Translations under genes and position numbers: made by a program
Source: Saprospirales bacterium
GTDB taxonomy: Bacteria; Bacteroidota; Bacteroidia; Chitinophagales; Saprospiraceae
Length of the DNA: 62,408 nucleotides
Direction: 5' to 3'
Assembly: GCA_002698985.1 (NCBI GenBank)
Contig: PAAY01000036.1
Coordinates: forward strand, 1 to 62,408
Shown: piece by piece, positions 1 through 62,408 of the stretch
Position numbering within the stretch: position 1 is the stretch's first letter
Layout: every line of letters begins with the position of its first letter
Notes under the pieces: model-generated
What the model was told of the DNA's origin: nothing
Database searches by the model: none
Seen by the model: the letters and a program-made list of their open reading frames with translations, nothing else

Positions 1-6
1 TCAAAA

Positions 7-88
7 CGAAGTGGTTTGGTTGGCGTACGCCAACCAAACTCCCCATCTTCTCTGGAATGAAGAGCCTGGATTTTCTCAAACCACTTCG
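7..88. repeat. 26-bp perfect palindrome plus 12-bp inverted repeat
   Basis: Positions 14-39 form a perfect 26-bp palindrome (arms GTTTGGTTGGCGT and its complement, no loop). Positions 7-18 (CGAAGTGGTTTG) are repeated exactly in inverted orientation at 77-88. The two structures share bases 14-18, so the hairpins would exclude each other in RNA. No T-run follows, so this is not a standard intrinsic terminator. It lies just upstream of the lipoprotein gene and could be the 3' end of a gene outside the window or a regulatory leader. Confidence 0.6.
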
Positions 89-111
89 CGTTGGGTATAA
101 AAATGCCGTTC

Positions 112-513
112 ATGAAAAAGCTGATTGTTTTCCTGCCACTGATTCTGATCCTCATTGCCGGATGCAGCAAAGAAGAGCTGCCGGCGCCGGAAGCCATCCA
201 TGTCAAGTTCGTCAACCAGACCGGGCACGACCTTTCGGAGCTGTATGTAAACAACCTCTCAATCGGAGAAATTCGGAACGGCAGCAGTACCTCTTCGTAC
301 TTTACCTATCCTGAACTTGGAGAACAATTCGGCTATGCACTGGTAGAAGCCGTCGGCACCATCCAGGGCGAAAAGCACTACGCCTCTCAGGCCTGCCAGG
401 GCGTTTGTGGAACCGCTTCTGCTCCACATGGCAAATGGCTTGACATCGGCTATTACAAAATCGCCATCCGCCTCGCTCCTCCGGGCAAATACATCGAGTT
501 TGTGATGCTATAA
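112..513 (+). CDS. Small lipoprotein of unknown function
   Basis: I do not recognise the family. The 133-residue product begins with a lysine-rich n-region and a hydrophobic segment ending in a lipobox (LIAGC, Cys18), so it should be a lipid-anchored envelope protein. The mature part is about 115 residues, with a C-x3-C pair near residue 100 that could form a disulfide. I chose the ATG at 112 because it puts the signal peptide at the N-terminus; an ATG at 103 and a TTG at 91 are also in frame. The gene is followed by about 490 bases of intergenic repeats, so it is probably monocistronic. Confidence 0.7.
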   Translation: MKKLIVFLPLILILIAGCSKEELPAPEAIHVKFVNQTGHDLSELYVNNLSIGEIRNGSSTSSYFTYPELGEQFGYALVEAVGTIQGEKHYASQACQGVCGTASAPHGKWLDIGYYKIAIRLAPPGKYIEFVML

Positions 514-770
514 TAGTTTAGGGTGTAGGGTGTAGAGTGTAGGGTTGAAGAGCCAGGTACTTCACTACTTCCTGGTCTCAAGGGATGAGGTATTAAAGCG
601 GCTAACGCTCCCAATCTCCAAACTCTAAAAAACCGCTGAGTTAAACAGCGTTATTACACAGAGTACCACAGAGTTCTAACACGGAGTCCCACGGAGATGA
701 GATTGCTAGCACCTCCAAACTCTAAACCCTAAACTCTAAACCCTCATCCCTGTGCTTGTTCCTTTCAACA
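514..770. repeat. Intergenic modular repeat cluster 1
   Basis: Non-coding stretch built from short degenerate units. A TTTAGGGTGTAG-type array (514-545) is followed by CACAGAGTT-type units (about 630-700), a GCTAGC link near 708, and a reverse-oriented AAACTCTAAACCCT array (about 715-750). The same modules recur elsewhere in the window. The 770-1000 stretch continues with AT-rich CAACAATCTCAAC-like units and a TACCTTTA box at 919-926 that could serve the subtilase gene. Confidence 0.75.
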
Positions 771-1002
771 ATCTCAACTCCCGAAAGCTTTCGGGATCAA
801 CAATTTCAACAAATCAACGGTCTCAATCCCGGAGCAAGTCCGGGATCATGAGCACAGCTCATGATCTTCAACAAATCAACATTTTCAACAATCTCAACAA
901 TTCATCATTTCAATGCCTTACCTTTAAGCCGAACACCGTTGGGACCCTGATTTTTTCTTCTTCCAAAACTTAAGGACTGGCATTTCAGCCTCAAACATTA
1001 CC

Positions 1003-1932
1003 ATGGATTACAATCAGCTACAACCAAACGACCCCCGGTTGCATTGGGGGCACACCCAACTGAACATCCTGACCGACCTGTGGCAGCAGCGGACAGTGGT
1101 TGGCAAAGGAGTCAGGGTGGGTGTACTCGATTCAGGCTTCATCCCCGACCACCCCGACCTGAAGATTTTCCCAAAGTCTCAAAAGGATTTCACGAACGGC
1201 GCAGCCGGTTTCGGTTCCAGCCGCAGCCACGGTTGCTATTGCAGTGGCGTCATCGCGGCCGCAGGCACTGAAGTTTTTGGCGTGGCACCGGAAACGACCA
1301 TCGCTTATGGCAGGGTGGAACTCAACAGCCGCTCCATTGCCGAAGGAATAGAATGGCTGCTCACCGTGCGGCCCGCCATCCATGCCATCAGCATCAGCCT
1401 GGAGGTTTTCGAAGAAAATGAAAACCCCGCCGACTTTCAGGCCATGAAAGACGCCATTGCGAAGGCAGAAGAAAAAGGCAAGGTGGTGGTGGCTGCCCTC
1501 GGCAACGACTTCGCCCGCGACGAGGAGATGATCCCCCGCTTTCCGGCAGCCTTTGACACCGTGCTGGCAGTTGGAGCCATGAAAGCCAATGGTGACTTGC
1601 ACGAGGAATCCGGCATGCACCACTGCGTGGACCTGGTGGCTCCCGGCCATGAAATCCTGACCACTGAACAAGGTGGCGGCACTTTCAGCAGCTTCCAAAG
1701 AACCAGCGCCGCAGCGGCATTTGCTGCCGGCTGTGTGGCCCTGGTGCTTCAGGTGGTTCGTGACAATGAACTCGACTTGAGTCCGGCACAGATCCGGACA
1801 CTGCTCAGGGAAACAGCCACCTACCCTTTCAGCCAGGGTCAGAAATGTCAGAGCAACCTCTTCGGCTGCGGGCTGATCAACCCTGTGGGCGCCGTTGAAA
1901 AGCTGCTACTCACCGGCGGCAATCCTGCTTAA
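1003..1932 (+). CDS. S8 family (subtilisin-like) serine peptidase without signal peptide
   Basis: The 309-residue protein is essentially a bare subtilase domain. The catalytic Asp is D43 (VLDSGF), the His is H76 in an unusual SHGCYCSG context (normally HGTHVAG), the oxyanion Asn is probably N168 (ALGND), and the nucleophile is S235 in RTSAAAA (normally GTSMAAP). All four residues are present, so activity is plausible although the motifs are atypical. No signal peptide, propeptide or sorting domain is visible, which suggests a cytoplasmic or unconventionally handled enzyme. It ends 17 bases before the next gene, so the two are probably co-transcribed. PatA-like maturation peptidases are also small bare subtilases, but no such assignment can be made here. 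Confidence 0.85.
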   Translation: MDYNQLQPNDPRLHWGHTQLNILTDLWQQRTVVGKGVRVGVLDSGFIPDHPDLKIFPKSQKDFTNGAAGFGSSRSHGCYCSGVIAAAGTEVFGVAPETTIAYGRVELNSRSIAEGIEWLLTVRPAIHAISISLEVFEENENPADFQAMKDAIAKAEEKGKVVVAALGNDFARDEEMIPRFPAAFDTVLAVGAMKANGDLHEESGMHHCVDLVAPGHEILTTEQGGGTFSSFQRTSAAAAFAAGCVALVLQVVRDNELDLSPAQIRTLLRETATYPFSQGQKCQSNLFGCGLINPVGAVEKLLLTGGNPA

Positions 1933-1949
1933 CCCAAAAATCAACAACC

Positions 1950-3956
1950 ATGAAAAGATTTTCCTCTCTCCTCTTTTCCCTCCTTTTCCTGTCGGGCCTT
2001 TCGGCCCAAAGTGCTTTCGAAGACGCATTTGCACTGGCGAACATCTACCGGGCCAACGGCAACAGCTTCAAGCCACTGACCAAATCCGATGCTGCCGACT
2101 CCACCTTGCTCCAACTGGGCATTTTCCTGGAGATCATGAACCGGCATTACGACACCATCTGGGGTGACACACCCACGCCCAGTCCCAACAACCTGATTTC
2201 GGCTTACAGGAAAAACCCCTTCTTCAAAAAATACGAGATGCCCCCCGGCGTGAATGCCGAGGCCAGCGCCATGGCCCTCAGCATGGCCAGTTCCGTTACC
2301 AAGTCACGTGCGGAGATAGCCGCTTCCGGCGCCGGAGGCTCAGGCATCAGCGTGGCCCGGCTGGCCGATGGAGTTGCCAAGTTTTTGGTGAAACGCACCA
2401 AAGAAGAGCTGACCATTGCATTTTTCGAAGAGTTCAGAGAGGCGCTGGCGGAAAACGAGCAATTGCACATCCTCTTCCCCACCACCCGCATGATCCTGCT
2501 CGGCATCGGCGATCAGATCTACAACTTCAACGCCTACCTCGACAGCATGCGGGATGCCTTCTCCGCCGACCTCAAAAACATGCACCGAAACCTGGAAAAA
2601 CTGTTGGTGGATGAGCAGGTGTACATCCTCAAAGACACCATCCCGGCGCTTTACGTGGCGGGCTTGTTTACCGTCACAAAACAGTTGGTGGAAAAAGCTT
2701 CCGTGCCGGAAATCATCGGCTACCTCGGCAAAGACGCAGCCTTTCAGCACACCCATTTCGACAACGAGCCACCCTCTCTGGAAAAGGTGCGGGCCGCCCT
2801 GCGCATGACTTACGTAATTTCGGAATCGGTAAAAGCCCACAGTTACCAGAGCCGGCCGTGGATTGCTCCGGAACAGTTCAGAATGCTGGCAAAAGACCGC
2901 CTGGCGCTGGATTTCTACCTCGGCCTCGTTTACGAACAAAGCAAAAACCTCAGCAATGGCACCCAGAAAGTGGCCGATGCTTTCACGACGGACAAAGCTG
3001 ATCTCCTGCTGCGCCACATCGGCGCCTTTGTGGAACTGGGCGAAGAGCTTTACGAAGTGACCCAAAGAATTGAAACCGGCGAATACCAGAAAAACGACAC
3101 CCTGCTCTACCAGGGCTATTTTGATTACCTGCAGGTGGCCATGGACATCTTCAGCTCCGCCAAAAAATTCTCGGCAGTGACATTCCCGCAAGACCAGGTT
3201 CTTCAGAAAAAACTGGAGGAGGTGAATTTCGTCGTGGAGCGTCTTTCGGTCATTTCACTGGATGTTCGTCGCAAACGCTACTCCAACGTCATCGTACAGG
3301 CAGGGCTGCTGCTCAACGAACTCATCGATCCGGCCTACGACATCAGTTGCCCGCTGCTGCGCTTTGGCGCTTTCATGGCGGCCATCAGCGAGAGCCAGAA
3401 TTCCGACGACGTAGCTGCCGTAATGGAGACCTTCGCCCTGCCCCGGGGCAGCTCGTACATCAAAAAGCACTATCCCTTCAACCTGGCTATCGGCTCTTAT
3501 GTGGGCTTCAACACCGGCGTGGAAATGCTGCCCGACCTTTCCGAAGACGACCAGACCGGCCTCAATGCAGGAATGGGCGCACCCATCGGCGTGGCCTTCA
3601 GCTGGGGTGAGAAGGGGCGCAATAAATCCGCCTCCTACACCTTCCTTGCCAATGTAGTGGACATCGGTGCCTTCACAGCCTTCCGCTTCACCAACAACGA
3701 CGCCGTGGACGACCTGCCAGAGCTGAAATTCTCCAACATCTTCGCTCCGGGGGGCGCATTCATTTATGGTTTCCCCCGCTTTCCCGGCAGCTTCGGAATG
3801 TTTGCCCAGAAGGGCCCCAACCTCCGTAAAGTCACCGCCGACGGCTACGAAATCGACGCAACCAACGGCTGGCGCTTCGGCCTCATGCTCTCGGTGGATA
3901 TCCCACTCTTCAACCTCTACACCAAAGGGAAAGAAAGTGGGTGTGTGGGGTATTGA
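1950..3956 (+). CDS. Large exported protein of unknown function
   Basis: The family is not recognised. The 668-residue protein starts with a typical signal peptide (residues 1-19, cleavage around LSAQ). The central part (about 100-500) looks largely helical with charged amphipathic stretches. The last 170 residues contain alternating aromatic and Gly strands (IGSYVGFNTGVEM, RFGLMLSVDIPLF) resembling an outer-membrane barrel or its closing strands. No T9SS sorting domain is seen. The start lies 17 bases after the subtilase stop codon, so the peptidase and this protein probably form one operon. Confidence 0.75.
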   Translation: MKRFSSLLFSLLFLSGLSAQSAFEDAFALANIYRANGNSFKPLTKSDAADSTLLQLGIFLEIMNRHYDTIWGDTPTPSPNNLISAYRKNPFFKKYEMPPGVNAEASAMALSMASSVTKSRAEIAASGAGGSGISVARLADGVAKFLVKRTKEELTIAFFEEFREALAENEQLHILFPTTRMILLGIGDQIYNFNAYLDSMRDAFSADLKNMHRNLEKLLVDEQVYILKDTIPALYVAGLFTVTKQLVEKASVPEIIGYLGKDAAFQHTHFDNEPPSLEKVRAALRMTYVISESVKAHSYQSRPWIAPEQFRMLAKDRLALDFYLGLVYEQSKNLSNGTQKVADAFTTDKADLLLRHIGAFVELGEELYEVTQRIETGEYQKNDTLLYQGYFDYLQVAMDIFSSAKKFSAVTFPQDQVLQKKLEEVNFVVERLSVISLDVRRKRYSNVIVQAGLLLNELIDPAYDISCPLLRFGAFMAAISESQNSDDVAAVMETFALPRGSSYIKKHYPFNLAIGSYVGFNTGVEMLPDLSEDDQTGLNAGMGAPIGVAFSWGEKGRNKSASYTFLANVVDIGAFTAFRFTNNDAVDDLPELKFSNIFAPGGAFIYGFPRFPGSFGMFAQKGPNLRKVTADGYEIDATNGWRFGLMLSVDIPLFNLYTKGKESGCVGY

Positions 3957-4330
3957 GGATTATGAGGATTATGAGGATTATGAGGATTATGGAGGATTAT
4001 GGAGGATTATGGGGTTGTAGGTTGTAGGTTGTAGGTTGTAGGTTGAAAGGTGACGCAGGAGTACTCTGTTCAACTCTGTTTTGTAAAAGTTTAGAGTGTA
4101 GGGTTTAGAGTGTAGAGTTTGGGGGCGCTAGCATTCCCATCTCCGTGGAACTCCGTGTCACAACTCTGTGCAACTCTGTGTAACAACTCTGTTTAACTCT
4201 GTGGTTTATTATGGATTATGAGGATTATAGAAGATTATGAAGTTTAGCAGGGAGGCTACGAGCAATAGCCTTCTCCGGGCACTCAGGGGGTTATTACGAT
4301 CTATGGCCAAGAGCTACGAGCAAAAGCCTG
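3957..4330. repeat. Intergenic modular repeat cluster 2
   Basis: This starts directly at the stop codon of the preceding gene. Modules in order: GAGGATTAT units (3955-4010), GTTGTAGG units (4013-4045), TTTAGAGTGTAGGG units (4090-4122), a GCTAGC link (4127-4132), CTCCGTGGA and CAACTCTGT units (4141-4205), then GAGGATTATAGAAG units (4210-4245). A segment with GAGCTACGAGC and CTCGGGG words (4255-4355) closes the gap. No ORF or RNA gene is apparent. Confidence 0.8.
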
Positions 4331-4355
4331 CCCCGAGTACTCGGGGAGCCACGAG

Positions 4356-6494
4356 CTAAGACTCCTCCCCCATCAAAGCCTCCAGCACGGTGATGGCTGC
4401 ATCGGCAATTTTGGTTCCGGGGCCGAAAATGGCTGCCACCCCTTTTTCGAAGAGGAAATCGTAATCCTGCGGGGGGATGACGCCGCCCACCACCACCAGG
4501 ATATCCTCCCGGCCGATTTTTTTCAGCTCCTCGATGGTTTGCGGAACCAGGGTGCGGTGCCCCGCCGCCAGCGATGAGATGCCGATGACGTGCACATCGT
4601 TGTCGGCGGCCTGCATGGCAGCTTCGGCGGGGGTCTGGAACAGCGGCCCGATGTCCACATCAAAACCCAGGTCGGCAAAGCCGGTGGCGATGATCTTGGC
4701 GCCGCGGTCGTGGCCGTCCTGGCCGAGTTTGGCGATGAGTATCCTTGGTCTTCGGCCTTCGGCCAATGCGAACTTGTCGCTCAGTTGCCGGGCCTTTTCG
4801 AATTGTTCGTCCATTTTTATTTCGCTTGAGTACACCCCGGAAATGAGGTCGGATTTGGGCTGGTAGCGACCAAAAGCCTTTTCCATGGCGTCGCTGATCT
4901 CACCGAGGGTGGCCCGGTGTCGGGCGGCCTCTACGGCCAGTTCCAGCAGGTTTCCTTCGCCGCTTTCAGCGCAATGGGTGATGGCCTTCAGCGCCTTTTC
5001 GACGGCTTCCTGGTTGCGGCTGCTGCGTATTTGCCGCAGGCGACGGATTTGCGCTTCCCGAACGGCACGGTTGTCTACTTTGAGGATTTCAAAATCCGGA
5101 TTTTCATCTTCGTCAATGGTGTAGCAATTGACCCCCACTATTTTGTCCTGACCGCTGTCGATGCGGGCCTGTTTGCGGGCGGCGGCCTCTTCTATCCTGC
5201 GCTTCGGCAAACCCTCCTCGATGGCTTTCGACATGCCACCAAGCTGCTCTACCTCCTGTATCAATTCCCAGGCCTTGAAGTACAGCTCCCTCGTGAGGTA
5301 CTCCACATAATAGCTGCCCGCCCAGGGATCGACCACTTTGGTGATGCCCGTGTCATTCTGAAGAAAGAGTTGGGTGTCGCGGGCGATTTTTGCAGAAAAA
5401 TCCGTGGGCAGGGCCAGGGCTTCGTCAAAAGCATTGGTGTGCAGCGACTGCGTTCCGCCAAAAGCTGCCGCCAGCGCCTCGATGGCGGTGCGTGCCACAT
5501 TGTTGAAGGGATCCTGCTCGGTAAGGCTCCAGCCGGAAGTCTGGCAGTGGGTGCGTAGGGCCATGCTCTTTTTGTTCTGCGGATTGAACTGCCTGACCAG
5601 CTTGGCCCAGAGCAGGCGGCCGGCCCTCAGCTTCGCAATTTCCACGAAGTGGTTCATTCCGATAGCCCAGAAAAAGCTGATACGAGGGGCAAAATCGTCG
5701 ATGGCCAGGCCGGCATCCAATCCGGTCCGCAGGTATTCCAGTCCGTCGGCCAGGGTGTAGGCCAGCTCAATTTCCGCCGGTCCACCGGCTTCGTGAATGT
5801 GGTAGCCGCTGACGCTGATGGAGTTGAACCGGGGCATGTGCCGGGACGTGTAGCGGAAAATATCCCCGACGATGCGCATGGACGGACCAGGCGGGTAGAT
5901 GTAGGTGTTGCGGACCATGAATTCTTTCAGAATGTCATTCTGGATGGTGCCGCTGAGCTGCTCCGGTGCCACGCCCTGCTCCTCAGCCGCCACGATGTAA
6001 AAGGCCATGATGGGGATGACCGCCCCGTTCATGGTCATGGAGACCGACATTTTGTCGAGCGGAATTTGATCGAAGAGAATCTTCATATCCTCCACAGAAT
6101 CGATGGCCACACCGGCCATGCCCACATCGCCCACCACCCTGGGGTGGTCACTGTCGTAGCCCCGGTGGGTGGGGAGGTCAAAAGCCACAGAGAGCCCCTT
6201 CTGCCCCTGTGCCAGGTTCCTTCGGTAAAAAGCGTTGCTCTCCTCAGCCGTGCTGAATCCTGCGTACTGACGGATGGTCCAGGGCCGGGAGACGTACATG
6301 GTACTGTATGGTCCGCCCAGGTAAGGCGGTATTCCGGCCACGTATTGCTGGTGAGGAAAGGCAATGGGAGGAACCCCTTCGGGAAAAGGATTGGGAACAG
6401 TAGAACTCAGCGACGGCAACAATCCATGTGAGCCATCAGCCTTGCGGCCAGCCGTTTTTCGGAATGGATAAGAAGAATAGTCAGGGCGTTTCAT
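4356..6494 (-). CDS. scpA: Methylmalonyl-CoA mutase, large (catalytic) subunit
   Basis: Interconverts succinyl-CoA and (R)-methylmalonyl-CoA with adenosylcobalamin, linking propionate metabolism to the TCA cycle. The 712-residue protein has the TIM-barrel substrate domain (about 30-530; motifs [18 protein letters not shown] and [12 protein letters not shown]) and a C-terminal B12-binding domain with the DxHxxG signature (GQDGHDRG, cobalt ligand H595). The ATG at 6494 is preferred over an upstream in-frame TTG that overlaps the preceding regulator gene. It lies 35 bases downstream of that regulator, in the same direction. The usual small subunit (mutA) is not adjacent, which is notable because the two are commonly tandem in Bacteroidota. 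Confidence 0.96.
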
Positions 6495-6529
6495 GCAACA
6501 TGGTTTGCCGCAAAGTTGCAGAATTTGGC

Positions 6530-7183
6530 TCAATGCCCCCCATTCCCGGCGGGTGGATAGTATTTGATGATCGCCTCGGTTCTTGTTTTGACGTGGAGCT
6601 TGTCGTAGATGTTGTGACAGTGGGACTTGACGGTCTCCAGGGAGATGTGCAATTCGTCGGCAATCTGTTTGTAGAGTTTGCCTTTGGCAAGCAGGGCCAG
6701 CACTTCTTTTTCACGTTGAGTGAGCAGTTCCTCGTAGGGGTTGTGCATCTGGGGTGTGGGGTTGCGGAAGGCATCCACCACCTTGCGGGCGATGGTGGCG
6801 CTCATGGGTGAGCCGCCGTTGTACACATCCTGTACCGCTTCGAGAATTTCATTGGGCATGGTGCTTTTTAGCAAGTAGCCATTGGCGCCGGCTGAGAGTG
6901 CGGCAAAGATTTTCTCATCGTCGTCAGAAACGGTGAGCACCATGAACTGGATTTTGGGCACCTTGGGTTTCAACTGGCGCATCACTTCAATGCCGTTGAT
7001 TCCGGGAATGTTCAAATCTACCAACACTACATCGGGCAGGTGTTTTGGTATGTCTTCAAGGGCTTTCAGACCATTGGAATAAGTAAGAACACACTCGAAG
7101 CCCGGGGTGGAGTTCAACACATACTGGAGTGCGTTCCGGTATTCTTCGACATCTTCGACGATGGCTACACGGATCGGATTCAT
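6530..7183 (-). CDS. NarL/FixJ-family response regulator
   Basis: A 217-residue two-component regulator. The receiver domain (1-125) has acidic residues at positions 10-11, the phospho-acceptor D56 (VLVDLNIPG), a conserved Thr (VLTVS) and Lys (YLLKS). The C-terminal LuxR-type helix-turn-helix (about 150-210; [15 protein letters not shown], then [17 protein letters not shown]) binds DNA. It is divergent from the peptide gene at 7485 and the histidine kinase at 7922; that kinase is of the HisKA_3 type, which typically pairs with NarL regulators, so it is the likely partner. Methylmalonyl-CoA mutase follows 35 bases downstream. Confidence 0.94.
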
Positions 7184-7484
7184 GATTGAAATTTATTTGG
7201 GTGCACGTTTGGGCCAACTGTTCACTTTGCAGGCCATCGCCGGCGACTAATTAGGAGTTTTCCTGAGCTTGATATTGTAATTCAAAGAATGTACTGTAGC
7301 TATTAAATGATGTAGAATACATGACAGGGGAAAGTCACCAACGGCTGCTAAATTATACCAATTTAAAAGGATAAAACAATCCAACGGCGCCGAAAAGGGC
7401 AAAATGGTACAAAAGGGGGATAAGCCAGCCGGGGTGCTTTCCGCTATCTTTGGGTTCAACTTTTCACCTAAAACACTGTGAATC
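7184..7484. promoter_or_regulatory. Divergent intergenic region between regulator and peptide gene
   Basis: About 300 bases separate the response regulator (minus) from the small peptide gene (plus). A perfect -7 box TATCTTTG lies at 7445-7452, placing transcription start near 7459 and giving a leader of about 25 bases for the peptide gene. There is no good -33 TTTG at the expected spacing. Instead a conserved 20-base word (7407-7426, GTACAAAAGGGG then GATAAGCC) ends 18 bases upstream of the -7 box, where an activator would be expected to bind. A second copy occurs at 11099-11118. Confidence 0.6.
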
Positions 7485-7754
7485 ATGGGAAAATTCCTAA
7501 AACCCACCGCTTCTGTAACTTTAGACGGAACTTCAACCCCGGACGCCGGCTACAACCTCGCCACCTTCAACAAACAGGACCTGATCAACCACCTCAACGG
7601 CTTGACGGAGAATGAAGTAGGGATTTACTTTTACCAGGATCGCCCCGGAGGAGCTGTCCAACTGGCCATTTCGGGCGCCAATGGTGGTGTTCAATCCGGA
7701 AACCCGATGCTGGGTCCAACCCTGCCCTGCCCCAATTACTGCCCTAACCGCTAG
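7485..7754 (+). CDS. Small Cys-containing peptide, unknown function
   Basis: The 89-residue product is not recognised. It has no signal peptide or membrane segment. The N-terminal two-thirds is mixed hydrophilic; a Gly-rich stretch (about 67-75, ISGANGGVQSG) precedes a short Pro/Cys tail (PTLPCPNYCPNR) with a C-x3-C pair at the extreme C-terminus. That leader-plus-tail look resembles precursor peptides of modified natural products, but no modification enzyme is encoded nearby, so this is only a possibility. It sits alone between a divergent response regulator and a co-directional histidine kinase, behind a good -7 box, so it may be a target of that two-component system. Confidence 0.6.
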   Translation: MGKFLKPTASVTLDGTSTPDAGYNLATFNKQDLINHLNGLTENEVGIYFYQDRPGGAVQLAISGANGGVQSGNPMLGPTLPCPNYCPNR

Positions 7755-7921
7755 TAAAGGAGCATTTACGTAGCGCATCATTTGCCGAAGGGAAAAAACT
7801 GCATTCCTGTAAAGGAAAAGACTTTCATTTCAACCCGGACTGGAAGTAAATCTGCACGTCCCCATATCGTCAGAAGCACTACCTTAGCCTTGCCACTTTT
7901 TCGGAGTAAACTTCCCCAACC

Positions 7922-10900
7922 ATGTTTCGGAAGATCGTTCGAACACTGATTGTTACAATGTGCTTGCATTTTACGGCAAGTGCTCAGGTGATCAGTCCCT
8001 TCGTCAATCACCTTACCATGGCCGACGGACTGTTGGATGGGGTCAATTACTACATTACAAGGGATTCAAAAGGTTTCGTCTGGATCAGTTCGCTGAATGG
8101 CCTCAACCGCTACGACGGCAGCGAGGTCAGGCAATACACAGCGGGGAATGGCTCTGATGAGGTCAAAGGACAGTACGTGCAGAGCAAGATGTTTGAAGAC
8201 GAAGAGGGCAACCTTTACTTTACCACCTATGCCGGCGGGATCAACTGCTACCAGCGAGCTACCGACACTTTCGAAGCCTGGCCCCTGCCCGATTCCGGTG
8301 ACATTCCGGTCACGGGATACCATGCCTTTCACCTCGGAAAGGACAAACAACTATGGGTGCTTGTCAACAACAAAAATGTTTATCACTTCGACATCGAGAC
8401 GCACAAGTACACCCACCGCTATGACGTGCCTGTTGAAACCTATTTTTGTCACCTGGCGACCAACGCGGCAGGAGAACCATTGTTCAGCGTTTCCAATGAC
8501 GACCAAGGAAGGCTTACCCTCACTCATTTTACCGAAGAAGATACATCACAGCTCACCAGCATACTCAGCTTCAATGGCACTCCGCTAAAAATTTCACGCC
8601 TCCGCCCCGATGGCGACAGCCTGGTGTGGTTCACCGACCGGCGCAGTTTGTACGCTTACCACATCAAAGAGGACCGGGTCATCCGGCACTTTGTTTACAA
8701 CGCTTCCGGCCCCCTGACCGAAGACGCACTGGAATTTTACAATCGCGACACGCTGGTCCTGTCCACAGGCGCTGCGGGATTGTACTTTTTTGATTGTCGT
8801 CGCAATCAAGTGGTGAGCAAAGTCCTGCCCACCAATGGTTCCACTTCCAACCGGCTGAGTAGTGGAACCGTCTGTGCAGTAAATGTGCTGAATGATGGCA
8901 GCGTATGGTGCAATATCTGCACCAAGGGCCTGGACTTCTTCCACCCGGGCAAAACCAAATTCACCGTGGTGAATATGCCTGAATCACTTGCCGGAAAAGG
9001 TGGTTCCCTTGCTATCACTTCCCTGCTGGAAGTAGGGGATGAAATCTGGTGCAGCACGAAATTTCAAGGCATTCTCGTTTTCGACCGGCAGGGCAATTTT
9101 AAACGGCAATACCATGCAAACTCACCTCCTGCCTTGCGCTTGCCTTCCAATACGGTCCGGCTATTATTTCTGGATCGGAAAAAGCGGATTTGGATTCTCA
9201 CCAACCGGGGTATGTCGGTTTTTGACGGTAGGATGAAACTGGTCAGGCCGGATGAAATCCTTTCAATTTGTCAATTGGACGATGGCAATTTGGTTGTGGG
9301 CCCACGATCCGGTGGGTTGGAATTGCTGGTACAAGCTCCGGGAGGCAGTTTCACCTCCTCCCCCGTCGAAAACATCGATAAAAAATCCCATTATGTAAGA
9401 CTTTGGATGGACAATTACGGTCGCCTGTTCGGCAACCGGAACCTCATAGTTGTCGATGTCATTTCAGTACGAGATGGGTTCAAGATTCGGCAGAACATTC
9501 CACTTTCCGGAGAAGTGGAATTTCTGCAGGAAGCCCGTGCAGACAAGATCTGGATAGGGAGTTCCCAGGGTCTGTCTGTTTTCAATGCCAGCCTTGACAC
9601 CGCTTCCCAACACCGCTTCACCCGGCAAAACGGTTTGCCATCTAATGTTGTGTATGCCCTTCAGCAAGTCGGCAATGCAATCTGGATCAGTACGGATGCC
9701 GGCCTTTCCAGGTTTGACCTTCTCAAAAAGACCTTCACCAATTACACCACAGCGGACGGATTGCCCTCCAATATCATCGAGATTGGATGTCTGCTTCTTG
9801 CATCCGATGGGCAGTTGTGGATAGGAACAACTGACGGCATTGCCATGGTTAATCCTGCGCATATTGCCGAATACCGCATTCCAGCCCTAACTGCCATTAC
9901 CAATATCCGCATCAACGATGTGGTGCCCGGCGACCTGGTATGCAGCCGCACAGGTGCCCGCAACGTATCCGAAATCAAATACCTCAAACTGAAACCTGAT
10001 GAAAACACCCTTTCCTTTTCAATAGCTGCCCTGGAATACAGCAATCCAGGAGCCTCCAAGTTCTCCTATTTCATGGAAGGACTCGATGATGACTGGATCG
10101 ATGCCGGCAACAACAATTTCATTCGCTATTCGAAAATTCCACCCGGCCACTATTTCTTCCGCTACCGGGCTTCCAACTCCGAACAGACGTGGGGGCCGGT
10201 GAAAACGCTGGAAATCTTTGTGGAACCACCATTTTACCAGACCTGGCCCTTTTACACCCTGATAGGGCTGGTGATGGCAATGCTGTTTTGGGGAGTTATG
10301 TGGTATCGCCAGCGGAAAAGAATGGAGAAAGAAAGGCTGGCTACCGAACAGAGAGCCGCCCTCGAAGCTGAGCGCCAGCGCATCGCCCGCGACATGCACG
10401 ACGACCTCGGATCCAGCCTCTCAGCACTCAGTCTGATGACCCAGATCGCCCTGAGCAGAAAAAACGGTGACCTGCGCACTGACATGGAAAAGATCAACAA
10501 ATCTGCCCTGGAAATCGGCGGTAAAATCCGCGAGGTCATCTGGATGGTCAGTGCCAGCAACGACTCATTGTCGAGCCTTGTTTCCTACCTGTTCAGCTAC
10601 ACCACCAAACTTTCCAAAGACACCAATATCGAATGCGATATTTCCATCCCTGAAAATCTGCCTGAAATCAGACTGGGAAGTGAAGTGAGAAGAAACCTGT
10701 ACCTCTGTTTCAAAGAAGCCGTCAACAATGCCCTCAAATACGCCAATGCAACGACCCTGACAATAGACATTGCCTTCGCCAAAAACACCCTCCGCATCAC
10801 CGTTTCCGATGACGGCAACGGCTTCGACCCCACCCTGATTCACAGTTCCAGCGGCAACGGCCTGCGCAACATGCAGGAAAGGATGAGACAAATAGGCGGC

Positions 10901-11011
10901 TCTTGTGATATCGTAACAGGACCCGCCGGCACCACCATCAGCTTCATTGTCAGCATGGACAAAATGATAGAGGTGAGGAGTGGAGTTGGGAATGGGGATT
11001 TGAGGAACTGA
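7922..11011 (+). CDS. Periplasmic-sensor histidine kinase (Reg_prop/Y_Y_Y, HisKA_3)
   Basis: A 1029-residue membrane kinase. Order of parts: signal peptide (1-22, ending TASAQ); a periplasmic beta-propeller of Reg_prop repeats (about 30-640, e.g. DSKGFVWISSLNGLNRYDG and DGQLWIGTTDGIAM); Y_Y_Y domain (about 690-757); one transmembrane helix (about 775-797); a HisKA_3 dimerisation helix with the phospho-acceptor H826 (RDMHDDLGSSLS); and an ATPase domain (about 920-1013) with an N-box (EAVNNALKYA) and DDGNGF motif. Unlike many Bacteroidota hybrids it lacks receiver and AraC domains, so it needs a separate regulator; the NarL protein at 6530-7183 is the obvious candidate. Confidence 0.94.
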   Translation: MFRKIVRTLIVTMCLHFTASAQVISPFVNHLTMADGLLDGVNYYITRDSKGFVWISSLNGLNRYDGSEVRQYTAGNGSDEVKGQYVQSKMFEDEEGNLYFTTYAGGINCYQRATDTFEAWPLPDSGDIPVTGYHAFHLGKDKQLWVLVNNKNVYHFDIETHKYTHRYDVPVETYFCHLATNAAGEPLFSVSNDDQGRLTLTHFTEEDTSQLTSILSFNGTPLKISRLRPDGDSLVWFTDRRSLYAYHIKEDRVIRHFVYNASGPLTEDALEFYNRDTLVLSTGAAGLYFFDCRRNQVVSKVLPTNGSTSNRLSSGTVCAVNVLNDGSVWCNICTKGLDFFHPGKTKFTVVNMPESLAGKGGSLAITSLLEVGDEIWCSTKFQGILVFDRQGNFKRQYHANSPPALRLPSNTVRLLFLDRKKRIWILTNRGMSVFDGRMKLVRPDEILSICQLDDGNLVVGPRSGGLELLVQAPGGSFTSSPVENIDKKSHYVRLWMDNYGRLFGNRNLIVVDVISVRDGFKIRQNIPLSGEVEFLQEARADKIWIGSSQGLSVFNASLDTASQHRFTRQNGLPSNVVYALQQVGNAIWISTDAGLSRFDLLKKTFTNYTTADGLPSNIIEIGCLLLASDGQLWIGTTDGIAMVNPAHIAEYRIPALTAITNIRINDVVPGDLVCSRTGARNVSEIKYLKLKPDENTLSFSIAALEYSNPGASKFSYFMEGLDDDWIDAGNNNFIRYSKIPPGHYFFRYRASNSEQTWGPVKTLEIFVEPPFYQTWPFYTLIGLVMAMLFWGVMWYRQRKRMEKERLATEQRAALEAERQRIARDMHDDLGSSLSALSLMTQIALSRKNGDLRTDMEKINKSALEIGGKIREVIWMVSASNDSLSSLVSYLFSYTTKLSKDTNIECDISIPENLPEIRLGSEVRRNLYLCFKEAVNNALKYANATTLTIDIAFAKNTLRITVSDDGNGFDPTLIHSSSGNGLRNMQERMRQIGGSCDIVTGPAGTTISFIVSMDKMIEVRSGVGNGDLRN

Positions 11012-11098
11012 GCCCCGTGCCGAAACAATTTCGTGGCTTCATTGAGAAGTGGCTTCATGGAAAAAACCTGCGATCTGAAGCCAGATTTTGCCAATCTA

Positions 11099-11118
11099 GT
11101 ACAAACGGGGGATAAGCC
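11099..11118 (+). promoter_or_regulatory. Second copy of conserved 20-base motif
   Basis: GTACAAACGGGG followed by GATAAGCC matches the word upstream of the small peptide gene (7407-7426) at 19 of 20 positions. Looser similarity continues downstream in both places (TTCAAC/CACCTAAA-like words). The shared site flanks both ends of the peptide-kinase segment, which makes it a candidate operator for the adjacent response regulator. Confidence 0.5.
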
Positions 11119-11155
11119 TCCCCCCTTTCCCCTGCAATTTCAACCTAAAGTGCTA

Positions 11156-11406
11156 TTGTGCCGCCCTGCCTGCCGGCCCATCTTTGCTGTACCAAATGAA
11201 AGTGACCCTGGATAGCCCCAAGAAACCAAATTCGTTAGTCTGCGTGTTCGTATCCAAATTACCTTAGTCAGGCTATTTTTCAAACACCCGCCCTATGCTT
11301 GATTTAAGGATTGCTTGCCCGATGAAAACAAAGTGATCGACCCCTACTTTCTCAATCGGCAAGCCTCACTCACCGGGAACCCTCCCTCACCCGGTGAGTG
11401 TTTTTT
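11156..11406 (+). ncRNA. Candidate structured small RNA with intrinsic terminator
   Basis: A TTG at 11156-11158, 20 bases before CATCTTTG (11179-11186), resembles a Bacteroidota promoter with start near 11193. The following 210 bases contain stems at 11212-11217/11271-11276 (ATAGCC/GGCTAT), 11313-11323/11355-11364 (GCTTGCC-C-GAT with ATCGGCAAGC, one bulge), an inner AAAGT/ACTTT stem, and a perfect 11-bp terminator hairpin (11367-11377/11390-11400) followed by six T. A 23-codon ORF (11196-11267) starts almost at the predicted 5' end, so a leaderless micro-peptide or dual-function RNA is an alternative. I cannot assign it to a known family such as 6S RNA. Confidence 0.45.
11367..11406 (+). terminator. 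Strong intrinsic terminator
   Basis: Perfect 11-bp stem CACTCACCGGG/CCCGGTGAGTG with a 12-base loop, followed directly by TTTTTT. It lies 356 bases after the kinase stop codon, further than expected for that gene, supporting a separate short transcript that it would end. Confidence 0.85.
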
Positions 11407-11560
11407 CAAATGGGAGAAAACGACATAACCTGTTGGTCAAAGCGATAACCATATAATTACAATTAGAAAACCCAGCTGAATTCCATCTTAATCAACATTT
11501 AACCACATCCGATGGCCTTGTGTGAATGACATTCCTGCCAGTCATGCAAGGCCATTTTTC

Positions 11561-11568
11561 TATTTTTG
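11561..11568 (+). promoter_or_regulatory. -7 box for the M16 peptidase gene
   Basis: TATTTTTG matches the Bacteroidota -7 consensus TAnnTTTG exactly; no clear -33 TTTG is seen at 19-21 bases. Transcription would begin near 11575. That is downstream of the in-frame ATG at 11526 and favours the GTG at 11622 as translation start. Confidence 0.5.
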
Positions 11569-11621
11569 CCGGCCTTTGCGGGTTTTGCTGCGTTGCGCAG
11601 CGAAGCAAAAGAAAAAAGCCT

Positions 11622-12875
11622 GTGATCAAATTCAGTAAAACAGTTTTGGACAACGGCCTGCGGGTGATCGTTCACGAAGAAAAGGGCACTCCGCTGGTGG
11701 CCTTCAATGTTTTGTACGACGTGGGCAGCAAGGATGAATCACCCGGGCGTACAGGCTTTGCGCATTTGTTTGAGCACCTGATGTTTGGAGGTTCTGCCAA
11801 CATACCGGATTTCGACACACCCGTTCAGAATGCCGGCGGCGAGAACAACGCCTTCACCAACAGCGATGTGACCAATTTTTACGAAGTATTGCCCGCCAAC
11901 AACCTTGAGGTGGCAATGTGGCTGGAAAGCGACCGCATGAACTGCCTGAACTTCAGCCAGGAGGTGCTCGATGTGCAAAAACGGGTGGTGGTGGAAGAGT
12001 TCAAAGAAACCTGCCTGAACGAACCTTACGGCGATGTGTGGCACCACATCAGCGAGCTGGCTTACAAAGTGCACCCCTATCAATGGCCTACCATCGGCAA
12101 GGTGCCGGAGCATGTGGAACAAGCCACGCTCGACGAGGTAAAGGAGTTTTTTTATCGCCATTACCGGCCCAACAACGCCATCGTGGTGATCAGCGGGAAT
12201 GTGCGGGAGGCACAGGTGCTGCCACTGGTGGAGAAATGGTTTGGCGACATACCACCCGGCCCCCTGCGCAAGCGGCAGCTGCCCGCCGAGCCTCCCCAAA
12301 CTGAAATGCGCTCAAAGGTGATCGACAATGCCCCCGTACCCATGGACTCCATCTACCTGGCGTTCAGGATGTGTGGCAGGACTGATGCTGATTATTACAC
12401 CACCGACTTGCTTTCTGATGTGCTGAGCAATGGCGCTTCCTCCCGCTTCTACCAGCGACTGCTCAAAGACAGGCAGCTCTTCAGTGCCATCGATTGTTAC
12501 ATCAGCGGCACCATAGATCCGGGGCTTTTCATCATCGAAGGCAAGCCCGCCGAGGGCATCAGCCTGGAGGAAGCCGAGGATGCCATTTGGTCGGAACTGG
12601 CACTGGTCAGAAATGAACTGGTTGAGGAAGAAGAACTGCAAAAAGTAAAAAACAAGGTGGAGTCAAGCCTGCTCTTTTCAGAAATGAGCGTGCTCAACAA
12701 AGCCATCAACCTCGCCTTTTTTGAGCTGCTCGGCGATGCAGACCTGATCAACCAGGAAATTGATGCTTACCGCCAGGTTCAACAGAAAGACATCCTCCGG
12801 GTGGCCAACGATATTCTCAGAAAGGAAAATTGCTGCCGGCTGATCTACCGAACTAATGAGGAACTGAAGAACTGA
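11622..12875 (+). CDS. M16 family zinc metallopeptidase (pitrilysin/processing peptidase-like)
   Basis: A single-module M16 peptidase of 417 residues. The inverted zinc motif HxxEH is intact (H48, E51, H52 in HLFEHLMF) and the distal Glu ligand is E125 or E126 (VVVEEF). The N-terminal M16 domain covers roughly 5-150 and the C-terminal M16_C domain 165-345. No signal peptide follows from the GTG start; the upstream in-frame ATG at 11526 would add a 32-residue Cys-rich extension lying before the predicted transcription start, so I rejected it. Such peptidases degrade or process short unfolded peptides. A second M16 partner is often adjacent in Bacteroidota but is absent here. Confidence 0.93.
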   Translation: MIKFSKTVLDNGLRVIVHEEKGTPLVAFNVLYDVGSKDESPGRTGFAHLFEHLMFGGSANIPDFDTPVQNAGGENNAFTNSDVTNFYEVLPANNLEVAMWLESDRMNCLNFSQEVLDVQKRVVVEEFKETCLNEPYGDVWHHISELAYKVHPYQWPTIGKVPEHVEQATLDEVKEFFYRHYRPNNAIVVISGNVREAQVLPLVEKWFGDIPPGPLRKRQLPAEPPQTEMRSKVIDNAPVPMDSIYLAFRMCGRTDADYYTTDLLSDVLSNGASSRFYQRLLKDRQLFSAIDCYISGTIDPGLFIIEGKPAEGISLEEAEDAIWSELALVRNELVEEEELQKVKNKVESSLLFSEMSVLNKAINLAFFELLGDADLINQEIDAYRQVQQKDILRVANDILRKENCCRLIYRTNEELKN

Positions 12876-12894
12876 AGAATTGAAGAATTGAAGG

Positions 12895-12926
12895 TTGAGT
12901 GCCCCCATGGCAATAGGGGCACTCAA
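12895..12926. terminator. Bidirectional hairpin between convergent genes
   Basis: TTGAGTGCCCC (12895-12905) pairs exactly with GGGGCACTCAA (12916-12926), an 11-bp stem with a 10-base loop. It lies between the convergent M16 and parvulin genes and is flanked by GAATTGAAGAATTGAAG and ATTCCTCGATTCCTC units. No long T-run is present, so termination may be weak or Rho-assisted. Confidence 0.6.
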
Positions 12927-12976
12927 TCCTCGATTCCTCAAATCCTCGATTCCTCAATTCCTCATTCCTCGATTCC

Positions 12977-14341
12977 TCACGGCTTCGTCTTGTCCCGCAG
13001 CCAATACGACAATTGCGGGCATTGCAGCTTAAAGCGGTCATCGATGTAAACGTAGGTCTCGTCAATTTTACTCTTGATCCACTCCTGGAGGTAGGTCATT
13101 TTCTTTTGTTCGATGGCAGCCGTCTGAATTTTGGAGTAATCCCGTTCCAGGCTGGCTCGGTGGGGTTCAGAGCGGCTTTGTAGTTGCACGATTCTGAAGA
13201 AAACCTCGCCGCGTGGATCGGTGAAGGTGAAGGGGTTGGAGTACTCACCCACTTCCATGGTGTCGATGGTAAAGTAGACGTCCGGTTCCAGGTCGGCAAT
13301 TTCGAAATAGGTGTTGCCGGTGGCAGGATTGATCATCTTGCCATCGTTGTGGTAGCTCTGCACGTCTTCGTAACCGAACTTTTTCACCGCTTCTGAGAAG
13401 GTCATCGTACCGTCCACCAGCATTTGCCGGATGCTGTCCATTTTGGCCCTGGTCCGTTCGATGTCTTCGTCTGTAATTTCAGGTTTCACCAGGATGTGGC
13501 GGGTGTGGATGCTGTTGCCCCTGCGGCCCAGCAATTGGATGATGTGGAAGCCGAATTCCGTTTCAACTACCGGAGAAATCTCACCTTCTTCCAGTTTGTA
13601 GGCGGCGGCTTCGAATTCCGGAACGAACTTACCCCGTTTGGTCCACCCCAGGTCGCCACCAATGCGGGCGCTGGCAAAATCATCGGAAAAAGTCTTGGCC
13701 AGTTCGGCAAAGTCTTCGCCGCCCTCCACTATTCTTTGGCGAAGTTTTTCCAGCTTCGCAATGGCTTTTTGCTTTTCTGCTTCGTTCACCTCGGGCTTTA
13801 CCACCAGTTCCCCCACTTCCACTTCTGAGTTGAAATAGGGCAGGCTGTCTTTGGGGATGTTGTGGAAGAAGGCCTTCACTTCCGAAGGTGTCACCGAGAT
13901 GCCGGACATGATTGTCTGGTTCATGCGCTCGGCCAAGAGTTTGTTTCTGAGGTCGTCGCGGAAGTTTTCTTTCACTTCGTTGATGGTCTGGCCGTAGTAT
14001 TCTTCAAACTGCCGGATGTCGCCGCCCATGTATTCCAGAATCTGGTCGATCCGGGCGTTGAGTTGGGCTTCCACTTCTTCATCGGCCACTTCCACACTGT
14101 CCAATTTAGCCTGGTTGATGAGCAGCTTGTTGGTGAGCAGGTTATCAAGAATGAAGCAGCGGGCGGTTGGAGGCAAAGTTCCCTGCTGGTCTTTCAGCAA
14201 GGCGAACTGCTCCTCAAGTTCCGACAGCAACACGTACTCTGAGCCCACCTTGGCAATCACTTTATCCAGCACTTCCTGTTGGCCGAAGGCCGAAGCTGTA
14301 GTCATCAACAAAAGTGCGCTTATCCACAATCTGAAATTCAT
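12977..14341 (-). CDS. SurA-like periplasmic peptidyl-prolyl isomerase
   Basis: A 454-residue periplasmic folding factor and the last gene of a three-gene operon. It has a signal peptide (1-21, ending AFGQ), a SurA-type N-terminal chaperone region (about 25-170), a well-preserved parvulin domain (about 170-275; GGDLGWTKRGKFVPEFE and GFHIIQLLGRR), and a second, more diverged parvulin-like segment (about 280-390) starting HTRHILVKPE. SurA family members escort outer-membrane proteins across the periplasm. The preceding gene ends 34 bases upstream. The C-terminus is Lys/Arg-rich. Confidence 0.93.
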   Translation of the reverse strand: MNFRLWISALLLMTTASAFGQQEVLDKVIAKVGSEYVLLSELEEQFALLKDQQGTLPPTARCFILDNLLTNKLLINQAKLDSVEVADEEVEAQLNARIDQILEYMGGDIRQFEEYYGQTINEVKENFRDDLRNKLLAERMNQTIMSGISVTPSEVKAFFHNIPKDSLPYFNSEVEVGELVVKPEVNEAEKQKAIAKLEKLRQRIVEGGEDFAELAKTFSDDFASARIGGDLGWTKRGKFVPEFEAAAYKLEEGEISPVVETEFGFHIIQLLGRRGNSIHTRHILVKPEITDEDIERTRAKMDSIRQMLVDGTMTFSEAVKKFGYEDVQSYHNDGKMINPATGNTYFEIADLEPDVYFTIDTMEVGEYSNPFTFTDPRGEVFFRIVQLQSRSEPHRASLERDYSKIQTAAIEQKKMTYLQEWIKSKIDETYVYIDDRFKLQCPQLSYWLRDKTKP

Positions 14342-14375
14342 TATTTCCTGGTTTGAAGGAAGCTCTGCTTCCGGT

Positions 14376-15281
14376 TTATTGCTCGTAATATTTTTCGACT
14401 TCGCCAGCTTTCAGGGCTTCGTCGAGGATTCTGTTTCTGACGTCTTCCAGCAGCTGGCTTTTGCGTTTGTGCAGGATCACCTTCCGGGCCTGCTCTTCGA
14501 TGTAAGCCAGCGGGGCCGTTTCCGGGCGTGACACCAGTTCCAGCACCTTGAAAAAGTACTGGTATTCATCGTCACGCTGTATGAAGTCCCGCCGCGAGTT
14601 GACGTTGTCGATGGTGAGAATGCCCTTGGGCATGAAAGCGGCGATTTCTTCCACTTTGTACCATGACTTGTCATCGAGGCGGTAAAGTTCGGCGTTTTGG
14701 CGGGCCCAGTTACGGAGTTTGGCCAAATCAGCCTCATTTTGACTGTTCCACCAATTGGTGGCCTGATTGAGGCCGGGGGTTGATTTCTTCACTTTGATGA
14801 AGCGGCAGCGGATGATGGGCGTTTCCAGTTTGTACTGCTCTTTGTTTGCTTCGTAAAACTGGTGCAACTCTTCGGCCGAGATGGTGGAGTCCAGCATTTC
14901 TTCCACCAGAAAGTTTTCATAGGAGTTGCGGATGAGTGAGGCCCTGTAATCAGCCACCAGCTTGTCGATGTCAAGGTCTTCGGGAATGTGGCGCTCCGCC
15001 TCGTGCAGCAATACGGCCTCTTTGATCCAGTTTTGAACGAAGGCCTGAATGATCAGCAAGCTGTCTTCGCTGCTCATGCCTTCGGGAATCATTCCCTCCA
15101 TGTCGGAGAGATGGAGTTGGAGGTCATAGACCCTTGCCAGCAGGGGATCTTCAGAATCAGTGCTTTGGGTTCCCCTGTCGCAAGCAGAGAGGGCCATTGC
15201 GAAGACGACAAAAAACAGGGCAGCCATGAACTGCCCCGGAAAAGAATTTATCCTTTTGGTGTTTGTTCTTCCGTCCTTCAT
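14376..15281 (-). CDS. SurA-related lipoprotein lacking parvulin motifs
   Basis: The 301-residue middle protein of the chaperone operon. The N-terminus is a lipoprotein signal (lipobox LSAC, Cys34). The rest is helical and SurA-N-like (LLIIQAFVQNWIKEAVLLHEAE); the segment corresponding to a parvulin domain (about 140-245) lacks the usual GGDLGW and GFHII signatures. It is probably a membrane-anchored, non-catalytic holdase partner of the flanking isomerases. I start it at the ATG at 15281; one codon upstream is a TTG. It lies 20 bases after the upstream gene. Confidence 0.85.
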   Translation of the reverse strand: MKDGRTNTKRINSFPGQFMAALFFVVFAMALSACDRGTQSTDSEDPLLARVYDLQLHLSDMEGMIPEGMSSEDSLLIIQAFVQNWIKEAVLLHEAERHIPEDLDIDKLVADYRASLIRNSYENFLVEEMLDSTISAEELHQFYEANKEQYKLETPIIRCRFIKVKKSTPGLNQATNWWNSQNEADLAKLRNWARQNAELYRLDDKSWYKVEEIAAFMPKGILTIDNVNSRRDFIQRDDEYQYFFKVLELVSRPETAPLAYIEEQARKVILHKRKSQLLEDVRNRILDEALKAGEVEKYYEQ

Positions 15282-15301
15282 CAAAATCCTTTGAGGATGT
15301 T

Positions 15302-17284
15302 TTACTTTTTGACGAGGCTGTTGAAGGCCACATCGTTCACTTTGACTTTGAACTCCTTCTTCAGGCTCTCAAGCCACTTTTTCTCGAGGTAATCCTGGTA
15401 GTCGGCCACTACATAGCCACGGGCCTCTTGTAGCGACTTCGGGGCCGGAGGCAGAATTTCCTCGATCTTCATCCAGTTGTAGGAACGGTCACGCTTGTTG
15501 ATGGAAACTGCGGACTGGCTGCCTACTTCCCATTTCATCTTATTCAGCGTTTCGTTCCTTCCCTTCTCATATTTCCTGCTTTGGTAGCTCAGAATCTGGT
15601 CACCATCTTCAGGATTGAACTTCGCCAACACTTCAGTAGGTGTATGGGTCCTGGCATATTCCCGCACCTGGTTGATGAGTTCTTTGGTACTTTCAGAGAG
15701 GCTGTATTGGCTTACAACGGCCCGCTCATCCCATTTGTAATTGTCTTTGTGTTTTTCGAAGAAAGCCTCCAGGCCGGTGGTGTCCTGTGCGGCTTTGTCC
15801 CACACTTCCTGTTTGGTCACTTCAAAAAGCAGGACCCCTTCCTCGTACTCACGCATCAGGGACTTGAATTCCGGGTATTTCTCTTCCAGATGACGCTCCT
15901 CATAACGCAGGGCCTGTTCGTCGGTAAAGTCTTTGTAAAGCTCTTCGACAACAGCCAGAATGCCGCGGGCAGCCAATTGCTGACGTTTTCTCGATGCCCG
16001 TTGACAATAGTTTTCAAAATCGCCAAGACTTACTTTAAAGTCTTCGCCGAACTGGCAGAGGATTTCTGTAGATGGGGGCTCGGGTGCCCGCCAGCGGTAA
16101 CTCAGGAAAGTCTCTGCACTGTCGGCCATTAAAGTGTTGACGAAGTGCTGCAGGGTTGTACGGTCTTCCCGGAAGTTTGCTTCCGTCTTGATCCTGTGGA
16201 TCATTGCCTGCTTGGCAAGTTCGAAACGGGCGTCGTTTTTCACTTTGTTCTGCAAAATACCTTTCACCCTGCGCAGTTCTTCACCCCGCTTCAGGCTGAT
16301 GCGTTTGATGATGTGCCAGCCAATGGAGGTCTGCACGGGTTTGGAAATATCGCCGTCGTTTTCGAGGGCAAAAGCTGCGTCTTCAAAAGACTGCTCGTAG
16401 CGGTTGATGCCAAAGAAACCGATGTAGCCACCTTTGGGGGCAGTCACCTGGTCGTGTGAATACTGTTTGGCCAGGTCTTCGAAGTTTGCGCCGGCTTTCA
16501 GTTGCTCGTAAATGGTTTCGATGAGTTTGCGGGCCTCGGTGGTGTCGGGCATTTTGTCATTGCGGATGAGGATGTGGGCCACTTCGATCTCTCCGCGGGC
16601 CGGGCGGCGGCCATGTACCAGCAGCAGGTGATACCCCGCATCGGTTTTGATGGGGCCGGTCACTTTGCCAATGGGGGCGGTGTAGGCTGCCGTTTCGAGG
16701 TTGTAAAAGCCGTTGGGAAACAGGGCAGTGACCCAGCCAATGTGCCCGCCATTTTTACTGACAGATTTATCGGTGGAGTATTCTTTCGCTATTTGCTCAA
16801 AAGATGCGCCTTCTTCCAGGCGCTCTTTGGCTTCTTTGATGCGGTTTTGTGCCTGGAGGTCTTCTTCCGGAGAGGCATTCGGGGGCAGGTTGATCATGAT
16901 GTGGCTGATGTCCACATCCTGTTGGGTGCGCTCGTAGGCTTCCTGGATCAGCTTCTCGGTCACTTCCCGGTCGATGAGGTAGCTGTCGGCCAGTTGCCGG
17001 CGGTAGCCGGCGAGCTCCTGCTGGAGGCTTTTGATGGTGTCCAGCCGCAGTTCTTTGGCCTTTTGAACCTTCAGTTTGAAGTTGATGTACAGGTCCAGGT
17101 ACTCTTTCAGGGAAGCCTCGGAGAAGTCTGCTTCCTTTCCATTTGTTTTGGTGTAAATGTACTTGAACTCGGAAACGTGAACCGGGGTGTCATCGACTGT
17201 AAAGAGGATTGGGTCATCGCTTTGTGCGAAGGCACTGAAAGACAACAGTGCAAATGCGAAAAGAACAATGCTTCTCAGCTTCAT
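15302..17284 (-). CDS. Peptidyl-prolyl isomerase with two parvulin domains
   Basis: The first gene of the operon encodes a 660-residue periplasmic protein. Signal peptide 1-20 (ending SAFAQ); SurA/PpiD-type N-terminal helices (25-120); parvulin domain 1 (about 125-230; GGHIGWVTALFPNG, AGYHLLLVHGRR) and domain 2 (about 232-340; GGYIGFFGINRYEQSFE, GWHIIKRIS), both intact; then a long helical C-terminal region (340-660) with no recognised domain. It resembles the large peptidyl-prolyl isomerases of other Bacteroidota that precede a lipoprotein and a SurA-like protein. A TAATTTTG -7 box at 17427-17434 on this strand fits a promoter. Confidence 0.94.
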   Translation of the reverse strand: MKLRSIVLFAFALLSFSAFAQSDDPILFTVDDTPVHVSEFKYIYTKTNGKEADFSEASLKEYLDLYINFKLKVQKAKELRLDTIKSLQQELAGYRRQLADSYLIDREVTEKLIQEAYERTQQDVDISHIMINLPPNASPEEDLQAQNRIKEAKERLEEGASFEQIAKEYSTDKSVSKNGGHIGWVTALFPNGFYNLETAAYTAPIGKVTGPIKTDAGYHLLLVHGRRPARGEIEVAHILIRNDKMPDTTEARKLIETIYEQLKAGANFEDLAKQYSHDQVTAPKGGYIGFFGINRYEQSFEDAAFALENDGDISKPVQTSIGWHIIKRISLKRGEELRRVKGILQNKVKNDARFELAKQAMIHRIKTEANFREDRTTLQHFVNTLMADSAETFLSYRWRAPEPPSTEILCQFGEDFKVSLGDFENYCQRASRKRQQLAARGILAVVEELYKDFTDEQALRYEERHLEEKYPEFKSLMREYEEGVLLFEVTKQEVWDKAAQDTTGLEAFFEKHKDNYKWDERAVVSQYSLSESTKELINQVREYARTHTPTEVLAKFNPEDGDQILSYQSRKYEKGRNETLNKMKWEVGSQSAVSINKRDRSYNWMKIEEILPPAPKSLQEARGYVVADYQDYLEKKWLESLKKEFKVKVNDVAFNSLVKK

Positions 17285-17426
17285 TTTGGTTGTTTTTGAA
17301 TGAGATAGATCGGTCAGAAAAACTGTGGGATGATCAGAAATAGTTGATTTTCTTTCAAAACCGGTATTGCCGGTTGGATTAACGGCCCTTTGACCAGACT
17401 ATTTTTTCCCTTCGGAAAATCGCCGG

Positions 17427-17434
17427 CAAAATTA
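17427..17434 (-). promoter_or_regulatory. -7 box for the parvulin operon
   Basis: Reads TAATTTTG on the minus strand, matching TAnnTTTG. Transcription would begin near 17420, leaving a leader of about 135 bases before the ATG at 17284. No -33 TTTG is seen at the standard distance. Confidence 0.4.
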
Positions 17435-17642
17435 GCATTTTAGCCCATAGGCCGCATTACATTGCCGGCATTTGAAGTTCTTTTGCAAATGGGCACAGGG
17501 CCGGCCGGATGAAAATGCGTACCTGAAAAATTGTATATCTTCCGGCCCTGAAAATCAAGCTTTGCATTTGGCCACCTTTGCGCTGCCCGGAAAAGCACCG
17601 ATGCACTTGCTAAAAATGGCTTTCACATCTTCAGAAGATTCG

Positions 17643-18731
17643 ATGAGCGACATCATCAAAACATACCGGAATGCAATCGTTCAGATTGCCACCCCCTACA
17701 GCACTGGCACCGGCTTTTATCTTCACAATGCCGGGTACATCGTCACCAACGAGCACGTGGTCAGGGGCAACAGGGAAGTCATCATCGATGGTGCCCTGCT
17801 GGAGCGCCAACTGGTGCCCGTTTCATTTACCGACCAGCACCACGACCTGGCCCTGTTGCGTTTTTACGACGAAAAAATGCCACAGTTGCCAATCACCGGC
17901 AGAGATGATGTGAAAGAGGGTGACAAAGTACTGGCCATGGGGCATCCATTTGGTTTGCGGTTCAGCACCACCAGCGGCATCATTTCCAACACTACATTCC
18001 GGGAGGGGGGCATCAGCTACTACCAGCACGACGCAGCCCTGAACCCAGGCAACAGCGGCGGCCCCCTTGTCAACGAGCGGGGAGAAGTAATCGGCATCAA
18101 CACCTTCGTTCTGCGGGACGGACAGAACATGGGCTTCGCCCTGCCTGTGAAATTGCTGTTGCAAACCCTGGAGGAGGTCAAAAAACTGGAAAGAGGATCG
18201 GCCACCCGCTGCCACTCCTGCGACAACATCGTTTTCGAAGAAACCGCTCAGGGGAACTATTGCCCGCATTGCGGAGCGACGATAAACCTGCCCGGAAAAG
18301 AAGATCAATACCAACCAACCGGAATCGCCAGAACCCTGGAACAAATCCTGGAACAGTGCGGCTACGATGTGCGCCTCTCCCGCCGGGGCCCCAATGCCTG
18401 GCAGGTGGAAAAAGGCAGTGCCACCATCAACATCAGCTATTACGAGCCTGCAGGCATCATCAGCGGGGATGCGGTGTTGTGTCAGCTGCCCAAAGAAAAC
18501 ATCGCCGATATTTATGCCTATCTCCTTCGGCAAAACTTTGAACTGGAGGGCCTGTCCTTCAGCCTGCGTCGCAATCAAATCGTGCTATCATTCATCATCA
18601 TGGACAGCCACCTGAACATGGACACCGGACTGGAGCGCTTTCAACACCTCTTCCAGAAAGCCGACGATTACGACAACATCCTGGTGGAACAATACGGTGC
18701 TTCCTGGGTGGTAGAAGACGATGTGGACTGA
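17643..18731 (+). CDS. Trypsin-like (S1C) protease with zinc ribbon and YbjN-like domain
   Basis: A DegP-like protease domain occupies residues 1-180 with the full triad H38 (TNEHVV), D68 (HHDLALL) and S138 (NPGNSGGP). A four-Cys zinc ribbon follows (about 187-210, CHSC and CPHC knuckles), then an acidic YbjN/chaperone-like domain (about 225-362). There is no signal peptide and no PDZ domain, so it is probably cytoplasmic, unlike HtrA/DegP. The start is uncertain: ATGs at 17601 and 17616 are also in frame, but residues before 17643 do not resemble a domain. The gene ends five bases before a convergent gene. Confidence 0.9.
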   Translation: MSDIIKTYRNAIVQIATPYSTGTGFYLHNAGYIVTNEHVVRGNREVIIDGALLERQLVPVSFTDQHHDLALLRFYDEKMPQLPITGRDDVKEGDKVLAMGHPFGLRFSTTSGIISNTTFREGGISYYQHDAALNPGNSGGPLVNERGEVIGINTFVLRDGQNMGFALPVKLLLQTLEEVKKLERGSATRCHSCDNIVFEETAQGNYCPHCGATINLPGKEDQYQPTGIARTLEQILEQCGYDVRLSRRGPNAWQVEKGSATINISYYEPAGIISGDAVLCQLPKENIADIYAYLLRQNFELEGLSFSLRRNQIVLSFIIMDSHLNMDTGLERFQHLFQKADDYDNILVEQYGASWVVEDDVD

Positions 18732-18736
18732 GTGTA

Positions 18737-19978
18737 TCAGAGAAAGAGCAACGCAACTACCCCTCCTATCAAGGCTACGCCAAATACCACGGCCACCTTC
18801 TTTGCAAGGGCTTTGCCCCCAATGAACGCTGCCAGCGCACCTTTGAAGATGAGGTTGGCCAACCCTGCCACCATGATGTATTTCCAGGCGCCGCCAGCCT
18901 CCATCCTCCCTTGATTAACCGAGTTTGAAATTGACAGGGTAATGGCATCCATGTCCGTAAGGCCGCTGAGGAAGGATACTGCATACAGCCCCGTTTGCCC
19001 GAAATAATCCTTTGCAAATGCCACCGCCAGCAACACAAGCGCATACAAGGCGGCAAAGGTGAAAGCACTGCCCAACTCTGCAGGGTTGGATGGCTCAGGC
19101 ACCTCCGGAGATTCATCCGACCGGATGTGCCTGAACAGCCACCACCCCATCCCGAACAGGATGGCAGCCGGAATGAGCAGGGGCGGCACCATTTGCATTG
19201 CCGAAGCAGAAGAAACAATCCCGATTTCGACGATGACCCGGATGAATGCCACCGCAGAGGCCATGGCGATGACAAAAACGGCCACGAGTGCCAGCCCGGG
19301 CGTTTCCTTACAGCGCCGGGCATAGCTGATGGTGGTGGCAGTGCTGGAGATCAGGCCGCCCAACAAACCGGCAGCCAGGGTACCACGGGTTTTTCCCATC
19401 CATTTGTGGGCAAAGTACCCCGCCAGCCCCAGCCCGACGATCAGCACCACCATCAGCCAGATTTCACGGGGATTCAAGACCCGGTAAGGGCCAAAAGTTT
19501 CGTTGGGCAATACCGGCAAAACGATGAGCGAAATGGCAACGAACTGGAAAATGGCCCGCAGGTCCTTTTCCCCCAACTTGCTGGCAAAAGCACTCAGGGG
19601 TTTCTTCAGGTACAGGAGTACCGCCACCAGGCCGCCCACCACGATGACAAAGGCCTGATGGCCCTGGCTCAGGTAGGCCGTCAGGAGAAAGATTACCAGC
19701 ACCGCCACCTCGGTGGTCTGGCCAACATCAAAGCTGTTTTGCTTACCCTGAATGTAATTGGCAATGAGCAGCAACAAGGTGAGGCTCAGCAGGCCTGTAG
19801 CAATGATCCAGGGGCTGTTCCACCAGGTTGCCAGCAGGCCCGTCAGGTAGCCCATCAGGGCAATGAGGGTAAATGTGCGGATGCCGGCAATGCTGGATTT
19901 AACGGTTTCACGCTGTAAGCCCGTCAGCAATCCCAGGCCTAGGGCAATGATCAATCCCATCAATTCTTCGTGGCTCAT
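18737..19978 (-). CDS. MgtC/SapB and DUF4010 domain membrane protein
   Basis: A 413-residue integral membrane protein with about 11-12 hydrophobic segments. The first 130 residues match the MgtC/SapB fold (GLIIALGLGLLTGLQRE, GIRTFTLIALMG); the rest is DUF4010 (about 165-385), with SSTATTISYARR and LSGLTDMDAITLS segments typical of the family. The function of this family is not established; relation to MgtC suggests a role in ion homeostasis. It is divergent from the sialidase-like lipoprotein with only 54 bases between starts. Confidence 0.9.
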   Translation of the reverse strand: MSHEELMGLIIALGLGLLTGLQRETVKSSIAGIRTFTLIALMGYLTGLLATWWNSPWIIATGLLSLTLLLLIANYIQGKQNSFDVGQTTEVAVLVIFLLTAYLSQGHQAFVIVVGGLVAVLLYLKKPLSAFASKLGEKDLRAIFQFVAISLIVLPVLPNETFGPYRVLNPREIWLMVVLIVGLGLAGYFAHKWMGKTRGTLAAGLLGGLISSTATTISYARRCKETPGLALVAVFVIAMASAVAFIRVIVEIGIVSSASAMQMVPPLLIPAAILFGMGWWLFRHIRSDESPEVPEPSNPAELGSAFTFAALYALVLLAVAFAKDYFGQTGLYAVSFLSGLTDMDAITLSISNSVNQGRMEAGGAWKYIMVAGLANLIFKGALAAFIGGKALAKKVAVVFGVALIGGVVALLFL

Positions 19979-20032
19979 TCGTATTGGTTTGCATCAAAAA
20001 GTACCTTTACCGCTCAACAAGCTAACTGAGCC

Positions 20033-21259
20033 ATGAATATACGACCTCTGATCACATTGGTATTTGCCCTTCTGCTCTTCTTTGCCTGTAATGAAGAAGT
20101 ATCACCTCCCGCACTGACGGAGGTACCTGTAGCTACCGAAGCAAGCGGAGAACCCAACCTGCACATTGCCGATGGAGGTGAAGTGTTTCTGACCTGGGTG
20201 GATTACCTGAACGACACCACCGATGCCCTGGTCTGGGCCAGATTGCACGAAGGTAGCTGGACATCGCCGGTTACCATTGCAAAAGGTTCCGACTGGTTCG
20301 TAAACTGGGCAGATTTTCCCTCATTGGCCAAATTCAAAAACAGCAAGTCCATGGCTGCCCACTGGCTACAGATGAGCGCCGAAGGCACTTACGATTACGA
20401 CATCAAAGTCAGCATTTCCAAGGACGGTGGTCAGAACTGGAATCCGCCCTTCACCCTCCACACCGATGGCGTCTCTGCCGAGCATGGCTTTGTTTCCATG
20501 GTACCACTGGACGATGGCCGCATCTTTGCCACCTGGCTTGATGGCCGATACATGGCAGGCGGCCATGGTGATGACCACGGCCATGGCGGTGGCCCCATGA
20601 CCCTTCGCTGCGCAACATTTGACGAAGCAGGTAAACTTTACGATGAAGCGGAACTGGACGGCAAAGTGTGCGAATGCTGCACCACCGCTGCCGTGGAAAT
20701 ACCCGGCGGTGTGCTGGTAGCCTACCGCAACCGTTCCGACGAAGAAAACAGAGACATTTTCTACACCCGCCTGCACGACGGTGAATGGTCGAACCCAAAA
20801 GCAGTCCACAACGACAATTGGCACATCACCGGCTGCCCCGTAAACGGTCCTGCCCTCGCCGCAAGCGGCAATACGGTTGCAGTGGCCTGGTTCACCGCAC
20901 CGGAAGGAGAAGCAAAAGCGCAGGTGGCCTTCAGCACCGATGCCGGCAAGAGTTTCGGCAAGCCCATCCGCATCGATGACGGCAACACCATCGGCAGGGT
21001 GGACATCGTGATGAACGATGCACAAACGGCCACCGTAAGCTGGCTGGAGGCGGTGGAGAAAAAAGCGGAACTGCGCATCCGGCAAATCAATACCGACGGC
21101 AGCGTGAATGACAGCCAGACAATCGTTGAAACTTCTGCCTCCCGCAGCAGCGGTTTCCCAAGGATGGTTCTCAACGGAGACAAACTGCTCTTTGCCTGGA
21201 CGGAAGTGGACAGTGTCGAAACGAGGGTGCGGACGGGGGAGGTAAGACTGAAGGACTAA
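20033..21259 (+). CDS. Sialidase-fold (BNR-repeat) lipoprotein
   Basis: A 408-residue lipoprotein (lipobox ending at Cys19) with a six-bladed sialidase/neuraminidase-like propeller. Asp-box-like motifs are visible (SKDGGQNWNPPF, STDAGKSFGKP). Unusual insertions are a His-rich loop (about 178-190, GGHGDDHGHGGG) and a CxCC motif (C213, C215, C216), which together could bind a metal. Catalytic Arg triad residues of true sialidases cannot be assigned with confidence, so sialidase activity should not be assumed. The stop codon directly abuts that of the convergent redox gene. Confidence 0.82.
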   Translation: MNIRPLITLVFALLLFFACNEEVSPPALTEVPVATEASGEPNLHIADGGEVFLTWVDYLNDTTDALVWARLHEGSWTSPVTIAKGSDWFVNWADFPSLAKFKNSKSMAAHWLQMSAEGTYDYDIKVSISKDGGQNWNPPFTLHTDGVSAEHGFVSMVPLDDGRIFATWLDGRYMAGGHGDDHGHGGGPMTLRCATFDEAGKLYDEAELDGKVCECCTTAAVEIPGGVLVAYRNRSDEENRDIFYTRLHDGEWSNPKAVHNDNWHITGCPVNGPALAASGNTVAVAWFTAPEGEAKAQVAFSTDAGKSFGKPIRIDDGNTIGRVDIVMNDAQTATVSWLEAVEKKAELRIRQINTDGSVNDSQTIVETSASRSSGFPRMVLNGDKLLFAWTEVDSVETRVRTGEVRLKD

Positions 21260-21805
21260 TCACACCACACAACAAGCCACCAACTTGTCGTAATCAGGCC
21301 GGTCAGCGGCATAGCGGTGTACATATGATTCGATGATGCGGCCATTCTGGAGGACGAAGACGCCGGGCATCTGGGTGCTGTCGCCGAGTTTTTTAGCCAA
21401 TTCCAGTTCGAAGCCCTTTTCTCTTTTCACCTGAAAACCCCGGAGCCAGGTGCGCAGGCCGTACAATTGATTGAAGGACCCCCGTTGCAGGCCGAAGGCC
21501 CGGTAATAGCGCTGCTCCGGATCACTGATGTGCAGAACACCATTTAACTTGAAACGCCTGAAATACTCCTCTGCCGTTTCGTTGTCGGCCATGTGTACAA
21601 AGATCAACGTAACACCGCTGCCCTGAATGGCAGGCCTCCTTGCGGAAAGGTCGTCGAGGGCTTCTTTGCAAAACACGCAACCGAAATGGCGCAGGAACAC
21701 CAGCAGCACCGGTTGCCGGCAGCAGAGCTCATGAAGGCTCTCACCCGTTTGGGTATGCATTTCTTCGGTAATTTCCGGGTTGACCTGAACCAGTGCCTGT
21801 GGCAT
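21260..21805 (-). CDS. SelL-like / AhpC-TSA_2 family redox protein
   Basis: A 181-residue thioredoxin-fold protein of the peroxiredoxin-like SelL/PRXL2 group. The redox motif is C43-V-F-C46 (FGCVFCKEA), the CxxC form of a site that in some homologues is U-x-x-C. The following segments (LIFVHMADNETAEEYFRRF and PGVFVLQNGRIIESY) are typical of the family. The ATG at 21805 is chosen; the frame stays open 61 codons further but that part overlaps the predicted promoter. Probably an intracellular thiol-dependent peroxidase or reductase. Confidence 0.85.
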   Translation of the reverse strand: MPQALVQVNPEITEEMHTQTGESLHELCCRQPVLLVFLRHFGCVFCKEALDDLSARRPAIQGSGVTLIFVHMADNETAEEYFRRFKLNGVLHISDPEQRYYRAFGLQRGSFNQLYGLRTWLRGFQVKREKGFELELAKKLGDSTQMPGVFVLQNGRIIESYVHRYAADRPDYDKLVACCVV

Positions 21806-21938
21806 GAGTTGAATTGTTTTGTGGCAGGAGAGCAATGGGTACCTGACTGGCAAGGGTCTCTCCCGCTGCTCTTTGCACCTTCCTAACAGCGAAGTTCCAA
21901 AACTGTTTACAGGAGTACTATTGCGATGAAAGACATTG

Positions 21939-21968
21939 CAAAAATAAAAATGTGAAATTGCATTCAAA
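21939..21968 (-). promoter_or_regulatory. Promoter of the SelL-like gene
   Basis: On the minus strand TTTG (21968-21965) is followed after 18 bases by TATTTTTG (21946-21939), matching both Bacteroidota promoter elements. Transcription would start near 21932, giving a leader of about 127 bases. This promoter lies inside the rejected upstream extension of the ORF. The remainder of the 21806-22119 gap is AT-rich and shows nothing else clear. Confidence 0.6.
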
Positions 21969-22119
21969 CCTTCGAAGGATTTTGGCATCTGGGCTGTCTA
22001 ATACCCCAAAGCACCACTTTAACTGGAGATTCCAGCCCTGCATCCCCAATAGTCAAAAGGCCAAAAACAGTTTTTCTCAATCTCAACTCATTCATCTTCT
22101 TCAATAAAACTCATTGAAA

Positions 22120-23310
22120 ATGACCCTGCGAAATTCTCCCCTTTCCATGCTCCTTATCTCATTTGTCATTTTAATCCTATTCAGCCAATGCAAGGACCAC
22201 GAAGTAATCATCGATGACCTGCCCCCTTTGACCTCCAATGAGATCATCAGCCAGTACCTCGATATTGACCTCGAGAACCTGGACAACTACGCCAATCCCG
22301 ACTACCCCATCCATTACGACGAAAACATCCTGCAGAACGACAATGCCCCCAGCATCAACAAGGTGACCGACGCCGGGGCCACACTGGGCCGGGTCCTGTT
22401 TTACGACGTTAACCTGAGTCTGAACAACACCGTCGCCTGTGCTTCCTGCCACAAACAGGAGCTGGGCTTCACCGACGACCGGAAGCTGAGCCTGGGCTTT
22501 TTGGGCGGTGAAACCGGAAGACACTCCATGCGGCTGGCAAATGCCAATTTTTACACCGGTGAACGCATGTTCTGGGACAAACGGGCACTGGATATTGAAG
22601 ACCAGTCAACCATGCCCATTAAAGACCATGTAGAAATGGGCTTCGACGATTCTGCCGGCGGCATCGATTCACTGTTAAGGAAATTGAGCCAGTTGGAGTA
22701 CTACCCCATTTTGTTCAAAGAGGCTTTTGGAACGGAAATCATTACGGAAAACGGAATCAAAATGGCGCTGGCACAGTTCATCAGAAGCATGGTGTCCACA
22801 GGCAGCAAATTTGACAAAGGCTTTGCGCAAGCTTACAACCCGGCGCTGCCCGGCCGGGGCATCAACCAACCCTTCCCCAATTTCACACAGGAGGAAAACA
22901 TGGGAAAGCAATTGTATTTCACTCCGCCGCCACAGGGAGGTGCCGGTTGCGCCGGTTGCCACAACGGCACCACCTTTGCCCTGGCTGCCAATAGCCAAAA
23001 CAACGGCCTCGATGCTGATGAGACCATCATTTTCAAATCACCATCCCTGAAAAACATTGCGGTTACCGGACCCTACATGCACGATGGTCGCTTCGCAACA
23101 TTGGAAGAGGTGGTCGAGCATTACAACAGCGGCATTCAAATGGGACCCACCCTCGACAACCGGCTCAGGGTGCCCACTCCTAACGGCCAGCAACCCCTCC
23201 GGCTCAACCTGAGCCAGGCAGAGAAAGACGCCCTGGTGGCATTCCTGAAGACTCTCACAGATGAGGCCCTTTTAGGCGATGAAAAGTTCAGTGATCCTTT
23301 TAAGGGTTGA
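22120..23310 (+). CDS. Di-heme cytochrome c peroxidase (MauG/CcpA family), lipoprotein
   Basis: A 396-residue envelope peroxidase that would reduce H2O2 with electrons from c-type cytochromes. It has a lipoprotein-like signal (Cys24 in LFSQC), two heme c motifs (C107-ASCH-111 and C277-AGCH-281), and family segments such as NLSLNNTVACASCH, FWDKRA and PYMHDGRFATLEEVVEHYNSG. The ATG at 22120 is preferred; a TTG lies two codons upstream. A GC-rich hairpin ending the gene region is shared with convergent ruvB. Confidence 0.94.
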   Translation: MTLRNSPLSMLLISFVILILFSQCKDHEVIIDDLPPLTSNEIISQYLDIDLENLDNYANPDYPIHYDENILQNDNAPSINKVTDAGATLGRVLFYDVNLSLNNTVACASCHKQELGFTDDRKLSLGFLGGETGRHSMRLANANFYTGERMFWDKRALDIEDQSTMPIKDHVEMGFDDSAGGIDSLLRKLSQLEYYPILFKEAFGTEIITENGIKMALAQFIRSMVSTGSKFDKGFAQAYNPALPGRGINQPFPNFTQEENMGKQLYFTPPPQGGAGCAGCHNGTTFALAANSQNNGLDADETIIFKSPSLKNIAVTGPYMHDGRFATLEEVVEHYNSGIQMGPTLDNRLRVPTPNGQQPLRLNLSQAEKDALVAFLKTLTDEALLGDEKFSDPFKG

Positions 23311-23334
23311 TCCCGGCATTCGCCGGGAGGTTGG

Positions 23335-23410
23335 GAGCGGTTCACATAATCCTCTATAATCTTCTATAATCCTCTATAATCCATATAATCTTCATAATCC
23401 ACCAAAACCA
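23335..23410. repeat. ATAATCCTCT tandem units
   Basis: About six degenerate copies of ATAATCCTCT/ATAATCTTC fill the space after the peroxidase gene. They are the reverse complement of the GAGGATTAT units found in the other intergenic repeat clusters (for example 3955-4010). Confidence 0.7.
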
Positions 23411-23445
23411 GGGGAGCACCAAAATCGGTGCTCCCTTGATTTTGG
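23411..23445. terminator. Bidirectional intrinsic terminator
   Basis: GGGAGCACC (23412-23420) pairs exactly with GGTGCTCCC (23427-23435) around a six-base loop. Both sides are T-rich on the exiting strand (TTGATTTTGG to the right, TGGTTTTGGT on the minus strand to the left), so it can serve the convergent peroxidase and ruvB transcripts. Confidence 0.8.
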
Positions 23446-23448
23446 TAC

Positions 23449-24486
23449 TCAATCATCAATCTCGAAGAGCGTCTGTGCCCTGCCGGGTGGCACGATGCCC
23501 AGGTGTTTGTAGGTCTTTTCAGTGGCCTGGCGGCCTCTGGGAGTGCGTTGCAAGTAACCTTCCATGATCAGAAAGGGCTCGTGAACCTCTTCGATGGTAC
23601 CGGTTTCTTCGCCCACTGCGGTGGCAATGGTGGTGATGCCTACGGGGCCGCCTTTGAATTTCTCCACAATGGCAGCCAGGATCTTGTTGTCCATTTCATT
23701 GAGGCCGCCCTCGTCAACGTTGAGGGCTTCCAGGCCAAACCTGGCAATCTCCACATCGATGGTGCCGTCGCCTTTGATCTGGGCAAAGTCCCGGATGCGG
23801 CGCAGGAGCAGGTTGGCGATACGGGGGGTACCCCGGCTGCGGCGGGCAATTTCCAGGGCTCCCTCTTCCGTGATCGGCACACCGAGTATGCCTGCTGAAC
23901 GCTTGATGATGTGCAAGAGGGTATCCACCTTGTAGTAGTCCAGGTGGCAGGTGATGCCGAAGCGGGAGCGCATGGGAGCCGTGAGTAGGCCCATGCGGGT
24001 GGTTGCGCCCACCAGGGTGAATGGGTTGAGGGTGATCTGGATGCTGCGGGCATTGGGTCCGCTGTCGATCATGATGTCGATGCGGTAATCCTCCATGGCG
24101 GAGTAGAGGTACTCTTCCACAACGGTATTGAGGCGGTGAATTTCATCGATGAAAAGCACGTCATTGGGTTGCAGGTTGGTGAGCAATCCCGCCAGGTCGC
24201 CGGGTTTTTCCAGCACCGGGCCGGAAGACATTTTCAGGCCGGCACCCAGTTCATTGGAAATGATGTAAGACAGGGTGGTTTTTCCGAGGCCGGGTGGGCC
24301 ATGCAGCAGCACGTGGTCGAGGGCTTCGCCCCGCTGTTTTGCGGCAGCTATGAAAACGCGGAGGTTTTCAACCAGTTTTTCCTGGCCGGCAAAATCATCT
24401 ATGGCCGTTGGCCGGAGGGCCTTTTCAATGAGTTTTTCCTCGTTGGAAAAACTCTCTCCACTTGCATCGAGAGCCGGGTTTTGCAT
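23449..24486 (-). CDS. ruvB: Holliday junction branch migration DNA helicase RuvB
   Basis: The AAA+ motor of the RuvABC complex, driving branch migration during recombinational repair. The 345-residue protein has Walker A at 63-70 (GPPGLGKT), Walker B with the DEIH box ([10 protein letters not shown]), sensor 1 (VGATTRMG), an arginine-finger region (RSRFG) and the C-terminal winged helix ([23 protein letters not shown]). The ATG at 24486 is chosen; an in-frame TTG 16 codons upstream overlaps the preceding gene. It follows a lipoprotein gene in the same direction with 38 bases between. Confidence 0.98.
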
Positions 24487-24524
24487 CAGAGTTTTTGTTT
24501 CAGGATGATGTTCGCTTCGCAATG

Positions 24525-25106
24525 TTAGTCCCAAACCCCTTCACCTTGCCAGATGATCTTCCCTTTTCCGAGGGGCAGGATTTCGTTTTTTCGGCAGGGG
24601 TCTTCATTGTTGCCCTTGCCGTGGCAAACCAAGGTGCCGTGGCAGTCATAGAGCCACTCCTCCCCCACTGCCCTGAACAGGTAGCGGGCTTCCTGGCCGG
24701 CAGTAAATTTGAGGATTTGCACCGGATTGTGAAGGTCAAAAGCCCGATCCATCCAGGGCACTTCAAAAGGATTTTCGGTGTCGGTGCAACCGGTCTGGCC
24801 GGACTGGAATTCTTTCAGACAGGTGATTTCGACAATGGCCTTTTCGCTCATGCAAATGCTGACCCTGTCAGGCAACACCTTGTAAGAGAAGCTAATCCTT
24901 TGCCCATTGCGTAGCGACACACCCTCGGGAAGCACGGCGGGGTTCAGCAAATCACCATTGTCGAGTTCGATGAGGAGGCCGCAGCCATCCAGTCCGCTAA
25001 AATCTCTTACTGTACCGTGCAGGTTGCACTCCTCCTGATTGGCTTTCTTCGAAGAACAACAGCTCCAGAGCGGCAGGGTGGCCAACAGAAAGATGATAAA
25101 TCGCAT
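24525..25106 (-). CDS. Cys-rich lipoprotein of unknown function
   Basis: A 193-residue predicted lipoprotein (lipobox before Cys16/Cys17). The N-terminal half (25-105) has a small beta-rich pattern ([31 protein letters not shown]) with several cysteines. The C-terminal part contains [17 protein letters not shown], a strand-like segment with a Cys pair. No known family is recognised with confidence. It lies directly upstream of ruvB and is likely co-transcribed with it. Confidence 0.75.
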
Positions 25107-25161
25107 GGGTCAAAAGGCTTGAAAATTAAGGGGTCTGTTACCTGAAAATAGGGGCATCGCT

Positions 25162-25169
25162 TACCTTTG
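25162..25169 (+). promoter_or_regulatory. -7 box for icd
   Basis: TACCTTTG matches TAnnTTTG exactly. Transcription would start near 25176, leaving a leader of about 100 bases before the ATG at 25276. A CTGTTA at 25135-25140 is only a weak -33 candidate. Confidence 0.5.
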
Positions 25170-25275
25170 CGCCTCTAAAAATCAACAGTTCGCTGCTCGT
25201 TTCCATTTGTCATTCTTCATCCGAACAAATAAAACGGATGGCGAACCACCAACCTTCAACAATCACAACAACGAA

Positions 25276-26541
<1,266 letters not shown>

Positions 26542-26583
26542 TCAAGGAAAGTCCGAAAGGACTGCTTATCAGAAATACAAAAG

Positions 26584-26616
26584 GGAATCAGGTTTGGCCT
26601 GGTTCCTTTTTTTTTG
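26584..26616 (+). terminator. Strong intrinsic terminator of icd
   Basis: GGAATCAGG (26584-26592) pairs with CCTGGTTCC (26598-26606), nine pairs including one G-T wobble, with a five-base loop. Ten consecutive T follow (26607-26616). Confidence 0.92.
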
Positions 26617-26710
26617 AGGATTATGGAGCCTGTCTGTCCGTCGACAGACGGGTCTGCCGACAGGCAGGCAGGCAGGGATTATAAGGATTATAGAGGATTA
26701 TGTGAACCCC
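26617..26710. repeat. Intergenic repeat cluster 3 with CAGGCAGG hairpin
   Basis: GAGGATTATGG units flank a hairpin-rich segment (about 26626-26675) with nested inverted words CTGTCTGTC/GACAGACGG and CTGCCGACAGGCAGGCAGG. A closely related segment occurs at 48821-48860. No coding potential is seen. Confidence 0.7.
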
Positions 26711-26781
26711 TCTAAACCCCTCTCAACTTTCTCAACACTGAGCGCACTTTTTGCAATGCGCTCAGGATTTTATGGGTTGCG

Positions 26782-27612
26782 TCAAAAGAAATCTCCCCAC
26801 CCCACTGCCCAGGGTTTCCAGCTCCAGGGGATGAGGGTGAAGTGCTCTTTTTCGAGTTTTTCCTTCCGGAAAAAGACCACCCCGATGAAAAACAGATCGA
26901 TGGAGAGGCTGACTTTTGGGTGGGCTTTGATCTGTGCCCAGGCTTCTTCCATTTCTGCTGACCAGTGGATGTCGTCGAAAACGAAAACGCTTCCTTCATG
27001 GGCAAAAGGCAGGCATTGCTGGAAGTAATCGAGGGTTGGTGTTTTGCGGTGGTTGCCGTCAACGAACAGGTAATCCAGTTTTTCAAGCTTTTTCAATGCG
27101 GGCAACAGTTCATCCTCGAACCGCCCCTGCCGGATTTCTACACTGGAAATGCCGAGCAGGCGAAGGCTTTCTTTTGCCACATTGGCAGAGGCAGGGTCTC
27201 CCTCGATGGAAATGAATTTTGCATTCGGTGCGGCTGCCGCCTGGTAAGCAGTGGAGATGCCGAGCGAGGTGCCCAGCTCCAGCACGGTGGCCGGTTTGAA
27301 GTGGTTGACCATGCGAAACAGCCAGCGACCAACCTCCGGCCGGCAGGCGCTGTTGCGGGCAAGAGCGGCCACGGTCGTTTTTTTCTTTCGTCGCAAACGG
27401 GGGCCGGCACCGTAGTCGGTCAATTCCAGTTTGGTGCGGTTCCGCAACAAATGCTCACGCCGGGTTTCCACGGTGCTGAAGGCGTAATACCAGCGGTCGT
27501 CTTCCAGCACTGCTTCGGCAAAATCATAGACAAAAGGAGAATGCACCCGGTACCAGGTGTGGGCCCGGAAATAATAGCGCAAAAACCGGATGAGTGACTT
27601 GATAGCCTCCAA
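26782..27612 (-). CDS. Class I SAM-dependent O-methyltransferase-like protein
   Basis: A 276-residue Rossmann-fold methyltransferase. An N-terminal helical cap (1-75, including HSPFVYDFAEAVL) precedes motif I (VLELGTSLGISTAY, about 110-123), motif II acidic (ISIEGDP), the metal/active-site motif LFVDGNHRKTPTLDYF, and FVFDDIHWS, as in the catechol O-methyltransferase-like group. The only N-terminal start fitting homologue length is a TTG at 27612; no ATG lies nearby. The substrate is not predictable. It is divergent from the small outer-membrane protein gene. Confidence 0.88.
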   Translation of the reverse strand: MEAIKSLIRFLRYYFRAHTWYRVHSPFVYDFAEAVLEDDRWYYAFSTVETRREHLLRNRTKLELTDYGAGPRLRRKKKTTVAALARNSACRPEVGRWLFRMVNHFKPATVLELGTSLGISTAYQAAAAPNAKFISIEGDPASANVAKESLRLLGISSVEIRQGRFEDELLPALKKLEKLDYLFVDGNHRKTPTLDYFQQCLPFAHEGSVFVFDDIHWSAEMEEAWAQIKAHPKVSLSIDLFFIGVVFFRKEKLEKEHFTLIPWSWKPWAVGWGDFF

Positions 27613-27741
27613 GTGGTCTGAATTTGACGAGTTGGGTTTCGGCCCGCCAAAGTAACCATTAACCGGACATTTTGCCGAAGGAGAAAATAATTCCTGCTGG
27701 CCTGCGGTTTATCCTCCATTGACCAACAAAGCGATTTTCCC

Positions 27742-28329
27742 ATGTTCCGAAAACTCTGTTCTCTTACTCTTTTTCTTTTCGTCGCAATGGCACTCCAGGC
27801 TCAATCCTACATGACCGCCGTTGGCCTCCGCATGGGCACCGACTGGGGCCTCACCGCCAAACAGCGCCTCGCCAAAAGCACCACCGGCGAGCTCATTTTC
27901 CAGAGCAGCCTTCAAAGGGAAGAGCTGATGCTCACAGCCCTGGTGGAACAGCACTACCCCCTGGTGTTCCGTGGCCTGAACATCTACATTGGCGGCGGGC
28001 TGCACAAAGGCTGGATCAACAGCCCAGCGAATGCCCCCAACGAAATGCCACAAACGATGCTCAAAGATCCTTTCGGCCTCAGCTTCATCGGCGGTGCCGA
28101 ACTTACCCTCGGAAAATTCAACATCAGCTACGATTTCAAACCCGCCTTCAACATTGCCGGAGGCGAAAAACGCTTCTATTACCAGACGGGAATCTCCGTC
28201 CGGTACATCCTGGTGACCAACAAAGTCTATAAGAAAAAACAACGTGAAAAGCGCCGTGAGCAACGCCGCAAAGACGGCAAAGGAATCCACCTGGGCGATG
28301 ACTGGATGTTTTGGAAGAAAAAAAGCTGA
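27742..28329 (+). CDS. Small outer-membrane beta-barrel-like protein
   Basis: A 195-residue exported protein with signal peptide (1-20, ending ALQAQ). The mature part shows alternating strands with aromatic girdles (TAVGLRMGTDWGL, NIYIGGGLHKGW, NISYDFKPAFNI, YYQTGISVRYIL) consistent with a small barrel, followed by a very basic tail (about 160-180, KKKQREKRREQRRK). The role is unknown. It stands alone between an O-methyltransferase and an intergenic repeat cluster. Confidence 0.75.
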   Translation: MFRKLCSLTLFLFVAMALQAQSYMTAVGLRMGTDWGLTAKQRLAKSTTGELIFQSSLQREELMLTALVEQHYPLVFRGLNIYIGGGLHKGWINSPANAPNEMPQTMLKDPFGLSFIGGAELTLGKFNISYDFKPAFNIAGGEKRFYYQTGISVRYILVTNKVYKKKQREKRREQRRKDGKGIHLGDDWMFWKKKS

Positions 28330-28334
28330 TGCTT

Positions 28335-28500
28335 TTTTCTGAGGAATTGAGGAATCGAAGAATCGAGGATTTGAAGAACTGAGGGGCCAGGTGGTTAACA
28401 CGCATATTAAGACCACAGCGCGAAACAGAAGTGTCTCCCAGAGTTGAGCTGCGTAGCGCCCCAAACTCTACACTCTAAACTCTCAACCCTAAACCCAAAA
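28335..28500. repeat. Intergenic modular repeat cluster 4
   Basis: GAGGAATTGAGGAATCG units (28340-28385) followed by an AGAGTT segment and a reverse AAACTCTACACTCTAAACTCT array with AACCCTAAACCC (28462-28500). The link here reads GTAGCGCCCC rather than GCTAGC. The remaining bases to 28608 contain a short GTGGC/GCCAC hairpin near 28575. Confidence 0.7.
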
Positions 28501-28608
28501 AAAAGCGACCCCTCCCCGACATTACGAGGAGGAGCCATCCCAAAAACCAATTGTTAAAGGACATCTATTTTGCTGGACGTGGCGGAGGCCACATCCCGGT
28601 AGTTTACA

Positions 28609-29562
28609 TTACTTGCCGTGGTCGAAGCGCTTTTTGCCGCCGCTGAAGTCGAAGGCTACGGTCACTTCGTGGGTGCCGCCGTTGTATTGCTGCACATTCT
28701 GGAAGGACACGTCGTAGCTGTAGTACAGCCGGAACACATCAATGTTGGTTCCGAGCAGCAGACCCACGGCACCACCAACTCCAGCCCGGTAGGATAAGCC
28801 GGCAATCAGCTGATCATTGATGAAAGAACCTTTGATGTTGAAGTCAGCCTGAAAGGGCTTGTCTTTGATGCGCTGCACCATCATGGAAGGCTCGATGGTG
28901 AAGTTGTAAGGCTCCACCTCAAACTTGTGTCCGAAGGTGAGCACCACGAAACGGAACAGTGAACCCTGCGGGTCGCCCGATTCGATCTCACCGATTTTTG
29001 CAACGACGAGGTTGTTGAAAGTCAGCCCCACGAAAGTGTTGTCTTTGAAGCTGCTCCAGAAACCCAGGCTTGCATCAAAAATGCGGTTGCCGTCAACGGC
29101 ATCTTCGATGATGGGGTCGCCGCTTTCGTACAGCGGGCTTTCCAGAATGGAATTGGCTTCCTTAACGGTGTAAAAATCCGTGCTGAAACCAGCCGCCAGC
29201 TTGACATTGCGAAGCTGATAACGGAAAGCATAATTCAGCTGAAAGCGGAAGATGGACTGGCTCCCTACGTCTTCGGCCATGATGTTGGCACCGAGGCCGA
29301 GGGTACGACCGATGGGGCCGTTGTAGCCAATGCCGTAGGATTTTGGCGCACCGTCGAATCCCGTCCACTGGTTCCGCATGTTCATCTGAAGGCTGTGCAC
29401 TTCACCAAAACCCGTTGCTGCGGGATTGATGAGGATGGGATTGATGTGGTAATGTGAGAAAACGGTGCTCAGCGTCGTAACAGTGGAACCGGGATCGGTT
29501 TGAGCAAAAGCCAGTTGAGCTGAAAATGCGACGACGCTTATGAGAAGTAATAACTTTTTCAT
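28609..29562 (-). CDS. PorP/SprF family type IX secretion system membrane protein
   Basis: A 317-residue outer-membrane protein of the PorP/SprF family, members of which partner with T9SS substrates carrying type B sorting domains. Signal peptide (1-20, ending AFAQ); characteristic early motif HYHINPILINPAATG; then RNQWTGFDGAPKSYGIGYNGPI and repeated beta strands to a C-terminal FDFSGGKK. The ATG at 29562 is chosen over a TTG two codons earlier. It lies downstream of, and in line with, the SprB-like adhesin, the usual adhesin-then-SprF order, with a 13-bp hairpin between them. Confidence 0.94.
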   Translation of the reverse strand: MKKLLLLISVVAFSAQLAFAQTDPGSTVTTLSTVFSHYHINPILINPAATGFGEVHSLQMNMRNQWTGFDGAPKSYGIGYNGPIGRTLGLGANIMAEDVGSQSIFRFQLNYAFRYQLRNVKLAAGFSTDFYTVKEANSILESPLYESGDPIIEDAVDGNRIFDASLGFWSSFKDNTFVGLTFNNLVVAKIGEIESGDPQGSLFRFVVLTFGHKFEVEPYNFTIEPSMMVQRIKDKPFQADFNIKGSFINDQLIAGLSYRAGVGGAVGLLLGTNIDVFRLYYSYDVSFQNVQQYNGGTHEVTVAFDFSGGKKRFDHGK

Positions 29563-29608
29563 GTTCAAAGGATTTAATCGGTTGTTGGATTTGCGAGCAA
29601 GGTGAGTT

Positions 29609-29644
29609 GCTGCCGGAAACCCGGTGTTCCAGGTTTCCGGCAGC
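29609..29644 (-). other. Intercistronic hairpin between adhesin and PorP/SprF genes
   Basis: GCTGCCGGAAACC (29609-29621) pairs perfectly with GGTTTCCGGCAGC (29632-29644), a 13-bp stem with a 10-base loop, starting seven bases after the adhesin stop codon. No T-run follows on either strand, so it may be an mRNA-stability or partial-termination element that uncouples the expression of the two genes. Confidence 0.65.
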
Positions 29645-29650
29645 GCTCAT

Positions 29651-32600
29651 TTATTGTCGGAGGACGCTGATGCTTCCCTTGCGTACCTCCCGCTGGCCCG
29701 TTACGGGGTCCAGGTAATCGAATACATAGAAGTAAACCCCATCAGGAACGGCTTCACCACGGTTGTTGGTTCCCCGCCAGAGGTCACCATCGTTGTAGTT
29801 TTTGGTTTTGTAAACCAGCTGCCCCCAGCGGTTGTAGATTTCGAGGGTGTTGTCGTAGTAACGTGACAGGCAGGCGATGACAAACTCTTCATTCAGGCCG
29901 TCACCATCCGGGGTGATCACTGTGAGAACTTCGCCGCAGTTGGTAGCATCAGCTACATCAATAAAGAGGGTTTCCTCACAACCATTACCATCACGTACTA
30001 TCACGAGGTACTTACCAGGAAGTAACTCCGTGAGAATGCTATCTTCCTCTATATGGTCTTTCCAAGTGAACTTGAACGGATAGGTGCCGCTCTCAACGAT
30101 GACGATGGCCTTTCCGTTGGGGCCTCCTTCATCGGGCTCTGAAGCGCCGGTGAGGATGAGCGGCTCAAATTCCGGAATGACTGTCGTCGCAACTTCAGCA
30201 CAGCCGTTGGCATCGTTCACCATTACCTGGTAGGTGCCGGAGCTGAGCAAAACAGCCGTTTGCGTTTTCTGCGCTTGCGGATCGTTCCAGGAATAGGTAT
30301 AAGGCGCCACACCACCACTGGCAAAAGCAGTGGCCAGGCCGCTGTTTTCATTGCATCCGCTTCTGTCGCCTTCGGCAACGACGAACAGATCGTCAGGTTG
30401 GGTAATTGTCAGGGTTGAAGTTACCGAACAGCCTTGAGCGTCCGTAACCCGCACCTGGTAATTGCCGGCGGTCAGGCCGCTTCGCGTAGGTGCAGTGGAG
30501 TTATTGTCAAGCCAGAGGATGGAATAAGGTGCCACACCATTTTGAGGAGCCACCATTGCAGCACCGCTGTTTCCACCGTTGCAGCGCACGCCATAACCGT
30601 TGAAGTTGGTGGTCACTGTGGCCAGCGCCGTCAGGTTGGAAATGGGCTGAATGGTAAAAGTCTCGATGATGGACACACCCAGTGCATCGGTGATGAGTAC
30701 ACTGTAATCGCCCATGGGCTGGTTTTGCAACAGCGAATCAGTACCCACCACCTGGTTGGTGGCCAGGTTGCGCCACTCGTAGGAATATGGCCAGTTGCCG
30801 CCGGTCGGGATGGCAGCAATGGAGCCAAGCTGATCCGGACAATCCGGCTGATCCACCTGGCTGTTGGCCTGCAAAAGGCCGACACAGATGTCTTCAAAAA
30901 CATCGCAGCAGCCGTTTGCGTCGCAAATTGTGAGGTCGTAGCAACCCGGATCCAGGTTGGTCGGGTTTTGAGCGGTTGAACCATTGCTCCATTGGAAATC
31001 ATAGGGAATGGAACCACCCGTAGGTTTGATCTCGATTTTTCCTTTCAGGCTGGTGGTTGCGGGGTAAATTTTCACATTGCCCAACGAGAACACTACGACA
31101 TCTACCTCACCAGAACCGTTGACTTCCTGGAAGTCAGCTCCAGTACCACCATCCTTGATATTGATGGTGTAAGTGCCTGGGAGCAGGTTTTGGAAGGTGT
31201 GCTGGCCGTCGGCGTCGTTGCTGACGCTCTGGTTACCCGAAGGACCGTTGATGGTAATGTTGAAAGGAGGTGTGCCGCCATTGGCAATGACGGTAAGCAT
31301 GCCGTTGTTGGTATTCGAACAGGCCGGCACCGGTACGGAACTCAGTGAAAGCGCCGGCGGAATGTAATCCACGACATAAGAGGCGCTTGCCGTACAGCCG
31401 TTGACATCGCTGGCCGTAACGGTGTAGGTTCCTTCACAGGCACCTGTCAGGGTACTTCCGGTGAAGCCTGTGTCCCAGGTATAGGTGAATGGAGAACCAA
31501 ATCCGCCGCTGGCAGTGCCATTGACATTGATGGTACCGTTGCAGGCTTGTGAGTTGCTCGGCGGGCTGACTATGCCACCGTTGATCTCAACTGGGCTCTG
31601 CGCCTGTGAAACGTTCACGGTCAAAGTCTGTGACTGGTTGTCGATCGGGCTGGTTACCGTGACGGTGTATGAGCCCGGGCACAGGTCGGCGATGTTCTGC
31701 GTCGTAGCACTGTTGCTCCAGGTGTATTGCAGTGGTGGAATACCCCCTGACACATTCAGGGTCACTTCCCCGTCGCAAACACCGAAGCATGCATTTTTCT
31801 TATCAGCTGAAATCAACAGCGGTGCAGAAACCACGTCTGAATCAGTTTCAGTACAGCCGTTGAAGTCGGTAACTGTCAGGTTGTAAGTTCCTGAACAGAG
31901 GTTGCTGAGGTTCTGAAGATCAGACGTGAAGTTAGGTCCTGTCCAGCTGTAATTGTATGGCGGTGTACCACCAAGAACTGTTGTATTTATTGAGCCGTCG
32001 CAATTGCCGGAAGTAGCATCTGTTGGCACCAGGGTGGTTGAAATTGCCGGAGGCGAAGTAACCGTGGCCTGGTTGGTGATGATACATCCGAAAGCGTCGC
32101 GGACCTGCACGGTGTAGTTGTTGGCAGTGAGGTTCGGGAAGGTGGTGTTGTTGCTCCAGTTGGGGTATGGAGGTACATTGACCGCCCTGTATTGATAGGG
32201 AGCCACACCACCTGTTGCATTGACAATGATGGATCCACTGCTTTGCCCAAAGCACTTGGCTGGAATGGGTGTCAGGGTTACATTCAGTTGCGAGGGCGGG
32301 CCCTGCAATTCGAAGGGGCCTTCGACCAACTGACATCCATTGCAGTCAGTGATGGTAACGGTGTAAGAACCTGCCGGCAGGTTGAAGAGGTCTTCGGTGG
32401 TGGCGCCATTGCTCCAGTTGAATGTATAGTCGGAACAGGAAGGCGGATCGAGTGTGCCACCGTTGACCGTCAGGTTAATGGCACCCGTTGACTGTCCAAA
32501 ACAAGAGGGATTTGTCAACTGGGCGGTTACTGAAATTGCCGTAGAAGGCTCAGTAATGGTATAGGTTGCGGTTTGGGTTTCGTTGCCGCTGCAACTGCTG

Positions 32601-34180
32601 ATGGTAACGCTGTAGTCGCCTGCGGCAAGGTTGCTGAGGTCTTCCGAGGTGGCTCCGTTGCTCCAGTTAAAGGAGTAGTTGCCGTCACCGCCGCTGACCG
32701 ATAGATTGATGGAACCACTGTTATCGCCATTGCAATCCACATTTGTAACATCGGCAGAAACGATCTGAACCGGACCGGCACAAGCTCCTCCTGCCTGAAT
32801 GTTCACCGTGCCAGTAACGAAAGAGGGACTGAGTGTGGCAGAGTTACAATCGGTAACTTCGATGACCGTGGGAGTGCCATCAAAGGTAATATCACTGCTT
32901 TCACCGTCATTGCCGATGGCATCAAAACAAAGCTGGAAAATGACGGTACTGTCCGGAACGGTAACGCCCAGGGTGGACTGGTCGAACCATGAGAAGGTGA
33001 CTGTTCCAGCTGTGCTGTTGCTGAAGTTGGCGGCACTGAGGTCAGGCAAACCAAATCCAGTGACGTTTGAGTATTGGAGGACGTTCTGGTCGTAGTGCAT
33101 GGAGAATTGCGCACTTACGATGCAGTCAAAATCCTGGACGGTCACGTCCACGCAAACGTTGCCGTTGGGCTCCACGGTTTCGTCGGAAGCCTCAAAAACC
33201 AGCCCTGCAGGGGGCGGTGGGTTGCCATTGTCACAAATGGTGATTTCTCCAGCTACACCTTGCCAGGGAACGATTTGGCCGTTCACATCCGTAACTTCAG
33301 GCGGTGTCGGAGAATTGGGGAAATCAAACAAAGAAGAGGCGTTGCAGTTGTTGGGGCCAATGGCCGTAAAGCAGACCTGGTAGATCACCGTACCGTTTGG
33401 CAGGGTTTCTCCGTCCACTTCCGGATCCAGCCAGGAGAGGGTCAGGATTCCGGAACCCGCCTGATTGGTACCAATGTTTCCGGCATTCAGACCATTGAGG
33501 TTGAAACTTTGCACAGAAGTGTATTCAATCTGTGTTTCATCAAAACCCATGGTGTATTGCATGGAAACGATGTCGGTAAAATCCTGCACGCTGATGTCAA
33601 CGCAGAAATTGGCGCCAGGCATCACCGTCTCATCCGAAGCAATGATGGCAAAACCGGTTACTGGCGGTTTTCCTCCTCCGCCACCGCCGCCGCCGTTGAC
33701 GGAGCAGTTTTGTGGAGTCATTCCAATGCTATTGCCCTGAGAATCGATCACCTCGATGGGTGTCGGCGTATTGCCGAAGGCGATGGTAGTAGGTGTGTTG
33801 GCGAGCACATTGAATGTTATGCTGTACAACACCGTTCCATTTGGCACACTGACCCCTGTAACGTTTGGATCAAACCAGGAGGCGGTCATCACACCGGAAC
33901 CGGCATTGTTGGTGCCGATATTAGCCATGGTAAAACCTGGCAGATCGGTGGTGATGTTGGAGATACTGACGTACTCGATAGCCGCAGCATCCCAGGTGAG
34001 GGAATACTGAAAGCTGAGAATGTCAGTAAAACCATCCACGACGATATCCACCGTGAAAGATTGACCAACATCTGCCGTAACTGATTGAGGAGAAACAGTG
34101 AAGGTGGGTTGTGCAAAAACATTCAGCGTGCTGAAAAATACCAACGCGCCAATGACGAGGGTCGTAATCGGTCTTTTCAT
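29651..34180 (-). CDS. Giant surface adhesin: three cohesin-like modules, 12 SprB repeats, type B T9SS domain
   Basis: A 1509-residue exported protein. Signal peptide 1-23 (ending VFAQ). Three cohesin-like modules follow at about 25-165, 172-325 and 328-468, sharing patterns such as DGFTDILSFQYSLTWD, QDFTDIVSMQYTMGFD and QDFDCIVSAQFSMHYD; an eight-Gly linker joins the first two. Residues about 475-1410 hold 12 SprB-type repeats (core pattern WSNGATxxNLxxLxxGxYTVTVTDxNGC). The gliding-motility C-terminal domain (about 1414-1509, ITPDGDGLNEEF and YNRWGQLVY) is the type B T9SS signal. It is probably secreted by the T9SS and held at the surface with the neighbouring PorP/SprF protein. The cohesin modules are unusual in a SprB-like protein. 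Confidence 0.93.
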   Translation of the reverse strand: MKRPITTLVIGALVFFSTLNVFAQPTFTVSPQSVTADVGQSFTVDIVVDGFTDILSFQYSLTWDAAAIEYVSISNITTDLPGFTMANIGTNNAGSGVMTASWFDPNVTGVSVPNGTVLYSITFNVLANTPTTIAFGNTPTPIEVIDSQGNSIGMTPQNCSVNGGGGGGGGKPPVTGFAIIASDETVMPGANFCVDISVQDFTDIVSMQYTMGFDETQIEYTSVQSFNLNGLNAGNIGTNQAGSGILTLSWLDPEVDGETLPNGTVIYQVCFTAIGPNNCNASSLFDFPNSPTPPEVTDVNGQIVPWQGVAGEITICDNGNPPPPAGLVFEASDETVEPNGNVCVDVTVQDFDCIVSAQFSMHYDQNVLQYSNVTGFGLPDLSAANFSNSTAGTVTFSWFDQSTLGVTVPDSTVIFQLCFDAIGNDGESSDITFDGTPTVIEVTDCNSATLSPSFVTGTVNIQAGGACAGPVQIVSADVTNVDCNGDNSGSINLSVSGGDGNYSFNWSNGATSEDLSNLAAGDYSVTISSCSGNETQTATYTITEPSTAISVTAQLTNPSCFGQSTGAINLTVNGGTLDPPSCSDYTFNWSNGATTEDLFNLPAGSYTVTITDCNGCQLVEGPFELQGPPSQLNVTLTPIPAKCFGQSSGSIIVNATGGVAPYQYRAVNVPPYPNWSNNTTFPNLTANNYTVQVRDAFGCIITNQATVTSPPAISTTLVPTDATSGNCDGSINTTVLGGTPPYNYSWTGPNFTSDLQNLSNLCSGTYNLTVTDFNGCTETDSDVVSAPLLISADKKNACFGVCDGEVTLNVSGGIPPLQYTWSNSATTQNIADLCPGSYTVTVTSPIDNQSQTLTVNVSQAQSPVEINGGIVSPPSNSQACNGTINVNGTASGGFGSPFTYTWDTGFTGSTLTGACEGTYTVTASDVNGCTASASYVVDYIPPALSLSSVPVPACSNTNNGMLTVIANGGTPPFNITINGPSGNQSVSNDADGQHTFQNLLPGTYTINIKDGGTGADFQEVNGSGEVDVVVFSLGNVKIYPATTSLKGKIEIKPTGGSIPYDFQWSNGSTAQNPTNLDPGCYDLTICDANGCCDVFEDICVGLLQANSQVDQPDCPDQLGSIAAIPTGGNWPYSYEWRNLATNQVVGTDSLLQNQPMGDYSVLITDALGVSIIETFTIQPISNLTALATVTTNFNGYGVRCNGGNSGAAMVAPQNGVAPYSILWLDNNSTAPTRSGLTAGNYQVRVTDAQGCSVTSTLTITQPDDLFVVAEGDRSGCNENSGLATAFASGGVAPYTYSWNDPQAQKTQTAVLLSSGTYQVMVNDANGCAEVATTVIPEFEPLILTGASEPDEGGPNGKAIVIVESGTYPFKFTWKDHIEEDSILTELLPGKYLVIVRDGNGCEETLFIDVADATNCGEVLTVITPDGDGLNEEFVIACLSRYYDNTLEIYNRWGQLVYKTKNYNDGDLWRGTNNRGEAVPDGVYFYVFDYLDPVTGQREVRKGSISVLRQ

Positions 34181-34333
34181 ATGTTCGGAGTTGGGACTAT
34201 TAAATAATCGGTTCGGTTGCTCTTGGGTTCTTTTGGGGTTACCCGCAGGTAATCGGAAAAATCAAAAATTGTTGAGGATGAAGGAACAGCTGCCCTTTTC
34301 AGAGCACCTGCGCCTTCAGCTTCAACTTGTTGT

Positions 34334-35107
34334 TTACTGCACTACCAACTGCCGGGTAGCTGTACCGTTAGCAGTTTGCAGGGTGTAAACATAGGTTCCA
34401 GCGCTCTGGAACAAATTTCTTTCAACAGGAATTGCATGTGAACCGGCATTGTAGAAACCACTCTCGGTGTAAACCACGCGGCCGGTCTGGTCATAAATAC
34501 TTAAATGGGTTTCGGTACTCTTGTTCAGGTCAAACCTGATGTGAGTGACATCGGTAAATGGATTCGGGGTGTTCTGATAGAGCACAAAATCAGTTGAGAT
34601 CGTCTCGTTGGCGGCGTTAGGCCCCATCACGGTAACGGTACCGTTCTGGATGTTGTACGGCATCATGCCGGAAGTGGATACCACTTCAACTACGATGGGC
34701 TCATCGGTAATGGTCACCTGGGTACTGCTGCTGGGATCTCCTACCACTTTGAACTTTACAGAGAAAATGGTGGACATGTCCGGCAGGGTAACACCGGTGA
34801 GTTCCTGGTGGAACCATGCAAAACGCAGGATTCCCTGGTCAACCTGCATCAATCCGAAATTGCCGTCGGAGGTCAATCCGGGTAATCCAAAATTGTCAAC
34901 GTTCACGAATTCGAGGACCTGCGGATCCCAGTTGACTGAGAACTGAAGGCCTGTGATCATGTCAAAATCTTCAACTTGAAGGTCGAGGCTAAAAGTTGCA
35001 TCGGGGTCCACCTCAAGGTTGGGGGTTTTCAAAACAACCTCCTGTGCATTGAGGGTTCCGAGTGCAAACAGCGATAGAACAACGAGGGGTAAATAAAACT
35101 TTTTCAT
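34334..35107 (-). CDS. Cohesin-like module protein with type A T9SS sorting domain
   Basis: A 257-residue secreted protein: signal peptide (1-21, ending LNAQ), one cohesin-like module (about 24-165; VEDFDMITGLQFSVNWDPQ), and a T9SS type A C-terminal domain (about 175-257; FVLYQNTPNPFTDVTHIRFDL, GSHAIPV, GTYVYTLQT). The minimal architecture suggests a free or lipid-anchored surface cohesin. It has its own -7 box (35134-35141) and is separated from the upstream gene by a terminator, so it is probably transcribed independently. Confidence 0.92.
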   Translation of the reverse strand: MKKFYLPLVVLSLFALGTLNAQEVVLKTPNLEVDPDATFSLDLQVEDFDMITGLQFSVNWDPQVLEFVNVDNFGLPGLTSDGNFGLMQVDQGILRFAWFHQELTGVTLPDMSTIFSVKFKVVGDPSSSTQVTITDEPIVVEVVSTSGMMPYNIQNGTVTVMGPNAANETISTDFVLYQNTPNPFTDVTHIRFDLNKSTETHLSIYDQTGRVVYTESGFYNAGSHAIPVERNLFQSAGTYVYTLQTANGTATRQLVVQ

Positions 35108-35133
35108 AATATTTCGCTATGCAAGTAGTTTGC

Positions 35134-35141
35134 CAAAAGTA
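35134..35141 (-). promoter_or_regulatory. -7 box for the small cohesin-like protein
   Basis: Reads TACTTTTG on the minus strand, matching TAnnTTTG, 27 bases before the ATG. It sits just downstream of the terminator of the preceding gene. Confidence 0.5.
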
Positions 35142-35155
35142 AACCGAAAATCGGT

Positions 35156-35191
35156 TAAAATGACTCGCAGCCCGGAAAAGGGCTGCGAGTC
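35156..35191 (-). terminator. Intrinsic terminator of the dockerin/cohesin protein gene
   Basis: GACTCGCAGCCC (35162-35173) and GGGCTGCGAGTC (35180-35191) form a perfect 12-bp stem with a six-base loop. On the minus strand ATTTTAACC follows. It starts 22 bases after the stop codon of the 1398-residue protein gene. Confidence 0.85.
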
Positions 35192-35212
35192 GTATTGGTA
35201 AATCCTTGCGGA

Positions 35213-38200
35213 TTAATCGATTACGATCAGCTTCCTGGTTGCCGTGTTAGCGGCAGTTTCCAGGGTGTAGTACATCACGCCGGTGGCGTTGAGGTCGTTG
35301 CTGTTGAGGCTAAGCTGGTTGTAACCGGCAGCAAACTCACGCTCGATGGTGGTGAGTACACGGCCAGCCATATCAGTTACGGTCAGCTTGGCGATACCAG
35401 CTTCAGGCAGGTTGAAACCAATGGTAGTCTCACCCTTGAATGGGTTCGGCACGTTTTGGTACAACTCGAAGTTGGCAGCAACAGCACCGTTGAAGCTCAG
35501 CTGAACTCCCATCAGGTTGCCATCCACATCGTAAGCTTCAGCCGGAGTGAAGCGTGAATTCACGCTTACAGCCTCGCTTACACGGGTAGCAGCTTTGGCA
35601 CGGAAAACAACTGTGAACAGGTTGTCAGCAGTGGCTTTACCGTTCCAGCTGGTAGTGATGGCACCCTTGTCGAGCAGGGTCAGGCCAAAGTTTTCAGCAG
35701 TAGCTACGCCAGGAACAATGTCAACGAACTCGAGAACTTCGCGGTCGAAGTTAAGGGTAAATTGGTAACCAAGCACATTTGCATCGGCAGCAGTGAAAGA
35801 AACGGTTACTTCTTCACCTTTTTCAACCTTTTTGTCATCAGCAACGAGGGTCCAGTTGCCAGTGGTACGCTCCTCAACACCGGCAGTGAGGTTGGTGGTG
35901 GCATTGCCATTCACGTCACCCACTTTCACTGCTACGAAGTTGGCATCGATCACACTGCTTGGAATGTTGTTGATGTTGATCAATTCAGGGAACTCCTCGC
36001 TCCATGGGTTAGCAGGATCCGGGAATACATATCCCTTGTCCACAAAGCGCCATGAAGTGTTGTTGTTCAGGTTCGGAATGATCTGAAGGATCAGCTTACG
36101 GAGCTCAACAAGGTCGGCAGTCGTTACTGATTTTGACTTGTTGGCATCGGCAGCGATCAGCTTGTACGGAGAACCGAGCGGTTGTGTTCCAAGAATGTGC
36201 TTACTAATCAGCACGAGGTCGTAAGTGGTTACACCATTGAGCGGATCGTTGTCTTTCTCAGGAGTAACGGTTACGTCGTTGCCAAGCGGAATGTTGGCGA
36301 AGTTGTACATACCGTTGACATCCGTCTGAGCGACAGCGTTGCTCTGGCCGCTAAGGTTCATGGTAACATCTTCAACCGGGTTGTTGTCTTCGTTGGCAAC
36401 TGCACCACCGAGGTTGGCTACGAGCGGACCACCACACTGACCCATGTTGGCCTGGATGATCACGAAAGTTTCGCAGTAATCCTGGTTGCCACTGGCATCG
36501 GTTACCCAAAGCTGAACCGGCTGCTGACCGAGGTCGTCGCAAGTGTAAACACGGCTCTTGTCAGTCACGTCAGAAGAGAATGACAGCTCAAGGGCTCCCG
36601 GGCAGTTGTCGAAGCTGCCGGCGTTGAGGTCAGAAGCCCAGATCTCAACCATAGCCGGGTTGGTGTTCATCAACTCAACCACGATACCATTCTTACAGTA
36701 TGGAGTCGGTTTCTTGCCATCATAAACAGTCACGGTGCTGTGGCAAACAGTCTGGTTGTTGCAGTTGTCAATGGCCTTGTAAGTCACGTTGTATGTACCA
36801 GGAGCCACACCGGTGAAAGGACCGAAGCCGGCACCCAGGTCACTGGTAGCAGTAATGGTTACGTTCGGGCTGCAATCCTGAACATCAGGAGTAGGCAGCA
36901 GAACAGTAGCGGTGCAACCATTGCTGAGGATTTCTACATCATCGATCTCACAACCGCTGGCAAATACCGGATCAACATCGTCGATCACTTTGATGATCTG
37001 CTTGTAAGTAATGAAACCATCCCATGGATCGCTGTCGAGATCGGTGTCCGGGCCAGTTTGCTTGGTAGCATCGGCAGCAGTTGGTTTGCTGGTGGCATTC
37101 CAGCTGTCACGGAAAGTGCGGTTGTCGCAATCGCCGTCTTTGTCGAGGTCACAGGCAGGGAAAGGCAGACCGAGTGCATTTTCAGGTGTTTCCACCACCT
37201 CCTGATCGATGTTGTTACCTACAACACACCAGTTGATCACTGTCCAGGTACGCTGGATCTTGTAGCAAGCATCCGGAACGACGTTGTAGATGACATCGTC
37301 ATGAGAAACAGCTACCAGCTCACAGGTTTCGTAGAAGATCTCAGGCTCACCAAAGCTGGGAACAGTGTTGCCACAGTTCACGGTGATGTCAGCCGGGAAT
37401 TCTACCACCCAGTCAGAAACGTGGTCAACGAAGATGGTTTGGGTGCAAGTCTGCAAGCCGTTGTTGCCTGAACCATCTTTTGCACTCCAGGTACGGGTAA
37501 TGGTACCTTCGAGGCACTGATCGATGTTGATGTTGATTCCACGGGTTACGGTAAAATCACAGTTATCGAAGAAAGAAGCATTGCCGAAATACTGATCGAG
37601 GAATTCGCTCTGAGCTTGAGGATTGCCTGCGAGGCCGGCAAGTTGCGTTTCCAAGTTATCAGCGTAGAAATCGCAGGTAACGCGCTGGTTTTGCGGGCAG
37701 CTCTGGAGCACCGGAGCAACCTTGTCATTTACATTCACTGTTACCATGCAATCGTTGTAGTTGCCATAGCAGTCAAATGCACGGAATACGACAGTGATAG
37801 GTGACTGGTCGAGGTCATTGCAGCAGAACACAACTGAAGGGCCGAAAACGGTGTCGTCGTGGCCGTCGTCACAGTTGTCAACCATGCGGCGCACCTCAAA
37901 ATGATCGAGGCAGCAGTTGTCATGGGTGCCGTCGTCGAAAACGCTGGCATTCACAACGGCTTTGCCGTCAGTTGCAAGGTTTACGTCAGTGATTTCATCA
38001 CAAACAGTGGTTGGGGCAGCGTTGTCCACAACGGTTACCGGAACAGTAATGGTAGTTTGGTTACCACATGCGTCAGTTGCCTGGTAGGTAATGTTATGAA
38101 CACCGACGGGCAGACCCGGAGCCGGGATCATACCACCGTTATTTCCATTTCCACCACTTACATAGATGGCTTCACCAACAGGAGTGAAGATTTTCACGGT

Positions 38201-39409
38201 AACTGTGTTGCAGTTGTCAGAGTAAGTAGGCGCTTTCAAAAAGCCAGTTGATTTACAAACCTGTGGGTGTTGTGCAGGAATGGTAACAGGCACGTTGAAC
38301 GGAGCCACGCTGATCAGCGGAGCCACATTGTCAATTACTTTGATCACCTGTACGTTGTCTTCTCCACCTACGCCGGTGGTAACAACTGTGCCGGTACACC
38401 AGTCGAGAACGGTCCAGGTACGGATGATCTTGAAAGTGTTACCGCAGGTTTGCAGAGTCTGGTCACTGCTTGACTGCTGGTAGTTGCAGTACTGGCCAAT
38501 GATGTTGGCAACAACACCTGAGCCGGTCAACTCGAGCACATCGGCATCATCGAGGCCGTTGCCCGGGCAACCGTTGCCACCGTTGGCAGTGTTGGTGCTG
38601 TTCACAGCAGCGTTGTCTACAAATGGTGCATCGTTATCGTCGCAACCTGGGTCGAGGTTGACGTCGATAACATCGGCAGTGCCGGGGTCAGAATCGCCAA
38701 CATAAGCGTGCAATGCAGTGGCATCTACGATGTTGGGATAAGCGGCGTACTGGTCGCAAGTCCAAATGATGTCATTCGGAAAGTCAACAGCAGCCGGACG
38801 CTCAACAGTGATCACGTGATCACAAGAAGCGGAAATGTTGTTATAGTCGTCAAAGGCAATGTAGGTACGGGTGATGATCACCTGACCATTGCCACACAAT
38901 CCGCTTGTGTTGATGGTTTCGTTGGTTAACTGAATAGTTGGGGTTGCATCGCAGTTGTCAACTGCAGTCGGCAGCGCCACACTGTTGAGGTCTTCCCAGC
39001 AACCTACGGTAGCAGTACCACAGGTAATTACCGGAGGAAGCTTGTCCTCGAGGATCATGTTACCCCAGCAAGAGTTACCAGTAGCCAGGTCCTCGATGGT
39101 TGTCGTCAAGGTCTGACCGAAATACTGGCTGGCATTGTTGATTTCCACCTCGTTCACGCCGGTGGCAATAACAGTAATGCCGTGCTTGATGGTGATTTGG
39201 TAATCATGACCCGGAAGCGGGTCGCCTTCAAGGATCATGTCAGCGTTGATGAGCGCGTGACATTGGTTGGGTGTAGGGTCAATGGAGACCTGCACCAGGT
39301 TGTTACAGGCCAAGGCCTGAGCCTCAGCACGCTGTATTCCGAAGATCAACATCGGAACAGCGAGTACCCATGTAAGCCAGGGTTTTGCTGTAAAATTCGT
39401 TTTTGTCAT
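35213..39409 (-). CDS. T9SS surface protein with Ig/HYR-like repeats, dockerin-like and cohesin-like modules
   Basis: A 1398-residue secreted protein. Signal peptide (1-31, ending AEAQ). Residues 32-990 contain Cys-rich Ig/HYR-like repeats (patterns such as DNVAPLISV, DACGNQTTITVPVTVVDNAAP). A CarboxypepD/SdrD-like module (about 994-1060, GGAVANEDNNPVEDVTMNL) leads into a dockerin type I-like module (about 1065-1165): a first loop D1088-A-N1090 to D1099 with LVELRKLIL helix, and a second partial loop VGDVNGNA. A cohesin-like module (about 1180-1305, NVLGYQFTLNFD) and a type A T9SS domain (about 1314-1398, FELYQNVPNPFKGETTIGF) close the protein. Having both partner modules in one chain is unusual. 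It is a paralogue of the protein at 55315. Confidence 0.92.
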   Translation of the reverse strand: MTKTNFTAKPWLTWVLAVPMLIFGIQRAEAQALACNNLVQVSIDPTPNQCHALINADMILEGDPLPGHDYQITIKHGITVIATGVNEVEINNASQYFGQTLTTTIEDLATGNSCWGNMILEDKLPPVITCGTATVGCWEDLNSVALPTAVDNCDATPTIQLTNETINTSGLCGNGQVIITRTYIAFDDYNNISASCDHVITVERPAAVDFPNDIIWTCDQYAAYPNIVDATALHAYVGDSDPGTADVIDVNLDPGCDDNDAPFVDNAAVNSTNTANGGNGCPGNGLDDADVLELTGSGVVANIIGQYCNYQQSSSDQTLQTCGNTFKIIRTWTVLDWCTGTVVTTGVGGEDNVQVIKVIDNVAPLISVAPFNVPVTIPAQHPQVCKSTGFLKAPTYSDNCNTVTVKIFTPVGEAIYVSGGNGNNGGMIPAPGLPVGVHNITYQATDACGNQTTITVPVTVVDNAAPTTVCDEITDVNLATDGKAVVNASVFDDGTHDNCCLDHFEVRRMVDNCDDGHDDTVFGPSVVFCCNDLDQSPITVVFRAFDCYGNYNDCMVTVNVNDKVAPVLQSCPQNQRVTCDFYADNLETQLAGLAGNPQAQSEFLDQYFGNASFFDNCDFTVTRGININIDQCLEGTITRTWSAKDGSGNNGLQTCTQTIFVDHVSDWVVEFPADITVNCGNTVPSFGEPEIFYETCELVAVSHDDVIYNVVPDACYKIQRTWTVINWCVVGNNIDQEVVETPENALGLPFPACDLDKDGDCDNRTFRDSWNATSKPTAADATKQTGPDTDLDSDPWDGFITYKQIIKVIDDVDPVFASGCEIDDVEILSNGCTATVLLPTPDVQDCSPNVTITATSDLGAGFGPFTGVAPGTYNVTYKAIDNCNNQTVCHSTVTVYDGKKPTPYCKNGIVVELMNTNPAMVEIWASDLNAGSFDNCPGALELSFSSDVTDKSRVYTCDDLGQQPVQLWVTDASGNQDYCETFVIIQANMGQCGGPLVANLGGAVANEDNNPVEDVTMNLSGQSNAVAQTDVNGMYNFANIPLGNDVTVTPEKDNDPLNGVTTYDLVLISKHILGTQPLGSPYKLIAADANKSKSVTTADLVELRKLILQIIPNLNNNTSWRFVDKGYVFPDPANPWSEEFPELININNIPSSVIDANFVAVKVGDVNGNATTNLTAGVEERTTGNWTLVADDKKVEKGEEVTVSFTAADANVLGYQFTLNFDREVLEFVDIVPGVATAENFGLTLLDKGAITTSWNGKATADNLFTVVFRAKAATRVSEAVSVNSRFTPAEAYDVDGNLMGVQLSFNGAVAANFELYQNVPNPFKGETTIGFNLPEAGIAKLTVTDMAGRVLTTIEREFAAGYNQLSLNSNDLNATGVMYYTLETAANTATRKLIVID

Positions 39410-39933
39410 AAGATCAAAGATTACAATTTGTTAATAATGGAACCAAACAGGTCTTGGCTGAGCATGCTCAACCAAAACTTTTCTTCAATTCTAGCTTGTC
39501 AGCACTCTTGAATAGAATGCCTTCCCTTCGGAAAACACAAAACCCAAGCATTTCAACAATAGAAAAGCTCAGGCATTCAGAGAACGCTTGAAACTACAAC
39601 AAAGCAAACCAATGCTATTGTCCAGGAAATAAGGAGTACAAATACAAAAAGGTAAGGACAACCTTAAAGTTGGAGTGTAACTGTTGTAGTTCATGGGATA
39701 ATTTAGTCATCTTGAAACAGCGGGCCAAAGGTATAAAGCTTTTTGATCTCAAAAAACTTTTAACATTTCAAGCACACTGATTCATTCGCCAGCAAAGGTA
39801 AACATTGAAAAAACATTCAATCATACCAGCATGGCGGTATTTTGACAGTTTAAAAAGATTCACATATCAAAATGGAAAAGGGAGGGTATTTAGGTCTGGT
39901 CAACCATTGTGCCAATTTGAAATATGTACGGAG
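39410..39933. promoter_or_regulatory. Long leader and promoter region of the dockerin/cohesin gene
   Basis: About 520 bases without a gene. On the minus strand two perfect -7 boxes TACCTTTG occur at 39726-39733 and 39793-39800; the nearer one has TTTG 16 bases upstream. Transcription from it would give a leader of about 310 bases. The rest is AT-rich and shows no repeat module of the kinds seen in other gaps. The response regulator gene ends at 39934. Confidence 0.5.
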
Positions 39934-40620
39934 TCAAACCAAGCTGTACTCATACACCATTCTGATCAGCGAAGCGGTACTGCTGACGTTGAGCTTCCGC
40001 ATGATATTCTTCCGGTGAACGCTGACAGTTTGGTCAGAGATGAAGAGTTCCTGGCCTATTTCCTTGTTGGTCTTGGCCATGCCGATCAACTTCAGTATCT
40101 CCATTTCACGGTGGGTGAGTTTGTACTTCATGACAAACTTTTGCTCGAAAGATTGACAAATCTTACCGTCTTTGATCATCCGGGAATGCAGGCCGCTGCC
40201 ATTGGTTAAGGAAAGCCCAACACCCAGATAGCGCTCGCCCATCATCAGATTTTTGATGGCCGTTATGATCTCATGGGTCTGGCAGCGCTTCAGCATGTAG
40301 CCGTCAACGCCATACCTGAACACTGACTTGATCACTTTCGAATCTTCGTAAATGCTCATGACCAGGCTCAGGCTTTCGTAGTGCTTTTCCTTCCAGGCCG
40401 CCAACAGGTCAAGCCCATCCAGATCGGGCAGATTGAGATCGAGAATGACGATCTCAGGCTTCCGCTCCGGCATCAGTTTGAACAACTCACAAGCCGAATT
40501 GGCCGTGCCGACTATCTGTGTGGGAAGTGAATTTTGATGAGCCTCAAAAATTTGAAGAAGGCCTTTGATGAAGATCGGTTGTGCGTCGGCAATCAGTATT
40601 CTCAGTGGAGTTTCGCTCAT
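39934..40620 (-). CDS. NarL/FixJ-family response regulator
   Basis: A 228-residue regulator with a receiver domain (about 5-130; phospho-acceptor D61 in VILDLNLPD, Lys in YMLKR) and a C-terminal LuxR helix-turn-helix (about 165-222; LTHREMEILKLIGMAKTNKEIG, ISDQTVSVHRKNIMRKL). The Thr/Ser switch position reads VMSIYED. No kinase gene is adjacent, so it is an orphan here. It lies upstream of, and points towards, the surface-protein block, which makes control of those genes worth testing. Confidence 0.92.
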   Translation of the reverse strand: MSETPLRILIADAQPIFIKGLLQIFEAHQNSLPTQIVGTANSACELFKLMPERKPEIVILDLNLPDLDGLDLLAAWKEKHYESLSLVMSIYEDSKVIKSVFRYGVDGYMLKRCQTHEIITAIKNLMMGERYLGVGLSLTNGSGLHSRMIKDGKICQSFEQKFVMKYKLTHREMEILKLIGMAKTNKEIGQELFISDQTVSVHRKNIMRKLNVSSTASLIRMVYEYSLV

Positions 40621-40728
40621 ATCAAAATCGGTAGGATGTTCAGTTTTTAGATTCTCACATCCAACTCACATGAAAATATGATGCCATTTATATTTTATTG
40701 CATAAGTGTTATTAATATGTGAGACCTT

Positions 40729-41709
40729 TTACACCAAGTGTTTGGCTTTGTGAACGCTGTTGTCACCGTTCTGATACAGGGAAAATGAAAAGCCTCCCTG
40801 AATACTGGCCGCTCCTGTCACACCGGCTTTGTTCACGGCAATCAGTCCGACCTGGAAGTCAACTTTCCCTCCGTTTCTTTGGATGATGCGATCCAAAGCC
40901 TGCTCACAGGCTTCCTGAGGGCTGGCCCCTTGTCGCATCAACTCAACCACCAAAAATGTACTCAGTGACTTCAACACCTCTTCACCGAGGCCCGTGGCGG
41001 CAGCTCCCCCCACCTCGTTATCGACATACAGGCCGGCCCCGATGATGGGAGAGTCCCCTACCCTGCCCCGCATCTTGAAGGCCATGCCGCTGGTGGTGCA
41101 TGAGCCTGCAATGTTTCCAGCTTCGTCAATGGCCAGCATGCCAATGGTGTCGTGGAGTTCAGCGTTGACCCTGGGCTTGTACTGCGCTGTTTTAGCCCAC
41201 TCCTCCCATCTGGCTTTTGCCTCCGGAGTCAGCAGATTTTGTTTTTGAAAACCTTCGGTCAAAGCAAAATCCAGTGCCCCTTCACCTACCAACATCACAT
41301 GCGGAGTTCTTTCCATCACCCTCCGGGCAACGGAGATGGGGTGCATGATGTGTTCCAGCGCAGCCACCGAACCACAGTTTCCGTTTGAATCCATGATGCA
41401 GGCATCCAGGGTCACATGGCCATCCCGGTCGGGAAGGCCGCCGTATCCTACCGACTGGTTGGAGGGATCGGCTTCGATCACCCGCACCCCCTGCTCCACG
41501 GCATCGAGGGCACTTCCGCCTCCTGCTAAAATTTTCCAGGCCTCATCGTTGGCTTTGGTTCCAAATGGCCAGGTAGAGATGGCCAATGGTATTTTTCCCT
41601 GTGCAGGTGCTTGATTAGTTGACGTATCTTCTGAACAGGCCGGAAGTGACAAGCCGGCAGCCACGGTTCCCAGTGCCATTTTTGAGATGAAATCTCTTCT
41701 CGTTTTCAT
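40729..41709 (-). CDS. Isoaspartyl peptidase/L-asparaginase family (N4-GlcNAc-asparaginase-like) lipoprotein
   Basis: A 326-residue Ntn hydrolase. The N-terminus carries a twin-arginine motif (MKTRRDF) and a lipobox-like SLPAC (Cys25), suggesting Tat export and possible lipid anchoring. The autocatalytic cleavage site is conserved: T188 in HDTIGMLAID would become the nucleophile after processing into alpha and beta chains. GGSALDAVEQGVRVIE and GLPDRDGHVTLDA fit aspartylglucosaminidase-type members, which cleave N-glycan Asn-GlcNAc links. The ATG at 41709 is chosen for the twin-Arg start. It is divergent from the acyltransferase gene. Confidence 0.92.
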   Translation of the reverse strand: MKTRRDFISKMALGTVAAGLSLPACSEDTSTNQAPAQGKIPLAISTWPFGTKANDEAWKILAGGGSALDAVEQGVRVIEADPSNQSVGYGGLPDRDGHVTLDACIMDSNGNCGSVAALEHIMHPISVARRVMERTPHVMLVGEGALDFALTEGFQKQNLLTPEAKARWEEWAKTAQYKPRVNAELHDTIGMLAIDEAGNIAGSCTTSGMAFKMRGRVGDSPIIGAGLYVDNEVGGAAATGLGEEVLKSLSTFLVVELMRQGASPQEACEQALDRIIQRNGGKVDFQVGLIAVNKAGVTGAASIQGGFSFSLYQNGDNSVHKAKHLV

Positions 41710-41774
41710 GTTTTTCAAATTTGTCTGGTCAGAATGCTTCAAGTCTGGATATTTGTGGTCTTCAATTGCAGACC

Positions 41775-42656
41775 ATGCTCAACAGGATCGTCATAATCAC
41801 CTCCAGAATTTTCGGCCAACTGCCGTTTTCGGTGATCTATGGCTTTTCCAATGTACTCTTCCTGGTTCTTTATTACGTTGCGGGCTACCGTAAGAAGGTT
41901 GTGACGCAAAATCTTCATCGCTCGTTCCCCGGCAAAACGCCCAAAGAAATAAACCTGATTCGCCGCCAATACTACCGGTACTTTGCCGACCTGCTCCTCG
42001 AAAGCCTCAAAGGGCTTTACATGAAGGAAGCAGAATTTCGCAAGCGCTTCACCTGGGCTGATCCGCACGTTTTTGACGAAGAAATAAAAGGCCATAAACA
42101 CATCATCATGCTGGGCAGCCATTACGGCAACTGGGAATGGGGTTCCGTATGCATGCCCTTGTACCTCCATCACCAGCTTTACGGGATCTACAAGCCTTTG
42201 TCAAACAAGGCCCTTGACAATTGGCTGCAGGAACGTCGCAGCCGGTTTGGGCTTCTTCCGGTGAAAATGTCGCAAGTGGCAAGGACCCTCGTTCAGGAAC
42301 ATGATGCCCTGGCGATGTTCGCTTTCATTGCCGATCAAACACCCGTTGATGTCGAAAATGCCTTTTGGCTTCGATTTCTCAACCAGGATACCCCCTTTTA
42401 TCATGGGCCAGAAAAACTGGCCCGGCGAACCGGCTTTCCGGTTTACATTTATAAAATTGAGCGCCCGAAACGGGGCTTCTATTCCATCAGTTTCCACAAA
42501 CTCACCGACGATGCCCGCAGTTTGCCGGAAGGCGAACTTACAAAGCGGTACGTTGCATTTCTGGAGCGGCAAATCAGCGAGGCCCCGCAATACTGGCTAT
42601 GGTCTCACCGGCGGTGGAAACGCAGCAAGCCGGCAAATGCCTCTGTGTTTCGCTAA
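41775..42656 (+). CDS. LpxL/HtrB-family lysophospholipid (lipid A) acyltransferase
   Basis: A 293-residue inner-membrane-associated acyltransferase, probably adding a secondary acyl chain to lipid A or another lipid. An N-terminal hydrophobic helix (about 16-37) precedes the catalytic HX4E motif (H116 to E121, SHYGNWE), and the family's GPEKLARRTGFPVYIYKIER and QYLWSHRRWK-like C-terminal segment (PQYWLWSHRRWKRS) are present. I start at the ATG at 41775, which places the membrane helix near the N-terminus; the frame is open from 41721. Confidence 0.9.
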   Translation: MLNRIVIITSRIFGQLPFSVIYGFSNVLFLVLYYVAGYRKKVVTQNLHRSFPGKTPKEINLIRRQYYRYFADLLLESLKGLYMKEAEFRKRFTWADPHVFDEEIKGHKHIIMLGSHYGNWEWGSVCMPLYLHHQLYGIYKPLSNKALDNWLQERRSRFGLLPVKMSQVARTLVQEHDALAMFAFIADQTPVDVENAFWLRFLNQDTPFYHGPEKLARRTGFPVYIYKIERPKRGFYSISFHKLTDDARSLPEGELTKRYVAFLERQISEAPQYWLWSHRRWKRSKPANASVFR

Positions 42657-42773
42657 AAAATCCATTACTGACAGGAGTAAAGCAATGCTCTCGAGCAGGG
42701 CTGCGCTTTTGAAATGCACACTTGCGTTAACCACGTATCCGGCGCAATATACCTTTTACTACTCAGCAATTCC

Positions 42774-44078
42774 TCAGGGCTTGCCCAATAGTCTGAACAT
42801 ATTTTTCTTGTAAGCTTCAACGCCCGGTTGATCAAAGGGATTGACACCGAGGAGGTAGCCACTGATCCCACAGGCTTTTTCGAAGAAATAAAAGAGGTAC
42901 CCGAGGTGGTAGGCATTCAGTTCGGGCAGCTTGATGACCAGGTTGGGCACCCCGCCGTCCACATGCGCCATGATGGTTCCCTCGCAGGCCTTCTTGTTCA
43001 CATAGTCCATGGTTTTTCCGGCCAGGTAGTTCAAACCATCCAGGTTTTCTTCATTCCGCTCGATGGCAATATCTGCTTCGGGCTGTTCAATGGCGATCAG
43101 CGTCTCAAACAGGTTTCGCCTTCCATCCTGGATGTACTGGCCAAGCGAGTGCAGATCGGTAGTCAGGTCAGCACTGGCGGGGAAAATTCCTTTGCCATCT
43201 TTGCCCTCGCTCTCGCCAAAGAGCTGCTTCCACCATTCAGCCACGTAGTGCAAAGCGGGTTCGTAGTTGATGAGCAGTTCCAACTGGTAGCCTTTGTTGT
43301 ACAGCACATTTCTGATGGCTGCATACTGGTAACAGGGGTTTTCTTCAAAAGGAGCCCTCAAATCTTTCAGGGCTGCAGCAGCTCCTTTCATCAAGGCCCC
43401 GATGTCGATGCCGGCACAGGCAATGGGCAGCAATCCCACCGCCGTAAGCACTGAAAACCTGCCCCCTACATCGTCGGGCACCACGAAAGTTTCATAGCCC
43501 TCCTGGTCGGCAAGGCGTTTCAGTGCGCCTTTTGCCTTGTCGGTGGTGGCATAGATGCGTTCCCGTGCACCTTCCTTGCCGTATTTCTCTTCGAGTAAAT
43601 TTTTGAAGACCCTGAAAGCGATGGCCGGCTCGGTGGTGGTGCCGGATTTTGAAATGACATTCACGGAAAAATCACGGTCACCAATGACATCCAGAAGGTG
43701 TTTCAGGTACACCGGTGATAGGTTGGTGCCGGCAAAGTAGATCTCAGGCGCTTTGCGCTGTTTCTTGGTCAGTTTGTTGTGAAAAGTGTGGCAGAGCGCC
43801 TCGATGGCTGCACGGGCTCCGAGGTAAGAGCCTCCAATTCCCACCACCACGAGAACGCTCGATTGCTGGTGGATTTTTCTGGCGGCCGCTTTTATCCTTT
43901 TGAATTCTTCCTTGTCGTAGCGCTTCGGCAATTCCAGCCAGCCCAGAAAGTCAGCGCCGGGGCCGGTTCGGCTGTGCAATTGCTTGGCTGCCAATTCGAC
44001 GGCAGGTTTCAGAAAATTCAATTCATCCTGTCGAACGAATGGTTGGGTACTGGAAAGATCGAGTGTAAGTTTTTCCAT
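42774..44078 (-). CDS. pgi: Glucose-6-phosphate isomerase
   Basis: Glycolytic enzyme interconverting glucose 6-phosphate and fructose 6-phosphate. The 434-residue length is typical of the shorter bacterial class. Visible motifs are [17 protein letters not shown], the signature [36 protein letters not shown], and near the C-terminus [16 protein letters not shown] with the catalytic Lys region. The ATG at 44078 is preferred; the open frame upstream overlaps the divergent YraN-family gene. CAAAGATT at 44133-44140 is a one-mismatch -7 box on this strand. Confidence 0.97.
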
Positions 44079-44149
44079 TGGCGGGTAAGTGCTAAGCTTG
44101 GGGGCTTCCCAAAGGTTTTTTAGTTTGCGGGGCAAAGATTCAAAAAACC

Positions 44150-44527
44150 ATGGCAAAACACCTCGAAACCGGAAAAAGAGGAGAGGAATTGGCCCTGCAA
44201 CTCCTTCAGTCAAAAGGATTCAAAATTCTGGAAACCAACTGGCGCTACAAACGCCTCGAAGTTGACATCATCGCCATGGACGGACCTGTACTGGTCTTTG
44301 TGGAAGTAAAAACCCGCAGCTACGACTACTTCGGCAAACCGGAGGAATTTGTGAACAGCAAAAAAGAAAGGCTGCTGGCACAGGCCGCTGCCGCCTACAT
44401 GCACCAGATCCAACACGAATGGAGCATCCGATTCGATGTGGTTTCAGTCCTGCTCCATTCCGACGAAAAAATAGAAATCAGACACCTACCTGATGCCTTC
44501 TTCCCCGGCCTCGGCGATGCCCTCTGA
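44150..44527 (+). CDS. YraN family (UPF0102) endonuclease-like protein
   Basis: A 125-residue protein of the UPF0102/YraN family with a restriction-endonuclease-like fold. The conserved pattern is present: [26 protein letters not shown] and [14 protein letters not shown], giving the D-ExK catalytic arrangement, followed by the [14 protein letters not shown] helix. The biochemical role is not settled. It ends 12 bases before the convergent fhs gene. Confidence 0.93.
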
Positions 44528-44539
44528 CAACCGACAACC

Positions 44540-46207
44540 TTAAAACAATCCCGTGATATTGCCTTCCGCATCAATGTCAATGGCCTCGGCAGCGGGCGTG
44601 TCTGGCAGTCCCGGCATGCGCATGATGTCGCCGGTGATGGGGACGATGAAGTTGGCCCCGGCAGCGATCTCGATTTCACGAACCTTGATTCTGAAGCCTG
44701 TTGGCCTTCCGATCAGCGCAGGATTATCAGAAAGGGATTTTTGCGTCTTGGCGATGCAAACGGCAGCACCGTCAAGTCCGAGTTTTGATATACGCCGCAG
44801 GTGTTTGCGGGCTTCCGGCGTGTAATCCACCCCATCGGCGCCGTATATTTTCGTCGCAATGGTGTTGATCTTTTCCTCCATGGAACTGCTCCAGTCGTAC
44901 AGTGGTGTGAAGTTGGCTTTGCCACATTCCACTTCTTCGGCAACGGCCTGTGCAAGGTCCTCAGCACCTGCTCCTCCTTTGCCCCAAACGTCAGCCACCA
45001 CCGCTTTGAAGCCCATGTCTTCGGCTTTTTTCTTCACAATGGCGATTTCCTCATCGGTGTCGGAGGTGAATTTATTGATAGCCACCACAGCAGGGATGCC
45101 GTAGTTGCGGCTGTTCTCGAGGTGTTTCTCCAGGTTGCAAAGGCCTTTGCTCACGGCTTCGGGGTTCGGGGTGGTCAGCGACTTTAGGTCGGCGCCACCG
45201 TGGTATTTCAAAGCCCTGATGGTGGCCACTATGACCATGGCCTTTGGCTTCAGCCCGGCACTCTGGCACTTGATGTCGAGAAACTTCTCTGCACCCAGGT
45301 CAGATCCGAAGCCGGCCTCTGTCACCACGTAGTCGGCCAGTGAGAGGCCTGTTTTCGTCGCAATGACGGTATTGGTTCCCTGGGCAATGTTGGCGAAAGG
45401 CCCACCGTGAATGATGGCCGGATAGCCTTCAAGGGTCTGCACCAGGTTGGGTTTGATGGCATCTTTCAGCAGGGCAGCCATGGCGCCCTGGGCATTCAGG
45501 TCTCTGGCAAAAACCGGCTTCCAGTCGGTGGTGAACCCGATGAAGATATTGCCGAGGCGACGCTTGAGGTCTTCAAGGTCGTTGGAAAGGCAAAGGATGG
45601 CCATCACTTCAGAAGCCACGGCAATGTCGAAACCCGACTCACGGGGAATGCCACCTCCGGCGCCACCAAGTCCCACCACAATTTTCCGAAGGGCACGGTC
45701 ATTCATGTCCAGCACCCGCTTCCAGAAGATATTCCGGGGATCCAGTCCGACGGAGCGTTTGCGGCTTTGCAGGTTGTTGTCAATCAGTGCAGAAAGCAGA
45801 TTGTGTGCTTTTTCGACGGCAGAAATGTCTCCTGTAAAATGCAGGTTGATGTCCTCCATCGGTAACACCTGCGAATAGCCCCCGCCGGTAGCGCCGCCTT
45901 TGATACCGAAAACAGGTCCCAGTGAAGGCTCCCGCAATACGACGCAGGTCTTTTTTCCGATGCGGTTCAGCCCCTGCGACAGTCCAATGCTGACGGTGGT
46001 TTTACCCTCCCCCGCCGGCGTAGGCGAAATGGCTGTGACCAGCACCAGGTTGCTGTTCGCAACCTTGCTGTCGTCAATCAAGGTAAGGGGGAGCTTTGCT
46101 TTGTACTTTCCGTAGTGTTCGAGCTGATCGGCTGAAACGCCCAGTTGGCTGGCTATGTCGTTGATGTGTTTGAGTTCAATTGTCCGGGCAATCTGAAGGT
46201 CAGTCAT
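44540..46207 (-). CDS. fhs: Formate--tetrahydrofolate ligase
   Basis: ATP-dependent enzyme producing 10-formyl-tetrahydrofolate for one-carbon metabolism. The 555-residue protein has the P-loop TPAGEGKTT (63-71), the family signature VLREPSLGPVFGIKGGATGGGYSQV, TDWKPVFARDLNAQGAMAAL, and FANIAQGTNTVIATKTGLSLADYVVTEAGFG, all full length. The start ATG at 46207 gives the normal N-terminus. The 174-base gap upstream carries a small GGGTGC/GCACCC hairpin at 46227-46242 but no clear promoter box. Confidence 0.98.
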   Translation of the reverse strand: MTDLQIARTIELKHINDIASQLGVSADQLEHYGKYKAKLPLTLIDDSKVANSNLVLVTAISPTPAGEGKTTVSIGLSQGLNRIGKKTCVVLREPSLGPVFGIKGGATGGGYSQVLPMEDINLHFTGDISAVEKAHNLLSALIDNNLQSRKRSVGLDPRNIFWKRVLDMNDRALRKIVVGLGGAGGGIPRESGFDIAVASEVMAILCLSNDLEDLKRRLGNIFIGFTTDWKPVFARDLNAQGAMAALLKDAIKPNLVQTLEGYPAIIHGGPFANIAQGTNTVIATKTGLSLADYVVTEAGFGSDLGAEKFLDIKCQSAGLKPKAMVIVATIRALKYHGGADLKSLTTPNPEAVSKGLCNLEKHLENSRNYGIPAVVAINKFTSDTDEEIAIVKKKAEDMGFKAVVADVWGKGGAGAEDLAQAVAEEVECGKANFTPLYDWSSSMEEKINTIATKIYGADGVDYTPEARKHLRRISKLGLDGAAVCIAKTQKSLSDNPALIGRPTGFRIKVREIEIAAGANFIVPITGDIMRMPGLPDTPAAEAIDIDAEGNITGLF

Positions 46208-46381
46208 ATCTGGTCAATGGCATTGAGGGTGCAGAAGCACCCGGTTTTGGTTTATCGTTTGGCGAGGGGCGAATGTAATGAAGAATTGAAGAATGAAAAA
46301 TGACCTTCTACCGGAATGGGTAGAAATGTAAAAGATTGGCAGGAAGGGAAAAAGAGAATCCGGGCAGCCAGACTGGCAAAA

Positions 46382-47389
46382 TCAGAACCTCACATTCAGC
46401 AGGCCCGACAATTCCTTCACCTCTTTCATGGTCTGCTGGGCTTCCTTGCGGATGGCTGCCGATGAAGCTTTGATCTGCTCTTTAACGGCTTTTTTATCGG
46501 CCAGGAGTTCGGCCTTTTTGTTCCGGAATTCATTGCTGAGAGCCACAAGGGCATCGGCCACGGCATCTTTCAAATCCACGTAGCGGAGGCTACCTGCTTC
46601 GTAATCTTTCATCAGGCGGCTGTGGGCCTCTTTTGCTCCGGCGGCTTTCAGCAACTCAAAAAGATTGGCTACGCCCGGGCTCATGACGCCTTCTTCGGCG
46701 GGCTGGCCGGTGTCGGTTACGGCGCTGCGCACCTGCTTTCTGATTTTGGCTTCCTCGGCAAAAACGCTGATGTAGTGCTTCTCGCCGGCGCTTTTACTCA
46801 TCTTGCGGTCGGGGTCGGCAGTGGAGCGGATGTTGGGCGTCTCCGTAAAGAGTGGTTCCGGCAATACGAAATACTCCTTGCCCACCACATTGTTGAATCG
46901 CTGCGCAATGTTGCGGGTCAGCTCCAGGTGCTGTTCCTGGTCTTTTCCGACGGGAACATAATCAGCCCTGTAAATGAGGATGTCAGCGGCCTGCAAGACC
47001 GGATAGTCGAACAAACCCACCGAAATGAAGCCACCGGATTTTTCCTCACTCTGTTGGCTTTTGTCTTTGAACTGGGTCATTCGGCTCACTTGCCCGAAGG
47101 AGGCAAAACAGTTGAAAATCCAGGCCAGCTCGCTGTGTTCCGGAACAAGGGATTGAATGAACAGGTTTTCTGCCTTGACGCCCGTGGCCAGCAAGTTGAA
47201 AATCAGTTCCCAGGTGTTCTCCCGCAGCTTTTTGGGCGAATAAGGCATGGTCATGGCGTGGTAGTCCACCACACCGTAGCGGCAGGTGTATTCGTCCTGC
47301 AGGCGCACCCAATTTTGCACGGCTCCGAAATAATTGCCAAAGTGCATGTCGCCCGTAGGCTGGATACAGGAGAGAACTGATTTCTTCAT
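46382..47389 (-). CDS. trpS: Tryptophan--tRNA ligase
   Basis: Class I aminoacyl-tRNA synthetase charging tRNA-Trp. The 335-residue protein has the HIGH-like motif GDMHFGNYFGA near the N-terminus, the ATP-binding KMSKS loop (DRKMSKSAGEKH, about residue 195), and the C-terminal anticodon-binding helices. Length is typical. It lies 12 bases downstream of the RidA gene in the same direction and may be co-transcribed with it. Confidence 0.97.
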   Translation of the reverse strand: MKKSVLSCIQPTGDMHFGNYFGAVQNWVRLQDEYTCRYGVVDYHAMTMPYSPKKLRENTWELIFNLLATGVKAENLFIQSLVPEHSELAWIFNCFASFGQVSRMTQFKDKSQQSEEKSGGFISVGLFDYPVLQAADILIYRADYVPVGKDQEQHLELTRNIAQRFNNVVGKEYFVLPEPLFTETPNIRSTADPDRKMSKSAGEKHYISVFAEEAKIRKQVRSAVTDTGQPAEEGVMSPGVANLFELLKAAGAKEAHSRLMKDYEAGSLRYVDLKDAVADALVALSNEFRNKKAELLADKKAVKEQIKASSAAIRKEAQQTMKEVKELSGLLNVRF

Positions 47390-47401
47390 GGGGTATGCTT
47401 G

Positions 47402-47791
47402 TTATTCGCCAACAGCAGCGATGACGGAAATTTCTATGTTCACAAATTTTGGGAGGTTGGCCACTTCCACCAGCTCACGGGCGGGGGCAAATTCGGGCTT
47501 GAAGAACTCGGCGTACACATCGTTGATGCGGCCATAGAGGTTCATGTCTTTTACGAAGACAGACACTTTGAGTACGTCTTCAAAACCACAGCCGGCAGCC
47601 TCGAGCAACCCACCCACATTTTTCAGCACCTGGCGGGTTTCATCTTCTATGCTGCCGGTGACCAGCTCACCGGAGGCGGGATCGATGGCGATCTGCCCGG
47701 AGCAGTAAAGGGTACCGTTGTGGATTACTGCCTGGTTGTACGGCCCGATGGCGGCAGGAGCCTGATCGGTGGAGATGATTTGCTTTTTCAC
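47402..47791 (-). CDS. RidA family imine/enamine deaminase
   Basis: A 129-residue member of the YjgF/YER057c/UK114 family, which hydrolyses reactive imine/enamine intermediates from PLP enzymes. Features: KQIISTDQAPAAIGPYNQAV at the start, YCSGQIAIDPASGE, the conserved Arg in PARELVEVANLPK, and VNIEISVIA at the end. The family normally starts with a short MKK-like end; here that matches a GTG at 47791, while the longer frame begins at TTG 47821. I use the GTG. Confidence 0.95.
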   Translation of the reverse strand: MKKQIISTDQAPAAIGPYNQAVIHNGTLYCSGQIAIDPASGELVTGSIEDETRQVLKNVGGLLEAAGCGFEDVLKVSVFVKDMNLYGRINDVYAEFFKPEFAPARELVEVANLPKFVNIEISVIAAVGE

Positions 47792-47862
47792 AGCTCGTTG
47801 TTTTGGCCCTTCGGTAAACAATGACGACCGTGGTCCTTTTGCCGAAGGAAATAACAGAAATG

Positions 47863-47904
47863 GAAAAAGCTCCGCATCAGGATGACCCCGATCGGGAGCT
47901 TTTT
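47863..47904 (-). terminator. Intrinsic terminator of the DUF177-rpmF operon
   Basis: AAAAAGCTCC (47864-47873) pairs exactly with GGAGCTTTTT (47895-47904), a 10-bp stem with the U-tract forming its 3' side on the minus strand. It lies about 45 bases after the rpmF stop codon. Confidence 0.7.
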
Positions 47905-47949
47905 GACCCTTGCCGTCCGGAAACGGCGTGGCTAACCCTTGTGGGGTGT

Positions 47950-48147
47950 TTACTCGATTCCTTCGTCAGTTTTTACCAGCACTTTGCCACGGTAGCGAAG
48001 ATTTCCTTCTGCATCGTAGTAAGCGTGATGGTAAATATGCGTCTCGTTGGTCTGTGGATCACGGGCCAACTGGGGTACCGGTGCTTTATAGTGCGTACGA
48101 CGGGCACGGGTACGGCGCTTCGAATGTCTTGTTTTAGGATTTGGCAT
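47950..48147 (-). CDS. rpmF: 50S ribosomal protein L32
   Basis: A 65-residue basic ribosomal protein beginning MPNPKTRHSKRRTRARRTH, the diagnostic L32 N-terminus, with HIYHHAYYDAEGNLRYRGKVL downstream. The zinc-binding Cys residues of some L32 proteins are absent. It follows the DUF177 gene by 49 bases, the conserved bacterial arrangement. Confidence 0.97.
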   Translation of the reverse strand: MPNPKTRHSKRRTRARRTHYKAPVPQLARDPQTNETHIYHHAYYDAEGNLRYRGKVLVKTDEGIE

Positions 48148-48196
48148 CTTACTATTGTTTTTAGGTTTGTCAGCGGCCGGGCCGCCTAAAACTCAA

Positions 48197-48727
48197 TTAA
48201 TTGTCAAATTTGAATCCTTTGAGTGCATCCCAAACAGAAGATGAGGACTCGGGCTGGTCTTCCGGTCCGGCAACATCCTCTTCTGAGCGGATGAACTTCA
48301 GCATCTCCGGATTGCAAGCTTCTCCGGCTGTGCTATGTGTCTTGACCATGGGTACAGCCAGATTGATAAATTCGTAAATAAACCTGGCCACGTTTAACTG
48401 GGGGGTTCCGGCAAGTACATAAACTACTGCGTCGTCTTCCCACTCTTCTTCGGCAAACTTCACCAGCAACTGCTCTTCGATCTGCATCGGCAGGCTGAAA
48501 TCCTCCAGGCAGCGGTCACATTGCGTGCCTACAAGGCCCCGGATGTGAAAGTGAAGTTCCCACATATCGCTCCGCTTGTCAAAGTCGAGCTGAACCGTCA
48601 AATCGCCCTGTTGCAGAAGCGATCCTTCGAAGTGGGAAAAAAAGTCGGATTCCACCTTAAAGTTGAACGTGTGTTGACCCATGCGCAACCCCGAAACCGG
48701 GATTGTGAAGTGGTCTAAAGCATCCAT
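48197..48727 (-). CDS. YceD/DUF177 family protein
   Basis: A 176-residue protein of the DUF177 family, linked in bacteria and plants to 23S rRNA accumulation and encoded next to rpmF. The conserved Cys pair (GTQCDRCLEDFSLP, about 79-82) is present, and the acidic C-terminal half with AVPMVKTHS is typical. A perfect -7 box TATCTTTG lies at 48754-48761 on the minus strand, so the operon probably starts there with a leader of about 20 bases. Confidence 0.92.
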   Translation of the reverse strand: MDALDHFTIPVSGLRMGQHTFNFKVESDFFSHFEGSLLQQGDLTVQLDFDKRSDMWELHFHIRGLVGTQCDRCLEDFSLPMQIEEQLLVKFAEEEWEDDAVVYVLAGTPQLNVARFIYEFINLAVPMVKTHSTAGEACNPEMLKFIRSEEDVAGPEDQPESSSSVWDALKGFKFDN

Positions 48728-48753
48728 TTTAAAGAACTTTTTGAAAAGGCGGG

Positions 48754-48761
48754 CAAAGATA
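48754..48761 (-). promoter_or_regulatory. -7 box for the DUF177-rpmF operon
   Basis: TATCTTTG on the minus strand matches TAnnTTTG exactly, 27 bases upstream of the DUF177 ATG. No -33 TTTG is visible at standard spacing. Confidence 0.5.
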
Positions 48762-48782
48762 AGGGTATTTTTGAATTATTGT

Positions 48783-48915
48783 TGATGTAGATGAGGAATT
48801 GAAGAATCGAGGAATCCCTGTTTGCCGACCCGTCTGTCCGCCGGACAGGCAGGCAGGGAGGATTCGAACGACCCGGCGCAACCTCTCTAAACTTCTCTAA
48901 ACCCCTCTCAGCCCC
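48783..48915. repeat. Intergenic modular repeat cluster 5
   Basis: GAGGAATTGAAGAATCGAGG units (48792-48815), a CCGTCTGTCCGCCGGACAGG hairpin followed by CAGGCAGG (48828-48860, related to 26626-26675), and CTCTCTAAACTTCTCTAAACC units (48883-48912) up to the mutS2 stop codon. Confidence 0.7.
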
Positions 48916-51327
48916 TTAAATCTCCACCACCGTCACGCCATCGCCACCGTCTTCGGCGGCGGGGTGGTAGGCATTTTTCACGGCGGGGTAATCCCGGATG
49001 ACATTTCTGACCACATCCCGGAGGGCGCCGGTGCCTTTGCCATGGATGATCCGCAACACATTGGCGCTGCTCATCATGGCCCTGTCCATGAACTCCATCA
49101 GTGTTTTGATGGCATCTTCGCTTTTCATGCCCCGGATATCGAGTCGAGCGTCGAAATTGGCATTCTGGCTAAAAGTGTCGGATTGTATGCTGACTGTCGA
49201 ACGTACATCGAGCGGCTCGCGGGCGTGCTCCAGGTCTCTCAAAGGCACAGTCATCCGCAACTGCCCTACCTGCACGATGGCTTTTTTCTTGTCGATGGCT
49301 TCCACCACGCCGGTGGTGCCCCCCTGCCGCATTCTGACGAAATCGCCGGGTTGGATGGCGCCTTTTTTGGCTGCTTTGAAGGCGGGTTTTGCAGCAGTTT
49401 CATACACCTCCTCCTGCAAATCGGTGACTGAGGCCTCGAGTTCCTTGCGCTGCTGGCGGGCCTGCATGGCCAGGCTTTTGGCTTTTTCGAGGTTCTGGGC
49501 TTCACGGATCTCTCTGACCAGTCGCTCCAGTTCTTTGTTCTCCCGGGCAGTTTCCTGGAGGGCCTGCTGTTTGGCTTCCAGTTTCATTTTTTTCCGGTGG
49601 TACTCCAGGTTGCGGTGCAGTTCTTCGTAATTTTTGATGAGGCGTTCCAGGGCCTTCTCCCGCTCCATGAGGTTTTCCAATTTGTCTTCCACCTCTTTTT
49701 TCTCCCGTTGCAAATCGATTAGCAGGTCGTCAACGGCAGTTTCGTTTTTGCCGGCCCGTTTACGAGCGTATTGCAGGATGCGGCCGTCAAGCCCGGTTTT
49801 CTGCGCAATTTCAAAGGCGTAGCTGCTGCCGGGCCTGCCCACCTTGAATTGGTAGGTTGGAGAGAGGTGCTCTTTGTCGAAGAGCATAGAGCCGTTCACG
49901 ATGCCCTTCGTTTTGAAGGCAAACATTTTCAGGTTGGAATAATGCGTGGTGATGACCCCATACACCCGGCGGCGGTTCAGCTCCAGCAAAATGGCCTCGG
50001 CAATGGCCCCACCGATTTTGGGATCCGTGCCGCTGCCGAATTCGTCGATGAGCACAAGGGTGCGCCCATCGGCACCCTCCAGAAAGGCTTTCATGTTCTC
50101 CAACCGGCTGGAGTAGGTGGAGAGGTCGTCTTCGAGCGACTGCTGGTCGCCAATGTCTGCAAAGATTTTTTCGAAGATGCCCATGCGGCTGCGCTCACTC
50201 ACCGGAATGAGCATTCCCGACTGAAACATCAGCTGCAACAAGCCGACGGACTTCATCAGGATGGATTTACCCCCGGCATTGGGTCCGCTGAGCACCACAA
50301 TGCGGTTGGGCGGGTGCAGGTCCAGGTCGAAAGGCACCACCTCTTTTCCCAGCTTTTTGTTCTTCAGCAGCAACAGCGGATGGCGTCCTTCGTGAATGCC
50401 GAGGTGGGCGTAGTTGCCTTTGTGTGGTTCGGCCAACAGGGGCTTCACCGCATCCAGCCTGACGGCCAGCCTGGCTTTGGCACAGATCACATCAAAGCGG
50501 GCCAGCAAGCCCTGGTATTGCTCCAACAGGGAAATGTACGGCCGGAAGGTATTGCTCAACTCTTTGAGAATGCGCCAGATCTCCCGGCGCTCCTCCTGCT
50601 GCAGGTCGAAAATGTCATTGTTGATCTCGATGACTGCTTCCGGCTCGATGAAGGCCGTGCGCCCGGTGGCACTTTCATCGTGGATGATGCCCCTGATTTT
50701 GCGCTTGTGTTCCGACGGCACGCTGAGCACCCGGCGGTTGTTACGCACGCTCTCCACATTGTCGCTCAGCCAGCCGTTCTTGCGGTATTGGGCAATCAGT
50801 TGGCGGAACACCCTGTCCAGGTCCCGTTGCCGGTTGATGACCTCACGGCGCAGGCGAGCCAATGCCGGCGAAGCATCGGGGCGTATTTCTCCTTTTTCGT
50901 CGTAAACCTTGTTGATGGCTTCCAGCAGCTCTTCGTCAAAATTGAGCGGCCGGATGATGTCGTGCAGCGCCGGGAAAAGTTTGCAGCGATCAGCTGTGAA
51001 GTATTTGAATATGGCGTGGGTGGTCAGCAGCAGTTGGTTGATGCGCTGCCAGGCTTCGTCCGGCAGCACATAGTCCAAAATTTCGAGCAGACGCAGGTCT
51101 TCAGAAAGATTTTCATAAGCGGCCAGTGGCAGGGCATTGTTGCTCTGAAAACCCCGCCGGCACTCATCCACCTCTTCCAGTTCCCGCCCAATGGCCGTAG
51201 CATCGGTGAGCAGGGGCAAATTGCGCACAACTTCCCGGCCGGGCTCCCCCAAACACTCCTCCTCCACCAGGCGAAGCACCTTGTCGAACTCCAGCTTTTC
51301 GTACAAATCTTTGGGAACTAACTGCAT
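48916..51327 (-). CDS. mutS2: Endonuclease MutS2
   Basis: An 803-residue MutS2 protein; the family acts on branched DNA and, in some bacteria, in ribosome rescue. The MutS core has Walker A GPNAGGKSILMK, DEFGSGTDPKIGGAIAEA (Walker B) and THYSNLKMFA. A long coiled coil follows (about 510-640, many KEVEDKLENLMEREKAL-type heptads), a KOW-like segment (GDFVRMRQGGTTGVV), and a C-terminal Smr nuclease domain (about 725-803; LDIRGMKSEDAI, IIHGKGTGALRD). The ATG at 51327 is used because upstream in-frame codons derive from the TAGGGAG repeat array. A TATCTTTG box lies at 51378-51385. Confidence 0.96.
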   Translation of the reverse strand: MQLVPKDLYEKLEFDKVLRLVEEECLGEPGREVVRNLPLLTDATAIGRELEEVDECRRGFQSNNALPLAAYENLSEDLRLLEILDYVLPDEAWQRINQLLLTTHAIFKYFTADRCKLFPALHDIIRPLNFDEELLEAINKVYDEKGEIRPDASPALARLRREVINRQRDLDRVFRQLIAQYRKNGWLSDNVESVRNNRRVLSVPSEHKRKIRGIIHDESATGRTAFIEPEAVIEINNDIFDLQQEERREIWRILKELSNTFRPYISLLEQYQGLLARFDVICAKARLAVRLDAVKPLLAEPHKGNYAHLGIHEGRHPLLLLKNKKLGKEVVPFDLDLHPPNRIVVLSGPNAGGKSILMKSVGLLQLMFQSGMLIPVSERSRMGIFEKIFADIGDQQSLEDDLSTYSSRLENMKAFLEGADGRTLVLIDEFGSGTDPKIGGAIAEAILLELNRRRVYGVITTHYSNLKMFAFKTKGIVNGSMLFDKEHLSPTYQFKVGRPGSSYAFEIAQKTGLDGRILQYARKRAGKNETAVDDLLIDLQREKKEVEDKLENLMEREKALERLIKNYEELHRNLEYHRKKMKLEAKQQALQETARENKELERLVREIREAQNLEKAKSLAMQARQQRKELEASVTDLQEEVYETAAKPAFKAAKKGAIQPGDFVRMRQGGTTGVVEAIDKKKAIVQVGQLRMTVPLRDLEHAREPLDVRSTVSIQSDTFSQNANFDARLDIRGMKSEDAIKTLMEFMDRAMMSSANVLRIIHGKGTGALRDVVRNVIRDYPAVKNAYHPAAEDGGDGVTVVEI

Positions 51328-51377
51328 ATAGTCTTTTTCTTTCTTTCCATCGGCTGCGCCAACCCGGCCACAGCCTG

Positions 51378-51385
51378 CAAAGATA
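51378..51385 (-). promoter_or_regulatory. -7 box for mutS2
   Basis: TATCTTTG on the minus strand, exact match to TAnnTTTG, 50 bases before the ATG. The expected -33 position falls inside the GGGAGTA repeat array, so the repeat may influence this promoter. Confidence 0.5.
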
Positions 51386-51394
51386 GGGGGTTGG

Positions 51395-51695
51395 TGGGAG
51401 TAGGGAGTAGGGAGTAGGGAGTAGGGAGTAGGGAGTAGAGAGTAGAGACGTTGCACCGCAACGTCTGAACCATTAGGGAGGACGGTTTTCTGGTTTAGGG
51501 TTTAGAGTGTAGGGTTTGGGTGCTAGCTCCCTCAGCCCTGCAGCCTGGCTACGAGCTACGAGCCACAGCCTGCCCCGTGCCGATTGCTATCGGCATCGGG
51601 GAGCCACGAGCTTTGAGCTCTGTTAAACTCTATGTAACAACTCTGCTTAACTCTGTGGTTAAAAAAAGTGTAGGGTGTAGAGTTTTCCCCGCAAC
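51395..51695. repeat. Intergenic modular repeat cluster 6, left of dinB
   Basis: Modules in order: GGGAGTA array (51397-51445), AGACGTTGC hairpin (51446-51466), linker TGAACCATTAGGGAGG (51465-51482), TTTAGGGTTTAGAGTGTAGGG (51494-51516), GCTAGC link (51521-51526), GAGCTACGAGC and CGGCATCGGGG hairpin words (51549-51615), AACTCTGT units (51615-51660), and TGTAGGGTGTAGAG (51670-51683). The first 130 bases are nearly identical in inverted orientation to cluster 7. Confidence 0.8.
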
Positions 51696-51752
51696 CACTA
51701 TACGGTGTTTCAATTTTTAAAAATAAATGTTTTAAAACAAAACAATCAAAGG

Positions 51753-51760
51753 TAAATTTG
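51753..51760 (+). promoter_or_regulatory. -7 box for dinB
   Basis: TAAATTTG matches TAnnTTTG exactly. Transcription would begin near 51767, about 12 bases before the ATG at 51779, giving a very short leader. A GTTTTA at 51729-51734 is a weak -33 candidate. Confidence 0.5.
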
Positions 51761-51778
51761 CCCAAAATAAAAAACAAA

Positions 51779-52918
51779 ATGTTTAACAGAGCGGTTCTGC
51801 ATCTCGATCTCGACGCATTTTTTGCTTCTGTGGAAGTGCTGAAGAACAGCACACTGGCAGGCAAGCCGGTGATCATCGGCGGCACCGGCGGGCGGGGGGG
51901 GGTCGCCTCTTGCAGCTATGAAGCCCGGCGCTTTGGCGTACACTCGGCCATGCCCATGAGCATGGCGTTGCGGCTCTGCCCCGATGCGGTGGTCATTCGG
52001 GGTGATATGGAGGATTACAGCCGCTACTCCCGGCTCATCACCGACATCATTGCCGAAGAAGCGCCGCTTTTCGAAAAGGCCAGCATCGACGAGTTTTACC
52101 TCGACCTCACGGGGATGGACAAATACTTTGGCTGCTGGAAATGGTCGGGAGAACTACGGCAACGCATCATGAAAGAGTCGGGCTTGCCGGTTTCGCTGGG
52201 CTTGTCGGTGAACAAGCTGGTATCCAAGGTGGGGGCCGGCGAGGCCAAACCCAATGGCGCCCTGCTGGTGGAAAACGGCACCGAGAAGGGCTTTCTGGCG
52301 CCACTGCCCGTAGGCAAGTTGCCCGGTGCCGGTAAGGAAACCGCCCAAAAACTGGCTCGCATGGGTGTGCGCAAGGTGCAGACCCTGGCCGAAATACCGC
52401 CCCGGCTGCTGCAGCGGGAGTTCGGCAAGCACGGCCTCAGCCTCTGGAAAAAAGCCAACGCCATCGACAACTCGCCAGTGGTGCCCTACCACGAGGCCAA
52501 AAGTATCTCCGCTGAGCGCACCTTCCAGACCGACACCACGGACATGCGCTTTCTGCACGACAAGCTCAACAAACTGGTGAGCCAGCTGGCTTTTGAATTG
52601 CGCAAGCAACAAAAACTCACCTCCTGTGTCACAGTGAAAATCCGCTACACCGATTTCAGCACCTACACCCGCCAGATGACCATTCCCTACACCGCCAGCG
52701 ATCGAACGCTGCTGGCTCATGCCCGCTCGCTCTTCGACAAACTCTTCGACCGGCGCCAGCTCATCCGCCTCATCGGGGTGCGCTTCAGCGGACTGGTGCA
52801 CGGCAGCCCCCAGCTCAACCTCTTCGAAGACAGCACCGAAGAAATCCGCCTGCTGGAGTCCATGGACAAAATCCGCCGCCGCTTCGGCTCCAAAGCCATT
52901 ATCAGAGGAGCAGGATGA
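51779..52918 (+). CDS. dinB: DNA polymerase IV (Y family)
   Basis: Translesion DNA polymerase, 379 residues. Catalytic acidic residues are intact: D10 and D12 (HLDLDAFFASVE) and the DE pair in KASIDEFYLDLTG. The steric-gate region, LGLSVNKLVSKVGAGEAKPNG, helix-hairpin-helix (PGAGKETAQKLARMGV) and little-finger domain (about 235-345) follow; a short C-terminal tail LNLFED resembles a beta-clamp-binding motif. A run of nine G (51894-51902) lies inside the reading frame and encodes part of a Gly/Arg stretch where relatives have SxxRGVV. The gene is bracketed by inverted copies of an intergenic repeat. Confidence 0.96.
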   Translation: MFNRAVLHLDLDAFFASVEVLKNSTLAGKPVIIGGTGGRGGVASCSYEARRFGVHSAMPMSMALRLCPDAVVIRGDMEDYSRYSRLITDIIAEEAPLFEKASIDEFYLDLTGMDKYFGCWKWSGELRQRIMKESGLPVSLGLSVNKLVSKVGAGEAKPNGALLVENGTEKGFLAPLPVGKLPGAGKETAQKLARMGVRKVQTLAEIPPRLLQREFGKHGLSLWKKANAIDNSPVVPYHEAKSISAERTFQTDTTDMRFLHDKLNKLVSQLAFELRKQQKLTSCVTVKIRYTDFSTYTRQMTIPYTASDRTLLAHARSLFDKLFDRRQLIRLIGVRFSGLVHGSPQLNLFEDSTEEIRLLESMDKIRRRFGSKAIIRGAG

Positions 52919-53262
52919 GACCAGGGGTGAGGAATGAGGGGTGAGGGATGAGGGAGCTAGCACCCCCAAACCCTACACTCTCAACCCTCAACCCTAAACT
53001 TTTTAACCACAGAGTTGAAGGAGTTAAGAACAGAGTACCCCTGCTTAACCCAATAATCATCTATAATCTTCATAATCCCTATAATCCTCATCTAACCACA
53101 GAGTAAAACAGAGTTTTGACACAGAGTTGCACAGAGTTTTGACACGGAGTTCCACGGAGCTAGCCCCCAAACCCTACACTCTACACCCTAAACCAAAAAA
53201 CCGTCCTCCCTACTGGTTCAGACGTTGCGGTGCAACGTCTCTACTCCCTACTCCCTACTCCC
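52919..53262. repeat. Intergenic modular repeat cluster 7, right of dinB
   Basis: GAGGGATGAGG units and a GCTAGC link (52925-52965), reverse AACCCTACACTCTCAACCCT (52970-52995), ACCACAGAGTT units (53003-53030), ATAATCTTCATAATCC units (53050-53090), CACAGAGTT units (53095-53158), GCTAGC link (53159-53164), AAACCCTACACTCTACACCC (53168-53192), linker CCGTCCTCCCTA (53202-53213), AGACGTTGC hairpin (53220-53240), TACTCCC array (53242-53268). This is the mirror image of cluster 6. Confidence 0.8.
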
Positions 53263-53984
53263 TACTCCAGGTAAAACTCCCTGGTCAGGGCGATGTAATC
53301 TTCAGAATAATCCGGGCCGGCGCCGGCGTGGATGCAGAGGCTGTCTTTTTGGAGAGGATTGACATTGCATTCAAACTGTAGCAGAAGTCGCTCGACGGGT
53401 TTGCCGGGGCGGGTATGCACCTCGGTGAGGCGGGTGCAAAAGAGGTGGTAGCTGTTGGCCAGTTCCCGGAAGCGGAGGCCCTCGATGTGGGGCAGGATGA
53501 CAGCAAAGCGTCCGGTGGGTACCAGCAGTTTTCTGACGGCCGACAGAAGGTCACCGTGGGGTAGTTTAATGGTGTGGCGCACGGCCATGCGGTCGTTGTT
53601 GTCGGAAAAAGTGCCGCCACTGAAAAAGGGCGGGTTGCTGACGATGAGGTCGTACTGTTGCCTGTTTTCCTTCGCAAAATCCTGGATGGAAGTGGCAAAA
53701 GTCCGAAGCCGTTCCGGCCAGGGGCTGGCAGCCATGTTCTCGGCGGCCTGGCTGGCAGCGTCGGGATCAATTTCCACGCCGTGGACTTCTGCCTTTTCAG
53801 CTCGCTGCGCAAGGATGAGGGCCATGACGCCGCTGCCAGTGCCAATGTCCAGAATCCTGCCGGCGCCGGTCACATCGGCCCAGGCGGCCAGCAACACGCC
53901 ATCGGTGCCCACTTTCATGGGGCACTTGTCCTGTGCAACACTGAATTGTTTGAACCGGAATGGCTTAACTACGGGATTGGACAT
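53262..53984 (-). CDS. tRNA1(Val) A37 N6-methyltransferase TrmN6-like protein
   Basis: A 240-residue Rossmann-fold methyltransferase of the YfiC/TrmN6 group, which methylates N6 of A37 in tRNA-Val. Motif I is LDIGTGSGVMALILAQR (about 45-61), followed by VHGVEIDPDAA and the catalytic NPPF motif (IVSNPPFFSGG, about 116-126). The N-terminal FRFKQFSVAQDKCPMKVGTDGVLLAAW is diagnostic. A perfect -7 box TACCTTTG lies at 54023-54030 on the minus strand. The last codons overlap the edge of the repeat cluster. Confidence 0.92.
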   Translation of the reverse strand: MSNPVVKPFRFKQFSVAQDKCPMKVGTDGVLLAAWADVTGAGRILDIGTGSGVMALILAQRAEKAEVHGVEIDPDAASQAAENMAASPWPERLRTFATSIQDFAKENRQQYDLIVSNPPFFSGGTFSDNNDRMAVRHTIKLPHGDLLSAVRKLLVPTGRFAVILPHIEGLRFRELANSYHLFCTRLTEVHTRPGKPVERLLLQFECNVNPLQKDSLCIHAGAGPDYSEDYIALTREFYLE

Positions 53985-54022
53985 ATCAATGCGAGAATTT
54001 CACGGCTTTTGGCAGAGCGCTG

Positions 54023-54030
54023 CAAAGGTA
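54023..54030 (-). promoter_or_regulatory. -7 box for the TrmN6-like gene
   Basis: TACCTTTG on the minus strand, exact match to TAnnTTTG, 39 bases before the ATG at 53984. Confidence 0.5.
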
Positions 54031-54045
54031 GCAGAGCGGGGGGAA

Positions 54046-54114
54046 TTGTTGAGATTGTTGAAGTGTTGAATTGTTGAGATTGTTGAGATTGTTGAGTGGC
54101 TACCGGTCGATTCC
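54046..54114. repeat. TTGTTGAGA tandem units
   Basis: About six copies of ATTGTTGAGATTGTTGAG-type units between the TrmN6-like and queD genes, followed by GATTCCTCAATTCCTC. Similar CAACAATCTCAAC words appear in reverse at 765-905. Confidence 0.7.
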
Positions 54115-54552
54115 TCAATTCCTCTCCCATTCAGCATAGGAAGTCGGTGTTTCATACAATTTTACGGAATGGAGCTCCACGCCGGCAGGCAGTTCGGGTC
54201 TGATGGCCTCTACCATGTAGATGAGCAGGTTCTCGCAGGTGGGCTGAAAGGGCACGGTCACGAGCTTTTGGCCGTCGTTGCGCAGAGCGCTAAGGAGGGC
54301 TTCAGAACTCGCCTCCGGCAATACCAGCGCATGGTCGAACACTTCCAGGATTTTTTCTTTCACGATGGCCTTCAGCACTTTGAAGTCCATCACCATCCCG
54401 TTTTTGGGGTGGCCGGGTTGGTTGAGTGGCTCGCCGATCACCGTCACCTCCAGTTGGTAGGTATGGCCGTGGATGTTGCGGCAGGCCCCGTCGTAGCCCG
54501 GCAGCCCATGCGCCATATCGAATGTAAAGATCTTGGTCAGTCTGATTTTCAT
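54115..54552 (-). CDS. queD: 6-carboxytetrahydropterin synthase (QueD family)
   Basis: A 145-residue enzyme of the PTPS/QueD family, converting dihydroneopterin triphosphate to 6-carboxy-tetrahydropterin in queuosine synthesis. Zinc ligands H15, H28 and H30 (FDMAHGL, RNIHGHTY) and the catalytic Cys24 are present, as are FDHALVL and PTCENLLIYM, and the C-terminal Glu motif KLYETPTSYAEW. The frame is open upstream into the repeat cluster, but the ATG at 54552 matches the family start. CAAAGGTC at 54575-54582 is a one-mismatch -7 box. Confidence 0.95.
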   Translation of the reverse strand: MKIRLTKIFTFDMAHGLPGYDGACRNIHGHTYQLEVTVIGEPLNQPGHPKNGMVMDFKVLKAIVKEKILEVFDHALVLPEASSEALLSALRNDGQKLVTVPFQPTCENLLIYMVEAIRPELPAGVELHSVKLYETPTSYAEWERN

Positions 54553-54609
54553 GTCCCTTCGGAAAATTTGGACGCAAAGGTCCGGAATGAAATTTAGCAG
54601 GAAGATGAT

Positions 54610-54900
54610 TTTGGTCAATAGTAAATAGCTCGTAGCTCCCCGAGTTCTCGGGGCAGGCTGTGGCTCGTAGTCAGGCGACAGGGATGAGGGGTGAGGGATG
54701 AGGGATGAGGGAGCTAGCTCCTTCAAACCCTACACTCTACACCCTAAACCTATTTAACCACAGAGTTAAACAGAGTTGTTACACAGAGTTTCAAGGAGTT
54801 TTGACACGGAGTTTCACGAAGCTAGCGCCCCAACCCTACTCCCTACTCCCTACTCTCTACTTGTTTAGACGTTGCAATGCAACGTCTCTACACCCTTTAA
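54610..54900. repeat. Intergenic modular repeat cluster 8
   Basis: Words AGCTCGTAGCTCCCCGAG and CTCGGGG (54625-54675), GGGATGAGG units (54680-54712), GCTAGC (54713-54718), AAACCCTACACTCTACACCC (54725-54748), ACCACAGAGTT and CACAGAGTT units (54757-54815), GCTAGC (54821-54826), CTACTCCC array (54836-54860), and a third AGACGTTGC hairpin (54867-54887). Confidence 0.8.
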
Positions 54901-54936
54901 ACTATCCGCCCATCCGACATTTACCCCCGGCGGGGT

Positions 54937-54967
54937 ATTGTCCGGGGCATGGTAGCCTGTACCTTTG
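54937..54967 (+). promoter_or_regulatory. Promoter of the second dockerin/cohesin gene
   Basis: ATTG (54937-54940), then 19 bases, then TACCTTTG (54960-54967): a full match to both Bacteroidota promoter elements. Transcription would begin near 54974, giving a leader of about 340 bases before the ATG at 55315. The long leader resembles that predicted for the paralogue at 39409. Within 54975-55314 I see no ORF or clear riboswitch. Confidence 0.65.
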
Positions 54968-55314
54968 CATCGGTTTTTTTCTAAACTGTTCTCCATCGTC
55001 TGGATCTCAACCAGAAAATACCAACCAAACTTTTCTCCAAATCTTATCTCAAACTAAAGCGAAGCCCGTTGGCATGCTATGAAGGCTGAAAGGCTGTGCC
55101 CGAAGTCTGCATGTGCAACACGGTATTTCGCTTCCATGAAAAAACGGGGCAGCCGCCCTGGCCGGACGATAATTAACCATTCCTAATTTTTTCCAAACTG
55201 TACGCACTTAGTTCTGGTGCCCGGTAGTTGGCATTGCCTGTATAAGGTTTTGTGCAGCGACCAGACACCATTTCGATACGACGAATCTTATTCTTTAACC
55301 AAAAACGGAGTCCC

Positions 55315-58300
55315 ATGAGACGACTGTTACCCAGTCTGGTGCTGGCCCTTCTTGGATTTGCCATCACCCCTGCTATTTCCCAGGACACCATACCGCCGGT
55401 CATCAATTGCCCTGGCAACATGGTGTTTACTTTGGCCCCTGGAACTTGTGAAATGCCCGTCTTTTTCAATGTTTCAGCCACCGACAATGTATCCTCACCG
55501 TGGATCGTGCAAATCGACGGGACCGGTTACACCTCCGGGAGTGACTTTCCCATTGGCGTACACAACCTCGTTTTCGTAGCCTCGGATTCGAGCTTCAACA
55601 CCGACACCTGCGCCTTTTCCATCACCATCAACAACTATTCACCACAGACTTCGGGCGTCGCCTGCGACGACCTGCTCCACATCTCCATGCCGGCCACCTG
55701 CGAAATGTGGCTGACCCCAGGCATGGTGCTGGAAGGTGATTACGGTTGTTACGACGACTTCCTGGTGGATGTAGGAAAGACCGGTAGCAACTACATCGGC
55801 TATTACTATGTAGGCAAGAAGATCCCGTACAAAATCACCAACACTGTTACGGGCAATTCCTGTTGGGGTGAACTGCTCATCGAGGACAAAGCCGGCCCCC
55901 TCATCGAAGGCTGCGACTCTGTGACCATCAACTGTCTGGAAGACCCCGCCCCAACCGTGGAAGGCGGCGTGGTGCCTACCCCCACCTTTACCGACTGCCT
56001 TAACTACGACACCCTCTGGGTGGACATGGTGACGCAGGGCCAGTGCACCGGCAATGTGTACTCCCAGATCATGCGTATATGGTCGGCTACGGATTCGCTG
56101 GGCAATTCCAACACCTGCAACCAGATCATCACCATCGAGCGGCTGCCGCTGGACTCTCTGACCGTAAACTGCGCCCCTGACACCCTCATCGAGTGTGTGC
56201 CGGGTGTGGATCCGGACCTGAGTCCTGCCGCTACGGGCTATCCCTATGTGGTCATCGACAGTGTGACCTACTACATTACCGATGGTGCCAACAGCCTCTG
56301 CAACATTACCGCCTCCTACTCCGACCAGGTGATTCCGGTGTGTGGCGCGAGCTACCGCATCGTGCGCACCTGGACCATCCTGGATTGGTGTCAGGATATC
56401 AACATGACCACCAACCCCATCATCTGCAAGCAGATCATCACCTACAGCGATCAGACGGCCCCGCAACTGACCTTGCCGCCAGATTTCATCGCCAGCGCCA
56501 ATCAACCAGGTTGCCGGGCAAGGCCCGACCTTCCTGCTGCCAACGTGGAAGACTGCTCTTCCTGGTCGGTGATCATCACCACACCGGTGGGGCCCATCGC
56601 CGGCAACGGTGGTCAGGTGCCTGCACCCGGATTGCCGATAGGCGACAACAACATCATCTACAAAGCCACTGATGCCTGCGGCAACAGTGTAGCTGACACC
56701 CTACTTGTAACCGTGGTGGACAATGTGAAACCAACCGCCGTTTGTGACCTGCACACCGCAGTGGCCCTCGACGGCCAGGGTTACGGCTTTGCCTATGCCG
56801 AAACTTTTGACGACGGCAGCACCGACAACTGCTGCATCGAGGACTTCAAAGTGGCCAAACTGACCGATGCCTGTGGCAACCCCGACAACCTCGTCTATGG
56901 CGATTACATTGACTTCTGCTGTATGGAGGTGGGGCAAACCGTCATGGTTTCCCTGCGGGTTTACGACTGCCACAACAATTACAACGAATGCCTGGTGAGT
57001 GTAGAAGTTCAGGATCAGGCAGGGCCGAGCATCACCTGCCCACCCGATGTGAACGTTTATTGCGGACAGGACTATCAGAACCTCGCCGTCACCGGCGATG
57101 TGGTTACTGATCCGCAATGGCAAGGCCCCAACGACGGCCTGGCCACCGATAACTGTGGTGCCAACCTGACGATCACCCATTCCGACGAAGGAACGGTTGA
57201 TTGTGGCAGCGGAATCGTTTACCGAACCTTCCTGGTAACCGACCCTGCCGGACTTGAGCAATTTTGTGTACAACGCATAACCGTGGAAAACAACAACCCG
57301 TTCACCGGGCAAAACATCATCTTCCCGCCCGACACCACCATGTACGGGTGTGCTTCCTCCACCCTGCCGGTGAACACCGGGCAGCCCGTGCTGCCACCCC
57401 CGTCGCCATGTGCCATGCTGACGGCTGCCTTCTCTGACCAGGTTTTCAACTCCATTCCCGGAGCCTGTCAGAAAATCTACCGTACCTGGAGCGTGATCGA
57501 CATGTGTCAGTACGACCCGAACAACCCATCTTCCGGTGGCATCTGGACACACACCCAGGTAATCATGGTGATTGACAACACCCCGCCGGTGGTGACCTCC
57601 TGCGAGGACCGCACCTTCTGCAACTTTAAAGCGGACTGCGGCCCCATTGCACCTGACCTCTCTATCGCTACAACGGATGCCTGCACACCCGACAGCCTGT
57701 TGTATTACACATGGACGGTGGACCTCGGCAACGATGGCAGTATCGATGACCAGGGCTCCGGGCAGAACACCACCAGCCCCTACCCCATGGGTACCCACCG
57801 CATCGATTACAACATCATCGATGCCTGTGGCAACGTGAGCAGTTGTTCTTTCACCTTCAGCATTGCCGACTGTAAGAAACCTACGGTTTACTGCAACGGC
57901 GGACTGGTGGTCACCATCATGCAAACGGGTATGATCGATGTGGCTGCTTCGCAACTGGAACAGGGCAGCTCTTACGACAACTGTACACCGCGGGAAGACC
58001 TCCTGATCTCCTTCTCGCCCAACCCGGCTGACAGCGTGCGCACTTACACCTGCGCCGACGTAGGCCAACAACTCGTGCAAGTCTGGGTGACTGACGCATC
58101 CAACAACCAGGACTACTGTGAAACAACCCTGACCATCCAGGACAACATGACGGCCTGCGCCGACACCCTCGTGGTGCTGGGCGGAACCGTAGCCAATGAA
58201 AATGCACAGGGAGTTGAATCCGTCACCGTGGAACTGAATGGCGATGTGACCAGCATGGCTTACACCAGCCCGCAGGGTGTGTTCCAGTTCCCGGATGTGC

Positions 58301-59412
58301 CGGTGGGCTATGACTTCACCGTGACGCCGTCTTACAACGACAATCCGCTCAATGGTGTAACCACCTTCGACATCGTGCTGTTGCAACGCCACATACTGCA
58401 CGTGCAGTTGCTGGATTCACCGTACAAGGTCATTGCCGGTGATGTCAACAACAACGGCACCTTGACAGTGAGCGATGTTGTTGACCTTCGGAAACTGGTA
58501 CTGCACAGCGTGCCCAACTTCCCCAACAACACCTCCTGGCGCTTTGTGGACAAGCAATGGAACTTCACCGATCCTATGAATCCATTTGACCCGGCCTTCC
58601 CGGAAGTGTGCAACCTCAACGACCTGCCCACCAACCAGCTACCGGTTGACTTCGTGGCGGTGAAGGTCGGTGACCTCAACAACACGGCCATTACCAGCTC
58701 GCTGCACGATGGCGGCGTGGATGAGCGCTCCGCAAGAGAGTTGCCGCTGCGCACCCCACAGCAGCAGTTCAAGGCTGGCCAGCTCATCGAAGTGCCTGTA
58801 AGGGCCTCACTCGATGGCCTGCTGGGCTACCAGTTCACCTTCGAGTTTGATGCAGCTGCGCTGCAACTGGAAGACCTGCAACCCGGCGAACTGGCTGACA
58901 TGAGCAATTTCGGCCTCAGCCACCTGGACGAAGGTGTGATCACCACCAGTTGGAGCCAGGTGCAACCGGTTGAGCAGGATGGCGAAGTAATTCTTTTCAC
59001 CTTGCACTTCCGTGCAACGAAAGACGGCAAGCTCAGCGAGGCACTCAGCCTGAGCTCACGCTACACAGCGGCCGAGAGTTACAACGCCAGCGGCGAAATC
59101 GTGAAGCCAATCCTGGAACTGGTTGAGCCGAATGGCACGCTTTCAACCAAGCGCTTTGAGCTGTACCAGAACGTACCCAACCCCTTCACGGGTGAAACGA
59201 TCATCGGCTTCGAATTGCCGGAGGCGACGCAAGTTACCTTCCAGGTCTATGATGTGGCCGGACAAATGATCAAAGAGGTACGGGGACAGTTTGCTGCAGG
59301 CTACCATGAAGTAAGCCTTGCAAGGGAAGACTTCAACGGCCGTGGCGTTTACTTCTACCGCCTTGAAACGCCTGAATTTACTGCGACCAAGAAAATGACA
59401 ATGCTTGAATAA
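55315..59412 (+). CDS. T9SS surface protein with HYR/Ig repeats, dockerin-like and cohesin-like modules
   Basis: A 1365-residue secreted protein, paralogous to the 35213-39409 product. Signal peptide 1-23 (ending AISQ); an HYR domain (about 25-105, DTIPPVINCPGNMVF); Cys-rich Ig-like repeats (about 110-950); a CarboxypepD/SdrD-like module (about 953-1015); a dockerin type I-like module (about 1020-1120) with loop D1043-V-N1045-N-N1047-G to D1054 and a second partial loop VGDLNNTA; a cohesin-like module (about 1145-1270, LLGYQFTFEFD); and a type A T9SS domain (about 1281-1365, FELYQNVPNPFTGETIIGF). I use the ATG at 55315; a GTG at 55252 is less likely. Two terminator-like hairpins follow. Confidence 0.92.
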   Translation: MRRLLPSLVLALLGFAITPAISQDTIPPVINCPGNMVFTLAPGTCEMPVFFNVSATDNVSSPWIVQIDGTGYTSGSDFPIGVHNLVFVASDSSFNTDTCAFSITINNYSPQTSGVACDDLLHISMPATCEMWLTPGMVLEGDYGCYDDFLVDVGKTGSNYIGYYYVGKKIPYKITNTVTGNSCWGELLIEDKAGPLIEGCDSVTINCLEDPAPTVEGGVVPTPTFTDCLNYDTLWVDMVTQGQCTGNVYSQIMRIWSATDSLGNSNTCNQIITIERLPLDSLTVNCAPDTLIECVPGVDPDLSPAATGYPYVVIDSVTYYITDGANSLCNITASYSDQVIPVCGASYRIVRTWTILDWCQDINMTTNPIICKQIITYSDQTAPQLTLPPDFIASANQPGCRARPDLPAANVEDCSSWSVIITTPVGPIAGNGGQVPAPGLPIGDNNIIYKATDACGNSVADTLLVTVVDNVKPTAVCDLHTAVALDGQGYGFAYAETFDDGSTDNCCIEDFKVAKLTDACGNPDNLVYGDYIDFCCMEVGQTVMVSLRVYDCHNNYNECLVSVEVQDQAGPSITCPPDVNVYCGQDYQNLAVTGDVVTDPQWQGPNDGLATDNCGANLTITHSDEGTVDCGSGIVYRTFLVTDPAGLEQFCVQRITVENNNPFTGQNIIFPPDTTMYGCASSTLPVNTGQPVLPPPSPCAMLTAAFSDQVFNSIPGACQKIYRTWSVIDMCQYDPNNPSSGGIWTHTQVIMVIDNTPPVVTSCEDRTFCNFKADCGPIAPDLSIATTDACTPDSLLYYTWTVDLGNDGSIDDQGSGQNTTSPYPMGTHRIDYNIIDACGNVSSCSFTFSIADCKKPTVYCNGGLVVTIMQTGMIDVAASQLEQGSSYDNCTPREDLLISFSPNPADSVRTYTCADVGQQLVQVWVTDASNNQDYCETTLTIQDNMTACADTLVVLGGTVANENAQGVESVTVELNGDVTSMAYTSPQGVFQFPDVPVGYDFTVTPSYNDNPLNGVTTFDIVLLQRHILHVQLLDSPYKVIAGDVNNNGTLTVSDVVDLRKLVLHSVPNFPNNTSWRFVDKQWNFTDPMNPFDPAFPEVCNLNDLPTNQLPVDFVAVKVGDLNNTAITSSLHDGGVDERSARELPLRTPQQQFKAGQLIEVPVRASLDGLLGYQFTFEFDAAALQLEDLQPGELADMSNFGLSHLDEGVITTSWSQVQPVEQDGEVILFTLHFRATKDGKLSEALSLSSRYTAAESYNASGEIVKPILELVEPNGTLSTKRFELYQNVPNPFTGETIIGFELPEATQVTFQVYDVAGQMIKEVRGQFAAGYHEVSLAREDFNGRGVYFYRLETPEFTATKKMTMLE

Positions 59413-59439
59413 AGGTCCAAAGACCTAAAGACTACGCTC

Positions 59440-59490
59440 AACAGGAAAGGGCCGCTTTTGCCTCCATTCCCACGGCCCTTTCTGTTTGAG
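59440..59490 (+). terminator. Terminator-like hairpin 1
   Basis: AACAGGAAAGGGCCG (59440-59454) pairs with CGGCCCTTTCTGTT (59473-59486) with one bulged G; TTGAG follows. It lies 28 bases after the stop codon of the surface-protein gene. Confidence 0.7.
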
Positions 59491-59526
59491 CTCAAAAAGT
59501 TAGTAACTCGGTTTTTGGGATTGGTC

Positions 59527-59560
59527 TCCTCCCCGGTACGTCCGGGGGGGAGCTTTTTTT
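59527..59560 (+). terminator. Intrinsic terminator 2
   Basis: CTCCCCGG and CCGGGGGGGAG form a GC-rich stem, followed by C and seven T (59554-59560). With the first hairpin it makes a tandem terminator after the surface-protein gene. Confidence 0.8.
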
Positions 59561-59647
59561 GTGCCAAATCTCTTTCAACAATTAAGGCCCATTTTGCAGC
59601 GTAGCACAGGCCTGGTTCCCCGAACCCACATCCTTATCTTTACCCCC

Positions 59648-60262
59648 ATGATTGTACTCGCTTGCGCAACGGTGATCTACTTTTCTCTGCACAGCCTGCT
59701 GGCCGACAACAGGGTGAAAGCCAGCTTAACCGACCGGTTCATCAAAAAATCCTGGTACAGGCTGGTTTACAACGTGGTGGCCATTGGTGGGCTGGGATTG
59801 ATCGGATACCTGTTTCTGATCACGGAAAAGCAGGCTGTAGCACCTGCTTTGCTGGATTCTGCCATTGCTGATTTAGTGGGAATCCTGATGGGGCTGTCCG
59901 GCGTTTTCATCGGTCTGGCGGCGTTCTCTAACTACGACACAGCAGAGTTTCTCGGCTTGCAGCAGTTGCGTAATTCAGAAGAAAACACGGCCAGCCTCAA
60001 CACCAGCGGGTGGAACTCCATCGTGCGGCACCCACTGTATCTGGCAACCCTGCTGGTTCTTTGGGGATGGTTTCTGCTATCACCTTATGATACCGTACTT
60101 TTGCTGGCCGTTTTCGGGAGCATCTACCTGTACTTCGGTGCCCGGCTCGAGGAGCACAAGCTCATCGAAACCTTCGGCAACGACTACCGGGAATACCAAA
60201 AGCAGGTGCCGATGCTGATTCCCCGTTTTACGAAGTGGAAGAAAAAAACTGAGAAGAAATGA
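59648..60262 (+). CDS. NnrU/isoprenylcysteine methyltransferase-like membrane protein
   Basis: A 204-residue integral membrane protein with about five hydrophobic helices. The C-terminal part (SGWNSIVRHPLYLATLLVLWGWFLL, then EEHKLIETFGNDYREYQKQVPMLIP) matches the ICMT/NnrU/PEMT-like methyltransferase fold, whose SAM-binding region includes RHPxY and the E-E pair. The substrate is unknown. The ATG at 59648 starts at the first membrane helix; a GTG at 59561 would add 29 residues beginning inside the terminator. The stop overlaps the next start by four bases (ATGA), implying translational coupling. Confidence 0.85.
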   Translation: MIVLACATVIYFSLHSLLADNRVKASLTDRFIKKSWYRLVYNVVAIGGLGLIGYLFLITEKQAVAPALLDSAIADLVGILMGLSGVFIGLAAFSNYDTAEFLGLQQLRNSEENTASLNTSGWNSIVRHPLYLATLLVLWGWFLLSPYDTVLLLAVFGSIYLYFGARLEEHKLIETFGNDYREYQKQVPMLIPRFTKWKKKTEKK

Positions 60263-61368
60263 CCCGCATGTACCTTTCGACTTTGAGAAAACTGAGCTTG
60301 TCCATCGCTTTCCTTTTTGCTTTTGCACTCGCTGCGCAATCCCAGATTGCCGACACCACCATTTACAAGATTGTGGATGAAATGCCCCGTTTTCCGGGCT
60401 GCGAGCAGTTGGACACCACCCTGGAAGTGAAGAACAAATGTGCCGAGCAGGCCCTGCTGATCTTTTTCAACCGAAACATCGTGTATCCGCAGGTGGCCCG
60501 CAATGAAGAAATAGAAGGCACCGTGGTCATCAGCTTCGTTGTGGAACCAGATGGTCACATCAGCAATCCCCAACTCATCAAAGACATTGGCGGTGGCTGT
60601 GGCGAAGAGGCCCTGCGCGTGGCCAATGCCATGAACGGTGCCCTCGATCAGGCCGGCCTGCTGTGGAAACCAGGCTTGAAAGACGGAAAACCTGTGCGCA
60701 CCCAGGTCAACCTGCCTATTCGCTTTAAAATTCAGGACCCGCCCGATTTCGTGATCGTGGGACTGGACACCGTTTACATCGTTTTTGACGACTCGCTTCA
60801 ATTCAACGGCGGCCCGGAAGCCCTGCAGAAGGTGTTGCAGGAGAACCTCCATTACCCCGAAGCTTACAAAGATTCCTGTTTCATTGGCACAATGGATATG
60901 ACCCTCCGGGTAAATCCCCGGGGCATTGTGAAGGTGATCGATCTGGCTGATTACTCCAACCTGGGCCCTGACTTCCAATGGGAAGCCATCATGGCTGCCA
61001 GCGCCACCTGGCGGCAGTGGACTCCCGCCACCCGCAATGGCAAGGCGGTGCCCGCCCCATACGATATAAGCCTCACCTTTTTACCCGAAGGGCCAAAATG
61101 CCAACAGCGCATTTCCGAATGGGAAAAGGCCGTGGCACTGGCCGATGAGGGTAGCCGCCTTTACAACGAAGGCCAAAAAGAAGAGGGACTGGCAAAACTC
61201 ACCGAAGCCATTGCCTTGTTCCCCAACAACGCCAACTTCCTGTATCTCCGGGGCCAGGCCTACCTCAACATGGACCGCAAAGAGGAAGCTTGTGCTGATT
61301 TACAGAAGGTGAACCAGATGGTTTACATAGAAGTGGTGCGGGAACTGCTTCCACTTATCTGCAAATAG
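60259..61368 (+). CDS. Exported protein with two TonB C-terminal-like domains and a TPR
   Basis: A 369-residue protein with signal peptide (about 1-28, ending AAQSQ). Two TonB_C-type modules are visible: residues about 60-155 (YPQVARNEEIEGTVVISFVVEPDG, then a KPVRTQVNLPIRFKI end) and a more diverged copy at about 185-275 (HYPEAYKDSCFIGTMDMTLRVNPRG). The C-terminal 85 residues carry a tetratricopeptide repeat (EKAVALADEGSRLYNEG, then NFLYLRGQAYLNM). The Pro-rich spacer of canonical TonB is missing, so it is probably a periplasmic adaptor rather than an energy transducer. It is translationally coupled to the upstream gene. Confidence 0.82.
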   Translation: MTRMYLSTLRKLSLSIAFLFAFALAAQSQIADTTIYKIVDEMPRFPGCEQLDTTLEVKNKCAEQALLIFFNRNIVYPQVARNEEIEGTVVISFVVEPDGHISNPQLIKDIGGGCGEEALRVANAMNGALDQAGLLWKPGLKDGKPVRTQVNLPIRFKIQDPPDFVIVGLDTVYIVFDDSLQFNGGPEALQKVLQENLHYPEAYKDSCFIGTMDMTLRVNPRGIVKVIDLADYSNLGPDFQWEAIMAASATWRQWTPATRNGKAVPAPYDISLTFLPEGPKCQQRISEWEKAVALADEGSRLYNEGQKEEGLAKLTEAIALFPNNANFLYLRGQAYLNMDRKEEACADLQKVNQMVYIEVVRELLPLICK

Positions 61369-61458
61369 CGTTAAAAATACCGGCATTCACCCCGCTGCTT
61401 TTGCATCCGGGGTTCAATGCTTGTCGTACCTCATTATCGAACACAACAAATACCGCCC

Positions 61459-62277
61459 ATGTATTCCAAAAACCTCCCTCTGCTCTTTTTCTGTATGCTC
61501 TTCGCTGGCGCAATGCAGGCCCAGCAGGACACCCTGCCATCGGATTTCGTCATCAAAGGAAAAGCCATCGGCATCAGCGCTCCGGAGCTGATTGACCAAA
61601 TGATGGCCGTGATGCCCGGCTTCGAGACCGGCGCCAAGAAGATGGTGAGCGAACAAACCGTCAAACCTTTCATCATGCCGCCCCGTTCCGCAAAAGGCAA
61701 GGCCGCTTCCACCACCTACACCCTGGCCACCTGCATGGAGTTTTACACCAATTTCGAGTCGAACTACAAACTCAACCTGAGTCCGGATTTTGTGAAGCTG
61801 AACCTGCAGAAAAAAACTGGGGTGAACATCAAGGATGCCCTGCGCTACCTCGTCACCGACGGTACCGTCAGTGCTGATGTGGTTCCTTTTGAATCCAACA
61901 CTTTGCCGAAGGATGTCAGCAAGTCACGGCGCTACCTCATCGACAACTACCTCCAGGTTTTCAGTCAGCAACACCGCACCAGCCAGAAGATTTTCCAGAT
62001 TCAGAAAGCCCTGATGAAGGGCAACCCTGTCATCGTTGAACTGAAAATTCCGGCTGATTTCGAGCAGGTGAAAGACACCCGCTTTTATTCCCTGACCGAA
62101 GACCTGACCGATGAAGTGCTGCCTTTTTTGGTGGTCAGTTACGACCTGCAACTGGAAGCTTTCGAGGTGATGAGTGCCTGGGGCCGTGAATGGGGCTACA
62201 ACGGCTACCTCTGGATCGATTTCGACGACCTGGCCACCATGGCGCAGAATGGCTATGTGATGGTGCCTGTTCGGTAG
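61459..62277 (+). CDS. Exported papain-fold protein, probable pseudo-peptidase
   Basis: A 272-residue protein with signal peptide (1-21, ending MQAQ). The C-terminus (FLVVSYDLQLEAFEVMSAW, GREWGYNGYLWI) aligns with the His/Asn half of C1A papain-like peptidases, and TYTLATCMEFYTN (about 86-98) with the catalytic Cys helix. In this alignment the nucleophilic Cys is Thr86, the His is Leu, and the Asn of NSWG is Ser, so all three catalytic residues appear lost. A regulatory or binding role is likely. It follows the TonB/TPR gene by 90 bases. The ATG at 61459 gives the signal peptide at the N-terminus. Confidence 0.7.
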   Translation: MYSKNLPLLFFCMLFAGAMQAQQDTLPSDFVIKGKAIGISAPELIDQMMAVMPGFETGAKKMVSEQTVKPFIMPPRSAKGKAASTTYTLATCMEFYTNFESNYKLNLSPDFVKLNLQKKTGVNIKDALRYLVTDGTVSADVVPFESNTLPKDVSKSRRYLIDNYLQVFSQQHRTSQKIFQIQKALMKGNPVIVELKIPADFEQVKDTRFYSLTEDLTDEVLPFLVVSYDLQLEAFEVMSAWGREWGYNGYLWIDFDDLATMAQNGYVMVPVR

Positions 62278-62408
62278 GTACTGGTAGCTCGTAGCTCGTA
62301 GCTCGTAGCTCGTAGCTCGTAGCCAGACTACAGGGGTTCGAGTTGAATGAGCTAGCGCCCCCAAACTCTACACTCTACACCCTAAACCCTACACTTTTTT
62401 CAACCGCA
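62278..62408. repeat. Intergenic modular repeat cluster 9
   Basis: A tandem array of GTAGCTC units (62284-62322), a GCTAGC link (62351-62356) and a reverse AAACTCTACACTCTACACCCT array (62364-62395) running off the window end. Same modules and order as the reverse-oriented clusters. Confidence 0.8.

Follow-up and report, generated by a model that had tools for sequence, protein, structure and literature searches.

Cohesins and dockerins with type IX secretion signals in a Saprospiraceae genome: a probable non-cellulosomal surface system

What role might cohesins and dockerins play in a bacterium of the Saprospiraceae, on proteins that end in sorting domains of the type IX secretion system (T9SS)? 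The question arises from a stretch of 62,408 nt (the window, meaning the whole of the DNA analyzed), which is contig C42 of a draft genome of 4.83 Mb in 102 contigs that is 95.5% complete. A preliminary description, made from the sequence alone, proposed that four secreted proteins in the window carry at least six cohesin-like modules, that two of them also carry a dockerin, and that these modules could build a structural network at the cell surface. As far as excerpts of the relevant papers go, what cohesin and dockerin proteins do outside the cellulosome was given as not known in 2017 (PMC5244752), the absence of both modules was called consistent with other Bacteroidetes genomes in 2018 (PMC5831590), and two T9SS papers mention the modules to report them absent from their own organisms (PMC5831590, PMC6851124).

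Module identity in the window

The proteins and modules of the window are listed in Table 1, where the four secreted proteins are designated A to D. Protein D matches C in design and is located outside the operon that encodes the other three; its ORF starts with the GTG at 55252, and the start given earlier, 55315, is an in-frame ATG within that ORF. HYR repeats score above the Pfam cut-off in both C and D.

Table 1. Coordinates of the genes and modules in the window
Feature	Position	Strand	Support
PorP/SprF gene for an outer-membrane shuttle/anchor, located 3′ of the type B scaffold gene	28609..29568	-	PF11751 169.6 bits
Protein A: scaffoldin, 3 N-terminal scaffold-class cohesins, 10 SprB stretches, type B (CHU_C) T9SS domain	29651..34180	-	
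A cohesin 1	33725..34111	-	custom HMM; AlphaFold2 tandem model
A cohesin 2	33266..33661	-	custom HMM
A cohesin 3	32831..33202	-	custom HMM
A type B T9SS sorting domain	29657..29932	-	CHU_C 83.6 bits
Protein B: signal-peptide-like N-terminus (by eye), one scaffold-class cohesin, type A T9SS domain	34334..35107	-	
B cohesin (scaffold-class)	34658..35047	-	
B type A T9SS domain	34340..34579	-	
Protein C: HYR-type repeats, X module, dockerin, cis-class cohesin, type A T9SS domain	35213..39409	-	
C X module, CarboxypepD_reg-like, below Pfam cut-off	36251..36436	-	
C dockerin: two F-hand loops and conserved SWRF...FPE...GDVN extension	35903..36247	-	
C cis cohesin	35486..35854	-	37.4 bits; AlphaFold2 model
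C type A T9SS sorting domain	35219..35461	-	
Protein D: HYR repeats, X module, dockerin, cis cohesin, type A T9SS domain	55252..59412	+	
D X module	58156..58338	+	
D dockerin	58342..58683	+	custom HMM 169 bits; Pfam 14.1 bits
D cis cohesin	58741..59115	+	
D type A T9SS sorting domain	59164..59406	+	

The six proposed cohesins are borne out by the cohesin profile PF00963, which exceeds its curated cut-off of 24.1 bits in all four proteins (79.6 bits over three stretches in A, 37.1 in B, 34.0 in C and 27.7 in D). A control search of 14 genomes with the same profile produced a match in one, that of Methanosarcina acetivorans. A profile built from 15 modules of this genome (A1) aligns with the solved cohesins 3l8q, 4ums and NagJ 2w1n in the expected stretches, and also with a small number of other chains, NOMO2 among them over the X module. 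When a scaffold-cohesin profile was compared with solved structures, all 10 sequences at E<=1e-3 were chains from scaffoldin or cohesin entries; two of these are labelled 'Endoglucanase' yet come from cohesin-dockerin entries. The predicted folds, which cover the cis cohesin of C and the scaffold cohesins of A, with B and D assigned by sequence, lead to the same family: cohesin or cohesin-dockerin entries occupy Foldseek ranks 1-17 for the X-Dockerin-Cohesin model of C, and the scaffold cohesins of A reach a TM-score of 0.83 to 5nrm_A. In a tree of 72 cohesins, those that follow a dockerin in cis are split from scaffold cohesins by a branch with 99/96 support.

At the level of the family, A1 matches the solved dockerins 4dh2_B (E 1.2e-6) and 4uyq_B (E 3.5e-6) where a dockerin is expected, but the window modules themselves score at or below the Pfam threshold. 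Against PF00404 (cut-off 22.9), C and D reach 16.3 and 14.1 bits as whole proteins; C reaches 21.6 bits as a module alone and 23.1 in the genome scan, where D is not listed at E<=0.001. The Foldseek top 50 for the X-Dockerin-Cohesin model contains cohesins and no recognizable dockerin chain, and thus the dockerin assignment rests on sequence. Among 79 aligned rows, the first F-hand loop has D or N at position 1 in 77 (D in 60) and at position 3 in 67, and D at position 12 in all 79; position 5 is Leu, not a usual calcium ligand, in 63. The second loop has D at both position 1 and position 12 in 79/79 rows and retains the pattern D-N-S-T/S-D in 76-79 of them, and in both loops positions 9-10 are S or T in 74-79 of the 79.

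It is hardly credible that generic Ig- or Big-type adhesin domains have been mistaken for cohesins and dockerins here. Such a mistake would fit the weak Pfam dockerin scores, and the Foldseek list for the scaffold model also includes integrins and antibodies, albeit ranked under cohesin dyads. However, 21 of the 22 PF00963 matches in the genome lie above the curated cut-off, solved cohesins and dockerins are matched, and at E<=0.01 Dockerin_1 is found in 76 and the Cohesin model in 55 of the 79 alignment members. We therefore rejected this possibility on the basis of both profiles and folds: the modules score as cohesins and as relatives of dockerins, not better as generic Ig-like or Big domains.

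The preliminary description also placed T9SS sorting domains at the ends of all four proteins and a PorP/SprF partner alongside, and both are present. Besides CHU_C, protein A matches TIGR04131 with 36.0 bits (cut-off 35) and the type A model TIGR04183 with 36.8 (cut-off 23). The latter model identifies the type A domains of B, C and D (44.7, 30.8 and 39.7 bits); by Pfam Por_Secre_tail (cut-off 27), B lies above the threshold at 36.8 and C and D slightly below it at 26.4 and 24.4. The genome encodes SprA (2427 bits) and has 17 PorP/SprF matches.

Operons, anchors and distribution

The operon in the window belongs to a larger system. The survey for further dockerin proteins that had been proposed, run with custom models derived from these sequences, maps 30 cohesins and 21 dockerins to 27 proteins of the genome, among which are 16 cis fusions, three dockerin-terminated proteins and six cohesin-only proteins. 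Custom models detect a type A T9SS domain in 15 of the 16 fusions, and Pfam detects one in the sixteenth (L040). Ten of the 16 contain the X module (custom models), and HYR repeats score above the Pfam cut-off in 8/14 cis proteins scanned. The 14 cohesins that are not in cis reside in protein A (three), a scaffold on contig C88 (five), a scaffold on contig C51 (two), protein B, two small proteins and a position 5′ of a dockerin on C51 (one).

Three operons in the genome share one composition: a PorP/SprF gene, a scaffoldin that has several cohesins and a type B T9SS domain, and a dockerin protein. In each, Pfam places the type B domain beside PorP/SprF, a pairing that is known, from the portions of the papers at hand, to serve secretion and anchoring (PMC9143113, PMC12618676). 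Their conservation was followed in regions from eight of 13 same-genus relatives (G001, G003, G004, G006-G009 and G012), which together with the source genome make up nine genomes. Operon I, that of the window, encodes the X-Dockerin-Cohesin protein with its C-terminal sorting domain (CTD), the Cohesin-CTD protein, a scaffoldin of three or four cohesins and PorP, and is present in 8/8 relatives (L176-L183). The PorP gene and five-cohesin scaffoldin of operon II are likewise found in 8/8 (L156-L158, L184-L188). Its dockerin gene adjoins the scaffold in four genomes (the source genome, G003, G007 and G009); none is found nearby in G001, G004 and G008, and the contigs end at this point in G006 and G012. 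Operon III is present in seven of the eight (L189-L195), with no such match in G007.

The 79 named loci (L042-L120) closest to the X-Dockerin-Cohesin of the window, from the best 80 of at least 557 matches, belong mostly to Saprospiraceae, Saprospirales, Chitinophagales or Bacteroidota and include the named strains Phaeodactylibacter xiamenensis KD52 and Lewinella cohaerens DSM 23179. The order dockerin-cohesin protein, small cohesin protein, multi-cohesin protein recurs at nine of the 79 loci in this best-80 set, four of them on contigs equal in length to ones of G001, G004, G007 and G009, and PorP is absent from the stretches covered. The number of cohesins per scaffold is variable: three or four in the genus (operon I), five in L046 and, spread over two overlapping frames in P. 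xiamenensis, about 11 or more. Across 247 genomes sampled from the whole phylum, including the source genome, the module is detected at E<=1e-20 in the source genome, in four of five other genomes of the family and in 2/241 of the remainder. A set of 40 genomes, again including the source, has some match in 27, among them all 13 same-genus relatives, with cohesin-only matches counted.

Single-cohesin proteins carry either a type A T9SS domain or a lipoprotein-like signal. In each of four relatives examined (L196-L199) a pair of single-cohesin genes is adjacent, and one of each pair is lipoprotein-like, with a cysteine followed by SDDK, NSDDK, GDDK or GSDDK; these motifs resemble the surface-lipoprotein consensus quoted in the accessible part of one paper as SDDDD/SDDFE (PMC5080379). 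The second has, by eye, a hydrophobic N-terminus and no T9SS domain, and may be periplasmic. In the source genome the two genes are apart, on contigs C35 and C87.

Fused and free dockerins

The dockerins of this system occur on long repeat proteins in two contexts, either fused to the protein's own cohesin and T9SS domain or free at the C-terminus. In C and D, the dockerin lies 16 and 19 residues before the cohesin of the same chain, and among 140 distinct pairs the linker ranges from 13 to 32 residues, with 128 at 15-20. AlphaFold2 models the X-Dockerin-Cohesin segment of C with a pTM of 0.86 and a pLDDT of 90.8, only linker residues 191-193 falling below 50. A freely floating cohesin would be expected to hold the pTM hardly above about 0.55-0.6, as estimated from domain lengths. 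The control, three tandem scaffold cohesins, gave a pTM of 0.43, as for beads on a string, from an alignment of 11 rows as against 79. We read the model of C as docking in cis or by swapping, a contact deduced from pTM. Dockerin and cohesin are thus predicted to form one rigid body in C, and D is expected to do so by likeness. Because the linker is short and the predicted body is rigid, the window dockerins may be self-occupied. With the dockerins of C and D fused to a cohesin in this manner, a network may therefore depend mainly on dockerin-terminated proteins encoded elsewhere.

Such proteins are present in all nine genomes: 20 distinct long repeat proteins, chosen because custom models detect neither a cohesin nor a T9SS domain downstream of their dockerin, stop 5-23 residues past it. 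Three are in the source genome, four in G003, three each in G006 and G009, two each in G008 and G012, and one each in G001, G004 and G007. They remain from 23 rows, of which L028 was dropped as truncated, L037 as a duplicate and L034 because it lies at a contig edge. Where a dockerin match had stopped short, 20 regions were fetched; 16 held 17 dockerin-terminated proteins, and none was present in the regions of L167, L172, L174 and L175. An NCBIfam search at E<=1 of nine of the 20 proteins found no C-terminal T9SS domain; separately, three of the scanned proteins have internal matches to the PorU sortase model. Frameshifts and contig ends were considered as the source of the missing tails and rejected for L151, where a TAA directly follows the tail at the DNA level and no same-strand frame of at least 120 aa starts before 4769. 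In the remaining proteins the stop codon falls within the stretch examined, and proteins of like length exist in related genomes. A signal-peptide-like N-terminus was found in 13/20 with a crude script, and by eye also in L151 and L154. Apart from the dockerin, the 20 proteins consist of weakly assigned repeats; among the three in the source genome, HYR scores above the Pfam cut-off only in L152.

Free and fused dockerins interleave on the dockerin tree, with 10 changes on the best tree, three of which are forced by well-supported forks. For this reason, the Cohesin-CTD tail has probably been gained or lost more than once.

A surface system, its alternatives and its relatives

Taken together, these parts probably represent a non-cellulosomal, T9SS-exported surface system of cohesins and dockerins. 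By analogy with SprB/SprF, PorP/SprF would carry the scaffoldin and anchor it in the outer membrane, and free C-terminal dockerins would clip into the cohesins of scaffolds, lipoproteins and small proteins, building a calcium-dependent coat of adhesin-like rods; an adhesin role of the repeat proteins is suggested by domain type. Where the two modules are fused, as in C and D, docking within one chain could produce a rigid stalk ahead of the sorting domain; docking swapped between neighboring chains could instead produce a head-to-tail polymer. The system, found in a Bacteroidota family, is conserved, organized in operons and apparently non-degradative; it has anchors and scaffolds that differ in valency, and a single genome encodes dockerins of both the free and the fused type. 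It makes the function of cohesins and dockerins outside the cellulosome directly testable. It would also link T9SS surface biogenesis to modular assembly, and is a possible source of new cohesin-dockerin pairs.

Other explanations account for parts of the same evidence. It is very unlikely that the scaffoldins gather enzymes into a degradative, cellulosome-like complex, even though the module types are the same and Ca. Stygibacter (Cloacimonadota) is reported, in the available text, to have a CTD-bearing scaffoldin and dockerin-bearing enzymes (PMC8542988). Pfam finds no glycoside hydrolase in 18 of the 21 dockerin proteins of the genome (those other than L032, L033 and the contig-edge L034), which extends what had been noticed in the window. 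The only catalytic-type domain in these 18 is one Redoxin/AhpC-TSA (L155), the rest being HYR/Ig-type repeats or unassigned, and weak CelK matches in L154 and L163 span only the end of the model, over the dockerin. A structural role is thus likelier than a digestive one, and to this extent the proposed surface network holds up; the possible self-occupancy of the window dockerins qualifies it.

That self-occupancy is the core of another reading, in which X-Dockerin-Cohesin is a rigid stalk next to the T9SS signal, scaffold cohesins bind glycans or other proteins, and no network forms. The short and constant linker and the rigid predicted body would be explained, as would the separate classes of cis and scaffold cohesins, and the constant tandem order equally fits a fixed structural unit without binding in trans. 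Moreover, a cohesin follows the dockerin in 94/94 dockerin frames of L042-L120, and the type A model is also present in 92 of them, figures that come from the best 80 of at least 557 matches and from a dockerin-cohesin query, and are hence biased toward fusions. We consider this reading rather improbable, given that every one of the nine genomes encodes dockerin-terminated proteins without a cohesin, that dockerin-free scaffoldins occur in the same operons, and that free dockerins form no separate clade. Of all the dockerin carriers, the dockerin-terminated proteins are the strongest candidates for trans binding.

They may also be exported on partners that carry a cohesin and a T9SS domain. 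Conceivably, dockerin proteins without a CTD are caught in the periplasm by such cohesins, exported folded and docked, and kept clipped at the surface, a proposal that we hold tentatively and would not call probable. The carriers would be single cohesins of the B type and the PorP-linked scaffoldins, and the 16 fused proteins would be a covalent version of the same pair. The T9SS moves folded proteins, and piggyback import into peroxisomes and the Tat hitchhiker mechanism have been described, though not for the T9SS, in the excerpt available (PMC9251779); a search of the literature by title found no piggyback export through the T9SS. If CTD-less dockerin proteins do ride on cohesin partners, then a C-terminal domain alone would be insufficient for listing T9SS substrates.

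Comparison with known systems places the window proteins more precisely. Like the clostridial cellulosome, the system has modules that match cohesin and dockerin profiles, multi-cohesin scaffoldins and single-cohesin anchors, and in the cellulosome, as here, an X module can precede the dockerin (X-dockerin dyads). It differs in that the dockerin proteins scanned carry no hydrolases, dockerin and cohesin mostly share one chain, and anchoring involves T9SS and PorP/SprF rather than the cell wall. Cohesins and dockerins outside cellulosomes were reportedly treated by Peer et al. in 2009. ANME archaea, in the part of the account at hand, have many cohesins and dockerins without cellulose use, and HYR domains too, whereas operon logic, T9SS signals and CTD-less dockerin proteins are absent from that part (PMC5244752). 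The nearest published system, judging from the available sections, is the Ca. Stygibacter complex, which shares a tandem-cohesin scaffoldin, a conserved C-terminal domain for surface attachment and dockerin partners (PMC8542988). There the dockerins are found on GH18, GH57 and peptidases (PMC8542988); here they are on long repeat proteins, and cis dockerin-cohesin fusions and PorP operons are added. Within the partial texts of open PMC papers, we found none that assigns these modules to Saprospiraceae and none with the combined cohesin-dockerin, T9SS and PorP system; the kind of system is already known and its combination with T9SS/PorP operons is without a match in that literature. Also close are the type B T9SS proteins of SprB/SprF and PG1035/PorP as excerpted (PMC9143113, PMC12618676); the pairing of a type B protein with an adjoining PorP/SprF gene is shared with SprB/SprF, and protein A also has SprB repeats, the difference being that the scaffold here bears cohesins.

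Dockerin extension in window proteins C and D

In window proteins C and D, which each carry a cohesin in cis, the dockerin bears a long conserved extension past its second F-hand, in which SWRF is followed by FPE and a final stretch whose closing residues are GDVN (C) or GDLN (D). Judged by sequence, its terminal part resembles the beginning of an F-hand loop, and loop 1 of this module type lacks the usual position-5 ligand. Speculatively, the end of the extension might complete loop 1.

Coordinates of the features discussed
Feature	Location
Dockerin of C	window 35903-36247 (-)
Dockerin of D	window 58342-58683 (+)
Redoxin-dockerin protein	L155 2379-3767 (G000:C35)
Three tandem genes	L168 258-10411 (G003:C146)
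Phaeodactylibacter xiamenensis scaffoldin	L057 8298-12978
Own-genome single-cohesin genes	G000:C35:53837-54487; G000:C87:4605-5183

Other dockerin architectures

Among the 18 of 21 own-genome dockerin proteins scanned with Pfam, the sole catalytic-type member joins Redoxin/AhpC-TSA to a dockerin; 153 residues lie beyond the dockerin, and neither cohesin nor T9SS domain was found. Dockerin proteins of ~760-820 aa at four loci (L167, L172, L174, L175) place X-Doc toward the N-terminal side, followed by 530-580 residues of a different kind; that of L175 is incomplete, the stretch ending within it.

In the same-genus relative G003, the middle tandem gene (X-Doc plus T9SS domain) has a dockerin-terminated gene on each side. 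Our own cohesin models pick up no cohesin in this gene, but the stretch where one would lie is covered by a match to A1, the profile of own-genome X-Doc-Coh modules. At L170, a dockerin-terminated gene adjoins a Doc-Coh-CTD gene.

Cohesin-bearing genes

The P. xiamenensis scaffoldin carries ~11 or more cohesins, some near-identical, and its coding is spread over two overlapping frames, which is a frameshift or assembly problem within repeats. Two single-cohesin genes adjoin each other at each of L196-L199; their own-genome counterparts lie on different contigs. The product of one resembles a lipoprotein and has a surface export signal of the SDD/GDD type; that of the other is small and exported, and by eye has no T9SS domain.
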